Assembly: GCF_015155755.1 (NCBI RefSeq)
Contig: NZ_VWPI01000026.1
Location: 1-50,488, forward strand
Length of the DNA: 50,488 nucleotides
Origin: Komagataeibacter sp. FXV3
GTDB lineage: Bacteria; Pseudomonadota; Alphaproteobacteria; Acetobacterales; Acetobacteraceae
Direction: 5' to 3'
Shown: positions 1 to 50,488 of the stretch, one piece after another
Position numbering within the stretch: the stretch's first letter is position 1
Layout of the letters: every line of letters begins with the position of its first letter
Notes under the pieces: generated by a model
What the model saw: only the letters and a program-made list of their open reading frames with translations
What the model was told of the DNA's origin: nothing
Databases searched by the model: none
Made by a program: the position numbers and the translations under genes

Positions 1-992
1 GTGGTGGGCGGGCTGGCCGGTGTGTCTTCGGTGCTGTCCGCAGGCACTGCCGTTGCGCCATATGTTGGCGCGGCGTCGAGAAAATCGGTGGTGGGAATGA
101 AAAACAGCACGCCTGTCACCGCGCGGCTGACATCCAGCAGGCGATCGTAATTGCCCGGCGGGTTGCCAATGAACATGTTGTCCAGCATCTGTTCCACACG
201 GGTGGGGGTTTTTGCGTATCCTATGAAATAGGTTCCGAATTCGCCCTTGCCCACTTCGCCAAAGGGCATGTTGTCGCGCACGATCTGCAGCTGTTCGCCA
301 TTTTCCTCGATATTGGTCAGGACATTATGGGCGTAGCTGGGCTTGGCGGCTTCGGGCAGTTCAATGTCCGACAGCTTCTTGCGGCCAATGATCTTTTCCT
401 GCTGCTCGACGGGGATGGCGTCCCATTTTTTCAGGTCATGCAGATATTTCTGGATGATGACATAACTGCCGCCGGCAAAATCGGGATCCTCCTCACCAAT
501 GACCGTCGCATCGGTCGCGGCCTGGTTGACCGGGTTTTCCGTGCCATCGACAAAGCCCAGCAGGTCGCGGGCGTCGAAATACTTGAAGCCGTGGACCTCA
601 TCCACCACCTGCGCAACATTTTCCAGCCGGGCGGTGATGGCGGTCGCCAGTTCAAAACACAGATCCATACGCGTTGCACGGATATGGAACACCAGGTCAC
701 CGGGGGTGGCGGGGGCTTCATGCACGCCATGGATGGCGCGGAAAGGATGGAGTTCCCTGGGTTTCGGCCCCTTGAAAACACGGTCCCATGCGTCCGACCC
801 GATACCCGTGACACAGGACAGCCGCCCGTCGGGAATGCGGAAACCCACCCCGCGCACCAGCGCCGACAGGTCGCCATACAGGTTACGCACCGTGGCGCCA
901 TCATCCCCGTCGCCGGGATCCAGCGTGAAGATCAGGAAAATCGCGGCGCTGGTCAATGTGGTGTCAACGGGCTGTGGTGTAACTGAAGGCAC
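1..992 (-). CDS. Dyp-type (dye-decolourising) heme peroxidase, C-terminus beyond window
   Basis: The frame opens with GTG at 992, preceded by GGGAG seven bases upstream, and stays open to base 1, so at least 330 codons are present and the C-terminus is missing. The GFVDGTENP motif (Asp149), a proximal-heme His in the AHN triplet (about 222) and the distal Arg in IVRDNMPF (about 239) match the YfeX-like Dyp peroxidase layout. The enzyme would bind heme b and use hydrogen peroxide to oxidise a second substrate. YfeX-like proteins usually end near residue 300-310. Here the fold appears to end around residue 306 and is followed by a tail rich in Pro, Ala, Ser and Thr. No signal peptide is seen. 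The GTG start is my choice; no in-frame ATG fits better. Identity is secure; the tail's function is open (see findings). Confidence 0.9.
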   Translation of the reverse strand, partial: MPSVTPQPVDTTLTSAAIFLIFTLDPGDGDDGATVRNLYGDLSALVRGVGFRIPDGRLSCVTGIGSDAWDRVFKGPKPRELHPFRAIHGVHEAPATPGDLVFHIRATRMDLCFELATAITARLENVAQVVDEVHGFKYFDARDLLGFVDGTENPVNQAATDATVIGEEDPDFAGGSYVIIQKYLHDLKKWDAIPVEQQEKIIGRKKLSDIELPEAAKPSYAHNVLTNIEENGEQLQIVRDNMPFGEVGKGEFGTYFIGYAKTPTRVEQMLDNMFIGNPPGNYDRLLDVSRAVTGVLFFIPTTDFLDAAPTYGATAVPADSTEDTPASPPT

Positions 993-1312
993 GCCTTACT
1001 CCCTGCATGGCGCCATGAACAACATGCGGCAGACCCGGCGCGGCTTAGGTCTGCGATTGGAAGCGGATGCTATACACTTCATGCATCATGCAAAAGGTCC
1101 GCCATGATGAATTCTTCCTATGTTCCATCGTGTCATGATCCGGATGCATCCCTGAACCCCGTTCCGGCGTTGGCATGTGGTTTCCCGCGTTCATGCGGGA
1201 ATATCGCGGTCGGCAGTCCGAAAATCTGTCCTGCCGCGGCATGGAGGGAAGGGATGTTCATGCATGGTTGGCTGAAATATATTCCCCCGCCTCGGTCCAA
1301 TTTCAGGGGGGA
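993..1312. other. Gene-free stretch between divergent genes
   Basis: About 320 bases separate the peroxidase start from the hydroxylase start. It must hold both promoters. I see no convincing coding frame, hairpin or operator in it. Confidence 0.5.
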
Positions 1313-2035
1313 ATGCATGTGGTGAAGAAGAAGACCATCTATCATTTGACCAAGAACCTGCGTGACAGGATTGATGCCTTCATCATGCGGTTTTCCCTGC
1401 TGCCCGATCAGGCCCTCTTTGATCCCCATGTCATGCAGTGGGTGCGCGACCTGGAACAGAACTGGGAAAGAATTCGTGACGAGGCGTTGCAGATGGCGGC
1501 AACCGACATTCCATCGCTGGGGGACATATCGCCCGATCATGGGCGTATTGCCGCCGACCGCCGCTGGCATTCCTTCTTTCTGGAAGGGTATGGTTACAAG
1601 CGTCAGGAAAACCGGGCGCGCGTCCCGACGACCGCGGCACTGATCGACCGGATCCCCAATTTATGCACCGCCAGCTTTTCCGTGCTGGAGGCAGGTTGCC
1701 ACATTCCCCGCCACCGGGGCATGACCAAGGGCATGCTGACCTATCATCTGGCGCTGCATGTCCCGGCTGATCGCGAAAATTGCTGGATCCAGTTTGAAGA
1801 AGGCGACAGGCTGCATGTCTGTCCATGGACGGAAGGCAGATCGATACTGTTTGACGACACTTACAACCATGAAGTGTGGAACAACACGACCGACACCCGT
1901 TATGTCCTGCTGATTCAGGTCAGGCGGCCCTGCCGCTGGCCGGCGCGCCTGTTGATGGACGTTTTCTTTCGGGGTGTGCGATATTCACGATTTGTTCAGG
2001 ATATTCGCAAAAATCTGGATCGACGGCAGACGTGA
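1313..2035 (+). CDS. Aspartyl/asparaginyl beta-hydroxylase (LpxO/AspH-like) family protein
   Basis: A 240-residue protein with the Fe(II)/2-oxoglutarate dioxygenase core of the Asp/Asn beta-hydroxylase family. It shows HRG followed by a second conserved His in PRHRGMTKGMLTYHLALHV (around residues 135-155). A later His lies in DDTYNHEVWN, and an Arg-rich segment (LIQVRRPCRW) follows. Relatives hydroxylate either proteins or the fatty acids of lipid A (LpxO), so the substrate cannot be fixed from sequence. The frame is open from 1175, but the first 46 codons look non-coding. A strong AGGGGGG at 1305-1311 sits too close to ATG 1313 and at ideal distance from GTG 1319, so the true start may be 1319. 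It is monocistronic; a hairpin lies at 2105-2131. Confidence 0.8.
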   Translation: MHVVKKKTIYHLTKNLRDRIDAFIMRFSLLPDQALFDPHVMQWVRDLEQNWERIRDEALQMAATDIPSLGDISPDHGRIAADRRWHSFFLEGYGYKRQENRARVPTTAALIDRIPNLCTASFSVLEAGCHIPRHRGMTKGMLTYHLALHVPADRENCWIQFEEGDRLHVCPWTEGRSILFDDTYNHEVWNNTTDTRYVLLIQVRRPCRWPARLLMDVFFRGVRYSRFVQDIRKNLDRRQT

Positions 2036-2104
2036 CCCGCAATGCTTCCCGCCATCGTCGCGTAGTCCCTGCCTGCGGGGCGGAAACATGCCACATTCCG
2101 CGTG

Positions 2105-2131
2105 ACCCTGTGCATGTACCGGTCACAGGGT
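2105..2131 (+). terminator. Hairpin downstream of the hydroxylase gene
   Basis: ACCCTGTG at 2105-2112 pairs with CACAGGGT at 2124-2131 (8 bp, 11-base loop). No T-run follows, so this is a candidate terminator or RNA-end hairpin only. Confidence 0.35.
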
Positions 2132-2349
2132 AGTTGCGGGTGTCATGGGATCATGGTGTATGCGGCCTGCATGCGACATTGTGGGGCTGAACCCTGCCGC
2201 CCGCCGTGGTGGCATGGCCACCATGGGTTCCGTGATCCAGTAAACTGAATTGCCGTGGCCCATGACGGGGCGGGCCATATCATTCGTCCATGTCGGGACA
2301 TCGCCGGGCATGCCGGGGGCGGCTGCGATCGGGAAGGATAACCCCGGAA

Positions 2350-2410
2350 GAATAAAAGGTTTCGGGTGCCACCCTTTTTCATAAAAGGCGGCATCCAGGC
2401 CATCTTCACC
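2350..2410 (-). repeat. Interspersed intergenic repeat, partial copy 1
   Basis: On the minus strand it reads GGTGAAG, then a degenerate hairpin pair (GCCGCCTTTT and AAAAAGGGTGGC), then ACCCGAAACCTTTTATTC. This is the same order as the copies at 38702 and 40704. It lies between two convergent genes. Confidence 0.6.
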
Positions 2411-2460
2411 CCATGTCAGACAGTCCGTAAATGACAGGCACAGGGGTACCGGGCAGATTC

Positions 2461-4557
2461 TCAGTGAATGGCAACCTGTGCCGCATCGGATACGGGCAGC
2501 GGTATCGTAGGGATGGGGGGCTGTGCTGCAATTCGTGCCATGGGCTCACCCATCACAGGCAATAATCCGTCAAGTCGTGCCAGCAGGAAGTCGGCCCCCG
2601 CGCGCGACAGGTGCTGTGGGTCAACATAAAACGGGTTGTCCCCGTTGCGGAATTTGCATCCGGCAGGGGAACATAACCCGTCAGCCAGCGCGAAATAGCT
2701 GACGTCCTGCCTGTCTTCCACCGCATGGCGCACGACAGTCGCGACGGGTTGGGCAGGCACGTTGAGAAGGGTTGCTGGCGCGATTTCCCCGACTGCCCGG
2801 AATGACGGGTCCAGCATCTGCTCGGCATGCTGGCGCATGGGCATGAAGGCGGTCACCGCTTCCTTGGCGGGATCAAAGCGGAACTGGGGTACGTCCCCCA
2901 GCACGACGACATGCTTGTGCGCATTGACCAGTACCTGCGTTGTATTGCGTAACGCGATATCCAGCCGGACAAGGCTTGTGGCTACGCCATGGTCCACCAT
3001 GTCCTGCGGGTCAGCATAGGCATCCCGCCCGGCATCCCCGGCAAAGGGTGCGGCCCAGTAACCTGCCAGCACCACGGTCTGGACATGCGGGTCATGCATC
3101 ACGGCGGCAAAGGCCTGCGCATTATACTGCGCGCATTGCATGGCATGGCCGGGATGGGTGGGCATGAGTCGCGTGGTCCCCAGCAGGGGCGGGCATGAGG
3201 ATTTCGTAAACTGCACGAAATCAAAACCGGCCCGGTCCGCCATATGCGACAGGGATGCGGCCAGTGCGGATGCATGACTGTCCCCCAGCAGGGCGATGCG
3301 CGGGCGTCCCGTATCATGCACGCAGCGTGACGACAGGTTCAGGCTGGTAACCCCGTAATTGGCCAGGCAGGGTTCGCCCCGCCCTTCCGCCAGAACCCGT
3401 TCGGCAAAGGTCAGGGCCGGGTCAAAACGCCGGGACAGGCCATTGGATACATAGACCACCGCCAGCATGCTGACAGCCAGCGCAAGGCTGCCCGCGTACC
3501 GTGTCACAACGACAGGGGCGCTGCCGCTTCCGCGCCGGAATGGCTGTTCGATATAGCGCCATGACAGCGCGGCTGGCGCCAGTGATACGATCCCGGCACC
3601 CGCAAGTAGCAGCGGCGATGGCGCGCGTGCCGAACACAGCCAGATGAACGCCATAAGCGGCCAGTGCCACAGATACCATGAATAGGATATGCGACCGATC
3701 CATATGAATGGCCGCGTGGACAGGATGGCGCGGTTGACAAAACTGCCATCCGAAAGCAGCAGTGCCAGCGTGCCGCCAACCGGCAGGAGGGCGGCCAGAC
3801 CGGGAAAGGGGGTATGTTCATCAAAAATGAATATCGATAGCCCGACAAGAAAAAAACCCGTCCAACCAATGAAATGATTGACGGGACGGGGAAAGGTTAA
3901 AGCATAGTTCGATTTCGCTACGGCAAGGAACGTGCCTGCGCCCATTTCCCACGCTCGCGTGGGCAGCAGGTAGAATACGGCGGCGGGCCACCGACCCAGC
4001 CCGAACTGCGCCACGCACAGTGACCCAAGGCATAGCGCCCCGATCACGCACAGTACAATGACATGCCGCAAGCGGCCGATTGCAAGTAAAAGCAGGGGAA
4101 AAAACAGGTAGAACTGTTCCTCCACTCCCAGCGACCATGTCATGAGGAACGGGTTGAGATGGGCATCGGGGGAAAAATAACTGATCTGTTTCCAGAACAG
4201 TATATTGGACCACCCAAGTAATGCGCTTATCGCCCCCAGACTGGTCTGGCGTAATTCCGCCGGGCTGGAAAACAGCAGCCCCGCCAGCATGACTGCGGTG
4301 ATGATGAGCATGAGGGCCGGCAGGATACGCCGGGCGCGCCGGGCGTAAAACCCGACAAAGCTGAAGGTTCCCAGCCGGATATCCCTGTAGACGATGCCAC
4401 CGATCAGGAAGCCGGAAATAACAAAGAAAATATCCACGCCAACAAATCCCGACTGTACAGGATAGATGCTGGCATGAAACAGAACGACAGCCGTTACCGC
4501 GATTGCGCGCAGGCCATCAATATCGCGCCGGTAATTGGCGTGCAGATTCAGGCTCAT
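2461..4557 (-). CDS. Acyltransferase 3 (OafA/YrhL type) with C-terminal SGNH domain
   Basis: A 698-residue inner-membrane protein. Residues 1-380 carry the acyltransferase-3 core with about ten hydrophobic helices: RDIDGLRAIAV (11-21), the motif His28, FFVISGFL, and SLGVEEQFYLFFP (142-154). The C-terminal third is a periplasmic SGNH domain with GDSHAS (Ser427) and a late DPQHLS motif carrying the Asp/His pair. Family members O-acetylate or acylate cell-surface polysaccharide, lipopolysaccharide or peptidoglycan using cytoplasmic acyl-CoA. The target here is unknown; exopolysaccharide is a reasonable guess for this group. The frame extends upstream to a GTG at 4620, but ATG 4557 begins where family similarity starts and has GGTGA at suitable spacing. 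It stands alone, divergent from the esterase. Confidence 0.9.
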   Translation of the reverse strand: MSLNLHANYRRDIDGLRAIAVTAVVLFHASIYPVQSGFVGVDIFFVISGFLIGGIVYRDIRLGTFSFVGFYARRARRILPALMLIITAVMLAGLLFSSPAELRQTSLGAISALLGWSNILFWKQISYFSPDAHLNPFLMTWSLGVEEQFYLFFPLLLLAIGRLRHVIVLCVIGALCLGSLCVAQFGLGRWPAAVFYLLPTRAWEMGAGTFLAVAKSNYALTFPRPVNHFIGWTGFFLVGLSIFIFDEHTPFPGLAALLPVGGTLALLLSDGSFVNRAILSTRPFIWIGRISYSWYLWHWPLMAFIWLCSARAPSPLLLAGAGIVSLAPAALSWRYIEQPFRRGSGSAPVVVTRYAGSLALAVSMLAVVYVSNGLSRRFDPALTFAERVLAEGRGEPCLANYGVTSLNLSSRCVHDTGRPRIALLGDSHASALAASLSHMADRAGFDFVQFTKSSCPPLLGTTRLMPTHPGHAMQCAQYNAQAFAAVMHDPHVQTVVLAGYWAAPFAGDAGRDAYADPQDMVDHGVATSLVRLDIALRNTTQVLVNAHKHVVVLGDVPQFRFDPAKEAVTAFMPMRQHAEQMLDPSFRAVGEIAPATLLNVPAQPVATVVRHAVEDRQDVSYFALADGLCSPAGCKFRNGDNPFYVDPQHLSRAGADFLLARLDGLLPVMGEPMARIAAQPPIPTIPLPVSDAAQVAIH

Positions 4558-4703
4558 TGGGGAGATCACCCTATAGGAAGCTGCGTGAAACAGATTGAGG
4601 GTGACCTTGCGATCCCACACAATTTGTCAACGTGAATAAAATGTAAAGAGTGGTGCCGGTTTCATTTGCTGTATCATTTCTTTACAAATAAAAGGGACTG
4701 TGC

Positions 4704-4717
4704 CTGATCTGCATCAA
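4704..4717. promoter_or_regulatory. Near-perfect FNR-type box
   Basis: CTGAT-CTGC-ATCAA differs by one base from TTGAT-N4-ATCAA. It lies between the divergent acyltransferase (start 4557) and esterase (start 4851) genes, 140 bases before the esterase start, and could serve either. Sequence match only. Confidence 0.35.
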
Positions 4718-4850
4718 GATGCAGTGCAGCAGGCAGGCGTTGCGGCCATGCGCATGTGACCCACCGCACAGAATTATGAAAGGCGGGAATTACCCGCTCC
4801 CCCTAATATGGCCCGGATATTTCAGGAAAAGAACCGGAGCCTACGACCCC

Positions 4851-5633
4851 ATGCTGCTCAACACCATCGAACTTGGCCCCGACAACGGTGACCTGTCCCT
4901 GCCACCCGTCGTCTTCCTGCATGGACTGTTCGGGCGGGCGCGCAATTTCGGGTTTTTTCAGCGCCGTATCGCAGCAACCCGTCGCACGCTGGCGCTGGAC
5001 CTGCGCAATCATGGCGCAAGCCCGCATGGTCCGATGGACTACCCGACCCTTGCCGCTGATGTATGCGAAACACTGGCCGCCCATGACGCATTGCCCGCCA
5101 CCGTGGTGGGACATTCGATGGGGGGAAAGACCGCGATGATGCTGGCGCTCAGCTTTCCTGCCGAGGTCCATTCGCTGATGGTGGTGGACATAGCTCCCAG
5201 CGAGGGTGGTTTTTCACAGTCCCATGAACTGGCCCGCAGGCTGGCTGAACTTCCGCTGCCTGATTTTCTTGATCGTGCCGGGGCGGAAGCGTGGCTGGGT
5301 CAGGTGATTGCCGAAAAGCCCGTGCGTGATCTCATGCTGATGAATCTCGACCTGGGGGAAAAGCCACGCTGGACCATCGGTCTGAAGGACATTGCGGCGT
5401 CCATGCCGGCCATCATTGACTGGCCCGACGTGCTGCCCTGCACCCGTTATGACGGCCCAACCCTGTTTGTGGCCGGTGGACATTCACATTACATCCAGCC
5501 CGACAATTATCCCGTCATGCGCAGGCTGTTCCCGCATTACCGGCTGGAAACCATACCGGATGCCGGGCACTGGGTGCATGCGCAGGCACCGCAGGCGTTT
5601 CTGGCCGCGCTGGAACGTTTCCTGCAGATCTGA
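4851..5633 (+). CDS. YbfF-like alpha/beta-hydrolase (esterase)
   Basis: A 260-residue cytoplasmic alpha/beta-hydrolase. It has the oxyanion motif HGLFG (24-28), the nucleophile elbow GHSMGG (Ser89), Asp113 in VVDIAPS and the catalytic His240 in AGHWVHA. Length and triad spacing match the YbfF acyl-ester hydrolase family, which acts on short and medium acyl esters including acyl-CoA-type substrates. The open frame begins upstream at 4719, but those 44 codons show no similarity, and ATG 4851 has GGAG about ten bases upstream. A one-mismatch FNR-type box lies at 4704-4717. The lipoprotein gene follows on the opposite strand after 14 bases, so the two are convergent. The natural substrate is not evident. 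Confidence 0.88.
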   Translation: MLLNTIELGPDNGDLSLPPVVFLHGLFGRARNFGFFQRRIAATRRTLALDLRNHGASPHGPMDYPTLAADVCETLAAHDALPATVVGHSMGGKTAMMLALSFPAEVHSLMVVDIAPSEGGFSQSHELARRLAELPLPDFLDRAGAEAWLGQVIAEKPVRDLMLMNLDLGEKPRWTIGLKDIAASMPAIIDWPDVLPCTRYDGPTLFVAGGHSHYIQPDNYPVMRRLFPHYRLETIPDAGHWVHAQAPQAFLAALERFLQI

Positions 5634-5647
5634 ATGGCGCACTGTAT

Positions 5648-5806
5648 TCAGTGATCGGTGTGGGGGCCACGGCTCCAGTGCTGGTTGGTGTTGCGGTACT
5701 CCATTGCCGTGCCTTCATCACGATAGGGATGGGGATGTTTGTGGCCATGGCAGCCTGCGGCGGGCAGGACGATAAGGACGGTTAAAATCCTGATGATGTG
5801 AAGCAT
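5648..5806 (-). CDS. Small lipoprotein, 52 residues
   Basis: ATG 5806 is preceded by a near-ideal CAGGAGG seven bases upstream. The product starts MLHIIRILTVLIVLPAAGC: a short hydrophobic signal ending in a lipobox (PAAGC), giving a lipidated Cys19. The mature part is only 34 residues, rich in His (HGHKHPHPYRD) and polar residues, and ends at TGA 5648. The combination of ribosome site, lipobox and stop before the convergent esterase gene supports a real gene, although I recognise no family. The His-rich N-terminus could bind metal, which is inference only. No partner gene is obvious; the methyltransferase gene upstream on the same strand lies 74 bases away. Confidence 0.7.
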   Translation of the reverse strand: MLHIIRILTVLIVLPAAGCHGHKHPHPYRDEGTAMEYRNTNQHWSRGPHTDH

Positions 5807-5879
5807 CGCAACCTCCTGCGGATGCGGCCTGAACGTCCGTATGGTCGGGAAGTTTTGTCATACGGCCTGCCGGCCTGCA

Positions 5880-6557
5880 TCATGTGGCGTGGGTAGGGTC
5901 GTCCCGGAAGCCTGCCTCCCGGCGCGGCTTCATGATCCATACGCTTTCCGTTGCTGGACAGACCCCCTTCAGGCCGCCCGGCACGGCCCTGTGCGCCACA
6001 CAGTCAAGGATAAACGTATCACCGTAATAATGCCGCAGTGCATTTTCATCGACCGAAAATGGCGGCCCCGCCTTGCGTGACTGGTCATATTCCATACTGA
6101 CCAGAAGTTCAGGCGCAGCATTGGTGATGCTGACAAGGTGCCGGGCATAGGCCACGCGGATGGGGGCGGGCAGGGCGATCAGCGCCGCACGGTCATAGAC
6201 GGCGTCAACATGACCCAGTGCTGCCTGCGTCAGGTTGAAAATGTCGCCTGTCCAGACGCACAGGTGTCCTGCCTCGTACCGCACCAATGGGCCGACAGGT
6301 GAAATGCGTGGCGTAAGCCCCAGTTCGGAAAAAAGCCCCGTTACGGCAATCGGGCTCAGTTCAATGCCCGCAACCTGACAGCCGTGTTCAAGCAGCCAGT
6401 GAATATCACGGCTTTTGCCGCATAACGGTACAAAGACCCGTGCGCCGTCAGGCAGGCTCAGGGCCCCGAAATGATCGGTCAGCAGGGGATTGGGCCGTGG
6501 TTCGTGAAAGCCGATTTCATTACGCTGCCATTTGCCGTGCCAGAAGGTTTTATCCAT
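5880..6557 (-). CDS. tpm: Thiopurine S-methyltransferase (TPMT) family protein
   Basis: A 225-residue SAM-dependent methyltransferase. The start MDKTFWHGKWQRNEIGFH is typical of bacterial TPMT. The SAM-binding region FVPLCGKSRDIHWLLEHG follows at about 42-60, and then DAVYDRAALIALP. Bacterial members methylate thiopurines and also selenium and tellurium species, giving metalloid resistance in some hosts; the physiological substrate is rarely known. ATG 6557 is chosen because similarity begins there; a TTG six codons earlier is possible, and GAGG lies about 13 bases upstream. It is transcribed toward the small lipoprotein gene and could be cotranscribed with it. Confidence 0.9.
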   Translation of the reverse strand: MDKTFWHGKWQRNEIGFHEPRPNPLLTDHFGALSLPDGARVFVPLCGKSRDIHWLLEHGCQVAGIELSPIAVTGLFSELGLTPRISPVGPLVRYEAGHLCVWTGDIFNLTQAALGHVDAVYDRAALIALPAPIRVAYARHLVSITNAAPELLVSMEYDQSRKAGPPFSVDENALRHYYGDTFILDCVAHRAVPGGLKGVCPATESVWIMKPRREAGFRDDPTHAT

Positions 6558-6724
6558 CGCGTCGTGTGCCCTCAACCCGCTTCATATCCACAATACAGCG
6601 GCCACAATACTGCTATTCCCACCGGTGCGAAAGACAAAGGCCCCGTAACCCGTGCCGGGTTGCGCCAGTGGGGTAATTATGGTTTCCACACACCGTCAAC
6701 CCTGCGTTCAGAACTGATGGATCG

Positions 6725-7762
6725 GTGCGGATACACAACAGGAATATATGGTATCAATTCTGTCTGGTATTTCTGGCTACGATCGGGACAGTTGGCGGGT
6801 GTCTGTATCTGTTCGTGGTACTGGTTGATCCGTGGGGCGGGCTGCCCCTGTCATTGCCGCTGCACCGGTTGCCGGTGACCAGCAACGCGCGCTTTACCAT
6901 GCCCATGCTGGCACAAAGGCCAGGGTTTGATTCCGTCATGCTGGGCACATCAACGGGCCGTCTGATACGGCCTGCGGTCATGGATGGTCCATTCGGGGCG
7001 CATTTCCTGAATATGGCGATGAACAATGCCCAGCCCCATGAGCAGTACCGCCTGCTGCTTGAATTCATGCATTACCATCCCGCCCCGAAGGTCGTGATGG
7101 TCGATATAGACCGTTCATGGTGCCTGTATGGTCCCAAACAGGTGCCGCTGAACCCGGAGCCGTGGCCTGACTGGATCTATCAGCAATCCCCATGGATGGG
7201 TTACCTGCACATGGCCAACCTGTATGCACTGCAGGAAGCCGGTAATGAATTCATGCTGCAGGTCGGGCTGCGCCATGAACATTACGGGGAAGACGGCTAC
7301 ACCAGTTTCGTGGGGCCAGATGCCAGCTATACCCGTGCGCGCGTTGACAGGATGTTTGCCCAGTGGGGGCCGGACCATATGCCGCCGCCGCCCGATCCCG
7401 TGGCGCCCGCCCCGGCCATGCAGGTGTATCTGCCGCTGATCCTGCATGCCGTGCCGGATACGACATTACGTATCATCTGGTTTCCGCCGGTGCAGGCCAT
7501 CCGGCATAACCCGCAGGGGTCGATGTATGACGCCATGTTCAGTGCCTGCCACCGCCATGTGGCGTCCGTGACCGCAGGCATGCCCAATACGCTGGTGATT
7601 GATTTTGATATTCCGGGCCCGATCATCAATGATCGTGACATGTTCTGGGACCCGATCCATTACCGGCTCATGACAGCGGACCGTATCATGAAAGATATCA
7701 TTACGGCGTTTCATGACCGGGCGTACCAGTCTGCGGACTATACTGTCATATCGGGCCCATAG
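6725..7762 (+). CDS. Membrane-anchored SGNH-like protein of unknown function
   Basis: A 345-residue protein with one N-terminal membrane anchor (about residues 10-35), then an extracytoplasmic domain. It has a VMLGTSTGRL block (near 75), where SGNH hydrolases carry the GDS-like nucleophile, and NMAMNNAQPHEQYR after it. A late DPIHYRLMTADRIM segment (about 300-313) is where SGNH enzymes carry the Asp/His pair. Similar unnamed proteins occur widely in alphaproteobacteria, but I know no assigned function. It could be an acyl-handling hydrolase for envelope polysaccharide. The start is GTG 6725 with a weak GGA upstream. A hairpin at 7787-7804 separates it from the polyol module. Coding is secure; function is not. 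Confidence 0.7.
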   Translation: MRIHNRNIWYQFCLVFLATIGTVGGCLYLFVVLVDPWGGLPLSLPLHRLPVTSNARFTMPMLAQRPGFDSVMLGTSTGRLIRPAVMDGPFGAHFLNMAMNNAQPHEQYRLLLEFMHYHPAPKVVMVDIDRSWCLYGPKQVPLNPEPWPDWIYQQSPWMGYLHMANLYALQEAGNEFMLQVGLRHEHYGEDGYTSFVGPDASYTRARVDRMFAQWGPDHMPPPPDPVAPAPAMQVYLPLILHAVPDTTLRIIWFPPVQAIRHNPQGSMYDAMFSACHRHVASVTAGMPNTLVIDFDIPGPIINDRDMFWDPIHYRLMTADRIMKDIITAFHDRAYQSADYTVISGP

Positions 7763-7786
7763 GGACCGGCCGGGCAGGACGCTGCG

Positions 7787-7804
7787 CGTCACGAATGCGT
7801 GACG
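7787..7804 (+). terminator. Hairpin after the SGNH-like gene
   Basis: CGTCACG at 7787-7793 pairs with CGTGACG at 7798-7804 around a four-base loop, 25 bases after the stop. No U-rich tail, so termination strength is uncertain. Confidence 0.4.
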
Positions 7805-7810
7805 TTATGC

Positions 7811-7860
7811 CATTTTCTGGCGGAAATGCACGGATGTCAAAAAAGTATCATTTTCCGGCA
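7811..7860 (+). promoter_or_regulatory. Direct repeat upstream of the polyol operon (candidate AraC site)
   Basis: CATTTTCTGGCG at 7811-7822 recurs as CATTTTCCGGCA at 7849-7860, 38 bases apart on the same face and about 90 bases before the dehydrogenase start. AraC-family activators often bind direct repeats, and an AraC gene ends this operon. Assignment is inference. Confidence 0.35.
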
Positions 7861-7951
7861 AAAGATGGGCTAGACGCGTCATGGCCTGATCTTTTCATAT
7901 GACTTCGCCAAAAACAAAAAGAAGGGGCGCCCGAAGGGCGTCAGGCAATAA

Positions 7952-9007
7952 ATGGCGGAAGCTCTGGTCCTGGAACGCCAAGGCGTTCTTTCCATCCGTG
8001 ATATCGACCTGCCACAGGAACTGGGGCCTGATGACGTGCGCATCAGGATCCATACAGTCGGGATCTGTGGCAGCGATGTCCATTACTATACACACGGGCG
8101 CATCGGTCCCTTTGTCGTCAATGACCCGATGGTGCTGGGGCATGAAGCGGCCGGTACGGTTATTGAAACCGGGTCGCGCGTCAAAAATCTGAAAATCGGT
8201 GATCGTGTCTGCATGGAGCCGGGCATTCCCGATCCCATATCGCGGGCGTCGCGCATGGGGATCTACAATGTCGACCCCGCCGTGACGTTCTGGGCAACGC
8301 CCCCCGTCCATGGTTGCCTGACGCCCACGGTGGTCCATCCGGCATCCTTTACCTATCGCCTGCCCGATAACGTGTCCTTTGGTGAAGGGGCAATGGTCGA
8401 ACCCTTCGCCATTGGTGTGCAGGCCGCGGTCAAGGCTGCGATCAAACCCGGTGATACCTGCCTGGTCACCGGGTGCGGGCCGATCGGGCTCATGACCGCA
8501 CTGGCTGCGCTGGCGTCCGGGGCGGGGGTGGTGTTCATATCCGACCTGGCCGCGCCGAAACTGGAAATAGCCGGTCGTTATGACGGAATTGAACCGATCA
8601 ATGTCCGTGATGAAAAGCCGCGTGATGTCATATCCCGCCATCTCGGCACTGACTGGGGCGCGGATGTGGTGTTTGAGGCCAGCGGCTTTGCCGGTGCGTA
8701 TGACGATGTCCTGTCCTGTGTGCGCCCGGGCGGGACGGTGGTGTTCGTGGGAATGCCGGTGGAAAAGGTGCCCTTTGACATGGTCGCCGCGCAGGCGAAG
8801 GAAATCCGCATGGAAACGGTTTTTCGCTATGCCAATGTGTATGAACGCGCCATTGCCCTGATCGCGTCGGGCAAGGTGGACCTCAAACCGCTTATTTCAG
8901 AAACGTTTGCATTCACACAGGGCGTTGCGGCGTTTGAACGTGCGGCGTCGGCATGTCCTGCGGATGTAAAGCTGCAGATCACGATGCCGGGGGTGGCCCC
9001 CACCTGA
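7952..9007 (+). CDS. Zinc-dependent polyol (xylitol/L-iditol-type) dehydrogenase
   Basis: A 351-residue medium-chain dehydrogenase of the sorbitol/xylitol dehydrogenase group. Catalytic zinc ligands are Cys39 ([13 protein letters not shown]) and His64-Glu65 (GHEAAG), with Glu150 in MVEPFAIGV. The nucleotide fold has GCGPIG (174-179), and Asp198 at the end of the next strand favours NAD over NADP. The loop that normally holds four structural-zinc cysteines (about 90-112) has none; it reads [17 protein letters not shown]. Some yeast xylitol dehydrogenases also lack that zinc. It would oxidise a pentitol or hexitol to a ketose in the cytoplasm. It is first in an operon with a polyol permease (78 bases) and an AraC regulator. 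Confidence 0.87.
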
Positions 9008-9015
9008 CCGCCTGC

Positions 9016-9030
9016 GTGGCGTTACGCCAC
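9016..9030 (+). other. Intercistronic hairpin
   Basis: GTGGCG (9016-9021) and CGCCAC (9025-9030) pair around TTA between the dehydrogenase and permease genes. With no T-run, this may attenuate or stabilise the upstream message rather than end it. Confidence 0.35.
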
Positions 9031-9085
9031 TTACGGCAGGTGGCATGCAGGCTGCCTGCCCAATAAAAACAAAAGGCATGAAAAA

Positions 9086-10465
9086 ATGAATGCCACGAAC
9101 AATGCCGCAAATCATGGCGGCACATCCATCAATCCCCCCGCATCCCCGATCATATGGGGCATGCCGGTGGTGCTGTTCTGGGGTTATATAGCGGTTGCGC
9201 TGTATATGACCGGCGACGGGATCGAGGTTGCGTTCCTGTCCAAATACGTGACCGGCATAGGGTTTTCCGCCCGTCAGGCCGGCCTGCTGTTTACCGTGTA
9301 CGGGGCGACGGCGGCGGTGGCAAGCTGGCTGTCCGGCGTGCTGGCGGAAGTGTACGGCCCCCGGCGGATCATGGCCATCGGGACGCTGTGGTGGGTCGTG
9401 TGCCATGTCGCGTTCCTGTCCGGTGGGGTCATGCGGCATGACTTTGTGCTCATGCTGGTGTTCTACGGATTGCGCGGGTTTGCCTATCCGCTGTTTTTCT
9501 ATGCATTCTTCTTCTGGATCGTGCAGCGCACGCCCGATCACCGGCTGGCTTCGGCCATTGGGTGGGTGTGGTCCATGTTCACGATCGGTTACGGCATCAT
9601 CGCATCCTTCCTGCCCAGTTTCACCATTCCCGCCATTGGTTTCCTGCCAACGTTGTGGATGTCTCTGGCATGGGTCGGGTGTGGTGGCCTGCTGGCGTTT
9701 TTCGCCATACGTGATGATGCGCCTGCCGCGATTGACCGTGATGCGGGGCGCAGCGTGCGCCACCAGTTGACCGAAATCAGCCGGGGCCTGACGCTGATCG
9801 TCCATAACCGCGATATCGCGCTGGCACTGGTCACGCGGATCATATGCAACCTGTCGCTGTTCGGTTTCCCGGTGGTGATGCCGCTGTTTTATACTTCGGC
9901 CGAAGGCGGGTTCACCATGCCGCAATGGCTGCGGATATACGGCATATTCTTTGTGGTGCAGCCCTTTACCAATGTCATGTGGGGGATTGTGGGTGACCGG
10001 ATCGGCTGGCTGCGGCAGATGCGCTGGGCCGGTTTCGTGGGGTGTGGCATTGCCACGCTGGCGTTCTACTACCTGCCGCACGCAGCCCCGGGCAACATGG
10101 CGGTGGCGATTTTCGCGGCCCTGCTGTTTGCGCTGACGATCACGTCCTTCGTGCCCATGGGGGCGATCTTTCCCATGCTGGCACCCGAACACAAGGGGGC
10201 GGCGGTATCGGTGCAGAACCTTGGTGGCGGCCTGGCCAATTTTGCCGGGCCGGCGCTGGCGACGGTGCTGGTGTCGGGATATGGCACGCAGGGCGTGGTG
10301 ATTGCGTTTGCAGCGCTGTATTTCCTTGGCGCGGGGCTGACAGGCTTCATCCGGCTGGTGCAGCCCCGTGGCGTCCATGCCATGGATGTCGCTTCCAGCG
10401 CCAAGGCGCAGGCGGTGCGTGAGGGGATGGATACCACGCTCCCATCGCATACGCTGGCGGAGTGA
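9086..10465 (+). CDS. MFS polyol permease (RbtT/DalT type)
   Basis: A 459-residue major facilitator with 12 hydrophobic segments. The opening FWGYIAVALYMTGDGIEVAFLSKYV and the loop-2/3 block GVLAEVYGPRRIMAIG resemble ribitol and D-arabinitol permeases (RbtT/DalT). It would import a pentitol or hexitol by proton symport across the inner membrane, feeding the dehydrogenase encoded 78 bases upstream. The final TGA (10463-10465) overlaps the start region of the AraC gene, so translation is probably coupled. Exact substrate cannot be read from the sequence; xylitol, arabinitol, ribitol, sorbitol and mannitol remain possible. A very long antisense open frame (8897-10450) is a composition artefact. 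Confidence 0.85.
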   Translation: MNATNNAANHGGTSINPPASPIIWGMPVVLFWGYIAVALYMTGDGIEVAFLSKYVTGIGFSARQAGLLFTVYGATAAVASWLSGVLAEVYGPRRIMAIGTLWWVVCHVAFLSGGVMRHDFVLMLVFYGLRGFAYPLFFYAFFFWIVQRTPDHRLASAIGWVWSMFTIGYGIIASFLPSFTIPAIGFLPTLWMSLAWVGCGGLLAFFAIRDDAPAAIDRDAGRSVRHQLTEISRGLTLIVHNRDIALALVTRIICNLSLFGFPVVMPLFYTSAEGGFTMPQWLRIYGIFFVVQPFTNVMWGIVGDRIGWLRQMRWAGFVGCGIATLAFYYLPHAAPGNMAVAIFAALLFALTITSFVPMGAIFPMLAPEHKGAAVSVQNLGGGLANFAGPALATVLVSGYGTQGVVIAFAALYFLGAGLTGFIRLVQPRGVHAMDVASSAKAQAVREGMDTTLPSHTLAE

Positions 10466-11433
10466 TGCCGCCCCGTGTGGGGGAAAGCCGCGCGGTAAGC
10501 CCCCCGGTATTCGAGGTCATACAGCCCGGCCCGCGACAGAGCTTTGTCTGGCACTGCCATGACTACCCTGCCGCCTGTGCACGATGGAACTATCACCCCG
10601 AATATGAACTGCACCTGATTACGGCCGGGACGGGTCATTTCATGGTGGGGGATTTCCTAGGCACGTTCGCTCCCGGCCATCTGGTGCTGGTGGGGCCGGA
10701 CCTGCCGCATGGGTGGTTCAGTGACCTGTCGGCGGGTGAGCGGATTGAAGGGCGCGATATCGTATTGCAGGCCCACGGTGACTGGCTGCAACGGCTGGTC
10801 AGCCTGTGCCCGGAACTGGAAACGGTGTCCGCCCTGCTCGCGGATGCGCGGTACGGGGTCGTATTTACCGGGCCAACGGTGCCTGTTCTGGGCGCGGGGC
10901 TGGCGGCAATGGGGGATATGAATGATGCGGCGCGCCTTGCGGCCCTGATCGGTCTGCTGTCGGGGCTGGCGGCCTGCCCGCGGCAGCGTCTGACGGGCAT
11001 CGCCCCGTTTGGCGGGGAAGGGCAGGCGCGGGTCGCGGACCGGGATCTTGAACGCATGGACCGGGTGATCCGGCACCTGCTGTCAGGTGGCGCGCATGAT
11101 ATCCGCCAGGCGGACATGGCCCGTCAGGTCGGGTTGGGCGGGCCTGCGTTTTCACGCCTGTTCCGCCGGGCGACGGGTACGACCTTCGTGTCCTTCATGC
11201 GCAGGCTACGGGTCAGTCACGCCTGTCGCATGCTGGCGGAAACCGATGCGTCCATTGCCGAAATCAGCAGTGCCGCAGGCTTTGCCAACCTGTCCAATTT
11301 CAACCGGCAGTTTCTGGAAATATGCGGCACCACGCCGCGGCGCTACCGTCAGGATGTCCGCAGCCTGAGCCGCGTGGATGCCCCGTTGGCCCGCGCCGGT
11401 ACAGGGGCAGCATGTCCCGGATTGACCGGCTGA
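10465..11433 (+). CDS. AraC-family regulator of the polyol module
   Basis: A 322-residue regulator with an N-terminal cupin-like sensor (WHCHDYPAACARWNYHPEYELHLI, about 30-53; DLPHGWFSD near 85). The C-terminal AraC/XylS DNA-binding domain has two helix-turn-helix units, one around QADMARQVGLGGPAFSRLF and one around SIAEISSAAGFANLSNF. It starts at ATG 10465 or the overlapping GTG 10462; GGCGGAG precedes both. The start overlaps the permease stop, placing it in the same message. The likely role is polyol-responsive activation of the operon, perhaps through the direct repeats at 7811-7860. Role is inferred from operon position. Confidence 0.88.
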   Translation: MPPRVGESRAVSPPVFEVIQPGPRQSFVWHCHDYPAACARWNYHPEYELHLITAGTGHFMVGDFLGTFAPGHLVLVGPDLPHGWFSDLSAGERIEGRDIVLQAHGDWLQRLVSLCPELETVSALLADARYGVVFTGPTVPVLGAGLAAMGDMNDAARLAALIGLLSGLAACPRQRLTGIAPFGGEGQARVADRDLERMDRVIRHLLSGGAHDIRQADMARQVGLGGPAFSRLFRRATGTTFVSFMRRLRVSHACRMLAETDASIAEISSAAGFANLSNFNRQFLEICGTTPRRYRQDVRSLSRVDAPLARAGTGAACPGLTG

Positions 11434-11628
11434 AAAATTTCAGGCATCGGCTGTCGGGGCTTTCCCGTCGAGCACGGCTTGTGTCCGCTGTTTTGAAAAA
11501 GGGCATGATATTGCGGCATGATTTCTGACACGGGTGGCGCGCGGGCATATCAGGTCATCTCATCCAATGTTGGCCCTGCCTTTCTTTTGCATTCATAGTG
11601 CTGTCTCCTTCGGCTACGGGCAACGCAG

Positions 11629-12582
11629 ATGAACATGTCTTTCTTTACTTCGGGGATGATGCTGGCCTTTGCGGCATATTCCTCCTTTTCGGTCAGTGAC
11701 GCGTATTCAAAGCTGCTGGCCGGTCAGCTTGATCCGTTCGAGGTCGCGTTTTCAGGTGGTGTGTTCGGTTTCCTGATCATCCCGTTCATCCGCAGGCCCA
11801 ATGAATCCCTGCGCGATATCTTTTCCCCCCAGCGTCCGGGCATGTGGGTGGTGCGCGCGATCGCCATTTTTGCCTCCACCGCCGCCAGTGTCGAAGCCTT
11901 CATGCTGCTGCCCATGCCCGAAGCGCTTTCGCTCATGTTCCTCATGCCGTTTTTCGTGACGGTCCTGTCGGTCACGCTGCTGCGTGAAAAGGTATCCGGC
12001 TGGGCGTGGCTTTCGGTCATCCTGGGGTTTGTGGGGGTGCTGATCGTGCTGCGGCCCGGCGTGCGGGCGCTGCATCTGGGGCATCTGTGCGCCGTGATCG
12101 CGGCGGTGGCCAATGCCGTTGGCGTCATTGCCTACCGCCTGGCGGGCAACGATACGCCACGGCTGTCGCTGTTTGGGTCCAGCCTGTTTGGCCCGCTGGT
12201 GGGTGATGGGCTGCTTATGCTGGGGCATGCGCACTGGCCGCATGGGCTGAAGACGTGGATGTTCCTGTTCGGTTACGGATTTCTGGCAGCGCTGGGCCAG
12301 TTGCTGATGATGATGGCGACAGCCCGCGCGCCCGCCAACCGGGTGGCCCTGCCGCAATACAGCCAGATGCTGTGGGCGGTGGCGTTCAGCTATTTCCTGT
12401 TTCACCAGCCGCTGGATAACTGGACGATTGTCGGTATTATCGTTGTCACCCTGTCGGGCATGCTGAACTGGATCCGTCAGCGTATCCATTTCGAACGTCT
12501 GGCATTGGAAGAACGGCTGGAGCGGCATCGGCACAGGCATGATCCCGCCCGGGCCACGACCATTCAGGTTCCCATGAAATAA
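11629..12582 (+). CDS. EamA/DMT-superfamily transporter
   Basis: A 317-residue inner-membrane protein with about ten hydrophobic segments and two EamA halves. Typical marks are MPEALSLMFLMPFFVTVLSV near 100-120 and LREKVSGWAWLSVILGFVGV after it; the second half starts about 145. Members export or import amino acids, nucleosides or other small metabolites, and substrate prediction from sequence is unreliable. ATG 11629 and 11635 are both possible. It is convergent with the cupin gene, with a stem-loop (12604-12621) in the 36-base gap. No operon partner. Confidence 0.85.
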   Translation: MNMSFFTSGMMLAFAAYSSFSVSDAYSKLLAGQLDPFEVAFSGGVFGFLIIPFIRRPNESLRDIFSPQRPGMWVVRAIAIFASTAASVEAFMLLPMPEALSLMFLMPFFVTVLSVTLLREKVSGWAWLSVILGFVGVLIVLRPGVRALHLGHLCAVIAAVANAVGVIAYRLAGNDTPRLSLFGSSLFGPLVGDGLLMLGHAHWPHGLKTWMFLFGYGFLAALGQLLMMMATARAPANRVALPQYSQMLWAVAFSYFLFHQPLDNWTIVGIIVVTLSGMLNWIRQRIHFERLALEERLERHRHRHDPARATTIQVPMK

Positions 12583-12603
12583 CCAGACCCGTCCGGGGCC
12601 GGG

Positions 12604-12621
12604 TGACGGGGCGGCCCGTCA
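12604..12621. terminator. Hairpin between convergent genes
   Basis: TGACGGG (12604-12610) and CCCGTCA (12615-12621) form a 7-bp stem with a GCGG loop. It overlaps the cupin stop codon. A shared bidirectional terminator is plausible; no T-run is present. Confidence 0.45.
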
Positions 12622-13209
12622 GTAACGCCATTGCCGCGTCGTGGGGCCATGTGTTCCCATGACCGGGTCGGAAGCGGGGAAGGGCAGGGACGCCAGCCGG
12701 GTACGCTGTGGTCCGTTGGGGGCCTGGCGCACGATATCGAAATCCTGCCCCGGCGGATAGGCCCCCACCACCGCGAAATCAGGGCTGGAGTCCATGTTCA
12801 TATGACCCGTGCCCGCAGGCAGCAGGGCGATGTCACCGGCCCGGATTTCCACTTCCCGCGCGCCCGCGCCACCCAGCATGAGCCGTGCATGACCGCCATA
12901 AAAGCCCAGCACCTCATGCCCCATGGTATGATAATGATGAAAGGAATAGACTCCGTTGCGCCATTGCGGCGGCCAGCCATTACGCTGGAACAGGCTTTCG
13001 AACATGGCCGCCGGGTCATTCCCGCTTATGGGCAGGGCATTGCGGTATACAATAACCGGCAGCTGCGGATTATTGGGCACCCAGTCATTGGCGCGCAGGA
13101 TGAAACTTTCGATCCGGGCCGGTGTCGCGGCGGCGGCCCGGATACGGCCAGCACCAAGTGAAAGCCCCAGTCCCGTCAGGATGGAATTGAAGGAACGCCG
13201 TTCCATCAT
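12619..13209 (-). CDS. YjlB-like cupin protein, probably exported
   Basis: A 196-residue protein. Residues 1-28 look like an export signal ([21 protein letters not shown]...) with a twin Arg, weakly Tat-like. The rest is a single cupin resembling Yjl[19 protein letters not shown] (about 76-93) with paired His ligands, then [10 protein letters not shown] and [14 protein letters not shown]. The His and Glu residues would bind one metal ion. No reaction is established for this family, and no pathway neighbour suggests one. It lies between a convergent DMT transporter and upstream repeat DNA (13234 onward), which must hold its promoter. Confidence 0.8.
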
Positions 13210-13233
13210 GTTACCCCCTTGTGTCAGCGGCCA

Positions 13234-13303
13234 TTTGAAAACAATTTATCCATAAAAGACAATAAAGGTTTCCGGCTAATGTTCTTGTGTCAAAAAGGCG
13301 ACG
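13234..13303 (-). repeat. Interspersed intergenic repeat, partial copy 2
   Basis: TTTGAAAACAA, then CAATAAAGGTTTCCGG, then CAAAAAGGCG follow the same order as the left half of the element at 13331, so the two lie in tandem. It sits just upstream of the cupin gene. Confidence 0.6.
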
Positions 13304-13330
13304 TTGTCGGAAACAGCCTGTCATCATAAG

Positions 13331-13502
13331 AGACTGTTTGAAAACAACCAATTGATAAAAAACAATAAAAGTTTTTGGATGCTGCCTTTTTTCAAAAAGG
13401 CGGCGTTCTTTTGAAGCTTTTTTCAAAAATCGTTGGAAAACGCCACCTTTTTGAAGAGAAGAAAGGTGGCACCCGGAAACTTTTATTGTTTTCAAACAGT
13501 CT
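13331..13502. repeat. 172-bp inverted element with perfect 17-bp terminal repeats (MITE-like)
   Basis: AGACTGTTTGAAAACAA at 13331-13347 is exactly mirrored by TTGTTTTCAAACAGTCT at 13486-13502. Pairing continues inward: CAATAAAAGTTT at the left and AAACTTTTATTG at the right. The middle holds the GCCTTTTTTCAAAAAGGC and GCCACCTTTTT/GAAAGGTGGC hairpins found in the other copies. It looks like two half-elements head to head. It encodes nothing and lies between a cupin gene and a Crp/Fnr gene. No clear target duplication is seen. Confidence 0.75.
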
Positions 13503-13624
13503 TGAATGCAGAACGCACGAAATGCCCGGCCGGACGCATCGTGCCGCTTGGCATTATTGCGCCCATCACCCGACAGTATGCATATTACTGCCGCCAGACA
13601 GGGCAAGCCCGCACGGTTTACCGG

Positions 13625-14266
13625 TCAGATGATCGCCCTGATCCTGTCGCGATCTATCTTTATGCGTTGGGCGGACAGGCGCTGTATCAGGCCCATATCC
13701 TCAAGTTCCTTGAGTGTCCTGCTGGTGGTCTCGATGGCAAAGCCCAGGTAATCGGCAATATCCTTGCGGTCCATGGCCAGTGTCAGGATATTGGACTTGC
13801 GGTCAAAAAAATCCGTCTGCCTGCTGCATTCCAGCAGGAAACCGGCCAGCCTTTTGACCACAAGGGGATAGGTCGCCAGCAGCAGGTGACGTTCCGCCGT
13901 TTTCGCATAATCCAGCGCCTGTTGTAAAAACAGCGTCTGGATGCGGGGATAGATCTCTACCAGATCCTTCAGCGCGGGATAGGAAATCTGGAACAGGTAT
14001 GTATCCACCAGGGTAATGGCGGATGTATGGTACATCCCGTTTTCCAGGCTGCCGAACATGTCATCAGCCCACAGAAAGGCGAAAATTTGGTTGCGCCCGT
14101 CCTTCAGGTGGTGTTCCAGGCGTACGGCACCCGAACGGATACGATAAACGTAATTCCCCGGATCCCCTTGGGTGTAGATACGGCGCTTGGCGGGCCGGTG
14201 TATTCTGGTCGAGATCGCATTCAGCGCCTCCCGTTCCGCACTGGTCAGTTTAAAGCTACTGAACAT
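13625..14266 (-). CDS. Crp/Fnr-family transcription regulator without iron-sulfur cysteines
   Basis: A 213-residue regulator. An N-terminal cyclic-nucleotide-binding-like barrel (about 15-120; QGDPGNYVYRIRSGAVRL) is joined by a long dimer helix to a C-terminal winged helix. The recognition segment MDRKDIADYLGFAIETTSR carries E-T-T-S-R, equivalent to the E..SR that lets FNR read TTGAT-N4-ATCAA. The N-terminal cysteine cluster that binds 4Fe-4S in FNR is absent; the only Cys is in LLECSRQ. It is therefore not a direct FNR oxygen sensor but could be FixK-like. Perfect boxes for this specificity lie at 20278 and 48761. Upstream of its start I see only a weak purine-rich ribosome site. Target assignment is inference. 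Confidence 0.88.
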   Translation of the reverse strand: MFSSFKLTSAEREALNAISTRIHRPAKRRIYTQGDPGNYVYRIRSGAVRLEHHLKDGRNQIFAFLWADDMFGSLENGMYHTSAITLVDTYLFQISYPALKDLVEIYPRIQTLFLQQALDYAKTAERHLLLATYPLVVKRLAGFLLECSRQTDFFDRKSNILTLAMDRKDIADYLGFAIETTSRTLKELEDMGLIQRLSAQRIKIDRDRIRAII

Positions 14267-14525
14267 TATGATTATCTATTTCTCTATCGTAATAATTCAT
14301 GGCGCAAATGCCATGAAACGCCGTATCGACCGAAATCCGTAACCGGCCCGTTTCCCGACCATGTGGAAGGGAAGGCGGGATCGGTCATTCTGAATTATAT
14401 ATACGATACCGTTCCGTCTCGCAACATGGCATGATCACGCATCATAAAAAACGGCCTGCGTGCACAGGGTTTCAGTCAGGGGAAAACCGCCCGGGTCAGG
14501 CGGTCTTTCATGCCCTGTGGCGGTG

Positions 14526-15179
14526 TCAGGGGGCCGTGCGCCTGATGCCTGATATGAAGATCTGCCATGCCCGTTCAAAAAAGAGGTGGCGTGTCTGGGG
14601 GTCAATCAGCCTGTTCTGGCCCAGCAGGGTATTTTGCAAGGGCCAGCCAAGGACAAGGCCCATCAGGACGCGCGTGGTTTCTTCATGATCGGTGGATTCA
14701 ATGTCTCCGGCATCGGCGGCGGCTTTCAGCAGACGGCTGATTGTTGCGACAAAGGGTTCCACGCTGGTCGCCATCATGTCGTCAACCACGGACGGGATGC
14801 GGTGCCCGTCCGCAATGACGATCCGGTAGGCTTCCACCGTTTCGGGACGGAGCATGAAGTCCAGGAAGAACTGGGCGATTTCCTTCGTCGCGAGCAACGG
14901 ATTTTTTGAAGAGGCCTCGACCGCGCGGGCTTCTTCCAGCAGGTGCCTGCCACGTGCGCCCACCACCGCCTTGAACAGCACCGCCTTGGAGGAATAACGC
15001 CGGTACAGGCTGGCCTTGCTGCATTCCGCGACACGGGCAATCTGTTCAAGGGATGTCGCGGCATAGCCCTGTTTTACGAACAGTGCGGTCGCGACCTCAA
15101 GAACATGCCGGTCCAGTTGCGCCGATCCTTCTGGTGTCGGGCGTCCCCCTGTATGAAGTGGTCTTGGTGGTACAGGCAT
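14526..15179 (-). CDS. TetR-family repressor
   Basis: A 217-residue regulator. The N-terminal helix-turn-helix spans about 24-70, with ALFVKQGYAATSLEQIARVA and CSKASLYRRYSSKAVLF. The C-terminal helical ligand domain (about 85-210) resembles the AefR-like group. Such proteins usually repress a neighbouring transporter or enzyme gene and release DNA on binding a small molecule. The nearest gene upstream on the same strand is the secreted 153-residue protein, 119 bases away. No transporter adjoins it, so the target is unclear. The start ATG 15179 has a purine-rich GGACGGAAGC directly before it. Confidence 0.88.
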   Translation of the reverse strand: MPVPPRPLHTGGRPTPEGSAQLDRHVLEVATALFVKQGYAATSLEQIARVAECSKASLYRRYSSKAVLFKAVVGARGRHLLEEARAVEASSKNPLLATKEIAQFFLDFMLRPETVEAYRIVIADGHRIPSVVDDMMATSVEPFVATISRLLKAAADAGDIESTDHEETTRVLMGLVLGWPLQNTLLGQNRLIDPQTRHLFFERAWQIFISGIRRTAP

Positions 15180-15298
15180 GCTTCCGTCCTTAACTACGGT
15201 CGATCAGTCAGGATATGCCCGCGCCCCACGTCATTTACAGGTCCGGAGTACTGCATATCCGCATCGGGATGCCAGAACTGCCGTCTTCATTCAAATGG

Positions 15299-15760
15299 TC
15301 ATTGCGAATGGGTGGTCTCCGGCAGATGGAAGGAAAGGCGGCCAATCTGACCTGATATCTGCGCGCCACGGGTCCTTGCCTTCAGGTTGATATCCACGCC
15401 ATGGGCGTTTTCCATGACAATGCCTGCCGTGCCGTGATGGATTGTCGCATTTCCCCCCACGGTCCAGTAAGTGCCATTGAAATCACGCACCCGCGCAAGA
15501 TTCCGCACGCAGCCCTGACCCGACAGGGCGATGCCCCCCAGGCTCAATGCCCCGCCGCCGCGCACGGTAAAGGGATAGGCGTGGATGCCGTCATATAGCG
15601 TGCCCTTTCCCCACAGGTAGCCGATACCTGCACCCACCTGGTGGGCGGATATGTCAATCCGCGCGTCCGTGTCCGCGCATCCCGTCTGCGCATGGGCCAT
15701 GCCATGGCCGGCAAGAAAGCCCATGAGGACCAGAAGGCCCGGATGCCTGAAGCAGTTCAT
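15299..15760 (-). CDS. Secreted protein of unknown function
   Basis: A 153-residue protein with a clear Sec signal (residues 1-25, cleavage after MAHAQ or AHA). The mature part is Gly-rich and beta-like: GAGIGYLWGKGTLYDGIHAY (44-63), then blocks GGIALSG, RDFNGTYW and GGNATIHHG. The GxGYxWGxGTL...YPF and DFNGTY marks recur in unnamed small periplasmic or outer-membrane-associated proteins of proteobacteria, but I cannot attach a tested role. Two Cys in the mature part could form a disulfide. The next gene on the strand is the TetR repressor. Coding is supported by the signal peptide and a GGA seven bases before ATG. Confidence 0.68.
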   Translation of the reverse strand: MNCFRHPGLLVLMGFLAGHGMAHAQTGCADTDARIDISAHQVGAGIGYLWGKGTLYDGIHAYPFTVRGGGALSLGGIALSGQGCVRNLARVRDFNGTYWTVGGNATIHHGTAGIVMENAHGVDINLKARTRGAQISGQIGRLSFHLPETTHSQ

Positions 15761-16022
15761 GATGTGTCCAACGTGAAAGGGGATATGACATATTCGCGTT
15801 CCTTAACGGAACGGACCCGTTTCGTTTAATTTAGAAAAAAAGACCCGTCAATTCCAAAAACGGCACCAGTCCGTAGATGGATCAAGACCCGTGCCCGACA
15901 GGCGGAACAGACATCCGTTATCCAGATATTGAACGAAGGGGGCAGGGCGTATCACCAGCACCATCATCTGTCATGACAGCAAACCACACTGGCGTTGCAT
16001 GTTACGGCGGGCAGAAACGAAA

Positions 16023-16050
16023 CCCGGTCGCAGCCAGCACCGCGACCGGG
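16023..16050 (-). terminator. Rho-independent-like terminator of the permease transcript
   Basis: CCCGGTCGC (16023-16031) and GCGACCGGG (16042-16050) form a perfect 9-bp stem. On the minus strand it is followed by TTTCGTTTC, a modest U-run. It lies about 140 bases past the permease stop. Confidence 0.55.
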
Positions 16051-16135
16051 AAGATATGTCATGGTGAAAGGTCAGGATTCACGCTGACCATAAGACGTGC
16101 ATGCGTGGATGCCTGCGTTGACACAGCTTTCCTGT

Positions 16136-16164
16136 CCGGTTGTGACAGCTTTTCGTACAACCGG
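16136..16164 (-). terminator. Hairpin close to the permease stop
   Basis: CCGGTTGT (16136-16143) pairs with ACAACCGG (16157-16164) across a 13-base loop, 26 bases after the stop. No U-run, so a message-end stabiliser is as likely as a terminator. Confidence 0.4.
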
Positions 16165-16189
16165 ATTACGCATGGATTATCCGTATCCT

Positions 16190-17545
16190 TCAGCGCGCGT
16201 CAGGCGGGGCGGAGGACAGATCCCGATGGGGGGCATTGCCATCATGTCCCGGCAGGGAAAAATTTCCATACGCGCGCCGCGCCATCGCAATCACCACGAC
16301 AAAAACCATCATGCCCACGCTGGTTTCCAGTTCATGCCGTGTATGTTCGACCTGGGCCATGGCGACAAGCGCGCAGAGCAGGAGAAGGATGGTCAGGAGA
16401 GAAAGCAGGTTGAAGCCGCATGCCCGGATGCGACACAGCGCGATAAGGAAGTACAGGAAAATGACAAATGCACCCGTTGCATTCAGCAGAAAGGCGAAAA
16501 CAACGTCGGGTGAAAAGATTGCCGTAATCGCAATAAGTAGCGCCGCAGACGCACTGAACATGACCGTAATCCATGGTGCCTGCGTAACGGGATGAAGGCG
16601 CATGAAACAGCCCGGTGCATCCCGGACGGCAGCCAGTTCAAACATGACCCGCGACGTTGCGTACAGACCGGAATTCACGGTTGAAAGCATTGCGCAGACA
16701 ATAACGATTTCCATCGCCGTGCCAGCAAAGGGAACATGCATTGCCCTGAGTGTATAAAGAAACGGCGACTGTCCCGCGACAAGGGAATTCCATGGAACAA
16801 GACACAGGATAAGCGCGATGGAAGTAAGGTAGAAGGCAACAATGCGAAAGGCGACGGTTCGCGCTGTACTGGCGACGTTGCGCGCCGGGTCGTCGGACTC
16901 TCCGGCGGCGATTGTCACGACTTCCGTGCCGGCCATTGAAAAAATGACGGAAGGCACGGCCGCCAGGATCGCCATTGTGCCATGTGGCAACAGGCCCTGA
17001 CTGGCGATATTGTTCCATACCGGTACGTGTCCCTGTACCAGTATTGTGACACCGATCATTATGAACACCAGAATGGCGATGATTTTCAGCATTGAAAACC
17101 AGTATTCACACTCGCCATAAACATGGACGGCCAGAAGATTGGCGCCCGTCATGAAACCAAGGATCAGGAATTCGATCAGTCCATAAGGAATATGCACGAC
17201 TGGCGCCAGTAATGATGCCAGCGCCATGCTTTCCATGCCCAGCGTCGTAACCCAGACCAGCCAGTAAATCCATCCGGTCATGAAACCGATCGGCGCGCCA
17301 AGGGTGTGGCGGATATGATTGACGAACGATCCCCTGTCCGGCGCGTGCAGCGCGATGTCACGCAACATGCAGTTGATAAGGAACGTCAGCAGGCCCGCCA
17401 TGCCATACGACAGCAGGCTGGCGGGACCGGCGATGGAGATGGGAGTCGAGGCCCCAATGAAAAAACCCGCACCGATTATGCCGCCAATCGAGATCATGGC
17501 AATGTGGCGGGATCTCAGACTTTTGGCGAGCGGTGTCGAATTCAT
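16190..17545 (-). CDS. APC-superfamily amino acid permease
   Basis: A 451-residue inner-membrane transporter with 12 hydrophobic segments. The N-terminus carries the APC signature: SRHIAMISIGGIIGAGFFIG (12-31), TM1 broken by the GGIIGAG motif, then GPASLLSYGMAGL. The later AGESDDPARNVASTARTVAFR segment is typical of the amino acid transporter (AAT) group, which includes GABA, aromatic, proline and asparagine permeases. It would import an amino acid or amine by proton symport. A perfect inverted repeat TTATGA-N5-TCATAA sits just upstream (17568-17584). The XRE-cupin regulator gene 374 bases upstream on the same strand could control it. Local base composition is more AT-rich than most neighbours. 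Confidence 0.88.
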   Translation of the reverse strand: MNSTPLAKSLRSRHIAMISIGGIIGAGFFIGASTPISIAGPASLLSYGMAGLLTFLINCMLRDIALHAPDRGSFVNHIRHTLGAPIGFMTGWIYWLVWVTTLGMESMALASLLAPVVHIPYGLIEFLILGFMTGANLLAVHVYGECEYWFSMLKIIAILVFIMIGVTILVQGHVPVWNNIASQGLLPHGTMAILAAVPSVIFSMAGTEVVTIAAGESDDPARNVASTARTVAFRIVAFYLTSIALILCLVPWNSLVAGQSPFLYTLRAMHVPFAGTAMEIVIVCAMLSTVNSGLYATSRVMFELAAVRDAPGCFMRLHPVTQAPWITVMFSASAALLIAITAIFSPDVVFAFLLNATGAFVIFLYFLIALCRIRACGFNLLSLLTILLLLCALVAMAQVEHTRHELETSVGMMVFVVVIAMARRAYGNFSLPGHDGNAPHRDLSSAPPDAR

Positions 17546-17918
17546 GCATAACCCTATGAATTTATTTTTATGATTATTTCATAATAGTAACGTTATGATC
17601 AATCCTTTATTCATGTGTCCTGAATATAATTAATATATTTTTTACGGATTAATATGAATCCGCATATGCCGGATCATTTCCCGGCCCATCCTTTCGTTTT
17701 CGGACGCAACAGATACAGCGTGCATCAGGTCGCACCCAGACCTGCCTGCTGTCTGGCTGGCCTATGCATGGCGCATCCATGGGGCGAGACGGGAACCACA
17801 CCGCGCATGCGGTATCTATTGACGGACGGTGGGCAGGCGGGACCGTCAGTATTGCTGCGGGGCGGTAATGTAACAGGGCAGGCCGCATGCGTCAGTGGCG
17901 CTGCCCTGATGGAAGCGT
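17546..17918. other. Gene-free stretch between permease and XRE regulator
   Basis: About 370 bases holding the AT-rich permease promoter region and the 17568-17584 inverted repeat. The rest shows no gene I can support; short overlapping frames on both strands look like noise. Confidence 0.45.
17568..17584. promoter_or_regulatory. Inverted repeat upstream of the amino acid permease
   Basis: TTATGA-TTATT-TCATAA is a perfect 6+5+6 inverted repeat centred 31 bases before the permease start codon, in an AT-rich segment. It is a candidate operator. The binding protein is unknown; the adjacent XRE-cupin regulator is the obvious suspect. Confidence 0.4.
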
Positions 17919-18515
17919 TCAGGTTTCATCCGGCATCCAGGGCGCGCATCCAACCCACAGGAAGCGGGTCACGCCGTCATAGGCATTTACAAAACGGTGG
18001 GGCCGCGTGCTGGAAAAGCGAAAACTGTCCCCCTCGCTCAGCAGGAATTCCTGATCGTCTATGGAAACGATAAGCCGACCCTGCTGCACCAGTCCCGTTT
18101 CCAGTCCGGTATAGGAATATGGTGTCGCACCCGTATGGCCACCGGGTTCCAGCGTCAGGATGAACATCTGCAACGGGCAGTCACCCAGTGGCGTCAGGCG
18201 CTGCTTGGTGACGCCATCCGCCAGTACTGTCAGGCCGCGGCGGGAATTCCTGACAATAAAGGAATCATGTTGCGTATTGCAGTGATCTTCCAGGAATTCG
18301 GTCGCCGGTGTATGCAGGGCGGTGGCGATTACCACAAGTTCAGCTATGGATGGCGATGACAGTTCACGCTCAATCTGGCTGAGATACCCTACCGACAGGT
18401 CAACACGGTCCGCCACGGCCTGTAATGATAGTCCCATCTGTTTGCGGCGTTCACGTATGCGGCTTCCGACAGTTGTCCGATCGTCCTGTAATATCACCGC
18501 CTTGTCCTTTCCCAT
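17919..18515 (-). CDS. XRE-family regulator with C-terminal cupin (PuuR-like layout)
   Basis: A 198-residue two-domain regulator. An N-terminal XRE helix-turn-helix (about 16-70; RIRERRKQMGLSLQAVADRV, then GYLSQIERELSSPSI) is joined to a C-terminal cupin (about 110-190; TGLETGLVQQGRLIVSIDD, GDSFRFSSTRPHRFVNA). This layout is common in regulators of amine, amino acid or polyamine use, such as PuuR. The frame extends upstream, but ATG 18515 has AGGTGG nine bases ahead and begins the recognisable domain. A perfect 18-base palindrome lies 17 bases upstream, suggesting self-repression. The next gene downstream on the same strand is an amino acid permease, a plausible target. Confidence 0.88.
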   Translation of the reverse strand: MGKDKAVILQDDRTTVGSRIRERRKQMGLSLQAVADRVDLSVGYLSQIERELSSPSIAELVVIATALHTPATEFLEDHCNTQHDSFIVRNSRRGLTVLADGVTKQRLTPLGDCPLQMFILTLEPGGHTGATPYSYTGLETGLVQQGRLIVSIDDQEFLLSEGDSFRFSSTRPHRFVNAYDGVTRFLWVGCAPWMPDET

Positions 18516-18531
18516 CAAATGGCACCACCTA

Positions 18532-18549
18532 TTTTCATATATATGAAAA
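18532..18549. promoter_or_regulatory. Perfect 18-base palindrome, candidate XRE operator
   Basis: TTTTCATATATATGAAAA reads the same on both strands and ends 17 bases before the XRE-cupin start codon, just upstream of its ribosome site. Position suits autoregulation. AT-rich palindromes can arise by chance, so confidence is moderate. Confidence 0.5.
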
Positions 18550-18897
18550 ACCTGTTGCAACCCAAACGTTGCGGATGTTATACGAAAATCATACAAAACG
18601 TTCTGGTTCCTATACAATCGTCAGAACCTTTTGAAAATAGGCTTTATCTACGATGAACTAAAGAGATGTAGAGTTTTTATGCTGGCCATTTCGGCTCCGT
18701 GCGTGGGATTGAGTAAAACAGCCATATCCTGCCGTCTGCGCTACCATGATATGATTTCATGTTCATGAACAGTCTTTTGATGGCCCCCGCGACGTGCCAT
18801 CTGGCGGTCATATGCCTGGTCACGGGGATGAAATATGGTCGCATGACAATGGTACAAGTCATTCAGAAATAATGGAATAGATGTAAGGTAGATGGGT

Positions 18898-20130
18898 ATG
18901 GACAAGAACCTGTTGCTTGCGTGCGCGACCATCGCGTCACTATCGACCGCCACCATTGGCCTGGTATCCGGCGCCCGCGCGGATGACCAGTTGCCTGAAA
19001 CCGTTCCCAAGGCAACGGCCCTCGAAGCCGCCGACCTCCTGCCCATCACGCCATTCTATACAACGCCGGGCAAGGGAGAAGTTTATCCGGGTGCATTGAT
19101 CCGTTTTGAAAAAGCGACGGATTATACGCTGCCGCCGCATGTTTCCGCGTACCGGATCCTGTATCATTCACTCAGCGCGACACGGCAGGACGTGGTCAGT
19201 TCCGCATTTGTCCTGATCCCTGATGGCCCTGTGCCTACCTCCGGCTGGCCTGTCGTGGCCTGGGCGCATGGCACCAGCGGCGTTGCACAGGCCTGTGCGC
19301 CCTCGCGCATGAAGGATCTGTATTATGGCAGCGAGGGCCTGTTCAAATTTCCACAGGCGGGGCTTGCAGTCGTCGCCACCGATTATCATGGACTGGGAAC
19401 GGTTGGCCCGCACCAGTACATGAACAAGGTTGCGCAGGCTTATGACGTCATCTATTCAGTCATGGCGGCGAAAGCGGCACTGCCCCAACTGGGTGCGGAC
19501 TGGGTTGTGGACGGCCATTCACAGGGTGGCATGGCCAGCTGGAGTGTCGCGGAAATGGAGCAGCAGATCAATGATCCGCATTTCCTGGGCACGGTATCCG
19601 TTTCGGGCACGATCAATATGCTCGACTTCATTCACCCCCGCCGTGAAGAAGGCGGTGCGCCATTCTATCTGCCCATGGTGGCAGTTGGCCTGACGGCCCG
19701 TTATCCCGATTACAAGCCCCAGTCCATGCTGACCCCCGTGGGGATGGAACATTATGATGTCGTCGCCAGCAAGGGGTGCTGGTTTGTCGATTACGCGTCC
19801 TATTTCGGCAAGAGCGGTGATCAGATTACCCGGGACGGGTGGGTCCGTAACCCTGATGTCCAGGCCATGCTGAAGGAAGACGAGATCGGCAAGCTGAAAG
19901 TAAAGGGGCCGTTATTTGTCATTACCGGGGGCGGGGACGTGTCCGTGCCGCCGGGTGGTGTAAGGGATGTGGCGCGTGCTGCCTGCCATAATGGTATCAG
20001 CCTGGCGTTCCGGCTGTATCCCGGCCTGGATCATGACCCGACCATGGCCAATTCAACAGATGATCAGATCACATGGATCAAGGATCGTTTCAATGGAAAA
20101 CCGCTTTCGTCTGATTGCGGCAAGTTCTGA
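18898..20130 (+). CDS. Secreted alpha/beta-hydrolase (secretory lipase-like)
   Basis: A 410-residue exported hydrolase. Residues 1-28 form a signal peptide (cleavage near ARA-DDQ). The mature enzyme has HGTSG (oxyanion region), the elbow GHSQGG (Ser208), an Asp in the GGGDVSVPP block and a His in LDHDPT. The overall layout resembles fungal-type secretory lipases (LIP family) found in many bacteria. It would hydrolyse an ester outside the inner membrane; the substrate is unknown. ATG 18892 is six bases upstream, but AAGG is nine bases from 18898 and only three from 18892. The TonB-dependent receptor follows after a small hairpin. Confidence 0.82.
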   Translation: MDKNLLLACATIASLSTATIGLVSGARADDQLPETVPKATALEAADLLPITPFYTTPGKGEVYPGALIRFEKATDYTLPPHVSAYRILYHSLSATRQDVVSSAFVLIPDGPVPTSGWPVVAWAHGTSGVAQACAPSRMKDLYYGSEGLFKFPQAGLAVVATDYHGLGTVGPHQYMNKVAQAYDVIYSVMAAKAALPQLGADWVVDGHSQGGMASWSVAEMEQQINDPHFLGTVSVSGTINMLDFIHPRREEGGAPFYLPMVAVGLTARYPDYKPQSMLTPVGMEHYDVVASKGCWFVDYASYFGKSGDQITRDGWVRNPDVQAMLKEDEIGKLKVKGPLFVITGGGDVSVPPGGVRDVARAACHNGISLAFRLYPGLDHDPTMANSTDDQITWIKDRFNGKPLSSDCGKF

Positions 20131-20140
20131 ATAATCAAGG

Positions 20141-20157
20141 CCGTCATGGGATGACGG
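20141..20157 (+). terminator. Hairpin after the secreted hydrolase gene
   Basis: CCGTCAT (20141-20147) pairs with ATGACGG (20151-20157) around GGG, ten bases after the stop. No T-run follows; weak candidate. Confidence 0.35.
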
Positions 20158-20277
20158 ACCCCGGTCATGCACAGTCTGGACCGTGATCCCATGGCAATAT
20201 GACAGGCTGCCCGTGGCTGGCGTGTTATCTATACTTGTTAATTACGATACATAAATAAAATACGCGTTGGGATGTAA

Positions 20278-20291
20278 TTGATGAATATCAA
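20278..20291. promoter_or_regulatory. Perfect FNR-type box upstream of the TonB-dependent receptor
   Basis: TTGAT-GAAT-ATCAA is an exact match to TTGAT-N4-ATCAA. Its centre is only about 25 bases before the receptor start codon. That is too close for classical class II activation, so repression or a promoter on the other side is more likely. A Crp/Fnr gene with the matching recognition helix lies at 13625-14266. Confidence 0.55.
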
Positions 20292-20309
20292 TCGCAATCG
20301 GGGGGCCGT

Positions 20310-22634
20310 ATGCCTGGGTATATAAGAAAATTCACATTTTTTATTCTGTCATCGACCATCATATTTGACGGTTTTCCGGCAATGGCCGCCACCGCGCGGG
20401 ATGTTGCGCATAAACCCGCCAGCAAGACGGATACGGCCCATAAAACGGCTGAAACGGGCATTACCGCGCGCGGGGCGGGGGAAACGCTGCACGTTACCGG
20501 GGCGCGGTCTTATGGTGGCGGGCTGATCCGTAATGAAACGGCGGCCAAGTCTGTCAGCACGGTATCGCGTGAATATATTGCCAAGCAGGCCCCGGCATCA
20601 AACGCGCTTGCGCTCGTCAGCATGTCACCGGGTGCCAATGTATCCATGGGCGATCCGTTTGGTGTCTCCAATGAATCGACCATCAATGTCCGCGGCCTGA
20701 ACCAGCAGGAAATCGGTTTTACCTTCGAAGGGGCGCCGATGAATGATTCGGATGATTACACCCCGGAAACCGCCAACTGGGTCGATAGCGAGAACATGGA
20801 CAATGTCCAGTTACAGCAGGGCGCGCCCAGTATTGATACCCCCACGACAGCATCCTCGGGCGGGACGCTGGCGGTGCGGATGCGTGATCCCAAGCATACC
20901 CGTGGTGGGGAAATCGATGTAAGCTATGGCACACATCAGATGAACCGCCAGTTCATCCGTTACGACAGCGGCGATATCGCCAATACGGGATTGCGTGCCT
21001 TTGCGTCCTTTTCCGACCTGACCAGTCGGGCCTGGCGCGGACCGGGCCGCAATGACCGCAAGCATGTGGACTACAAGCTGATCAAGGAGTGGGGGGATGG
21101 CAACTACATTTCCCTGTCGGGTTCCTACAACAACGAACATACGGCATGGTACAGCACGCCAACCCTGAGTGACTGGAACAAATACGGGCTGAAGAACAAT
21201 CCGAATGACCTGCAGGGCACCTATAAGTTTGGCGAGGGAAATTATTACAAGGCATGGACGGTCAGCTGGTCCGATTATATCCTCAGCGCACCCTCGCATT
21301 TCAAGCTGGCGCGCAACCTGACGCTGGATGTCACGCCCTATTTCTATCATGGCAGTGGCGATTATCCGTTCGGGGTTACGACCATTGGGACGACGGGGCC
21401 GTATTTTAACGGGACGCAGCAGGTTGATTCGCCTCTGGCCGGAAACCACTATTCAGAGGACGGCCAGACCGCCGTTACCGAAAACTGGCTGGGTGTGGAA
21501 AGTTTTACCGGTTTCAATTCGGCCCTGCATTACAAGGTCGCCAATCATGATCTCGTATTCGGGTACTGGTACGGTTATACCGACATGCATGTCGAGGAAC
21601 CCCTGTCCGGACTTGATGCGGCCGGTAATTCAACCGGATACCTGCACCTGACGGATGGCACGCCACTTAGTGAATGGGCCTATCATACCATTACGCAGAT
21701 CAATGCATTGTATGTCGGTGACACCATGCATTTCCTTAACAAGAAACTGACGCTGAACCTGGGTTTCAAGGAAGTCATGGCCGCCCGTAATGGCACGCTG
21801 AACCAGCCGGGACCACAGTACAACGCCAATTATTACTCGGCCAAGCCGCTGCCGCGCATGTCCATAAGTTACCGGGTCAACCCGCATGTCATGGTTTTCG
21901 GTAACGTGACGACCAGCTACCGCCTGCCACTGGGAACCGCGTTCTATAATCAGTATGACAGCCCGTGGGATGGTGGCACGTACCAGACCGCCAATACCCA
22001 TCTGCATGATGAATACAGCGTATCGGAAGAAGTCGGCGCGCGGTACCATGACAAATGGATTACGGCGTCACTGACCCTGTTCAATTACAATTTCTCGCAT
22101 CACCAGATTAACGAATATATTGCCAACATTCCCTACTATCAGGATGCAGGCAGCATGACGACGCGGGGATTTGATGGTGAACTGGCCATTCATCCCTGGC
22201 ATCATATCTCGCCCTATGGGTCGGTTGAATATCTTTATGCGCGGCAGGATACGGATATCACAATGCACGGCGTCACCTATCATAATGCAGGCAAGATGGC
22301 GACTTCCGCCCCACGCTGGATGGCGTCGGCGGGACTGCAGTATGATGATGGCCGTTTCTTTGGCAGTGTGTCCCTGAAATATGTGGACAAGGAATACGGC
22401 ACGTTCATGAATGATGAACAGATTGCCGGTCACAAGCAGGTGGACATGATGATTGGTGCCCGTGTGCCGGATATCGGCTTTCTCAAGGCCCCGTCGCTGC
22501 GCCTGAACGTCATTAACCTTGCAGATCATCACTATCTGTCCGGGGTCTATAATACCGGGGCCGTGGCGGGACAGGCAACGTATTACACGGCGCCGAATTT
22601 CGCGTGCCTGGGCACATTCAGCACCGGGTTCTGA
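20310..22634 (+). CDS. TonB-dependent outer-membrane receptor
   Basis: A 774-residue receptor. A signal peptide covers residues 1-27. A TonB box-like ETLHVTG lies at 58-64. The plug domain runs from about 75 to 190 (STINVRGLNQQEIGFTFEG). A long 22-strand-type barrel follows, ending in a C-terminal Phe (STGF), typical of outer-membrane insertion. The family imports ferric siderophores, cobalamin, heme, sugars or other scarce ligands using TonB energy. The plug resembles uncharacterised receptors and gives no ligand. No siderophore or ABC uptake genes adjoin; the secreted hydrolase just upstream might process its ligand, which is speculation. GGGGGG lies four to five bases before ATG. A perfect FNR-type box overlaps the promoter-proximal region. 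Confidence 0.9.
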   Translation: MPGYIRKFTFFILSSTIIFDGFPAMAATARDVAHKPASKTDTAHKTAETGITARGAGETLHVTGARSYGGGLIRNETAAKSVSTVSREYIAKQAPASNALALVSMSPGANVSMGDPFGVSNESTINVRGLNQQEIGFTFEGAPMNDSDDYTPETANWVDSENMDNVQLQQGAPSIDTPTTASSGGTLAVRMRDPKHTRGGEIDVSYGTHQMNRQFIRYDSGDIANTGLRAFASFSDLTSRAWRGPGRNDRKHVDYKLIKEWGDGNYISLSGSYNNEHTAWYSTPTLSDWNKYGLKNNPNDLQGTYKFGEGNYYKAWTVSWSDYILSAPSHFKLARNLTLDVTPYFYHGSGDYPFGVTTIGTTGPYFNGTQQVDSPLAGNHYSEDGQTAVTENWLGVESFTGFNSALHYKVANHDLVFGYWYGYTDMHVEEPLSGLDAAGNSTGYLHLTDGTPLSEWAYHTITQINALYVGDTMHFLNKKLTLNLGFKEVMAARNGTLNQPGPQYNANYYSAKPLPRMSISYRVNPHVMVFGNVTTSYRLPLGTAFYNQYDSPWDGGTYQTANTHLHDEYSVSEEVGARYHDKWITASLTLFNYNFSHHQINEYIANIPYYQDAGSMTTRGFDGELAIHPWHHISPYGSVEYLYARQDTDITMHGVTYHNAGKMATSAPRWMASAGLQYDDGRFFGSVSLKYVDKEYGTFMNDEQIAGHKQVDMMIGARVPDIGFLKAPSLRLNVINLADHHYLSGVYNTGAVAGQATYYTAPNFACLGTFSTGF

Positions 22635-22658
22635 CGGGGGTTGGCGTTTCCATGATGA

Positions 22659-23726
22659 TCAACCGTGGAACGCGGTCCTGACCAGCAGCAAGCTGATGCC
22701 CATAAGCCCGCACAGGGACAGCAGGACGGTCAGGACCAGCGGCCGTCCCGCCCGCACGACCGAACGTATATCCACACCCAGCCCCAGCGCCGCCATGGCC
22801 AGAACGGTCAACGCCGTTGCCGCCGTGCTGAATATTCCCACGGCTGGGGCGGGGATCAGGTGCAGCGACCGGACGGCCATCATGACCATGAACCCGGTAA
22901 TGTACCATGGCACCAGACGCGTCAGGGCATGCAGCCTGTTTCCATGGTGACGCGAGCCGGTTCCGGACCGGGCGGATAGCGCGGACAGGGTGACGCAGAC
23001 CGGTCCCAGCATCAGCACCCGCACCAGTTTGACCAGCATGCCCATATGAATGGCGCCAGCACCGAATGGGGCGGTCGCGGCGACAACCTGCGGCACGGCA
23101 TAGACGGTCAGTCCCGCAAGAACGCCCTGCGCCATGTGGTCCGTAACCACAAACGGCGCCAGCAGCGGGATGCCGATGACAACCACCAGACCACCCGCCG
23201 CCGTGAAGGCAATGGTGGTGGCCACATCCTCCTCCCCGGCGCGGATAACGGGCGCGGCCGCCATGATGGCGGAATTGCCGCAGATGGAATTGCCACACGC
23301 GACCAGCAGGGTCTGACGGCGGTCCAACCCCACCATGCGTCCGATACAGCATGTAAAGACCAGGCTGAAGGCCACAACACCGGCAACAGCGGCCAGAACC
23401 CACGGTCCCACGGAAAAGACCACGTCAACGCTGAAAGACGCCCCCAGCAGGACAATGGCGATGTTCAGCAGCGTGCGCGAACAGTACCGGATACCCGGCG
23501 TCCATACCGGACCCGGCACATATAGGGCGCGGAAGGCGACACCGGCCAGCAGGGCCAGATTCAGTGTTTCCAGCCATGCCCTGCCCAACACCATTTCTTC
23601 AGCGCGTTCAAGCAGGCAGGCCAGACCCGTTATGGCAAGGCACAGCCCGATGCCCGGTAACGGCTGCGCCCCGATGGGCAGGGACCGCTGTGACGGACGC
23701 AGGGCGGCATGAAGCATTGTTGTCAC
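22659..23726 (-). CDS. yeiH: YeiH-family putative sulfate/anion exporter (UPF0324)
   Basis: A 355-residue inner-membrane protein with about ten hydrophobic segments and the family hallmark CGNSICGNSAIMAAAPVI (around 145-162), followed by FTAAGGLVVVIGIPLL. Members of UPF0324/Cons_hypoth698 are annotated as sulfate exporters; direct transport evidence is thin, and links to sulfite and sulfur compounds come mainly from neighbouring LysR genes. Here too a LysR gene is divergently placed 110 bases away, the same pairing as E. coli yeiH and yeiE. It is convergent with the TonB-dependent receptor, 24 bases apart. Two Cys in the hallmark are unusual for membrane cores but conserved in the family. Confidence 0.87.
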   Translation of the reverse strand: MTTMLHAALRPSQRSLPIGAQPLPGIGLCLAITGLACLLERAEEMVLGRAWLETLNLALLAGVAFRALYVPGPVWTPGIRYCSRTLLNIAIVLLGASFSVDVVFSVGPWVLAAVAGVVAFSLVFTCCIGRMVGLDRRQTLLVACGNSICGNSAIMAAAPVIRAGEEDVATTIAFTAAGGLVVVIGIPLLAPFVVTDHMAQGVLAGLTVYAVPQVVAATAPFGAGAIHMGMLVKLVRVLMLGPVCVTLSALSARSGTGSRHHGNRLHALTRLVPWYITGFMVMMAVRSLHLIPAPAVGIFSTAATALTVLAMAALGLGVDIRSVVRAGRPLVLTVLLSLCGLMGISLLLVRTAFHG

Positions 23727-23793
23727 GGCATTCTTCCTTTCGCCGCGCAGGCTAGGGGAAGATGGTTACATCATTCCAATTCATAGTTTTTGT

Positions 23794-23810
23794 AATTCCA
23801 ATCGGAAATT
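23794..23810. promoter_or_regulatory. Inverted repeat between yeiH and the LysR gene
   Basis: AATTCC-AATC-GGAAATT is a near-perfect inverted repeat in the 110-base divergent region. A related ATTCCAATT occurs 20 bases upstream. LysR proteins bind T-N11-A inverted repeats of this kind. Candidate site for the adjacent regulator. Confidence 0.45.
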
Positions 23811-23836
23811 ATGATGGGTTGTGGTATGGAACCGGC

Positions 23837-24715
23837 ATGACCCTGGAGCAGCTTCGCCTTTTTATCGCCGTTGCGGAACGTGAGCATGTTACGGCCGCCA
23901 GCCGCGCCCTGAACGTGACCCAGTCCGCGGTATCGGCCGCCATCGCCAACCTGGAGGAACGGCACGGGGTCAAGCTGTTTCACCGCGTGGGGCGGGGCAT
24001 CCGGCTGACCGATGCAGGGCGGCTGTTCCTGCCCGAAGCCCGGGCCGTTTTGGCCCGCGCCAGTCATGCGGAAGCTGTACTGGCGGAATTCGGCGGTTTG
24101 CGGCGCGGCACGCTGCGTGTCGTCGCCAGCCAGACCATTGCGGCGTACTGGCTGCCCGTTACCCTTGTTGCATTCCGGCGCAGATATCCGCAGATCGCAA
24201 TCGAACTGGCGATTACCAATACTGAAGAGGCCGCAACACGCGTCAGGGACGGGGAAGTGGATCTGGGCATTGTCGAGGCGATTGTCGATGATCCCGCCCT
24301 GGCGCAATGGCCGGTCGGGACCGATCACCTGACCATCATACAGGCCAGTCCCTGCCTGCCGGATGTGGCGGATGCGCGGTGGCTGCGTGCTGCATGCTGG
24401 GTCATGCGCGAACCGGGGTCAGGCACCCGCGCCACGCTGGAACACAACCTGCGCCAGTTGGGGATCGAACCGGCGGAACTGAATGTCAGCCTTGTCCTGC
24501 CCTCCAACGAAGGCGTGCGGACCGCGATCGAAGCCGGGGCAGGCATTGGTGCGCTGTCATCACTGGTGGTTGCCCCCGCGCTGCAGGCGGGTACGTTGCA
24601 TGCCGTGCCACAGGCGCTGGGCACGCGATCATTTTACGGTCTGCGGCACAAGGAACGCTATCGCAGCCCGGCAGTCGAAGCCCTGCTGGCCCTGATTGCC
24701 GATAGTTCACCATGA
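23837..24715 (+). CDS. LysR-family regulator divergent from yeiH (YeiE-like)
   Basis: A 292-residue regulator. The N-terminal winged helix (1-62) reads MTLEQLRLFIAVAEREHVTA and SRALNVTQSAVSAAIANLEE. A periplasmic-binding-like effector domain runs from about 88 to 290 (GTLRVVASQTIAAYWLPVTL). The frame is open from 23762, but ATG 23837 is where LysR similarity begins. In E. coli the equivalent neighbour YeiE has been linked to sulfite and iron responses. By arrangement it should control yeiH and itself from the shared intergenic region. No other target is suggested. Confidence 0.88.
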   Translation: MTLEQLRLFIAVAEREHVTAASRALNVTQSAVSAAIANLEERHGVKLFHRVGRGIRLTDAGRLFLPEARAVLARASHAEAVLAEFGGLRRGTLRVVASQTIAAYWLPVTLVAFRRRYPQIAIELAITNTEEAATRVRDGEVDLGIVEAIVDDPALAQWPVGTDHLTIIQASPCLPDVADARWLRAACWVMREPGSGTRATLEHNLRQLGIEPAELNVSLVLPSNEGVRTAIEAGAGIGALSSLVVAPALQAGTLHAVPQALGTRSFYGLRHKERYRSPAVEALLALIADSSP

Positions 24716-25158
24716 AGGCACGGACGGGATGCGGGCTGGCGCGACATGCCGACCTGCGGTTTCCGGGAATGGATGGGTCAGTAATCCCATCCGGACGCAA
24801 CATAAGTTGATAATATAACAAATGCGCAACATTACCTGCAGATATAAAAAGGATCTTGTGGTCCGGGCCGGTGATTACACGGACAGCACGCAGGCCCGGA
24901 TGGACTGACGGCGCGTGGATGGCGGACGTCATGGTGCATGTCCGGTCCGCTGTACCAACGGATCATGACATTTCCACTAACGACAGCAAGAATGCATGGA
25001 TCGTAACAGGGGATGGCCCCGTGTGCAGGGCAGGGGGCTGGCAGGAAACGGGACGGTTTTACCGTACCGGGGAACGCAAGACGCCCGTGCGCTTTTACTG
25101 TAATGGCGATCAGGTCAATCGCCACATGTCGTGTCAAAAACAATAATAGGGACCGAAT
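24716..25158. other. Gene-free stretch upstream of the relic and aldolase
   Basis: About 440 bases with mixed composition. It should contain the promoter once used by the aldehyde dehydrogenase relic and now by the aldolase. I see no other gene or strong hairpin. Confidence 0.45.
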
Positions 25159-25314
25159 ATGTACACGAATTTCGGATTATCTATTGATGGTGAATGGTAT
25201 CGTGGCAGTGGGCGTACGTGTCAGCGACGCCTGCTTTCCCGGCAGGGTCCGGAAGAAGGAAGCGGGGGCATTGCAGGTTATCTGGATGTAAAAATGGCAT
25301 GGATGGTTTGCTGA
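25159..25314 (+). pseudogene. Relic of an aldehyde dehydrogenase gene (N-terminus joined to C-terminus)
   Basis: A 51-codon frame with AGGGA before ATG 25159. Its first 20 residues (YTNFGLSIDGEW, then RGSGRT) resemble the N-terminus of NAD(P)-dependent aldehyde dehydrogenases, especially 2-oxoglutarate semialdehyde dehydrogenases (YxxxxLxIDGEW..GSGRT). Its last 17 (EGSGGIAGYLDVKMAWM) resemble the usual C-terminal EGG..G...YL..K. About 430 codons that would hold the NAD fold and catalytic Cys and Glu are missing, so no activity is expected. The stop is one base before the aldolase ATG, the spacing of a former operon. The 20-residue match is short; the alternative is a chance small frame used as a leader for aldolase translation. 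Confidence 0.5.
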
Positions 25315-25315
25315 C

Positions 25316-26128
25316 ATGATCCCCAATCGACTCAAGCAACTCTGGGCCGAGGGGAAACCCACGCTCAATGGCTGGTGTTCCATCGGTAATCCCTTCACGG
25401 CCGAAATCATGGCTGCGCAGGGTTATGATTCCGTCACCATTGATGTGCAGCATGGGGCGCTGGATTATTCCAGTGCGCTGCCCATGATGCAGGCCATGCG
25501 TGCATCCGGCGTGGTGCCCATGGTCCGCGTGCCGTGGATGGAACCGGGCGTCATCATGAAAATGCTGGACGCGGGGGCCTATGGCGTGATCTGCCCCATG
25601 GTGAACACGGCAGCACAGGCGGCCGAATTCGTAAGCTACATGCGCTATCCCCCCCATGGGCAGCGCAGCTTTGGCCCCACACGGGTTTCGTTCGCGGCGG
25701 GTAGCAATTATGCCGGGGGGGCGAATGACGAAATCCTCGCCTTCGCCATGATCGAGACACGGCAGGGCATGGACAATCTGGCAGAAATCGCCGCAACGCC
25801 GGGACTTGATGGTATTTATGTCGGCCCTGCGGATCTTACGCTCAGCCTGGCGGACGGGCGCCTGCCAGCGGGGTTTGACCGTGAGGAACCGGAGATGATC
25901 GAAAACCTGCATAAAATCCTTGCTGCCTGTCGTAACAGCGGCATTCGTGCGGCCCTGCATTGCGGTACGGCGGAATATGCCGCCCGCGCCATAGGCTGGG
26001 GGTTCAACATGACCACCGTATCGGGTGATTCCCGTCTGCTGGCCGCCGCGGCCGGCGCCAGTGTCGCGCAGTTTCGCAAGCTGGTCAGTCGTGACAGCGT
26101 AACGGTGATGCAGGGCGGGGCGTACTGA
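25316..26128 (+). CDS. HpcH/HpaI-family class II aldolase (2-keto-3-deoxy acid aldolase)
   Basis: A 270-residue aldolase with the family's catalytic and metal-binding residues: His46 (TIDVQHGALDY), Arg71 (MVRVPW), and metal ligands Glu147 (AMIETRQG) and Asp173 (GPADLTLSL). Relatives cleave 2-keto-3-deoxy-glucarate, 4-hydroxy-2-oxoheptanedioate or 2-keto-3-deoxy-pentonates to pyruvate plus an aldehyde. With the IlvD/Edd aldonate dehydratase at 34453 it would complete a non-phosphorylated route; with a pentonate the products would be pyruvate and glycolaldehyde. GGATGG lies about nine bases before ATG. The relic immediately upstream may once have provided the oxidative alternative. Substrate is inferred. 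Confidence 0.87.
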   Translation: MIPNRLKQLWAEGKPTLNGWCSIGNPFTAEIMAAQGYDSVTIDVQHGALDYSSALPMMQAMRASGVVPMVRVPWMEPGVIMKMLDAGAYGVICPMVNTAAQAAEFVSYMRYPPHGQRSFGPTRVSFAAGSNYAGGANDEILAFAMIETRQGMDNLAEIAATPGLDGIYVGPADLTLSLADGRLPAGFDREEPEMIENLHKILAACRNSGIRAALHCGTAEYAARAIGWGFNMTTVSGDSRLLAAAAGASVAQFRKLVSRDSVTVMQGGAY

Positions 26129-26375
26129 TCGCCCGTGGTAACTGTTGCGGGGTGCCTGTATCCTGTGGGCCTGCGCCAACCTGATGGCACCCCGCACCTG
26201 ATGACATGATGATAACGGATATCTTTGTACGGATCGTATGCGTCCGGTGCCGTGATTTCAGGCTGCTGGAAAGTGGGGCATGGCGAATAAAAAACCTGTT
26301 TCAGTATTGTGAATACGGAGCAGGGAAACACGTCATAAATGTCTGCCTGAAAGGTCAGGTCAGGAAACATCCGTG

Positions 26376-26467
26376 GATCATAAGAAGTTTCTGGTGAAGG
26401 TTTTTTTTAAAAAGCTTTGAAATATTCATCATTTTTGAAAAAGACAGCGCCCGGAACTTTCATGAAC
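26376..26467 (+). repeat. Interspersed intergenic repeat, copy 3
   Basis: GATCATAAGAAGTTTCTGGTGAAGG, split here as GATCATAAGAAG and TTTCTGGTGAAGG, is followed by a T-run, AAAAAGCTTTG, a decayed hairpin pair and CCCGGAACTTTCATGAA. This is the same order as the copies at 38702 and 40427. Confidence 0.65.
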
Positions 26468-26501
26468 GCGTTACTTTCAGGCAGCGTTCAGGTATGAAAT
26501 G

Positions 26502-26535
26502 CATCCACCCTTTCAGGCGACTGAAAGGGTGGATG
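26502..26535 (-). terminator. Strong terminator-type hairpin of the dehydrogenase operon
   Basis: CATCCACCCTTTCAG (26502-26516) and CTGAAAGGGTGGATG (26521-26535) form a perfect 15-bp stem with a GCGA tetraloop, seven bases after the cytochrome c stop codon. The minus-strand tail is only weakly T-rich (CATTTC). Confidence 0.65.
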
Positions 26536-26541
26536 TGGTTG

Positions 26542-27810
26542 TCAGTGCCAGACCACCTGCTGGGCATCGATGGCCTTGCGGGCCCGTCCGACATCGCTGG
26601 TCAGAACCGCGGGGGCTGCGTTGCCCATGCTGTTGCGGATATAGGTCAGGATGTTGGCGATCTGGTCATCATGCAGTTTCCAGCCAAAGGACGGCATGGC
26701 GGCCCCGGTCGGGTTTGCAGTCGTCACCGGACCATCGGTACCCCGCAGCACGATGTTGATCAGGCTGTCGGGGTTGGGCGCGTTGACTGCCGGGTTGCTT
26801 TGCAGCGTGGGGATCATGTTGGCAATGCCCGCGCCATTACTGACATGACAGGCGCTGCACTGCACGGCGAATTCCCGTGCGCCCGCCATCATCTGCCGGT
26901 TACTGGCGCGCAGGGGCGCAGGCACGGTCACCGTGCGCTGCGGCAGGGATTTGAAATAGGCGGCAATGGCCTGCAGGTCCGCTTCCGTCAGGTGCTGTGT
27001 GGAATTTTCGATCGTTTCCGTCATCGGTCCGGACGACGCCGTATGGCGGTTGGTGCCGGCGCGGAGATAGGTCACGATATCATCGGCACTCCATCCCCCC
27101 AGTCCCGTATGGGTATTGTTGCTCAGGTCCGGGGCATACCATCCCTGCAGCGACGTGCCCTGATAGGTGGCCCGTGTATCGCCGCCAAAGGCGTTCTTGG
27201 TGGTATGGCAGGTGCCGCAATGCTCCAGCCCCTCGACCAGATAGGCCCCACGATTGACCTGCGCACTTCTGGACGTATCCGGGGTAAATGCGGACCGGTC
27301 GAAAAACAGCATGTTCCACCCGATCAGGAGTGTGCGGATATTGTACGGAAACCGCAGCCTGTTCGTGACAACCCTGTTGCTGACTGCCGGGATTGTGCGG
27401 ATATAGGCCCACAGATCCGCAATGTCCGCATCCGTAATCTTGACGTAGGCGGTATAGGGCATGGCGGGATAGAGGTACCGGTCCGGGCTTCTGCCATGCC
27501 GCACCGCGCGTTCAAACTGTTGCTGCGTCCATGACCCGATCCCGGTTTCCCGGTCCGATGTAATGTTGCTGGCAGTAATGATGCCAAAGGGGGTTTTCAG
27601 GTCCAGTCCACCCGCGAACGGTTTGCCGCCAGGTGCGGTATGACAGGCCAGACAGTCGCCCGCGATCGCCACGTAACGGCCGCGTTCGACCTGGGCATCC
27701 GTGCCGCCGTCCTGTGCTTTCGCGCCATGGGCCAGGAAGGTGACGGCAGACAGGAGCAGTCCACCACGCATGCAGGTGCGCAGTGCAGTGCGAAGCAGGT
27801 TTCTTGCCAT
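26542..27810 (-). CDS. Triheme cytochrome c subunit of a membrane-bound dehydrogenase
   Basis: A 422-residue periplasmic cytochrome with a signal peptide (residues 1-32). It has three c-heme sites: CLACH (53-57), CGTCH (198-202) and CSACH (318-322). Size and spacing match the cytochrome subunit of acetic acid bacterial alcohol, gluconate, sorbitol and fructose dehydrogenases. It receives electrons from the flavoprotein encoded just upstream and passes them to ubiquinone in the inner membrane. ATG 27816 overlaps the flavoprotein stop as ATGA; ATG 27810 has AAGG at eight bases and is preferred. It is the last gene of the minus-strand operon and is followed by a 15-bp hairpin. Subunit role is strong; substrate rests on the flavoprotein. 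Confidence 0.92.
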   Translation of the reverse strand: MARNLLRTALRTCMRGGLLLSAVTFLAHGAKAQDGGTDAQVERGRYVAIAGDCLACHTAPGGKPFAGGLDLKTPFGIITASNITSDRETGIGSWTQQQFERAVRHGRSPDRYLYPAMPYTAYVKITDADIADLWAYIRTIPAVSNRVVTNRLRFPYNIRTLLIGWNMLFFDRSAFTPDTSRSAQVNRGAYLVEGLEHCGTCHTTKNAFGGDTRATYQGTSLQGWYAPDLSNNTHTGLGGWSADDIVTYLRAGTNRHTASSGPMTETIENSTQHLTEADLQAIAAYFKSLPQRTVTVPAPLRASNRQMMAGAREFAVQCSACHVSNGAGIANMIPTLQSNPAVNAPNPDSLINIVLRGTDGPVTTANPTGAAMPSFGWKLHDDQIANILTYIRNSMGNAAPAVLTSDVGRARKAIDAQQVVWH

Positions 27811-27812
27811 GA

Positions 27813-29588
27813 TCATAGCCTTACCAGCGGGCCGGGATTCTTGAGGTACAGGTCCCTGATCGCTTTCGCGGTCCACAGGGTCGTGGCCCCCACGACGACG
27901 GTCGGGTTGTAGCCGGCATTATTGGGAAAGGAGGATGCACCGATCACAAACAGGTTGTGGACATCCCAGTTCTGCTGAAAGCGGTTCTGCACACTGGTGC
28001 GCGGGTCCTCGCCCATGACGACGCCGCCCTGCACATGCGATGAATCCCACGGCGTATAACCGGAATAGGGACGGTCAGCAAAGGAATCCCCCCCGACCTG
28101 CGTTGCCCCCATCTCACGCGCGATTTCAACGCATTTGTCACGGATGAACCGCCCCGAACGCCGGTCGTTTTCGTTATAGTCAAACGTAATGCGCAACAGC
28201 GGCTGGCCGAAACGGTCCTTGTAGGTCGGGTCAAGGTCAAGGAACTGCTCGCGATGGGCGAAGCTTGTGCCTTGTCCCTGAATCTGCGCATAATTCTGGT
28301 AGCCCTTGCGGAAGGCCTGTTTCCAGCCCTTGCCCCATTGCGGGCTGCCCTGTGGCAGCAGCCCCGCCATGCCGATCGGCAGCCCCTGGTTGCTGAGCGA
28401 CTGGATACCTGCCCCACCGATAAAGCCCAGACCGGTATGGTCGAAATTGTCACCGTTGAAATCGTCGATCTGGGTGGCAAGGGCGCCGGTGTTCATGAAC
28501 GGGTTGAGATACTCGTTTTCAAAGAACATGAAACCCCATGACAGGGTCTGGAACGTAAACGCCCGCCCGACAACACCCTGTCCCGATGCGACATCATACG
28601 GCGTGCTGATGCCTGAGAGCAGCAGCAGGCGTGTATTATCCAGCGTAAACGTCGCGGTAATGACGATATCGGCGGGCTGTTCGCCAATATTGCCGTCGGA
28701 ATCAACAAACGTCACCCCGGTCGCCGTCTTCCTGTCGGGTGTGGTGTTGATGCGGATGACCTCGCATTCCGTGACAACCGTGAAATTCGGACGCTGCATC
28801 AGTACCGGCAGGATGCAGATATTGGGACTGGACTTGGACCAGTTGCCGCAACCGTATAACTGGCAGTATCCGCAATAGGTGCATGGCGCCAGGTTCAGGC
28901 CCAGTGCATTTTTATAGGGTGCGCCAATCATGGCCGATGGCACGGGGAAGGGATGATATCCCAGCCGTGTCGCCGCTTCCGCAAACAGCACGTTGGCGCG
29001 TGAGCGTTCCAGCGCGGGGGTGGGGTAGGGACTGGTACGCGATCCCTCGAACGGGTTGCCGCCGGGCTGGCGTTGCCCATTGATGACGCCCGCAGTGCCC
29101 GATGTGCCCGCGATCTTCTCAAACCGGTCATAGAAGGGTTCAAGGTCGTTATAGGTCACGCCCCAGTCCTGCAGGATAAGGCCATCCACCAGCTGTCCCG
29201 CGCCATAGCGCTGCATGACATGGCTGTAGGGCTGGTGATCGAACGGCAGCCACCGCCAGCTTGCGCCCGCCCAGTGCGTGCCAGCCCCCCCTACATTGTT
29301 GCCCAGCGTCAGGTTGTGATATTTGCGCATGGGCAGCGCGGTCTGGCCGACCTTGTTGCGCACGGTATAGGTTTCGGTTACCGGGGCCTGCAGGATGTCC
29401 TTGCGCACGGACCCGCTGAGTTCATCCGGGTCGCGTGTGGTGGGAAAGCTGGTCGAGGTATCGCGCCATGCCCCACGTTCGATCGCGACCACCTTCAGAC
29501 CCGCGCGGGTCAGTTCTTCCGCCATTGTGGAGCCGGACCAACCCAGCCCGACAATGACCACATCGGCCTTTGGCCTTTTGTAATTCAT
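27813..29588 (-). CDS. GMC-family FAD dehydrogenase, catalytic subunit of a three-subunit membrane dehydrogenase
   Basis: A 591-residue flavoprotein. The FAD-binding GLGWSG lies at 14-19, and a second GMC block, NNVGGAGTHWAGASWRW, at 97-113. A four-Cys cluster (C236, C239, C242, C247 in CTYCGYCQLYGCG) is like the iron-sulfur site of FAD glucose and fructose dehydrogenases. C-terminal active-site residues are the His in SSHVQGGV and the Asn in YNPTVVVGA. There is no signal peptide; export probably rides with the Tat-bearing gamma subunit, as in relatives. The closest characterised layouts are gluconate 2-, 2-ketogluconate and aldose dehydrogenases. Neighbouring lactonase-like, aldonate transport and dehydratase genes favour oxidation of an aldose or aldonate. 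Substrate is unproven. Confidence 0.92.
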   Translation of the reverse strand: MNYKRPKADVVIVGLGWSGSTMAEELTRAGLKVVAIERGAWRDTSTSFPTTRDPDELSGSVRKDILQAPVTETYTVRNKVGQTALPMRKYHNLTLGNNVGGAGTHWAGASWRWLPFDHQPYSHVMQRYGAGQLVDGLILQDWGVTYNDLEPFYDRFEKIAGTSGTAGVINGQRQPGGNPFEGSRTSPYPTPALERSRANVLFAEAATRLGYHPFPVPSAMIGAPYKNALGLNLAPCTYCGYCQLYGCGNWSKSSPNICILPVLMQRPNFTVVTECEVIRINTTPDRKTATGVTFVDSDGNIGEQPADIVITATFTLDNTRLLLLSGISTPYDVASGQGVVGRAFTFQTLSWGFMFFENEYLNPFMNTGALATQIDDFNGDNFDHTGLGFIGGAGIQSLSNQGLPIGMAGLLPQGSPQWGKGWKQAFRKGYQNYAQIQGQGTSFAHREQFLDLDPTYKDRFGQPLLRITFDYNENDRRSGRFIRDKCVEIAREMGATQVGGDSFADRPYSGYTPWDSSHVQGGVVMGEDPRTSVQNRFQQNWDVHNLFVIGASSFPNNAGYNPTVVVGATTLWTAKAIRDLYLKNPGPLVRL

Positions 29589-29650
29589 TCAGGTGCACCT
29601 TGGTTTTTATTATAATTGTGCGGTCCATTGCCATGCCGGGCATGGCGCAG

Positions 29651-30376
29651 TCAGGCGCGGCCCAGCAGGCTTACGGGGTGGACATCAATCTTCTTGCCCC
29701 GTTTTGATACGATCCAGTCGCGATAGTCATAAATCGCGCCGGGAAACCCGACCAGTTTCCAGCCCACCATGTCGCGGTTGCCGCCATACATGGGATCAGC
29801 CAGGTAGCCTTCACGCACATTCTGCAACAGCAGTACGAAGAACTGCTCCGATTTCAGGGTCTCGAAGGCAATTGCGCCATTTTCGATACCGTGAAGAAAC
29901 GTGATTTTCTGTTCTTCCGACAGTTCCATAAACGACCTGTTGAACTTCGCATGTGCGGCCTGTTCCAGTTCAACCAGTCCCTTGCGGTAGATTTCCGCAG
30001 GCGTCATGATGCTTTGCGGTCCCTGCTGCGGCAGGCCCTCGACAACGGGGCCAAGTTTGTAATCCTTGGCCGCCGTGCCATAGGGACCTGCCAGCTGGTG
30101 GTCAAGGAAGGTCACGCAGCCAGCCTCGGTTGCCCCCATTCCCAGTTCATCAGCGGGGATCAGGACATCGAATATGGCGCCCACCAGCTTTGCCTCATCC
30201 GGTGTCAGGTACACCAGCCGGCTGGCGTCAACCACTGACAGCGGTGGGGGCGGCGTGGCCCGCCACGCACCCGTGCCGCCAACATAGGTCTTGGAATAGG
30301 CCGGTTTGTAAATGGAGGCCAGCGTGGAGGTCGCCATCAGCACCAGGCCGCCTTTTATTACGTCACGCCGCTTCAT
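29651..30376 (-). CDS. Gamma (small) subunit of the membrane dehydrogenase, gluconate 2-dehydrogenase subunit 3 family
   Basis: A 241-residue protein. The N-terminus MKRRDVIKGGLVLMATSTLA is a Tat-type signal that would carry the folded flavoprotein across the membrane. The body matches the gluconate 2-dehydrogenase subunit 3 family: YLTPDEAKLVGAIFDVLIPA (55-74), a middle segment with MTPAEIYRKGL, and YGGNRDMVGWKLVGFPG near the C-terminus. It stabilises and exports the catalytic subunit. ATG 30376 has AGGAG nine bases upstream; an in-frame extension to 30478 is not convincing. It precedes the flavoprotein gene by 62 bases in the order gamma, flavoprotein, cytochrome. Confidence 0.9.
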   Translation of the reverse strand: MKRRDVIKGGLVLMATSTLASIYKPAYSKTYVGGTGAWRATPPPPLSVVDASRLVYLTPDEAKLVGAIFDVLIPADELGMGATEAGCVTFLDHQLAGPYGTAAKDYKLGPVVEGLPQQGPQSIMTPAEIYRKGLVELEQAAHAKFNRSFMELSEEQKITFLHGIENGAIAFETLKSEQFFVLLLQNVREGYLADPMYGGNRDMVGWKLVGFPGAIYDYRDWIVSKRGKKIDVHPVSLLGRA

Positions 30377-30587
30377 TATTGTTTTCTCCTGACAGGCATT
30401 GCCGCCATGGGCATGGGATGCGCGTGCAACGGGCCATTTCCCTGCGGTGCCGTGTTTCAGGTGCGCAGGCCAAGGCACACCAGAAAAGACCCGTCCGCAC
30501 GGAACCTGTTCATTGGCGTTACTTTTCCCCTGGTGGCATAGCCATAGGTAAACGTATCTGGTTGTTAATAATTACATGGAAGGCAGA

Positions 30588-31775
30588 TCACAAACTGCTC
30601 ACCACGCCACCAAGCTTTTGCCCATCCAGCGTGTCGGGCAGTGCGAAGCCAAGACTGATGAAGGGCAGCTTCAGGGCATTGACGCCAGCATTGTTCGTGG
30701 GCAGCCGTTCCGTCTGGGCAACAGGCACCAGCATGTGCCGGTCGGCCGTGATGAACAGGGCGTCACCGTCAACCAGCCGTGGATCTTCAAATAACGTAAG
30801 CTGTTTCTTTTCCGGTGTCAGGACGACAATCCGTCCATGTTCGGCATCGGCATAGTACAGGTTGCCCAGCGTGTCGATTGCGGTGCCCATGATTGTTGGC
30901 AGGTTGATGACTTTTTCGATCCGCGCCGCCCGCTGGCCGTCGGTCAGGCTGGCATCCAGCAGGATATCGGTCGGGATCCTGCGCAGCGGGCCGGACGGGG
31001 TGGAAAAATAGAACCATTTCCGGTCCGCCGTGATTTCCAGCATGTCCGAATGGACCAGCGGTCGCTTGCCGTTACTGTCGCGCAGGATATGCCCGTCACG
31101 CCCCCGCAGCGGCTTGTCCGGTGTCGCACGCAGCAGCGGGTGTTCCGATAGCCTGCGCACGGTTTCCCCGCTGCGCATGTTATGAATGATGATCCCGCCC
31201 AGACCTGAATCGGTCACGAACATAAGGTCGCCCGCAATGCGCAGGTCATTCATGGCCGAACCCGGCGGCAGGATGTCATTGCCCCAGCGCAGGACCTGCA
31301 GCACCCTGCCATCATGGGGATCAAGCTGTACCAGCTTCTGCCCGCCCGGCACGGACGTGCCCTTTGTCGGGTCGATGCCCTGATCGACAACCCACAGCGT
31401 GTCGTCGCTGAAGATATGCAGGCCATTGACCATGACGAAGGCACTGGCCGCATCGGCGCCCGGTCTCCATGCATTCCAGCTTCCACCCGGAAACGGCTGG
31501 GGCGTGCCGTCGGACGCCACGCGAAACACACTGGGCGTATCCGCCATCAGGTCCCATCGTGGTGCGCCAAGAAACAGTGTCCCGTCACGCGTTGCAGCCA
31601 CCGCATTGCACAGATAGCGCGGGGAGGAGGCGATAACGGTCGCATGAATGGACGCCGCCACAGCCTGTGGCATGCGGGCGGTTTCAAATCCTGCCAGCGC
31701 CAGTCCACCGGCCAGACCACACAGGGCGGCACGCCGGGACAGACCGTGGCCCATTGCATCGGTAACGTGTGTCAT
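30588..31775 (-). CDS. Exported royal-jelly/yellow-family beta-propeller protein, possible aldonolactonase
   Basis: A 395-residue exported protein. A twin-Arg signal (LSRRAALCGLAGGLALAG, 12-29) precedes a six-bladed propeller of the major royal jelly/yellow (L-dopachrome tautomerase-related) family: GTLFLGAPRW, LWVVDQG, MNDLRIAGDLMFVTDSGLGG, HSDMLEITADRKWFYFSTPS, GTAIDTLGNLYYADAEHGRI. The fold is related to gluconolactonases and SMP-30. The bacterial proteins are poorly characterised, but their place beside periplasmic sugar dehydrogenases fits hydrolysis of the lactone product. It lies between the MFS carrier (96 bases upstream) and the gamma subunit (211 bases downstream). Fold assignment is good; lactonase function is inference from context. 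Confidence 0.8.
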   Translation of the reverse strand: MTHVTDAMGHGLSRRAALCGLAGGLALAGFETARMPQAVAASIHATVIASSPRYLCNAVAATRDGTLFLGAPRWDLMADTPSVFRVASDGTPQPFPGGSWNAWRPGADAASAFVMVNGLHIFSDDTLWVVDQGIDPTKGTSVPGGQKLVQLDPHDGRVLQVLRWGNDILPPGSAMNDLRIAGDLMFVTDSGLGGIIIHNMRSGETVRRLSEHPLLRATPDKPLRGRDGHILRDSNGKRPLVHSDMLEITADRKWFYFSTPSGPLRRIPTDILLDASLTDGQRAARIEKVINLPTIMGTAIDTLGNLYYADAEHGRIVVLTPEKKQLTLFEDPRLVDGDALFITADRHMLVPVAQTERLPTNNAGVNALKLPFISLGFALPDTLDGQKLGGVVSSL

Positions 31776-31871
31776 GAAGATTTTCTCTTGCTTATTGTTT
31801 GTTATTACTTGTGTCTGTATTTATTGGATTTGTCGCTACACAATAAAGTGCAGGAAAGCGATGCAACCGGT

Positions 31872-33242
31872 TCACACCGGCAGGGAAAGCCGTCTGATCT
31901 TCCCGACCACGAACAGGTACAGCAAGATCGCCACAACGCAGTGGCCAGCCACAAACAGCAGCGCGCCGTTATAGGACTTTGTTATTGCAACGATATAGCC
32001 GATCACAATGGGGGTCACGATACCGGCGATATTGCCGATCCCGTTGAAAATGCCCGCAGCCAGGCCCGGCGTTTCCTTGGGTGCTATGTCGGATATGACC
32101 GCCCAGCCAATGGCGGCAAGCCCCTTGCCAAAGAATGCAAAGGACATGATCAGGACAATTACCCACGCGGACTGGACAAAATTGCACAGGCAGATCGTGG
32201 ACGCGATCGCCATGCCCGCGACATAGGGCGTCTTGCGCGCGACGTTTTCCGATTGTCCCGTTCGCAGCAGCATGTCGGACAGCGCGCCCCCCGAAATCGC
32301 ACCGGCCAGCCCGCACAGCGCGGGCACGCTGGCCGCCAGCCCGGTCTGCGTCATGGACAGCCCGCGCGACTGATGCAGGTAAAGCGGGAACCACGTCAGG
32401 AAGAAATACAGGATGGCGGTAATGCAGTACTGCCCCCCGTACACGCCCACCAGCGTCCGGTCTGTCAGCATGAAACGCACCTGCCGCCATGTCAGCTTCC
32501 TGCGCACCTGCATGGCGCGGTCATCAATATCCACCAGCGCGCCACCCGCACGGATGAATGCCAGTTCAGCGGCATTGACGCCAGGGTGGCTGGCGGGCGG
32601 CCGCATGCGCATGAGCCAGATGGTGGCCAGCACCACCCCCGCGACACCCATGACGGCAAAGATGTATTCCCAGCCGAACTGCTGTGTAATCCACCCCATG
32701 AGCGGCGCAAAGAACGCGACGGCAACATACTGCGCCGAATTGAAAATGGATGTCGCAAGGCCGCGTTCCGCTGTCGGGAACCAGCTGGACACGATACGGC
32801 TGTTGGCGGGAAAGGTTGGTGCTTCCACCAGTCCCAGCCCGGCCCACAGCACGAACAGCACGGGAAAGGCGATGGTGTGCGGGACATGGCCCACGCCTGC
32901 GACCAGCAGCGTACACACCGACCACGCCAGCAGGCTTGCGCCATAGACGCGGATGGAACCAAAGCGGTCCAGCAGCCAGCCACCGGGCACCTGGTTCATG
33001 ACATAGGCCCAGCCGAAGGCGGAAAAGATGTAGCCCATGGCCACCGGCGTCAGCCCCAGGTCATGCGATATGGACGACCCGGCAATGCCGAGTGTCGCGC
33101 GATCGCCGTAGTTGATCGCCGTGATGATGAACAGGAACGCAAGGACACTGTAACGGATGGCGGTGCGGGGGGCTGCACGGGACGCGCCTGCGGCGATCGG
33201 TGCGTGTGTGGCGGTGGGGCCTGCGGTTGGCCCTCTTGTCAT
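31872..33242 (-). CDS. MFS transporter, anion:cation symporter group (sugar-acid uptake)
   Basis: A 456-residue transporter with 12 hydrophobic segments of the ACS/hexuronate-glucarate branch. Marks include INYGDRATLGIAG (TM1), MNQVPGGWLLDRFGS (loop 2-3), GLVEAPTFPANSRIVSSWFP and ERGLATSIFNSAQY. Relatives (GudP, ExuT, phthalate carriers) import organic anions with protons. Here it is the natural uptake route for the aldonate made in the periplasm. ATG 33242 has CAGGGTG close upstream; the open frame runs far upstream to 33569 but that part is not coding. It follows the LysR gene by 166 bases and precedes the lactonase-like gene by 96. Exact substrate unknown. Confidence 0.87.
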   Translation of the reverse strand: MTRGPTAGPTATHAPIAAGASRAAPRTAIRYSVLAFLFIITAINYGDRATLGIAGSSISHDLGLTPVAMGYIFSAFGWAYVMNQVPGGWLLDRFGSIRVYGASLLAWSVCTLLVAGVGHVPHTIAFPVLFVLWAGLGLVEAPTFPANSRIVSSWFPTAERGLATSIFNSAQYVAVAFFAPLMGWITQQFGWEYIFAVMGVAGVVLATIWLMRMRPPASHPGVNAAELAFIRAGGALVDIDDRAMQVRRKLTWRQVRFMLTDRTLVGVYGGQYCITAILYFFLTWFPLYLHQSRGLSMTQTGLAASVPALCGLAGAISGGALSDMLLRTGQSENVARKTPYVAGMAIASTICLCNFVQSAWVIVLIMSFAFFGKGLAAIGWAVISDIAPKETPGLAAGIFNGIGNIAGIVTPIVIGYIVAITKSYNGALLFVAGHCVVAILLYLFVVGKIRRLSLPV

Positions 33243-33408
33243 GGTCACCCTGTTTTCTCCCTCGATACGCGGACCGGTGCGGCGGGGGCGGGATTGCGCC
33301 CGGCCACCCTGCGGCCGCATCGGGTCCAGTGCGCAAGGGAACGCGTGAAGAAGGCGGGAAGTCCAAAACAAACTGCGCATGGATTGATGCGCTGGCGGCA
33401 TCACCCCG

Positions 33409-34317
33409 TCAGGGCAGGGATGGCGTCTGCGCTTCGCTGATCCGCGATACGATATCCATGACATTGCCCAGCAGCGGACTGACGTCCTGCGCGCGGTGGA
33501 CCATGAACAGTTCGGCCATGATGTTTTCGCCAAACCCCAGCGGACGGTAGATGACATTTTCGATACCAAGCCGCGACGCCGATTCCGGGATCAGGGCAAT
33601 GCCCATCCCGGTCCTGACCATGGACAGCAGGGCATGGATCTGGGTCAGGTGATGGATCAGGTGGGGCCGGATATGCGCGCTGACCAGCAGGCGCTGCACA
33701 AGATCATGGAAATAGCCGCTGCCCAGGATCGAATACATGATCAGGTCCTGCCCCTCCATGTCCTCTGGCGTCAGCGCGGATCGCGTGGCCAGCGGGTGAT
33801 CGTGGGGCAGGGCGGCCACCATGGGTTCGGCCCGGACCCTGCATGCGCGGGTTTCCCTTGCCTCGAACGGCGGGCGGACGAAGGCAAGGTCGATCCGGTG
33901 GGAGGCAAGGGCCGCGACCTGATCGCGCGTGACCATTTCCTCCAGTGTCAGCTCAATATCGGGATAGGCCGCCCGCAGCCCATGGATCAGCCGGGGCAGG
34001 AAGTCATAGCTGCTGGATGGCGTAAACCCGATCGCGACCTGTCCCAGCGCGCCGCGCCGCGCCCGGCGGGCCAGCAGGACCGCATCCTGCGCGCTGCGCA
34101 GCAGGCGGCGGGCTTCGGGCAGGAAGATCGCGCCAGCCGGCGTCAGCCGGACGCTGCGGCTGTTGCGTTCCAGCAATTCAACACCAAGTGCGTGTTCCAG
34201 AAGCTGGACCTGTCGGCTCAGCGGTGGCTGGGTCATGTTCAGCCGTGCCGCCGCGCGGCCGAAATGCAGTTCCTCCGCTACCGTGACAAAACACCGGACC
34301 TGCGTGAGCTGAAGCAT
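33409..34317 (-). CDS. LysR-family regulator of the sugar-acid locus
   Basis: A 302-residue regulator. The N-terminal helix-turn-helix has LTQVRCFVTVAEELHFGRAA and LNMTQPPLSRQVQLLEHALG, typical of the CatR/BenM-like subgroup. The effector domain begins about residue 92 (GQVAIGFTPSSSYDFLPRLI). It is divergent from the IlvD/Edd dehydratase gene across a 135-base region holding a perfect TAACAA-N6-TTGTTA repeat (34390-34407), and is the first gene before the transporter and dehydrogenase run. It probably activates the dehydratase, the operon, or both in response to a sugar acid or its keto-deoxy product. ATG 34317 is chosen over an upstream extension. Confidence 0.88.
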   Translation of the reverse strand: MLQLTQVRCFVTVAEELHFGRAAARLNMTQPPLSRQVQLLEHALGVELLERNSRSVRLTPAGAIFLPEARRLLRSAQDAVLLARRARRGALGQVAIGFTPSSSYDFLPRLIHGLRAAYPDIELTLEEMVTRDQVAALASHRIDLAFVRPPFEARETRACRVRAEPMVAALPHDHPLATRSALTPEDMEGQDLIMYSILGSGYFHDLVQRLLVSAHIRPHLIHHLTQIHALLSMVRTGMGIALIPESASRLGIENVIYRPLGFGENIMAELFMVHRAQDVSPLLGNVMDIVSRISEAQTPSLP

Positions 34318-34389
34318 CAATATCAATCCTGTCTCAATCCATGCTGTATCTAATCTGGACACGCCAGAACTGTCTTGCCCTAACTGCAG

Positions 34390-34407
34390 TAACAAACACC
34401 CTTGTTA
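34390..34407. promoter_or_regulatory. Perfect inverted repeat, candidate LysR operator
   Basis: TAACAA-ACACCC-TTGTTA is a perfect 6+6+6 inverted repeat of the LysR T-N11-A type. It lies 46 bases before the dehydratase start and 73 before the LysR start, in the divergent promoter region. Confidence 0.6.
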
Positions 34408-34452
34408 TCAGGCCATTGTGACTGACCGGGGGCGTGCAGGGAGAACAAAGGC

Positions 34453-36234
34453 ATGACGCAAGAAGCCGGAAAACGGCCAGATGGCGGGAAGACTGCAGCG
34501 CAGGCAGAACGCAGGCTGCGCAGCGAGCGCTGGTTTGGCCCCGCCGACCTGCGCAGCTTCGGCCATCGTTCCCGTGCGATGCAGATGGGTTATGATCCGC
34601 AGGACTGGGAGGGAAAGCCCGTCATCGCCATCCTGAATACATGGTCCGACATCAATCCATGCCACATGCATTTCCGCCAGCGCGTGGAGGATGTAAAGCG
34701 GGGCGTGCTGGAAGCCGGTGGATTTCCCATGGAGTTGCCCGCCATTTCACTGTCCGAAAACTTCATGAAGCCCACCACCATGCTGTACCGCAACATGCTG
34801 GCGATGGAGGCGGAAGAACTGCTGCGGGCCTATCCCGCTGATGGCGCGGTGCTGATGGGCGGATGTGACAAGACCACGCCCGGCCTGCTGCTGGGGGCAA
34901 CCAGCATGGATATCCCCGCGATCTATGTGCCCGCAGGCCCGATGCTGCGCGGGAACTGGCAGGGAAAGACGCTGGGTTCGGGGTCGGATTCATGGAAATA
35001 CTGGGATGAACTGCGCGCGGGCAAGATTACCCCCGCAGACTGGCAGGGGGTCGAGGCCGGCATTGCCCGCAGCGCGGGCACCTGCATGACCATGGGCACG
35101 GCCAGTACCATGACCGCCATTGCCGAGGCGATCGGCCTGTCCCTGCCGGGGGCCAGTTCCATCCCGGCGGTGGATTCCAACCATATCCGCATGGCCAAGA
35201 GTTCCGGGCGGCGGATTGTCGATATGGTGTGGGAAGACCTGAAACCGTCGAAAATCCAGACCCATGCCGCCTTTCGCAACGCCATTGCGGTGGCGATGGC
35301 CATGGGGTGCTCGACCAACGCCATCATACACGTGATCGCCATGGCGCGGCGCGCGGGTGTTGACATCGGGCTGGACGATTTCGACCGTGCCAGCCGTGAG
35401 GTCCCGGTGATCGCCAATGTCCGGCCAACGGGCACGACCTACCTTATGGAGGATTTCTACTACGCTGGCGGGATTGCCGCGCTGATGAACCGGATTTCCA
35501 GTTTCCTTGACCTGGACTGCCTGACGGTGACCGGCCGCAGCGTGGGGGAGAATATCCGCGATGCAAAGGTCTGGAATGATGATGTCATAAGGCCGCTGGA
35601 CAAACCGATGTTCACGGGGGAGGCGGGTGGTGCGCTGACGGTCCTGCGTGGCAACCTTGCCCCCGATGGCTGCGTGATGAAGCCCGCGTGCTGTGACCCC
35701 AAATTCCATAAGCACCGGGGACCGGCGCTGGTGTTTGACGATTACCCCACCATGAAGAAAGCGCTGGATGACGAAACGCTGGACGTGACCCCCGATCATG
35801 TCCTTGTGCTGCGCAATGCAGGCCCGCTGGGTGGTCCGGGCATGCCGGAATGGGGAATGCTGCCCATGCCCAAACGCCTGGTGAAGGAAGGCTATCGCGA
35901 TATGCTGCGCCTGTCCGACGCCCGGATGAGTGGCACCAGCTACGGCGCATGCATCCTGCATGTCGCGCCCGAAAGCTATGTCGGTGGACCGCTGGCGCTA
36001 CTGAAAACGGGGGATATCATCGCGGTGGACGTAGCGGCGCGTTCAGTCAACATGGAGGTATCGGATACGGAACTGGCACGCCGCCGTGCGGCATGGACGC
36101 CGCCTGCGCCGCGTTACGGACGTGGATATGGCTGGATGGCCGCACATCACATGCGGCAGGCGAATGAAGGGTGTGACTTCGACTTCCTCCAGACCGATTT
36201 CGGCCCCCCGGTGCCAGAGCCGGTTATTTATTGA
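34453..36234 (+). CDS. IlvD/Edd-family aldonate dehydratase (L-arabinonate/D-xylonate type)
   Basis: A 593-residue dehydratase. Cluster cysteines are Cys70 (INPCHMHF), Cys138 (GGCDKTTPG) and Cys211 (GTCMTMGTAST), matching the 2Fe-2S set of sugar-acid dehydratases. Lys140 is at the carbamylated-lysine position. The C-terminal half includes GRSVGENIRDA, PDGCVMKPACC and SDARMSGTSYGACILHV. Length and the NTWSDINPCHMHFRQRVEDV start resemble arabinonate and xylonate dehydratases more than IlvD or Edd. It would convert an aldonate to a 2-keto-3-deoxy acid in the cytoplasm. GGGAG lies nine bases before ATG. It is divergent from the LysR gene and 9 kb from the aldolase that could take its product. Confidence 0.9.
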   Translation: MTQEAGKRPDGGKTAAQAERRLRSERWFGPADLRSFGHRSRAMQMGYDPQDWEGKPVIAILNTWSDINPCHMHFRQRVEDVKRGVLEAGGFPMELPAISLSENFMKPTTMLYRNMLAMEAEELLRAYPADGAVLMGGCDKTTPGLLLGATSMDIPAIYVPAGPMLRGNWQGKTLGSGSDSWKYWDELRAGKITPADWQGVEAGIARSAGTCMTMGTASTMTAIAEAIGLSLPGASSIPAVDSNHIRMAKSSGRRIVDMVWEDLKPSKIQTHAAFRNAIAVAMAMGCSTNAIIHVIAMARRAGVDIGLDDFDRASREVPVIANVRPTGTTYLMEDFYYAGGIAALMNRISSFLDLDCLTVTGRSVGENIRDAKVWNDDVIRPLDKPMFTGEAGGALTVLRGNLAPDGCVMKPACCDPKFHKHRGPALVFDDYPTMKKALDDETLDVTPDHVLVLRNAGPLGGPGMPEWGMLPMPKRLVKEGYRDMLRLSDARMSGTSYGACILHVAPESYVGGPLALLKTGDIIAVDVAARSVNMEVSDTELARRRAAWTPPAPRYGRGYGWMAAHHMRQANEGCDFDFLQTDFGPPVPEPVIY

Positions 36235-36394
36235 TTGTCCCTGCGAACCCGATCCGCCGTTTCGATCGTTCAGCATGCATGACACCGGAAGGAAGCGATA
36301 AATACACATGACAGGCCGGGCGGGCACATGATCCCGCCCATGGCCCTAAAAGAGCTGCAATACGGTTCGACACCCGTCAAAGAAGAAAAACAAG

Positions 36395-37270
36395 ATGTAC
36401 ATGAAGTCGAATACGCTCCCACCATCCTTCGCGGCAATGCGTCCGCGGCATGTGCCTTACTGGCTGTTGTGGCTGGCCCTGGCTGGCACGACCGCGGCCA
36501 TGGTCTATTCGTCCTTTGTCGTGCCGGTCATACCGGACCTGGCCTGCCTGTCCACCATCGGGCTTGACGGTCTTGCGCTGGCTGTCACGGTTGCGGTGAT
36601 GCCGCGGAATTTTGTCGTCGGTTTCCTTACATCACTCCTTCCATTCGTCATCAGCTGGAGGGTGGCGGCCATTCATGGGTCGGTGCCGGGCATGGCGTGC
36701 TCCACCGCCACGTTCATCATCTATCTTTTACTGTATGCGGACTGCATGATCCATGACTGGAGGGCATGCAGCATTGGCGGGTGGAATAATCACCTGCAAT
36801 GGCAGGTAGCAATACTGCGTATATATTTTGGTTTCGACATGGTTGGGCATTTTTCCGAAAAACTTTTCGCGGGCATACAGGCATTCCACCACATGGAACA
36901 GGTTTTTGTCGGATTCGGGTTCCCGCCCGATGGGCAGGCGGTCATTATTGGTGGATTGTGTGAACTGTCAGTCGCGATTGGCGTGGGAATGGGTTTCATG
37001 ACCCGTCTGGCCGGGATGGGCGGGGCGCTGTATTACCTGATCGCCAACCATTATGGCCGGCATTTCGGTGACGGGTTTACATGGAACAATCCCCCCGTAG
37101 GCGGCTGGGAATACCCGATGCTGATGATCGTGGCCTTTGCCAGTTTTTCGGTTGCGGGGGCGGGAAAGTTCTCGATTGATGGCTGGCTGATCGCCCGTGG
37201 GCTGATGCCTGGGTTCCTGCTGCAGTTATGTGTATCCGGCCGCCCCGATCATGTGCGTCGTGATATTTGA
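36395..37270 (+). CDS. DoxX-like membrane protein
   Basis: A 291-residue protein with about eight hydrophobic segments. The C-terminal half matches the DoxX family: LRIYFGFDMVGHFSEKLFAG, then GFPPDGQAVIIGGLCELSVA and GMGGALYYLIANHYGRHFGD. The N-terminal half is a further membrane region with no clear relatives. DoxX proteins are loosely tied to quinone-linked oxidation, thiosulfate oxidation and redox stress; no reaction can be assigned here. It follows the dehydratase by 160 bases on the same strand and precedes two secreted GlcG-like genes. The ribosome site is weak (GAAGAAAAACAAG before ATG). A stem plus T-run follows at 37273-37315. Confidence 0.75.
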   Translation: MYMKSNTLPPSFAAMRPRHVPYWLLWLALAGTTAAMVYSSFVVPVIPDLACLSTIGLDGLALAVTVAVMPRNFVVGFLTSLLPFVISWRVAAIHGSVPGMACSTATFIIYLLLYADCMIHDWRACSIGGWNNHLQWQVAILRIYFGFDMVGHFSEKLFAGIQAFHHMEQVFVGFGFPPDGQAVIIGGLCELSVAIGVGMGFMTRLAGMGGALYYLIANHYGRHFGDGFTWNNPPVGGWEYPMLMIVAFASFSVAGAGKFSIDGWLIARGLMPGFLLQLCVSGRPDHVRRDI

Positions 37271-37272
37271 AT

Positions 37273-37315
37273 TGGACGGTAGCGCGTTTTAATACTTGTT
37301 TCGTCCACTTTTTTT
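37273..37315 (+). terminator. Possible terminator after the DoxX-like gene
   Basis: TGGACG (37273-37278) pairs with CGTCCA (37302-37307) and is followed by a run of seven T (37309-37315). The loop is long (23 bases), so the fold is uncertain, but the T-run is in the right place. Confidence 0.45.
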
Positions 37316-37561
37316 CTATGGTCTCCTGGCACCCTTTCATGGCGCCAGCTTGGATTATCTATCACATGCGCGCGAGTTATTAATTGTTATTTGTCTGCGC
37401 GCAAAAAACTGTAATAGAATGTTCTGTGCGATATGACATCGGTTCTATCGTATAATCTGAACTGAACGACGTCTTTATTTTCCCGATATGGATCGGTCTG
37501 GCCGAACATGAAGCGTCGTCAGGGGTTCAATAATAACATTGAGAATAAGGTAACCCTTGAA

Positions 37562-38041
37562 ATGAAGCATCTGCTTAAAGTCCTTGCGGTGCTGACGTCG
37601 TGCGCGACCCCCGCACTTGCGCAGCCGTCATCTTCCTCCACCGCGCCGCAGTTCAACATCACGACCGACGCGGCAATGGACATGGCCCATTATGCGGTTG
37701 GCCTGGCGGAAAACCGGCATCTCAAGCTTTGCATAGCGGTCGAGGACACGGATGGAAACCTGGTGGCCTTCATCCGCATGCAGGGTGCCTATGCCGGATG
37801 TGTGGAGGCCTCGATCGCGAAGGCAAAATCGGCGGCGCGGTTTGCCCGCAATACGATCGAGTTCTTTGACGCCGTGCGCACGCAGAACCTGCCCATCGGT
37901 TTTGTCCCCGGTATCCTGCCATCCGCAGGTGGTGCGGTTTTCAAGCAGGGTGATGTGGTCGTCGGCAGTATCGGCACTAGCGGCGACACCAATGAAAATG
38001 AACAGGCGCTGGTTGTCGATACGGCCAAGCATTTTCACTGA
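37562..38041 (+). CDS. Secreted GlcG/HbpS-family protein, first of a tandem pair
   Basis: A 159-residue exported protein. The signal peptide is about residues 1-20 (MKHLLKVLAVLTSCATPALA). The rest is one GlcG/HbpS domain: CIAVEDTDGNLVAFIRMQGA, then SIAKAKSAARFARNT and a Gly-rich GILPSAGGAVFKQGDVVVGS. The last part, IGTSGDTNENEQALVVDTAK, is typical. HbpS-like members bind heme or sense redox state; GlcG is an unassigned gene of the glycolate locus. Exported versions are frequent beside membrane dehydrogenases in acetic acid bacteria. An in-frame extension to 37508 is possible, but the signal peptide argues for ATG 37562. A second copy follows after 56 bases. Confidence 0.85.
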   Translation: MKHLLKVLAVLTSCATPALAQPSSSSTAPQFNITTDAAMDMAHYAVGLAENRHLKLCIAVEDTDGNLVAFIRMQGAYAGCVEASIAKAKSAARFARNTIEFFDAVRTQNLPIGFVPGILPSAGGAVFKQGDVVVGSIGTSGDTNENEQALVVDTAKHFH

Positions 38042-38097
38042 AACGGTCTTCAGCGTAAAAAAAACAGTATCCAGACAATCTTGCATCAGGATCTCCC

Positions 38098-38583
38098 ATG
38101 AAAATCAGACATATCGGGCCGCTGGCCATTCTGGCGTGCTTTCCTGCCTTTGGCGTGGCACACGCGGATGACGCCAAGTTGCTGACCCGCCCGCAACTCA
38201 GTAACGCCGGTGCGAAAAGCCTGCTGAATGCGGCCGAGGAGGAGGCGCGGCAGAAGGGCATGCAGGTCAGCATCGCAGTGGTGGATGCATCGGGCAGGCT
38301 GCTGGCCTTCACCCGCATGGATGATTCACAGACCGGAACGGACGAGACAGCCATCAAGAAAGCCCGCACAGCCGCGCTGTATCATTCACCAGGCAAGGTA
38401 CTGGCCCAGCGTATCAGCCAGAACCAGGCGTTTCTGGCGACATTGCCCGGTATTACGGCCGTGCCCGGATCGTGTCCGGTCATGAGTGGCAAATACCTGA
38501 TCGGGGCGGTTGGGGTCAGTGGCGCGACGGATGATCTGGATAATGCAGTCGCCACCGATACGGCAAACGGGTTCCATTCGTAG
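38098..38583 (+). CDS. Secreted GlcG/HbpS-family protein, second of a tandem pair
   Basis: A 161-residue exported protein with a signal peptide (1-23, MKIRHIGPLAILACFPAFGV then AHA) and a GlcG/HbpS domain: VSIAVVDASGRLLAFTRMDD, TAIKKARTAALYHSPG, GVSGATDDLDNAVATDTA. It is clearly related to the gene just upstream but diverged, so the pair is an old duplication or a heteromer. One Cys occurs in the mature part (GSCPVMSG). It is probably cotranscribed with the first copy; a perfect 14-bp stem at 38627-38670 ends the unit. Heme binding or a role in periplasmic redox chemistry is family-based inference. Confidence 0.85.
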   Translation: MKIRHIGPLAILACFPAFGVAHADDAKLLTRPQLSNAGAKSLLNAAEEEARQKGMQVSIAVVDASGRLLAFTRMDDSQTGTDETAIKKARTAALYHSPGKVLAQRISQNQAFLATLPGITAVPGSCPVMSGKYLIGAVGVSGATDDLDNAVATDTANGFHS

Positions 38584-38626
38584 GGGATGGTCCGAGCCGG
38601 ACAGTCCCGGCAATTCCAGACAGTAA

Positions 38627-38670
38627 AAAATACAGGCCATTCTCCGTTACAGGAATATGGCCTGTATTTT
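38627..38670. terminator. Perfect 14-bp stem-loop terminator
   Basis: AAAATACAGGCCAT (38627-38640) and ATGGCCTGTATTTT (38657-38670) pair across a 16-base loop. A-run before and T-run after make it bidirectional in form. It ends the GlcG pair and could stop read-through from the OprB side. Confidence 0.7.
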
Positions 38671-38701
38671 CTTGCATACTGTCCGAAAATTCGGTTTTGC
38701 G

Positions 38702-38823
38702 GCATCATGAAGACGTTTTTTGGTGAAGATTTTTTTAAGAAACATTCAAAGAATGCCGCCTTTTTGAAAAAAGGCGGCACCCAAAAACTTTCATTTTTAT
38801 TATCAAGATCTGTTTTGAAATTT
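38702..38823 (+). repeat. Interspersed intergenic repeat, near full-length copy 4
   Basis: Order of parts: GCATCATGAAGACG, GGTGAAG, a T-run, then GCCGCCTTTTT/AAAAAAGGCGGC (a perfect hairpin), ACCCAAAAACTTTC, and CTGTTTTGAAA at the end. The copy at 40704 is its reverse complement over about 120 bases. Confidence 0.75.
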
Positions 38824-38825
38824 CC

Positions 38826-40199
38826 CTAGAAGGTAAAGCCTGTTTTCATACCAATAACCGTGACCGTGCTGCGCTGGGTATAACCGCCGGGATTAACCCA
38901 GAACTGGACGTTTGGTTCGATATAGGCCCAAGGGGTAAACTGGATGGTGTAATCTGTTTCAACGGCAAATTCCGAATTCCGTCGTGGCCCCTTTTTACCT
39001 GCCTGATACCATTCCAATGTCGCAAGGCGCGAATTGACATGATTGGTGCCAACCGCAAGTGTCACGGCGTCATGCCTGCGCCATGGTAGTCCGAAATAGC
39101 GCAGGCTGCCCGTTACCTGTGATGAGATGGGGCTTGTTTCCCTGTCAACCATGGTCAGCGTGACATAGGCGGTCAGACCCTGCACGACCACCGCATCCTG
39201 TCCGGGCTTTTCGGTAAAGGTACCCGTCAACTGCTGCTGGAACCACAGATACCCGCCATGGGAACTGCCCCGTTCCAGCATTGGCAACCCGCCGGTAACA
39301 GCAGGTTGCCCATTGGTCGCCAGTAAAACATCCGGTGCGCTGGCCGTATTGATCCACCCGCCAATGCGGTACACCCCCGGATAATGGTGCGATCCCACAT
39401 GAAGGCGCAGCCCGGTTTCGAAAGGCAGCAGCGCGCCGGTTGCCCCATGGACGTAACCAAGGAAAAACTTGTTATCCAGGTTGCGCATGTTCTGTTCATA
39501 AGCGCCCCCCTGCAGGTACCACAGGGGACTGTTGTATTTAAGGTAACCACCCCAGGTGCTGACAGGCCAGTTCAGCCAGCGATTACCATCCATGTTGCCC
39601 GTTGTCGCGCCGCAGAAATAATTGATCATTGTCAGGCAGGGCACATTGTCAAAATCAGCACCGGTTGGCAGGCGGCCGATCTTGAAACTGAAGTGGTTGC
39701 CCAGTTTCTGGTTATACCACAATCCGGTCAGTCGAGTGGTCTGTCCACGTCCCCATACTTCCTGTGGCTGTTGCAGGGTATACAGGCCCGCCCGTGTAAT
39801 CAGGTTGCTGCCCCAGCGGCTGGTAAAGGTGAAATTGAAGGTCGCCCCTTTCCATTTCACCAGTTTTTCCGCATCGATATCCATAATCGCCGCGATCTGG
39901 TTGGTTTCGGCCGCAGTGCGCCGGTCGCCGCCTGTCGCATTTCCGGCGGTTTCGTTTGTCCATGCCGCCGCCAGGTCTATCCCTATGTCACGCAGATAGG
40001 TTCTGTACCCACCCCAATCTCCTGTCATGGTTGAAGCCGGGTGCTGGGCGCTGTTACGCAGCGCATAACTGGCATCATTGCCCTGGCTTCCGTTTACAAC
40101 GCTATTGGCGGGCGCGTCATGCGCGCCGATCACCACATACATGGAAAAACCGAAATACAATATCGCGAATTTTCCACGTCGATGCGTAAAATATTTCAT
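38826..40199 (-). CDS. Carbohydrate-selective porin, OprB family
   Basis: A 457-residue outer-membrane protein. An N-terminal signal region (about 1-33) precedes a 16-strand-type barrel with OprB features: TMTGDWGGYRTYLRDIGIDL (57-76), FNFTFTSRWGSNL, IGRLPTGADFD and WVNPGGY. It ends in a C-terminal Phe (GFTF), the usual outer-membrane sorting residue. OprB porins admit glucose and other monosaccharides into the periplasm, which fits the periplasmic sugar oxidation genes nearby. It is convergent with the GlcG pair. Flanking intergenic DNA on both sides carries repeat copies. Base composition is more AT-rich than the neighbouring dehydratase. Substrate range is not predictable. Confidence 0.9.
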   Translation of the reverse strand: MKYFTHRRGKFAILYFGFSMYVVIGAHDAPANSVVNGSQGNDASYALRNSAQHPASTMTGDWGGYRTYLRDIGIDLAAAWTNETAGNATGGDRRTAAETNQIAAIMDIDAEKLVKWKGATFNFTFTSRWGSNLITRAGLYTLQQPQEVWGRGQTTRLTGLWYNQKLGNHFSFKIGRLPTGADFDNVPCLTMINYFCGATTGNMDGNRWLNWPVSTWGGYLKYNSPLWYLQGGAYEQNMRNLDNKFFLGYVHGATGALLPFETGLRLHVGSHHYPGVYRIGGWINTASAPDVLLATNGQPAVTGGLPMLERGSSHGGYLWFQQQLTGTFTEKPGQDAVVVQGLTAYVTLTMVDRETSPISSQVTGSLRYFGLPWRRHDAVTLAVGTNHVNSRLATLEWYQAGKKGPRRNSEFAVETDYTIQFTPWAYIEPNVQFWVNPGGYTQRSTVTVIGMKTGFTF

Positions 40200-40426
40200 T
40201 GTACGGCCACTGGTATATTATTGGTTTTATTTGTGTGGCGTTTAAACGTTTTTATGAGGGCGCGGTTTTTTTATTTCGTATATTAATTTATCGTGCGCTA
40301 TGTGGCATAACTTTCCACTTGTATTTTCTTGGGAACATTATTTGCACAATTGCGTTCCTGTGATCAGGTCAGGCGGTTTTGGGGAAAAGTTTTCCTGCCA
40401 TGAATCCATCCAGGCAACGGGGCACG

Positions 40427-40530
40427 GATCATGCAAGGTTTTTGGTGAAGCTTTTTTCAAAAAGCTTCATGACCTGTCGTTTCCTTGAAAAAACAGGGCA
40501 CACAAGAATTCCATTATTTTTACTAAAAAT
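40427..40530 (+). repeat. Interspersed intergenic repeat, copy 5
   Basis: GATCATGCAAGG, then GGTGAAGC and the palindrome AAGCTTTTTTCAAAAAGCTT, then CCTTGAAAAAACAGGG and AAGAATTCCATTA. Same order as the copies at 26376 and 38702; the second hairpin is decayed. Confidence 0.65.
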
Positions 40531-40703
40531 TATTGCAAATTTTTTCAATGCATACCAGTCATTTAACTCGTTATTTTATAAGAACGATATAAGGCCGGAT
40601 GCCCGGCATGTGTAAACATGCAACCCATGGCACCGCGCCAGATGCAGAAAAAATCGCGATGGTCCAGCCATTGGAATATGCAGGTCCAAACAACACGAAT
40701 GAC

Positions 40704-40826
40704 AGACTGTTTGAAAACAGAATTATTGATGGAAAAGATAGAAGTTTCTGGGTGACCCTTTTCCAGGAAGGCAGCATGTAACGAAGCTTTCTGAAAAAAA
40801 CTTCACCACAAACGTCTTTATGATGC
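40704..40826 (-). repeat. Interspersed intergenic repeat, near full-length copy 6
   Basis: Starts AGACTGTTTGAAAACAG, like the terminal repeat of the 13331 element, then GAAGTTTCTGGGTGACCC, GAAGCTTTC, CTTCACCA, and ends AAACGTCTTTATGATGC. It is the reverse complement layout of the copy at 38702. Confidence 0.7.
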
Positions 40827-40876
40827 GCACGATATCGCAGCGACCTCCAATGACTGTTTCCGGCATGCGCAATGGG

Positions 40877-41650
40877 TCAGTGACGGGGCGGGAGGTAGTC
40901 CGCCATCCATCGGCATTCATCCGACAGGTCCATGGCTGCGTCTTCATCCAGTACGAATGTGCAATCAGGATGGAAATGAAGTGCCGAGGCACTGGTCATG
41001 GCCGAAATCGCCCCTTCAATAACGCGGGTGACGATCGCCGCCTTGCCGGGGCCTGTCGCCAGCAGGACCGCGCGCCGGGTTTCCAGAATGGTCCCGACAC
41101 CAACAGTCAGCGCATGCTGCGGCACATCATCCGGGCAGTCGCCAAACATTTCGGCATTCTGGACACGCGTGGCGGGGGCAAGCCTGACACGGCGCGTGCG
41201 CGATGCGAAGGAGGAAAGGGGTTCGTTAAAACCGATATGGCCGGTGTGACCTATCCCCAGCAGTTGCAGGTCAATACCACCTGCGGCACGGATGGCGGTT
41301 TCGTATCGTGCGCATGCCGCCGTAACATCATCGGTATCACCGGGGGGCAGATGCGTCCGCGTGGGCGGAATATCCAGATGACGGAACAGGTGATGCTGCA
41401 TATAGGCACGGTATGACTGCGCGGTCCGGGCAACCGGCCCGCAATATTCATCCAGGTTGAACGTCGTGCAGCCTGCAAGATTGACCGGCCTGTCGTGAAT
41501 GCGGCGGACAAGGTGGCCATAGACCCGTTCCATCGTGCGCCCGGTTGCAAGGCCCAGTACGGCTGCCGGGTTGCGCGCGCAGCACATGTACAGCATGTCC
41601 GCCACATGGGCGCAGGCCGTGTCCTGATCCGGTACGATGACAAGTTTCAT
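40877..41650 (-). CDS. nagB: Glucosamine-6-phosphate deaminase
   Basis: A 257-residue enzyme converting glucosamine 6-phosphate to fructose 6-phosphate and ammonia. Family marks: LATGRTMERVYGHLV (phosphate-binding loop, about 34-48), FNLDEYCG with the catalytic Asp, and GIGHTGHIGFNEP with catalytic His and Glu. Length is near the usual 245-266. ATG 41650 overlaps the anmK stop as ATGA and has GGGAGG close upstream, so translation is coupled. It is the last gene of the minus-strand salvage operon (serine hydrolase, murQ, anmK, nagB). No nagA (GlcNAc-6-phosphate deacetylase) lies in the window, so that step must be encoded elsewhere. Confidence 0.93.
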   Translation of the reverse strand: MKLVIVPDQDTACAHVADMLYMCCARNPAAVLGLATGRTMERVYGHLVRRIHDRPVNLAGCTTFNLDEYCGPVARTAQSYRAYMQHHLFRHLDIPPTRTHLPPGDTDDVTAACARYETAIRAAGGIDLQLLGIGHTGHIGFNEPLSSFASRTRRVRLAPATRVQNAEMFGDCPDDVPQHALTVGVGTILETRRAVLLATGPGKAAIVTRVIEGAISAMTSASALHFHPDCTFVLDEDAAMDLSDECRWMADYLPPRH

Positions 41651-42777
41651 GAAGACCTCCCGCCGGTTGCATGGATCCATGATGGCACAGGCATAAGGCC
41701 CGCACAGGTCAGGCGGCCACCGGACAGGCCATCCGGCCCGCCCGTTATGGTGGACGCTGATAACGGCAGGCCGCGTACGCTGCGTGCGGCCAGAAAACCG
41801 AAACATTGCGCCTCCAGCGCATCCCCGTTCCAGCCAAGGTGGTCCACGCCCACCACCGGGGCGCCCAGCGCCGTCTGCAATCCCTGCATCAGGACAGGGT
41901 TATGCCGCCCTCCGCCACAGACATACCAGCGTGCGGGCCGGACGGGCAGGGGCATGCGCCGTACGGCTTCGATGGTAAAGGCGGCCAGTGTCGCCGCCCC
42001 ATCGGCCGGGGTGCAGGCGGCCACCCGGTCAAGGGCCGTGGCAAAACTCTGCCGATCCAGCGATTTGGGGGCAAGGCGGGCAAAATAGGGATCAGCCAGC
42101 AACTGTTCCACAATGGCCCGGTTGACCGTGCCCGCACGCGCCAGTGCGCCATCAACGTCGCAGGCCGTGCCGGTATGGCGCATCGCCCAGTCATCCAGCA
42201 GGGCATTGCCCGGGCCGGTGTCACAGGCATGGATCGTATTATCGGCATCAATCAACGTGACATTCGCAACGCCACCGATATTCAGAACGGCAACCGGCCC
42301 CGGCACATCATGCAGCAGGGCTGCGTGGAACCACGGCACCAGTGGCGCGCCTTCGCCGCCTGCCGCCACGTCGGCGCTGCGGAAATCATGGATGACAGCC
42401 AGTCCGGTCGCGCGTGACAGAAGTTCCGCATCACCAATCTGCCATGTCTGGTGGCGTTGTGGTGCATGCAGGATGGTCTGGCCATGGAACCCGATCAGGT
42501 CGATATCCGGCACCCGGGCCTGCAACTGTCGCACTGCGTCAATGTGATGGCGGGTTATCGCGTGTTCGACCGCTTTCAGTTCGGGATCATCAGGGGACAG
42601 GGTGGGCGCATGGTCCAGAAGCCTGCGCGCGCGCTGGCGCAGGGCCGCCGTGTAAGGCAGGCTGATATCCGGCCCGAACCCCGCGATCCGTTCACCATCG
42701 GTATGGATGATGGCTGCGTCCACACCATCAAGTGACGTGCCACTCATAAGGCCGATGACCGTAAGCATAGGCTTCAT
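41647..42777 (-). CDS. anmK: Anhydro-N-acetylmuramic acid kinase
   Basis: A 376-residue kinase that opens the 1,6-anhydro ring of anhydro-MurNAc and phosphorylates it to MurNAc 6-phosphate, using ATP. The N-terminal IGLMSGTSLDGVDA (about 5-18) is diagnostic. Others are IGFHGQTILHAPQ, VAVLNIGGVANVTLI, and the nucleotide-side DTGPGNALLDDW and VCGGGRHNPVLM. ATG 42777 has GGAGG seven bases upstream; an upstream extension to 42801 is unlikely. It lies 168 bases after murQ, the next enzyme in the same pathway, and overlaps nagB by four bases. A truncated repeat copy sits in the gap to murQ. Confidence 0.94.
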   Translation of the reverse strand: MKPMLTVIGLMSGTSLDGVDAAIIHTDGERIAGFGPDISLPYTAALRQRARRLLDHAPTLSPDDPELKAVEHAITRHHIDAVRQLQARVPDIDLIGFHGQTILHAPQRHQTWQIGDAELLSRATGLAVIHDFRSADVAAGGEGAPLVPWFHAALLHDVPGPVAVLNIGGVANVTLIDADNTIHACDTGPGNALLDDWAMRHTGTACDVDGALARAGTVNRAIVEQLLADPYFARLAPKSLDRQSFATALDRVAACTPADGAATLAAFTIEAVRRMPLPVRPARWYVCGGGRHNPVLMQGLQTALGAPVVGVDHLGWNGDALEAQCFGFLAARSVRGLPLSASTITGGPDGLSGGRLTCAGLMPVPSWIHATGGRSS

Positions 42778-42900
42778 GCCTGTTCCTCCCGCATGCAGCA
42801 TTTTACCACGACATCATAAAGAACAGGGCGACGGGACAAAAACGTGACGTCCGGCACCTGTCCATTATGCCGCGTGTATCCGGGTGGTCCGGGGCTGCCT

Positions 42901-42939
42901 GTCAAAAAGGCGGCATCCGGAAACGTTTATTTTTCGGAC
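42901..42939 (+). repeat. Interspersed intergenic repeat, truncated copy 7
   Basis: CAAAAAGGCGGCATCCGGAA followed by ACGTTTATTTTT matches the right-hand part of the family only. It lies between murQ and anmK, inside the operon. Confidence 0.5.
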
Positions 42940-42945
42940 AATGTT

Positions 42946-43878
42946 TTACGGGGCGGCAGGGGGGCTGTCGTCCTGCCCGAGAACTGAACGCAGGTTGCCG
43001 CCATGCGCCGCAAGCTGTGCCTCGACCTGATCGGCGGGAATGCCCGAACAGATCATGACGGCCCGTTTGACATTGAACCCCGTTGCCTCCAGCGCCTGCT
43101 GCGCCTCCTGTTCGGTACTGCCGGTCAGGTTGCGGACCATGCGGCATGCCCTGTCCCGCAGCTTGGCATTGACGACCCGCATGTCCACCATCTGCCCGCG
43201 ATAGGCATGGCCCATACGGATCATGAGCGTTGTGGAAATCAGGTTCAGGGTGGCTTTCTGTGCCGTGCCGGCCTTCAGTCGCGTGGAACCGGAAATGACT
43301 TCCGGCCCCGTTACCACCGCAATGCCCTGTTCCGCCACGTCCAGCAACCTGCCGCCGCGATTGCACGCAATGCCTATGGTCAGGCTGCCTGCCGCGCGCG
43401 CAGCCGCAATCGCGGCACAGGTATAGGGCGTGGACCCACTGGCCGCGATGCCCAGCACCACGTCATCGGGACCGGGATTGTGGGCCAGTATGTCCGCGCG
43501 CGCCACGTCCTCGCGGTCCTCGGCCCCTTCCGCCGCCTGATACACGGCGTCCTGCCCGCCTGCCAGCAGCAGCACAAGCCGCCCCGGTTCCCAGCCGAAG
43601 GTGGGCAGCAGTTCCACCCCATCCTGCATGCCGATCCGCCCGGACGTGCCCGCGCCGACATAGAACAGCCGTCCCCCCGCCAGAAGCCGGGGCAGGGCGC
43701 TGCCCACCGCGCGTTCCAGTTCCGCTGTCGCGGCGCGGACGGCGGCGATGGCGCTCATCTGTGATTCCACCAGTGCATCCAGCACGGAGGCGACAGGCCA
43801 GACATCCACATCCGCGTAGCGGGGGTCCTGTCCTTCTGTCGCGATGATAGGGGTGGGCGTGCTGCTGTTCGGGGTCAT
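42946..43878 (-). CDS. murQ: N-acetylmuramic acid 6-phosphate etherase
   Basis: A 310-residue SIS-domain lyase that splits the lactyl ether of MurNAc 6-phosphate to give GlcNAc 6-phosphate and D-lactate. The active-site block is YVGAGTSGRIGMQDGVELLP (73-92), with Glu89 at the catalytic position. A second conserved acid cluster is EGAEDRED near 117-124. IAASGSTPYTC and STRLKAGTAQKATLNLIST follow, then a helical C-terminal UBA-like segment. ATG 43878 has CAGG five bases upstream. It sits 95 bases after the serine hydrolase gene on the same strand. The gap holds a truncated repeat copy, as does the gap to anmK. Confidence 0.94.
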   Translation of the reverse strand: MTPNSSTPTPIIATEGQDPRYADVDVWPVASVLDALVESQMSAIAAVRAATAELERAVGSALPRLLAGGRLFYVGAGTSGRIGMQDGVELLPTFGWEPGRLVLLLAGGQDAVYQAAEGAEDREDVARADILAHNPGPDDVVLGIAASGSTPYTCAAIAAARAAGSLTIGIACNRGGRLLDVAEQGIAVVTGPEVISGSTRLKAGTAQKATLNLISTTLMIRMGHAYRGQMVDMRVVNAKLRDRACRMVRNLTGSTEQEAQQALEATGFNVKRAVMICSGIPADQVEAQLAAHGGNLRSVLGQDDSPPAAP

Positions 43879-43904
43879 GTAACCTGACTTATCTGCAAAT
43901 GAGG

Positions 43905-43930
43905 GAAAAAGCTTCACCAGAAACTTTCAT
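43905..43930 (-). repeat. Interspersed intergenic repeat, truncated copy 8
   Basis: On the minus strand ATGAAAGTTTCTGGTGAAGC followed by TTTTTC matches the left-hand part of the family (compare 26380). It lies between the serine hydrolase gene and murQ. Confidence 0.5.
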
Positions 43931-43973
43931 ATGACTGAAGGATGTGACCCGATCCGGCTTTTCAGGCAGCCCC

Positions 43974-45158
43974 TCAGCCCCGTGGCGGGATCAGCGCAAG
44001 GGCCGCCGCCGTTGCCACGTCATGACGCAGGTGCACGACATTGCCATGGCCATCGGGATGGAGGCGGCTGGTCAGGATCAGGACATAACTGTCGCTGCCG
44101 GGATCCAGCCACAGCGACGTGCCGGTAAAGCCGGTATGGCCAAAGGAACCCACGGGAAACCTGTCCCCCCGGACAGAGGAATAATGCGTGGCGATATCCC
44201 ACCCCAGCCCGCGCAGGTCGGTCCTGCCCTGTGGCTGTTGTGCGGTGGTCATCAACATGAGTGTGTCCGCTCGCAGCGGATAGGCGGATGGTCGGCTCGC
44301 GCGCCGGTCCAGCAGGGCCTGCGCGTACAGGCACATGTCATCAGCCGTGGAAAACAGGCCCGCATGTCCTGCAACCCCACCCATGCGCCGCGCCGAGGGG
44401 TCATTGACCTGCCCCCGCAGCATCTGGCCCCGTTCATCGGTCTGGGTGGGGGCGATGCGCGCGGACCACGTATCGGGTGGCAGGAATCGTGACTGTCGCA
44501 TGCCCAGCGGTGTCAGGATAAAGCGCGTGGCATAGGTATCCAGCGTCATGCCGGACAGTTTTTCGACCAGGAAGCCCAGTGTGATGAAATTGATGTCGCT
44601 GTAAACGAACCCGCTGCCCGGTGGCTGTTCGGGTGCGGTTTCCATGGTCAGGCGGAAGGCGGCATCACGTCCCTGCCACGGGTGGGTCAGGTCCAGGTCG
44701 GGCGGCAGGCCGGAATAATGGGTCAGCAGGTGCCGGATGGTAATGGTGGCCTTTCCCGCGGCGGCAAACTGCGGCAGGTAGCGTGAAACCGGGTCATCCA
44801 GCCCGAACCGCCCCTGTTCCCACAACTGCATGACACAGGGCGCGGTAATAACCGGCTTGGTCAAGGATGCCATGTCGAACACCGTGTCCCATGTCATGGC
44901 TTCGGGCGCGGGTGTTACGGCACGCCTGCCATACACGGCCCGGTGCACGACCTGCTGGTCGTGGCCTATGGCGCAGACCACGCCGGGCGCTTCGCCCCGT
45001 TTCACGGCCTGTTGCAGCCTGCGATCCACATCGCGCATGTCCGGGGCAGGTGACTGGCCCGCCTGCGCGTGGGGCGCGCAGGCTGCAAGGGTTGCGGCAC
45101 CCGTCAGCATCAGGACATGGCGGCGCTTCAGCCCGGGGGCGGCTGGAAAAACATGCAT
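43974..45158 (-). CDS. Exported serine hydrolase of the beta-lactamase/PBP4-like family
   Basis: A 394-residue protein. The N-terminus has a twin Arg (KRRHVLM, 11-17) and a lipobox-like LAAC (Cys27), so it is probably a lipoprotein. The class C beta-lactamase fold has SLTK (Ser98, Lys101), YSD in FVYSDINFITLG in place of Y-x-N, and HTG in SFGHTGFTG. It resembles YbbE of Bacillus, which lies in the murQ gene cluster there and acts on muropeptides, more than true beta-lactamases. Upstream of murQ, a role in trimming peptidoglycan fragments in the periplasm is the best inference. It is first in the salvage operon, divergent from the SSS transporter. Confidence 0.84.
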   Translation of the reverse strand: MHVFPAAPGLKRRHVLMLTGAATLAACAPHAQAGQSPAPDMRDVDRRLQQAVKRGEAPGVVCAIGHDQQVVHRAVYGRRAVTPAPEAMTWDTVFDMASLTKPVITAPCVMQLWEQGRFGLDDPVSRYLPQFAAAGKATITIRHLLTHYSGLPPDLDLTHPWQGRDAAFRLTMETAPEQPPGSGFVYSDINFITLGFLVEKLSGMTLDTYATRFILTPLGMRQSRFLPPDTWSARIAPTQTDERGQMLRGQVNDPSARRMGGVAGHAGLFSTADDMCLYAQALLDRRASRPSAYPLRADTLMLMTTAQQPQGRTDLRGLGWDIATHYSSVRGDRFPVGSFGHTGFTGTSLWLDPGSDSYVLILTSRLHPDGHGNVVHLRHDVATAAALALIPPRG

Positions 45159-45424
45159 GGTGCAAAAGGCCCGTTAAAAGACGGCATGCCGGATGCCTGA
45201 TACGGGGACGATATCATTATCCCGCCCGCAATGACAACGATCCGGCCGCCGCGCCAACCGGGGACGGGGCAAAAGCCATGACATGACGGTGCCGCAGCAT
45301 GCCTGACCGGTTTTCATGCACGATGGGAATGCGCAGGCTGTCCCGGTTCTCCGGGTCGTCCGGGGCTTTCATATGGCCTCGGTCTGGTCATATGGTCTTT
45401 ACTTCGTTACGTGATGGAATCCGT

Positions 45425-46888
45425 ATGTCCGCGATCGATCTTTCGGTTATCTGCATCTATTGCCTGAGCCTGCCCTTCATCGCGTTCGCCCTGTCGGGGC
45501 GGCAGGATTCCGTTTCCACCTATGTTGGTGGCCGGCATGACCTGCCGTGGTGGGCCATCTGCCTGTCCCTTGTCGCGACGGAAACCTCCACCCTGACCAT
45601 CATCAGCATACCCGGCATCGCCTATGGCGGGGGCATGGTGTTCGTGGGGCTGGGGGTAGGGTATGTCATCGGGCGTGCGCTGGTGGCGTGGCTGTTCCTG
45701 CCCCATTATTTTTCCGGGCACGTGGGCAGCGTGTACCAGTATCTGGGCCAGCGTTTCGGGCAGGCGATGGAGCGTACCGTATCCGTCACGTTCCTGATTA
45801 CGCGCGTGCTGGCCGAAGGGATTAGGCTGTTCGCGGGCATGCTGCCGGTTGCCGCCATCGTGTCCGCCATGGAACTGCCGTTGCCGCAATGGCTGGTCAT
45901 GGTGGTGATTGTCGGGCTGACGCTAGGTTACACGGTGCTGGGCGGCCTGCGGGCCGTGGTCTGGTCCGATGCGATACAGCTGGTTGTATATGTCGTGGGG
46001 GCGGCGGCCTGTGTCGCGTTGCTGTACCATCATGCAACCGGCATGCAGATCCATATGCTGCGCCATTCCAACCGGTTTCACCTGTTTCATAAATCCCGCC
46101 TGTATTTCCTTGATCCCTATACGCCGTGTGCCGCCATGATCGGCGGGGCGATCATGGCCATGGCGTCACATGGGACGGACCAGCTTCTGGTGCAGCGTGT
46201 CCTTGCGGCGCGAAGCCTGGCGGATGCCCGAAAGGCGCTGGTGGGCAGCGGTGTCATGGTGGGCTGCCTGTTCGCGCTGCTGTCGCTGGTGGGCATGCTG
46301 CTATGGGCACGCAATGACGAAAGGTCGCTGGCCGCCATGGGGCTGCCGACGTCGGATGCATTGTTCCCGGATTTTATTGTGCATGGCCTGCCCCACGGGC
46401 TGGCGGGACTGCTGGTTGCGGGTCTGCTGAGTGCGACGATGGGCTCGCTTTCCGCCACCCTCAACGCCATGACCAGTGCGACCTTGCTGGATTTTGCCGC
46501 CCCCTGCCGGGCCATGGCGCGATGGGTGCGTCTGTCGCCGCTGGGCTTCGCGCGGCTTGTGACTGCGCTGTGGGCTGTCGCGCTGGTGGTGGTGGCGCTG
46601 GGGTTTGCCCATAGCCATGGTCCGGCTGTGGTGTTCGGCCTGTCGGTGGCGTCATGCGCGTATGGTCCCATGCTGGGGGTATTCGTGTTTGCCCTGTTCA
46701 GCAGGCGGGCGGACAGGCGTGACGTGCTGCCTGCGTTCATCGCGACGCTGGCCGTGGTGTGTGGCGCGATGCTGTTCTGGCGGCCCTATGGGCATGCCAT
46801 CGCCTTTACGTGGCTGGTGCCGTTGGGTGTCGCCATCATGATTGCCTGCGTGGGGCTTGCGCGCGGCATCCGGCAGGGACGGGCGTGA
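45425..46888 (+). CDS. Sodium:solute symporter (SSS family), possible amino-sugar transporter
   Basis: A 487-residue inner-membrane transporter with about 13 hydrophobic segments. SSS marks include VSTYVGGRHDLPWWAICLSL (30-50), ATETSTLTIISIPG (sodium-site region) and GLRAVVWSDAIQLVVYVVG. ASHGTDQLLVQRVLAARSL is a third mark. It is divergent from the murQ-anmK-nagB operon across 266 bases, so MurNAc or anhydro-MurNAc uptake is a reasonable guess. MurNAc uptake in Tannerella forsythia also uses a non-PTS carrier encoded beside murQ. Sugar or sialic acid transport remain alternatives. Similarity starts at ATG 45425; the frame is open from 45299 without support. It is convergent with the oleate hydratase gene (30 bases). 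Confidence 0.86.
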   Translation: MSAIDLSVICIYCLSLPFIAFALSGRQDSVSTYVGGRHDLPWWAICLSLVATETSTLTIISIPGIAYGGGMVFVGLGVGYVIGRALVAWLFLPHYFSGHVGSVYQYLGQRFGQAMERTVSVTFLITRVLAEGIRLFAGMLPVAAIVSAMELPLPQWLVMVVIVGLTLGYTVLGGLRAVVWSDAIQLVVYVVGAAACVALLYHHATGMQIHMLRHSNRFHLFHKSRLYFLDPYTPCAAMIGGAIMAMASHGTDQLLVQRVLAARSLADARKALVGSGVMVGCLFALLSLVGMLLWARNDERSLAAMGLPTSDALFPDFIVHGLPHGLAGLLVAGLLSATMGSLSATLNAMTSATLLDFAAPCRAMARWVRLSPLGFARLVTALWAVALVVVALGFAHSHGPAVVFGLSVASCAYGPMLGVFVFALFSRRADRRDVLPAFIATLAVVCGAMLFWRPYGHAIAFTWLVPLGVAIMIACVGLARGIRQGRA

Positions 46889-46918
46889 CCTGACCCGTCC
46901 CTGCGGCGCCCGGCGCGA

Positions 46919-48664
46919 TCAGATCAGCCCGTAGCGTTCAAGCAGGGTGTCCACTTCCGTCCCGCCCGTCAGGTGATGGATCAGGGTCGCGGCCGGTATT
47001 TTCTTTCCGTCGCGCATTTCCGCCGCTGCCTGCACCAGCATGCGCACGTCATACACACTGCCAAAGACTTCCGGCACGGCACGGTCGATATCCAGCAGCG
47101 TGTAGACTGCCTCCATCGCGGTACGGACGGAATATTCGGTCGTGAACACCGTATCGCGCGGGGTTTCGGCAAACTGGCCAAGGAAGGCGAGGTTGACGCT
47201 GCCATCGGGCACCACCTTCGGCCTGTCACCCACGGCGCGTGGCATGAACTGCGCGGTGATGAAGGGCATCATGCATGGGTGGGTGATGGCGCCCGTGGCC
47301 GCCATGTCGTCAATCTCCGTCTCGGGCACACCCATGTGGTACAGCCATTCGCGGGTGATTTCCTCGCCCGTGCAGTCCTGCATGGGTTTCTTCACGTAAT
47401 TGCCCGGCACGTCGCTGAAGAGGCCATACAGCCAGGCCACCATCTGGCCCTTCGGCTGGCCCTTGAAATGGGGCTGGCGGCTGACGACCCAGCTCATGAG
47501 CCATGCGGAGTCCGCGATCGTGATCGGTCCCCCCGTCACGGTCCGGCCCGAAAAGGGATCGCGTCCCGTCACCCTGTGCACCAGGGCCGGGATGCGGGCA
47601 TCCAGCGTTGTGACGGTGGCGGATTCCCAGCGTGATTTGGTGGTGTCGCCACAGAATACGTCCGGCTGGCCAAACGCCGGGTCCTGTGCCGCGATATTGC
47701 GCCACAACTGCCAGACATTGCCCTGCGCGATTGTGGCGTCAATCGGTGCGGGCGTATGGTGGTCGCCCCAGCGGGAGTTTTCGACCATGGAGCCATTGGT
47801 GACGAACACCAGATCCCGCGCGCCGACTGCGGTGCCGCCCGCCGTGCCGTTTTCAAGCCAGTCGATATGGGTCGCCACCTTCTTCACGCCCGCTGTATCG
47901 ACGCGCACATTGGTCACCTGCACGCCGTGGCGGAATACCACGCCCTGATCCGCCAGCCACGTGGCCAGCGGCAGGCTGAGGGATTCCTGCTGGTTGAAGC
48001 GGGTGAACTTCAGCGTATGCAGGTCCTTCAGCCCAAGGATCTGGTGCACGAAACGGGCAAGGTAGCGCTTCATCTCGATCGCGCTGTGCCATGTCTCGAA
48101 CGCGAACATGGACCGCCAGAACAGCCAGAAATTCGACTTCATGAAATCGGCGGACAGGACATCGCTGATCGTCCTGCCGTCCAGCTTTTCCTCATCCGTC
48201 AGGATCAGGGAAATGATTTCCCGTCGTGCCTTCCCGTTCAGTTTCAGGCTGTTACGGTCGGGCAGGGGCTGCCCGCACCCGCACATGGCCCGCACCGGGC
48301 TGGAGGATGGATCAACGCGGTTGAGGCGATAGAACTCATCCAGCACCGAGGCGCCGGGCACCTCCAGTGACGGAATGGAACGGTACAGATCCCACAGGCA
48401 CTGGAACTGTTCCTCCATTTCCCGGCCGCCACGGATCAGCCAGCCGGTTTCGGCGTTGCCCGCGCCATCCAGCGCCCCGCCATCGGCGTCCGATGCTTCC
48501 AGGATGGTAATTCGTGATGGCGTCATCCCCGCATCGCGGATCAGGAAGGCGGCTGCCGCCATGCCGCCAAGGCCACCCCCCACGATCCATGCCGATCGGG
48601 TGTCGATACCGGCCGGTTTTTCGGGGCGGACGAAAGCTTCGAAGTTACTGTGGGCATAGCGCAT
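46919..48664 (-). CDS. ohyA: Oleate hydratase (10-hydroxystearate-forming)
   Basis: A 581-residue FAD enzyme that adds water across the cis-9 double bond of oleic or palmitoleic acid. The FAD-binding IVGGGLGGMAAAAFLIRDAG lies at 27-46. The active-site loop RGGREMEEQFQCLWDL holds Glu82 (79-94), and Tyr201 lies in MKRYLARF; both positions equal those I recall as catalytic in Staphylococcus aureus OhyA. Length is normal (about 560-650). Function in hosts is usually detoxification of unsaturated fatty acids. ATG 48664 has AGAGG about ten bases upstream. A perfect FNR-type box lies about 100 bases upstream (48761-48774), with a TATAAA-like -10 element between (48730-48735, minus strand). Confidence 0.93.
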   Translation of the reverse strand: MRYAHSNFEAFVRPEKPAGIDTRSAWIVGGGLGGMAAAAFLIRDAGMTPSRITILEASDADGGALDGAGNAETGWLIRGGREMEEQFQCLWDLYRSIPSLEVPGASVLDEFYRLNRVDPSSSPVRAMCGCGQPLPDRNSLKLNGKARREIISLILTDEEKLDGRTISDVLSADFMKSNFWLFWRSMFAFETWHSAIEMKRYLARFVHQILGLKDLHTLKFTRFNQQESLSLPLATWLADQGVVFRHGVQVTNVRVDTAGVKKVATHIDWLENGTAGGTAVGARDLVFVTNGSMVENSRWGDHHTPAPIDATIAQGNVWQLWRNIAAQDPAFGQPDVFCGDTTKSRWESATVTTLDARIPALVHRVTGRDPFSGRTVTGGPITIADSAWLMSWVVSRQPHFKGQPKGQMVAWLYGLFSDVPGNYVKKPMQDCTGEEITREWLYHMGVPETEIDDMAATGAITHPCMMPFITAQFMPRAVGDRPKVVPDGSVNLAFLGQFAETPRDTVFTTEYSVRTAMEAVYTLLDIDRAVPEVFGSVYDVRMLVQAAAEMRDGKKIPAATLIHHLTGGTEVDTLLERYGLI

Positions 48665-48760
48665 GGAATTTCTGCCTCTTCTGGGGCCGGCCGTGGCCCG
48701 GGCGGTTGGTCGGATTTAAAACCCTGCCGTTTATAGCAGGATTTTATGAAAATAACGTCG

Positions 48761-48774
48761 TTGATGTGTATCAA
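48761..48774. promoter_or_regulatory. Perfect FNR-type box between ohyA and the DUF2252 gene
   Basis: TTGAT-GTGT-ATCAA matches TTGAT-N4-ATCAA exactly. Its centre is about 35 bases from a minus-strand TATAAA (48730-48735), near the spacing expected of a class II FNR/FixK-activated promoter for ohyA. It could also serve the divergent DUF2252 gene. Confidence 0.6.
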
Positions 48775-48890
48775 TCACCCGGTGGGTGGCAGGGATGCGG
48801 GAATGGCCCGTGCGCAGGCCGTCATGGCCGCCGCCGTGATGCAGGGCGTGTGCTGCTGACACAATATGTTAAAAATGGTATTGTCATGGC

Positions 48891-50315
48891 ATGGATCATG
48901 AACACGCCGCCATCCGTACCATGCAATGGGACCACCGCAGTCTTGGCCGCGCGCAGCGTCACGCGCGCGGCGTGGCCTTGCGCCGCAAGACGATGCGCGC
49001 CCACCATGCGCAATGGCATGCGCCAAAGGGGCGGCCTGACCCGGTTGAGCTGCTGGTCCGGCAGGGGGAAAGCCGGATACGCGACCTGCTGCCGGTGCGC
49101 TATGGGCGGATGATGGCCTCGCCTTTCGCGTTCCTACGCGGGGCGGCGGCTGTCATGGCGTCCGATCTTGCGCATACGCCCGCCGCAGGTCCGCGCGTGC
49201 AGGCCTGCGGGGATTGCCATCTGGCCAATTTCGGCAGCTATGCCTCGCCCGAGGGTACACCGGTTTTCGACATCAACGACTTTGACGAAACGCTGCCCGC
49301 CCCGTTTGAATGGGATATCAAGCGCCTTGGCACGTCGCTGGTGCTGGCCGGGCGCGAGGGTGGCCTGTCGGAAAAGAAGGCGCGTAATCTGGCGGTATCC
49401 ATGGCACGGACCTATGCCGTGGAAATGAAGCGGCTGTCCCTGCTGTCCCCGCTGGAGATCTGGGGCAACCCCATTGACCTGTCCGCCGCCATTGCCGCGT
49501 TTTCGGACCGCCACGCGCGGGCGCGGGCTGAAGTCCTGTTGCGGGAGCGCATGGACAGCGCGCGCTGTCATTATGGCCTGATAGATGCGGGCGGCGGCCT
49601 GCCATCGCTGTGCGAACATCCGCCGCTGGTCATGCGCCTGCCCGCGCATGAGGACACGATCCGCCATGCCTTTGCCCGCTACGTCGCGACACAGCCAGCC
49701 GAACTGGCGGTCCTGCTGGACCGCTACGTCCTGCGTGACGTGGTTTTCAAGGTGGTTGGCATTGGCAGTGTCGGCACCTTCTGCGCCATCGGCCTGTTCG
49801 CCACGGCGGATGGGGAGACGCTGCTGCTGCAGATCAAGGAAGCCCAGCAGTCGGTGCTGGCGCCCTTTGCCGGGGCATCGCTGTTTCATAACCAGGGCCA
49901 GCGCGTGGTGGTCGGCCAACGTATCATGCAGGCGGAAACAGACATATTCCTGGGTTGCACGCATACCCGGTCCCAGCCTGATGCGGACCCTGTGACACCA
50001 GACCTGTCCGGGGCGGGGCGGCAGTTTTACGTCCGCCGCCTGAAAGATGCCCGGCTGGCCGCCATCGGGGCGGCTGTAACGCCCGAAGGACTGGCCGATT
50101 ACGCACAATTATACGGCAGGACGCTGGCCCGCGCGCATGCACGTTCGGGGGATGGCGCCTTCATCAGTGGCTATCTGGGCAAGGGGAGGGTGTTTTCCGA
50201 TGCCATAGGCTGTTTTTCCGCCCGTTACGCGGACCAGACGAAAACCGACTGGGTACGGTTTACGAAGGCCATCAAGGCGGGGAAAATTCCGGTTTCCCAT
50301 GATGGCAGCCCCTGA
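48891..50315 (+). CDS. DUF2252 family protein (uncharacterised)
   Basis: A 474-residue protein of the DUF2252 family. Conserved blocks: VRYGRMMASPFAFLRGAAAV (70-89), ACGDCHLANFGSYASPEG, FDINDFDETLPAPFEWDIKR (126-145, the best hallmark) and LLLQIKEAQQSVLAPF. QGQRVVVGQRIMQAETDIFL follows, and ARAHARSGD near the end. The HLANFG and DINDFDE segments resemble kinase or phosphotransferase-type active sites, and the family is distantly kinase-like, but no reaction is known to me. No signal peptide. It is divergent from ohyA across 226 bases containing the FNR-type box. The ribosome site is weak. An IS element begins 46 bases after the stop. Confidence 0.85.
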   Translation: MDHEHAAIRTMQWDHRSLGRAQRHARGVALRRKTMRAHHAQWHAPKGRPDPVELLVRQGESRIRDLLPVRYGRMMASPFAFLRGAAAVMASDLAHTPAAGPRVQACGDCHLANFGSYASPEGTPVFDINDFDETLPAPFEWDIKRLGTSLVLAGREGGLSEKKARNLAVSMARTYAVEMKRLSLLSPLEIWGNPIDLSAAIAAFSDRHARARAEVLLRERMDSARCHYGLIDAGGGLPSLCEHPPLVMRLPAHEDTIRHAFARYVATQPAELAVLLDRYVLRDVVFKVVGIGSVGTFCAIGLFATADGETLLLQIKEAQQSVLAPFAGASLFHNQGQRVVVGQRIMQAETDIFLGCTHTRSQPDADPVTPDLSGAGRQFYVRRLKDARLAAIGAAVTPEGLADYAQLYGRTLARAHARSGDGAFISGYLGKGRVFSDAIGCFSARYADQTKTDWVRFTKAIKAGKIPVSHDGSP

Positions 50316-50361
50316 TAATCATTCCTGAAACGGTAAAATACTATTTTAAAACAGTTTTCTA

Positions 50362-50488
50362 GGGTCTGTTGGGAATTAACGCGAATTGATGATTGCAGCG
50401 GTGAGATAAATCATCGCTGCGAATGATCTGTCGGTCTTGTCGCTTCGCATGGCGATGCGCTTGAACTCCTTGAGCTTGCAGAAGAAGT
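50362..50488 (-). mobile_element. End of an IS5-family insertion sequence (continues beyond window)
   Basis: A likely terminal inverted repeat starts GGGTCTGTTGGGAATT at 50362, flanked by TA at 50360-50361, the target type of some IS5 groups. The transposase C-terminus lies inside on the minus strand. The other end is outside the window. Confidence 0.75.
50376..50488 (-). CDS. IS5-family transposase, C-terminal 36 residues
   Basis: The minus-strand frame ending at TAA 50376 encodes FFCKLKEFKRIAMRSDKT, then DRSFAAMIYLTAAIINSR. This is the standard DDE-transposase tail of IS5-type elements, with the K-R-I-A-x-R-x-D-K-T block. The catalytic part and start are beyond the right edge. It lies 60 bases past the DUF2252 stop. 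Confidence 0.85.
   Translation of the reverse strand, partial: FFCKLKEFKRIAMRSDKTDRSFAAMIYLTAAIINSR

What the first reader, a model, noticed from the sequence alone, without database searches (positions are those of the whole stretch)
2350..43930. A family of about nine related intergenic repeats with nested hairpins
Copies at 2350, 13234, 13331, 26376, 38702, 40427, 40704, 42901 and 43905 share an ordered set of blocks: CATCAT..AAGACGTTT at one end, GGTGAAGCTTTTTTCAAAAAGCTTC-like hairpin, GCCGCCTTTTT/AAAAAGGCGGC hairpin, ACCCGGAAACTTTTATT, and CTGTTTTCAAACAGTCT at the other end. Copies 38702-38823 and 40704-40826 are near full length (about 120 bases) in opposite orientation. All are intergenic, none encodes protein, and divergence ranges from clear to decayed. 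This is a density of roughly one per 5.5 kb. I do not recognise a named family. It may be a non-autonomous transposable element, a REP-like element, or a mobile transcription terminator.
Basis: seen in the sequence. Interest (0 to 1): 0.75.

Follow-up and report, generated by a model that had tools for sequence, protein, structure and literature searches.

The report
Mobile hairpin repeats at gene ends
The window carries nine copies of a short, mobile, hairpin-forming DNA repeat that is present in large numbers in vinegar bacteria, sits just behind the ends of genes and probably stops transcription there, while its sequence and direction seem to keep being replaced.

Summary
All nine window copies match a profile built only from copies outside the window (the two weakest at E 4e-4 and 0.0045); 20 shuffles gave nothing. 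They belong to a large family: 55 places in 450 kb of this genome, and 19 of 19 held genomes of the genus carry it.

The complete unit is a 162-bp MITE: 15-bp ends GAGACTGTTTGAAAA and a 3-bp duplication in 9 of 9 copies with perfect ends, 8 of TNA form. This matches the IS1031 group of IS5-family elements. Its core folds as a stem bearing two hairpins.

64 of 74 scored copies lack one or both ends, yet keep the core just behind gene stops: 33 convergent, 21 tandem, 1 divergent, 0 in genes. The architecture, with different but complementary stems, recurs in other Acetobacteraceae genera. Best reading: two-way 3'-end/terminator elements, partly spread as MITEs. Termination is inferred.

Unexpected: at conserved sites the core is hardly more alike between species than two copies from different sites, and at some it lies flipped. 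The site is inherited; the content turns over.

The parts
2345..2411 (+). partial core (left arm and GCCGCC hairpin), decayed
   Evidence: E 9.6e-4; E 2.4e-6; convergent spacer
13229..13312 (+). left part of a copy, decayed
   Evidence: weak (13261-13343, E 4.8e-5)
13331..13502 (.). chimera of two left halves head to head, AGACTGTTTGAAAACA at both ends; outer triplets differ (TAA/GAA, no duplication)
26343..26485 (-). decayed copy with core; strand call weak (both strands score alike)
   Evidence: (E 1.2e-7); convergent spacer
38681..38816 (-). best window copy: nearly complete core (38705-38795), GAAGC hairpin altered, both ends decayed, between convergent genes
   Evidence: E 1.8e-20; a core also lies in this spacer in G001 and G014
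40417..40525 (-). core with intact GAAGC hairpin, GCCGCC hairpin decayed
   Evidence: E 1.9e-10; tandem spacer
40704..40826 (+). copy with intact left terminal repeat (AGACTGTTTGAAAA at 40704) and core; right end absent
   Evidence: E 2.3e-11
42900..42943 (.). fragment: one outer arm plus half a hairpin
   Evidence: E 3.6e-4; not reached by R2 at E<=1e-3
43903..43971 (+). fragment: half hairpin, right arm and decayed right end (TTTTCAGGCAG); spacer 95 bp here, 31-52 bp in 10 of 11 relatives, 164 bp in the eleventh
   Evidence: (E 0.0045, weakest)

Best explanation
[quoted passage not shown] Shown: the complete unit is 162 bp, with 15-bp terminal repeats and a 3-bp TNA duplication; inferred from that, an IS5-family transposase of the IS1031 kind moves it in trans. 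Shown: many copies lack the ends but keep the core, an outer arm pair AAAGTTTTTGG/CCAAAAACTTT enclosing two hairpins, usually within tens of bases of a stop codon and most often between two convergent genes. Inferred: the core works on both strands as a transcription terminator or mRNA 3'-end stabiliser; each RNA would end in the closed stem followed by a U-rich stretch. Shown statistically, mechanism inferred: cores at inherited sites are overwritten by other copies or flipped in place, most simply by conversion or template switching, since the two outer arms are inverted repeats of each other.
For: MITE: perfect ends give an identical 3-bp flank in 9 of 9 copies (TTA x5, TAA x2, TGA, ATA), all 162-163 bp; six of the nine are from K. 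swingsii, two from the own genome, one from a plasmid; duplications fade as the ends decay (90 end pairs in all). Own-genome IS L037 (897 bp, TSD TAA) and N. hansenii plasmid IS L249 (883 bp, TSD TAA) match the MITE's ends at 12 of 15 bases on each of the four ends and encode IS5-family transposases. PMC12016507 (passage) gives TNA and 3 bp for the IS1031 group. Presence/absence at syntenic spacers; a nearly intact copy with TAA duplication sits inside the remains of an older core in G014 (by eye).
3'-end function: 33 convergent, 21 tandem, 1 divergent, 0 of 55 in genes (convergent excess p 1.5e-15 against intergenic length); 33 of 61 convergent spacers hold one; in tandem spacers 19 of 21 lie nearer the upstream stop than the next start. 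12 of 15 syntenic convergent spacers hold one in at least one of up to 9 genomes, against 6 of 34 tandem and 3 of 16 divergent. Between copies at the same site stems differ at 98/829, loops/linkers 69/320, side arms 184/856 positions (14 pairs picked by hand from 28). Fold of L004: -53.5 kcal/mol, z -6.4. Other genera keep the architecture with different complementary stems.
Against: No transcript ends were available. A neutral reading, that insertions survive only behind genes, explains much of the position bias; counted per 3' gene end, convergent and tandem spacers may not differ (my rough estimate, not computed). Stems (10.9%) are no slower than gene ends (9.1%) and little slower than the outer spacer beyond the side arms (469/3879, 12.1%). 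Because core content turns over, same-site copies may not be strict descendants, so slow stems may reflect the family's make-up rather than selection at the site. The terminator scan flags 1 of the 4 cores in L197: a branched stem is not a canonical terminator. Within Komagataeibacter covariation is not clear once two antisense rows are removed (14 double changes against a shuffle mean of 9.0, maximum 17; paired cells 91.4% against 91.0%), and G-U-keeping changes are not in excess (72 against 106 breaking). In other genera convergent enrichment was not seen: 0 of 21 in g21, 1 of 7, 2 of 7 and 1 of 6 in g80, g34, g50; two g21 cores and one g34 core fell in predicted genes (weak gene calls). No IS with exactly the MITE's ends was found.
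Confidence: 0.58

Rival explanations
1. Purely selfish MITE: copies are tolerated only behind genes; the core is what the transposase or replication needs, and it has no host function.
For: MITE signature; divergent spacers nearly empty (1 of 55); position per 3' gene end could be neutral; stems little slower than the outer spacer.
Against: Copies without ends should no longer move in the usual way, yet keep the core; stems differ half as often as loops and side arms between same-site copies; several convergent sites hold a core in genomes of two clades about 80-88% identical in flanking DNA.
Confidence: 0.27
2. REP/REPIN-like elements: the unit is arm plus hairpin, spread as single-stranded DNA by a tyrosine (RAYT/Y1) transposase; full cores are inverted pairs.
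For: Many near-identical copies without the Komagataeibacter ends in g21, g34, g80 and g50; inside-out pairs in two Pseudoroseomonas cervicalis plasmids; convergent copies close to both stops are also reported for REPs (PMC3733652, one section read).
Against: 0 of 74 own copies carry GTAG near a core edge and 7 of 74 carry CGTC; complete Komagataeibacter copies have IS5-type ends and duplications. RAYT genes were not searched for.
Confidence: 0.2
3. Uptake-signal-like repeats: inverted pairs of a DNA uptake sequence, kept abundant by biased transformation and used as terminators.
For: Inverted pairs behind genes and content turnover; such terminators are mentioned in PMC2267715 (passage).
Against: The repeat unit is long and structured and differs between genera; terminal repeats and duplications are unexplained.
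Confidence: 0.03

Closest known systems
IS1031-group (IS5 family) MITEs
   Same: Terminal repeats of the GA..CTGTTTG..AA kind, 3-bp TNA duplication, IS5-family elements with similar ends and duplications in the same genomes
   Different: No IS with identical ends found; carries a branched-hairpin core that persists without the ends
REP / REPIN / BIME repeats
   Same: Many intergenic palindromes, close to 3' gene ends, often between convergent genes (PMC3733652); inverted pairs of arm plus hairpin
   Different: No GTAG tag and rarely CGTC; the complete form has DNA-transposon ends; RAYT link not tested
[quoted passage not shown]
   Same: Repeat family resembling terminators; such pneumococcal elements are reported to insert into one another (PMC10969869, passages)
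   Different: Unrelated host; here a branched two-hairpin structure, with model matches in 19 of 102 sampled genera of one family
Small hairpin-loop inversions of chloroplast genomes (recalled; search listing only)
   Same: A segment between short inverted arms lies flipped between relatives
   Different: Here in dispersed bacterial repeats whose content also turns over

Membership tests
MITE of the IS1031 group (IS5 family) | short non-coding element with terminal inverted repeats | tested here: met
   162-163 bp, 15-bp ends, 9 copies with perfect ends
MITE of the IS1031 group (IS5 family) | 3-bp TNA target duplication | tested here: met
   9 of 9 identical triplets, 8 TNA and one ATA
MITE of the IS1031 group (IS5 family) | autonomous partner with the same ends | tested here: inconclusive
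   related IS with 12 of 15 matching end bases, none identical; only the loci fetched were searched
MITE of the IS1031 group (IS5 family) | mobilised in trans | not testable with these tools
   needs a transposition assay
REP/RAYT | GTAG or CGTC tag at one end | tested here: not met
   GTAG 0 of 74, CGTC 7 of 74 near the core edges
REP/RAYT | intergenic, near 3' gene ends, convergent | tested here: met
   own genome; not seen as convergent in g21
REP/RAYT | associated tyrosine transposase gene | not tested
intrinsic terminator | hairpin followed directly by a U tract | tested here: inconclusive
   branched stem followed by a U-rich tail on both strands; scan flags 1 of 4 cores in L197
intrinsic terminator | transcripts end there | not testable with these tools
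   no RNA data
known Rfam family | covariance-model match at gathering score | tested here: not met
   0 matches in the window

The most novel reading that the evidence does not exclude
Acetobacteraceae share a family-wide class of structured, two-way 3'-end elements whose positions are inherited but whose sequence and orientation are continually overwritten from other copies or flipped in place: a genome-wide set of interchangeable terminator cassettes under concerted evolution, which one lineage has in addition packaged between IS1031-type ends as a MITE.
Probability: 0.35. Interest if true: 0.82.

Novelty: new variant of a known kind. Interest (0 to 1): 0.62.

Why it matters
If right, several hundred transcription ends in an industrial genus (cellulose and vinegar makers) come from a mobile element: a direct case of a transposon supplying 3'-end signals genome-wide. 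Terminators whose site is inherited while sequence and direction turn over would make it testable how short dispersed repeats are homogenised in bacteria. It also warns that these repeats may confuse short-read assembly and mutant calling in Komagataeibacter.

Tried and rejected
Covariation inside Komagataeibacter looked strong (34 double changes, 0 of 500 shuffles as high), but two of the 70 rows were antisense matches of copies already there. Without them (67 distinct rows) 14 double changes remain against a shuffle mean of 9.0, maximum 17. I do not claim it; the case for pairing rests on the different complementary stems of other genera.

RNAalifold's structure for alignment A2 found only one hairpin, probably because MAFFT misaligned the rest; model R2 uses a structure I gave. 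A G-U asymmetry test for one preferred RNA strand gave nothing. Autonomous IS with identical ends: none in the loci held. Phage records: no match. Rfam: none in the window. The weak matches in other genera were first suspected to be chance; reading them showed the same architecture. A g34 core had no match in the plasmid collection. Selection alone as the cause of content turnover was rejected by a rate argument of mine, not computed in a call.

Flank-type against core-orientation linkage: canonical in 9 of 10 copies with both ends, 12 of 27 with one, 19 of 37 with none. This fits flips but noise could give it too; I lean on it little. 19 of 93 unique copies were dropped there for low score, ambiguous orientation or short flanks.

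Not in print: nothing naming these repeats appeared in the listings, nor in the passages looked up in PMC6528568, PMC6559022, PMC13028821, PMC4686929, PMC12306157, PMC3733652, PMC10969869 and PMC2267715. The library holds CC-licensed papers only.
Full report
OBSERVATION. The nine places are real relatives. A profile made only from copies outside the window finds all of them, from E 6e-19 (38713-38796) to 0.0045 (43904-43930); 20 shuffles of the window give nothing at E <= 10. The two weakest, 42903-42933 and 43904-43930, are fragments. Covariance model R2 of the core (15 copies from this genome, 30 pairs) finds 98 strand-hits in the window plus 20 stretches of 20 kb of the same genome. I collapsed these by hand to 55 places in 450,488 bases (two of the 55 overlap in the chimeric copy at 13331-13502), about 440 per genome by extrapolation. 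A genome-wide run scored 150 of 1767 candidates, and all 150 have E < 2e-16.

ANATOMY. Complete copies are 162-163 bp: GAGACTGTTTGAAAA ... TTTTCAAACAGTCTC. Inside lies the core: an outer arm pair (AAAGTTTTTGG / CCAAAAACTTT) enclosing two hairpins, GCCGCC-T5/A5-GGCGGC and GAAGC-T5/A5-GCTTC. L004 folds to -53.5 kcal/mol as RNA, z -6.4, and z -6.8 as DNA. On both strands a U-rich stretch follows the closed stem (consensus).

MOBILITY. Of 90 end pairs in all loci held, the 9 with perfect ends all have identical 3-bp flanks: TTA five times, TAA twice, TGA, ATA; six of the nine are K. swingsii loci. The share falls with end decay: 1 of 2, 2 of 6, 1 of 5, 2 of 17, 4 of 11, 1 of 13, 1 of 11, 0 of 16 at 1 to 8 mismatches. 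The window's chimeric copy has none. IS elements with similar ends (12 of 15 bases on each end) and TAA duplications occur in the own genome (L037, 897 bp) and in an N. hansenii plasmid (L249, 883 bp); both encode IS5-family transposases. PMC12016507 (passage) states TNA and 3 bp for the IS1031 group. No IS with identical ends was found among the loci held. Of 74 scored own copies, 10 keep both ends, 27 one and 37 none (up to 4 mismatches in 14 allowed).

DISTRIBUTION. 19 of 19 held genomes of the genus carry the family, 46 to at least 150 matches each, with 150 candidates scored per genome. In Acetobacteraceae 50 of 347 genomes and 19 of 102 genera match at E <= 1e-6 (stricter filters). By equal contig lengths, G014 appears to be K. 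swingsii LMG 22125 and G018, G016 and G007 K. xylinus strains (my inference).

OTHER GENERA. Weaker matches in g21, g34, g80, g50 and g68 keep the architecture: same arms and T/A runs, but other complementary stem bases, for example CTCCC/GGGAG and GTTC/GAAC. Of 213 cores handled, 152 gave two hairpins, with 20 distinct perfectly paired 5-bp stems, a few of which are register shifts of others. Read by eye, the outer ends also change as pairs (AAYGGRT in g21, AATGAAT in g34, AATTAAC in g80). Of the 18 loci printed (2 of 20 were cut), one (L317, g68) had flanking matches resembling the Komagataeibacter ends; the others had only hairpin matches or none. In two Pseudoroseomonas cervicalis plasmids the arm-plus-hairpin units stand inside out around another hairpin, so the basic unit may be arm plus hairpin.

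POSITION. Of 55 places, 33 lie between convergent, 21 between tandem and 1 between divergent genes, and none lies mainly in a gene (home-made gene calls, 414 genes). Against intergenic length the convergent excess has p 1.5e-15. 33 of 61 convergent spacers hold one; 13 of the 33 copies have both stops within 40 bp; in tandem spacers 19 of 21 are nearer the upstream stop. NCBI-annotated plasmid hits, nine in all: five between convergent genes (H2, H3, H6, H7, H8; H6 and H7 look orthologous), two tandem (H1, H9), one overlapping a hypothetical gene (H5), one with no genes listed (H4). Against this, g21 cores were convergent in 0 of 21, g80 in 1 of 7, g34 in 2 of 7 and g50 in 1 of 6 (weak gene calls). 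The same convergent placement is in print for REPs (PMC3733652, one section read).

INHERITANCE AND TURNOVER. 65 own spacers of 25 bp or more were compared with up to 8 relatives. A core (25 bits or more) is present in at least one genome in 12 of 15 convergent, 6 of 34 tandem and 3 of 16 divergent spacers; genome-by-spacer cells 63 of 103, 16 of 234 and 7 of 117. Between copies at the same site, within clades, stems differ at 10.9%, loops/linkers 19.4%, side arms 20.2%, outer spacer 12.1% and gene ends 9.1% (28 overlapping pairs). In 14 pairs that I picked from these to overlap less: 98/829, 69/320 and 184/856, stems lower than arms in 13 of 14 and lower than loops in 12 of 14. Yet the inner core is hardly closer to its same-site counterpart than to copies elsewhere: within clades, same orientation, identity 0.846 against 0.837, mean rank 0.44 (0.5 is random), best match in 12 of 70 ordered comparisons; flipped, 0.823 against 0.830, rank 0.55, best in 1 of 26 (comparisons not independent). 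So slow stems may partly reflect the family's make-up rather than selection at the site.

FLIPS. Orientation differs between genomes at 9 of 17 sites with two or more scored cores. One of these (window 40142) holds two elements, and G014 at L196 7562 is a new insertion; others, such as G009 at L197 13604, may be independent insertions. Clear in-place cases by eye are L196 2785 (own against G014) and L196 14770 (G016 against G007 and G018), where flanks are collinear up to the outer arms. With flanking gene ends about 91% identical within clades, pure descent should leave shared changes; overwriting by other copies, flips or re-insertion is needed (my argument).

MECHANISM. Shown: MITE signature, 3'-end position, shared branched structure, content turnover. 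Inferred: two-way termination or 3'-end protection; conversion or template switching through the inverted arms. A neutral bias, insertions being harmless behind genes, remains the main rival.

VERDICT. A real, large and apparently undescribed repeat family (searches listed in Tried and rejected), of a known kind but with an unusual structure and mode of evolution.

Noticed in passing
L035:1069-1889, L034:1431-2251, L008 near 1577: Another IS5-family IS of about 821 bp with ends GGGTCTGTTGGGAATT occurs in at least two loci; one such end abuts a truncated MITE in L008, as if inserted into it.
   Followed up: partly
L031:1919-3162 (N. hansenii plasmid NZ_CP094849.1): A MITE with perfect ends and TAA duplication begins 15 bp behind an annotated IS630-family transposase gene.
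   Followed up: no
G014 ortholog of L196:7562-7762: A nearly intact MITE with TAA duplication is nested in the remains of an older core.
   Followed up: partly
orthologs of L196:14770-14862 in G016, G007, G018: About 1.2 kb of extra sequence with a second core at its far side separates the same convergent gene pair in these genomes.
   Followed up: no
orthologs of L197:13604-13810: In G016, G013, G007 and G018 the hairpin has different stem sequences that remain complementary (by eye).
   Followed up: no
L342 (g68): A core-like element with an extra hairpin between the two usual ones; several g68 matches are longer, about 135 bp.
   Followed up: no
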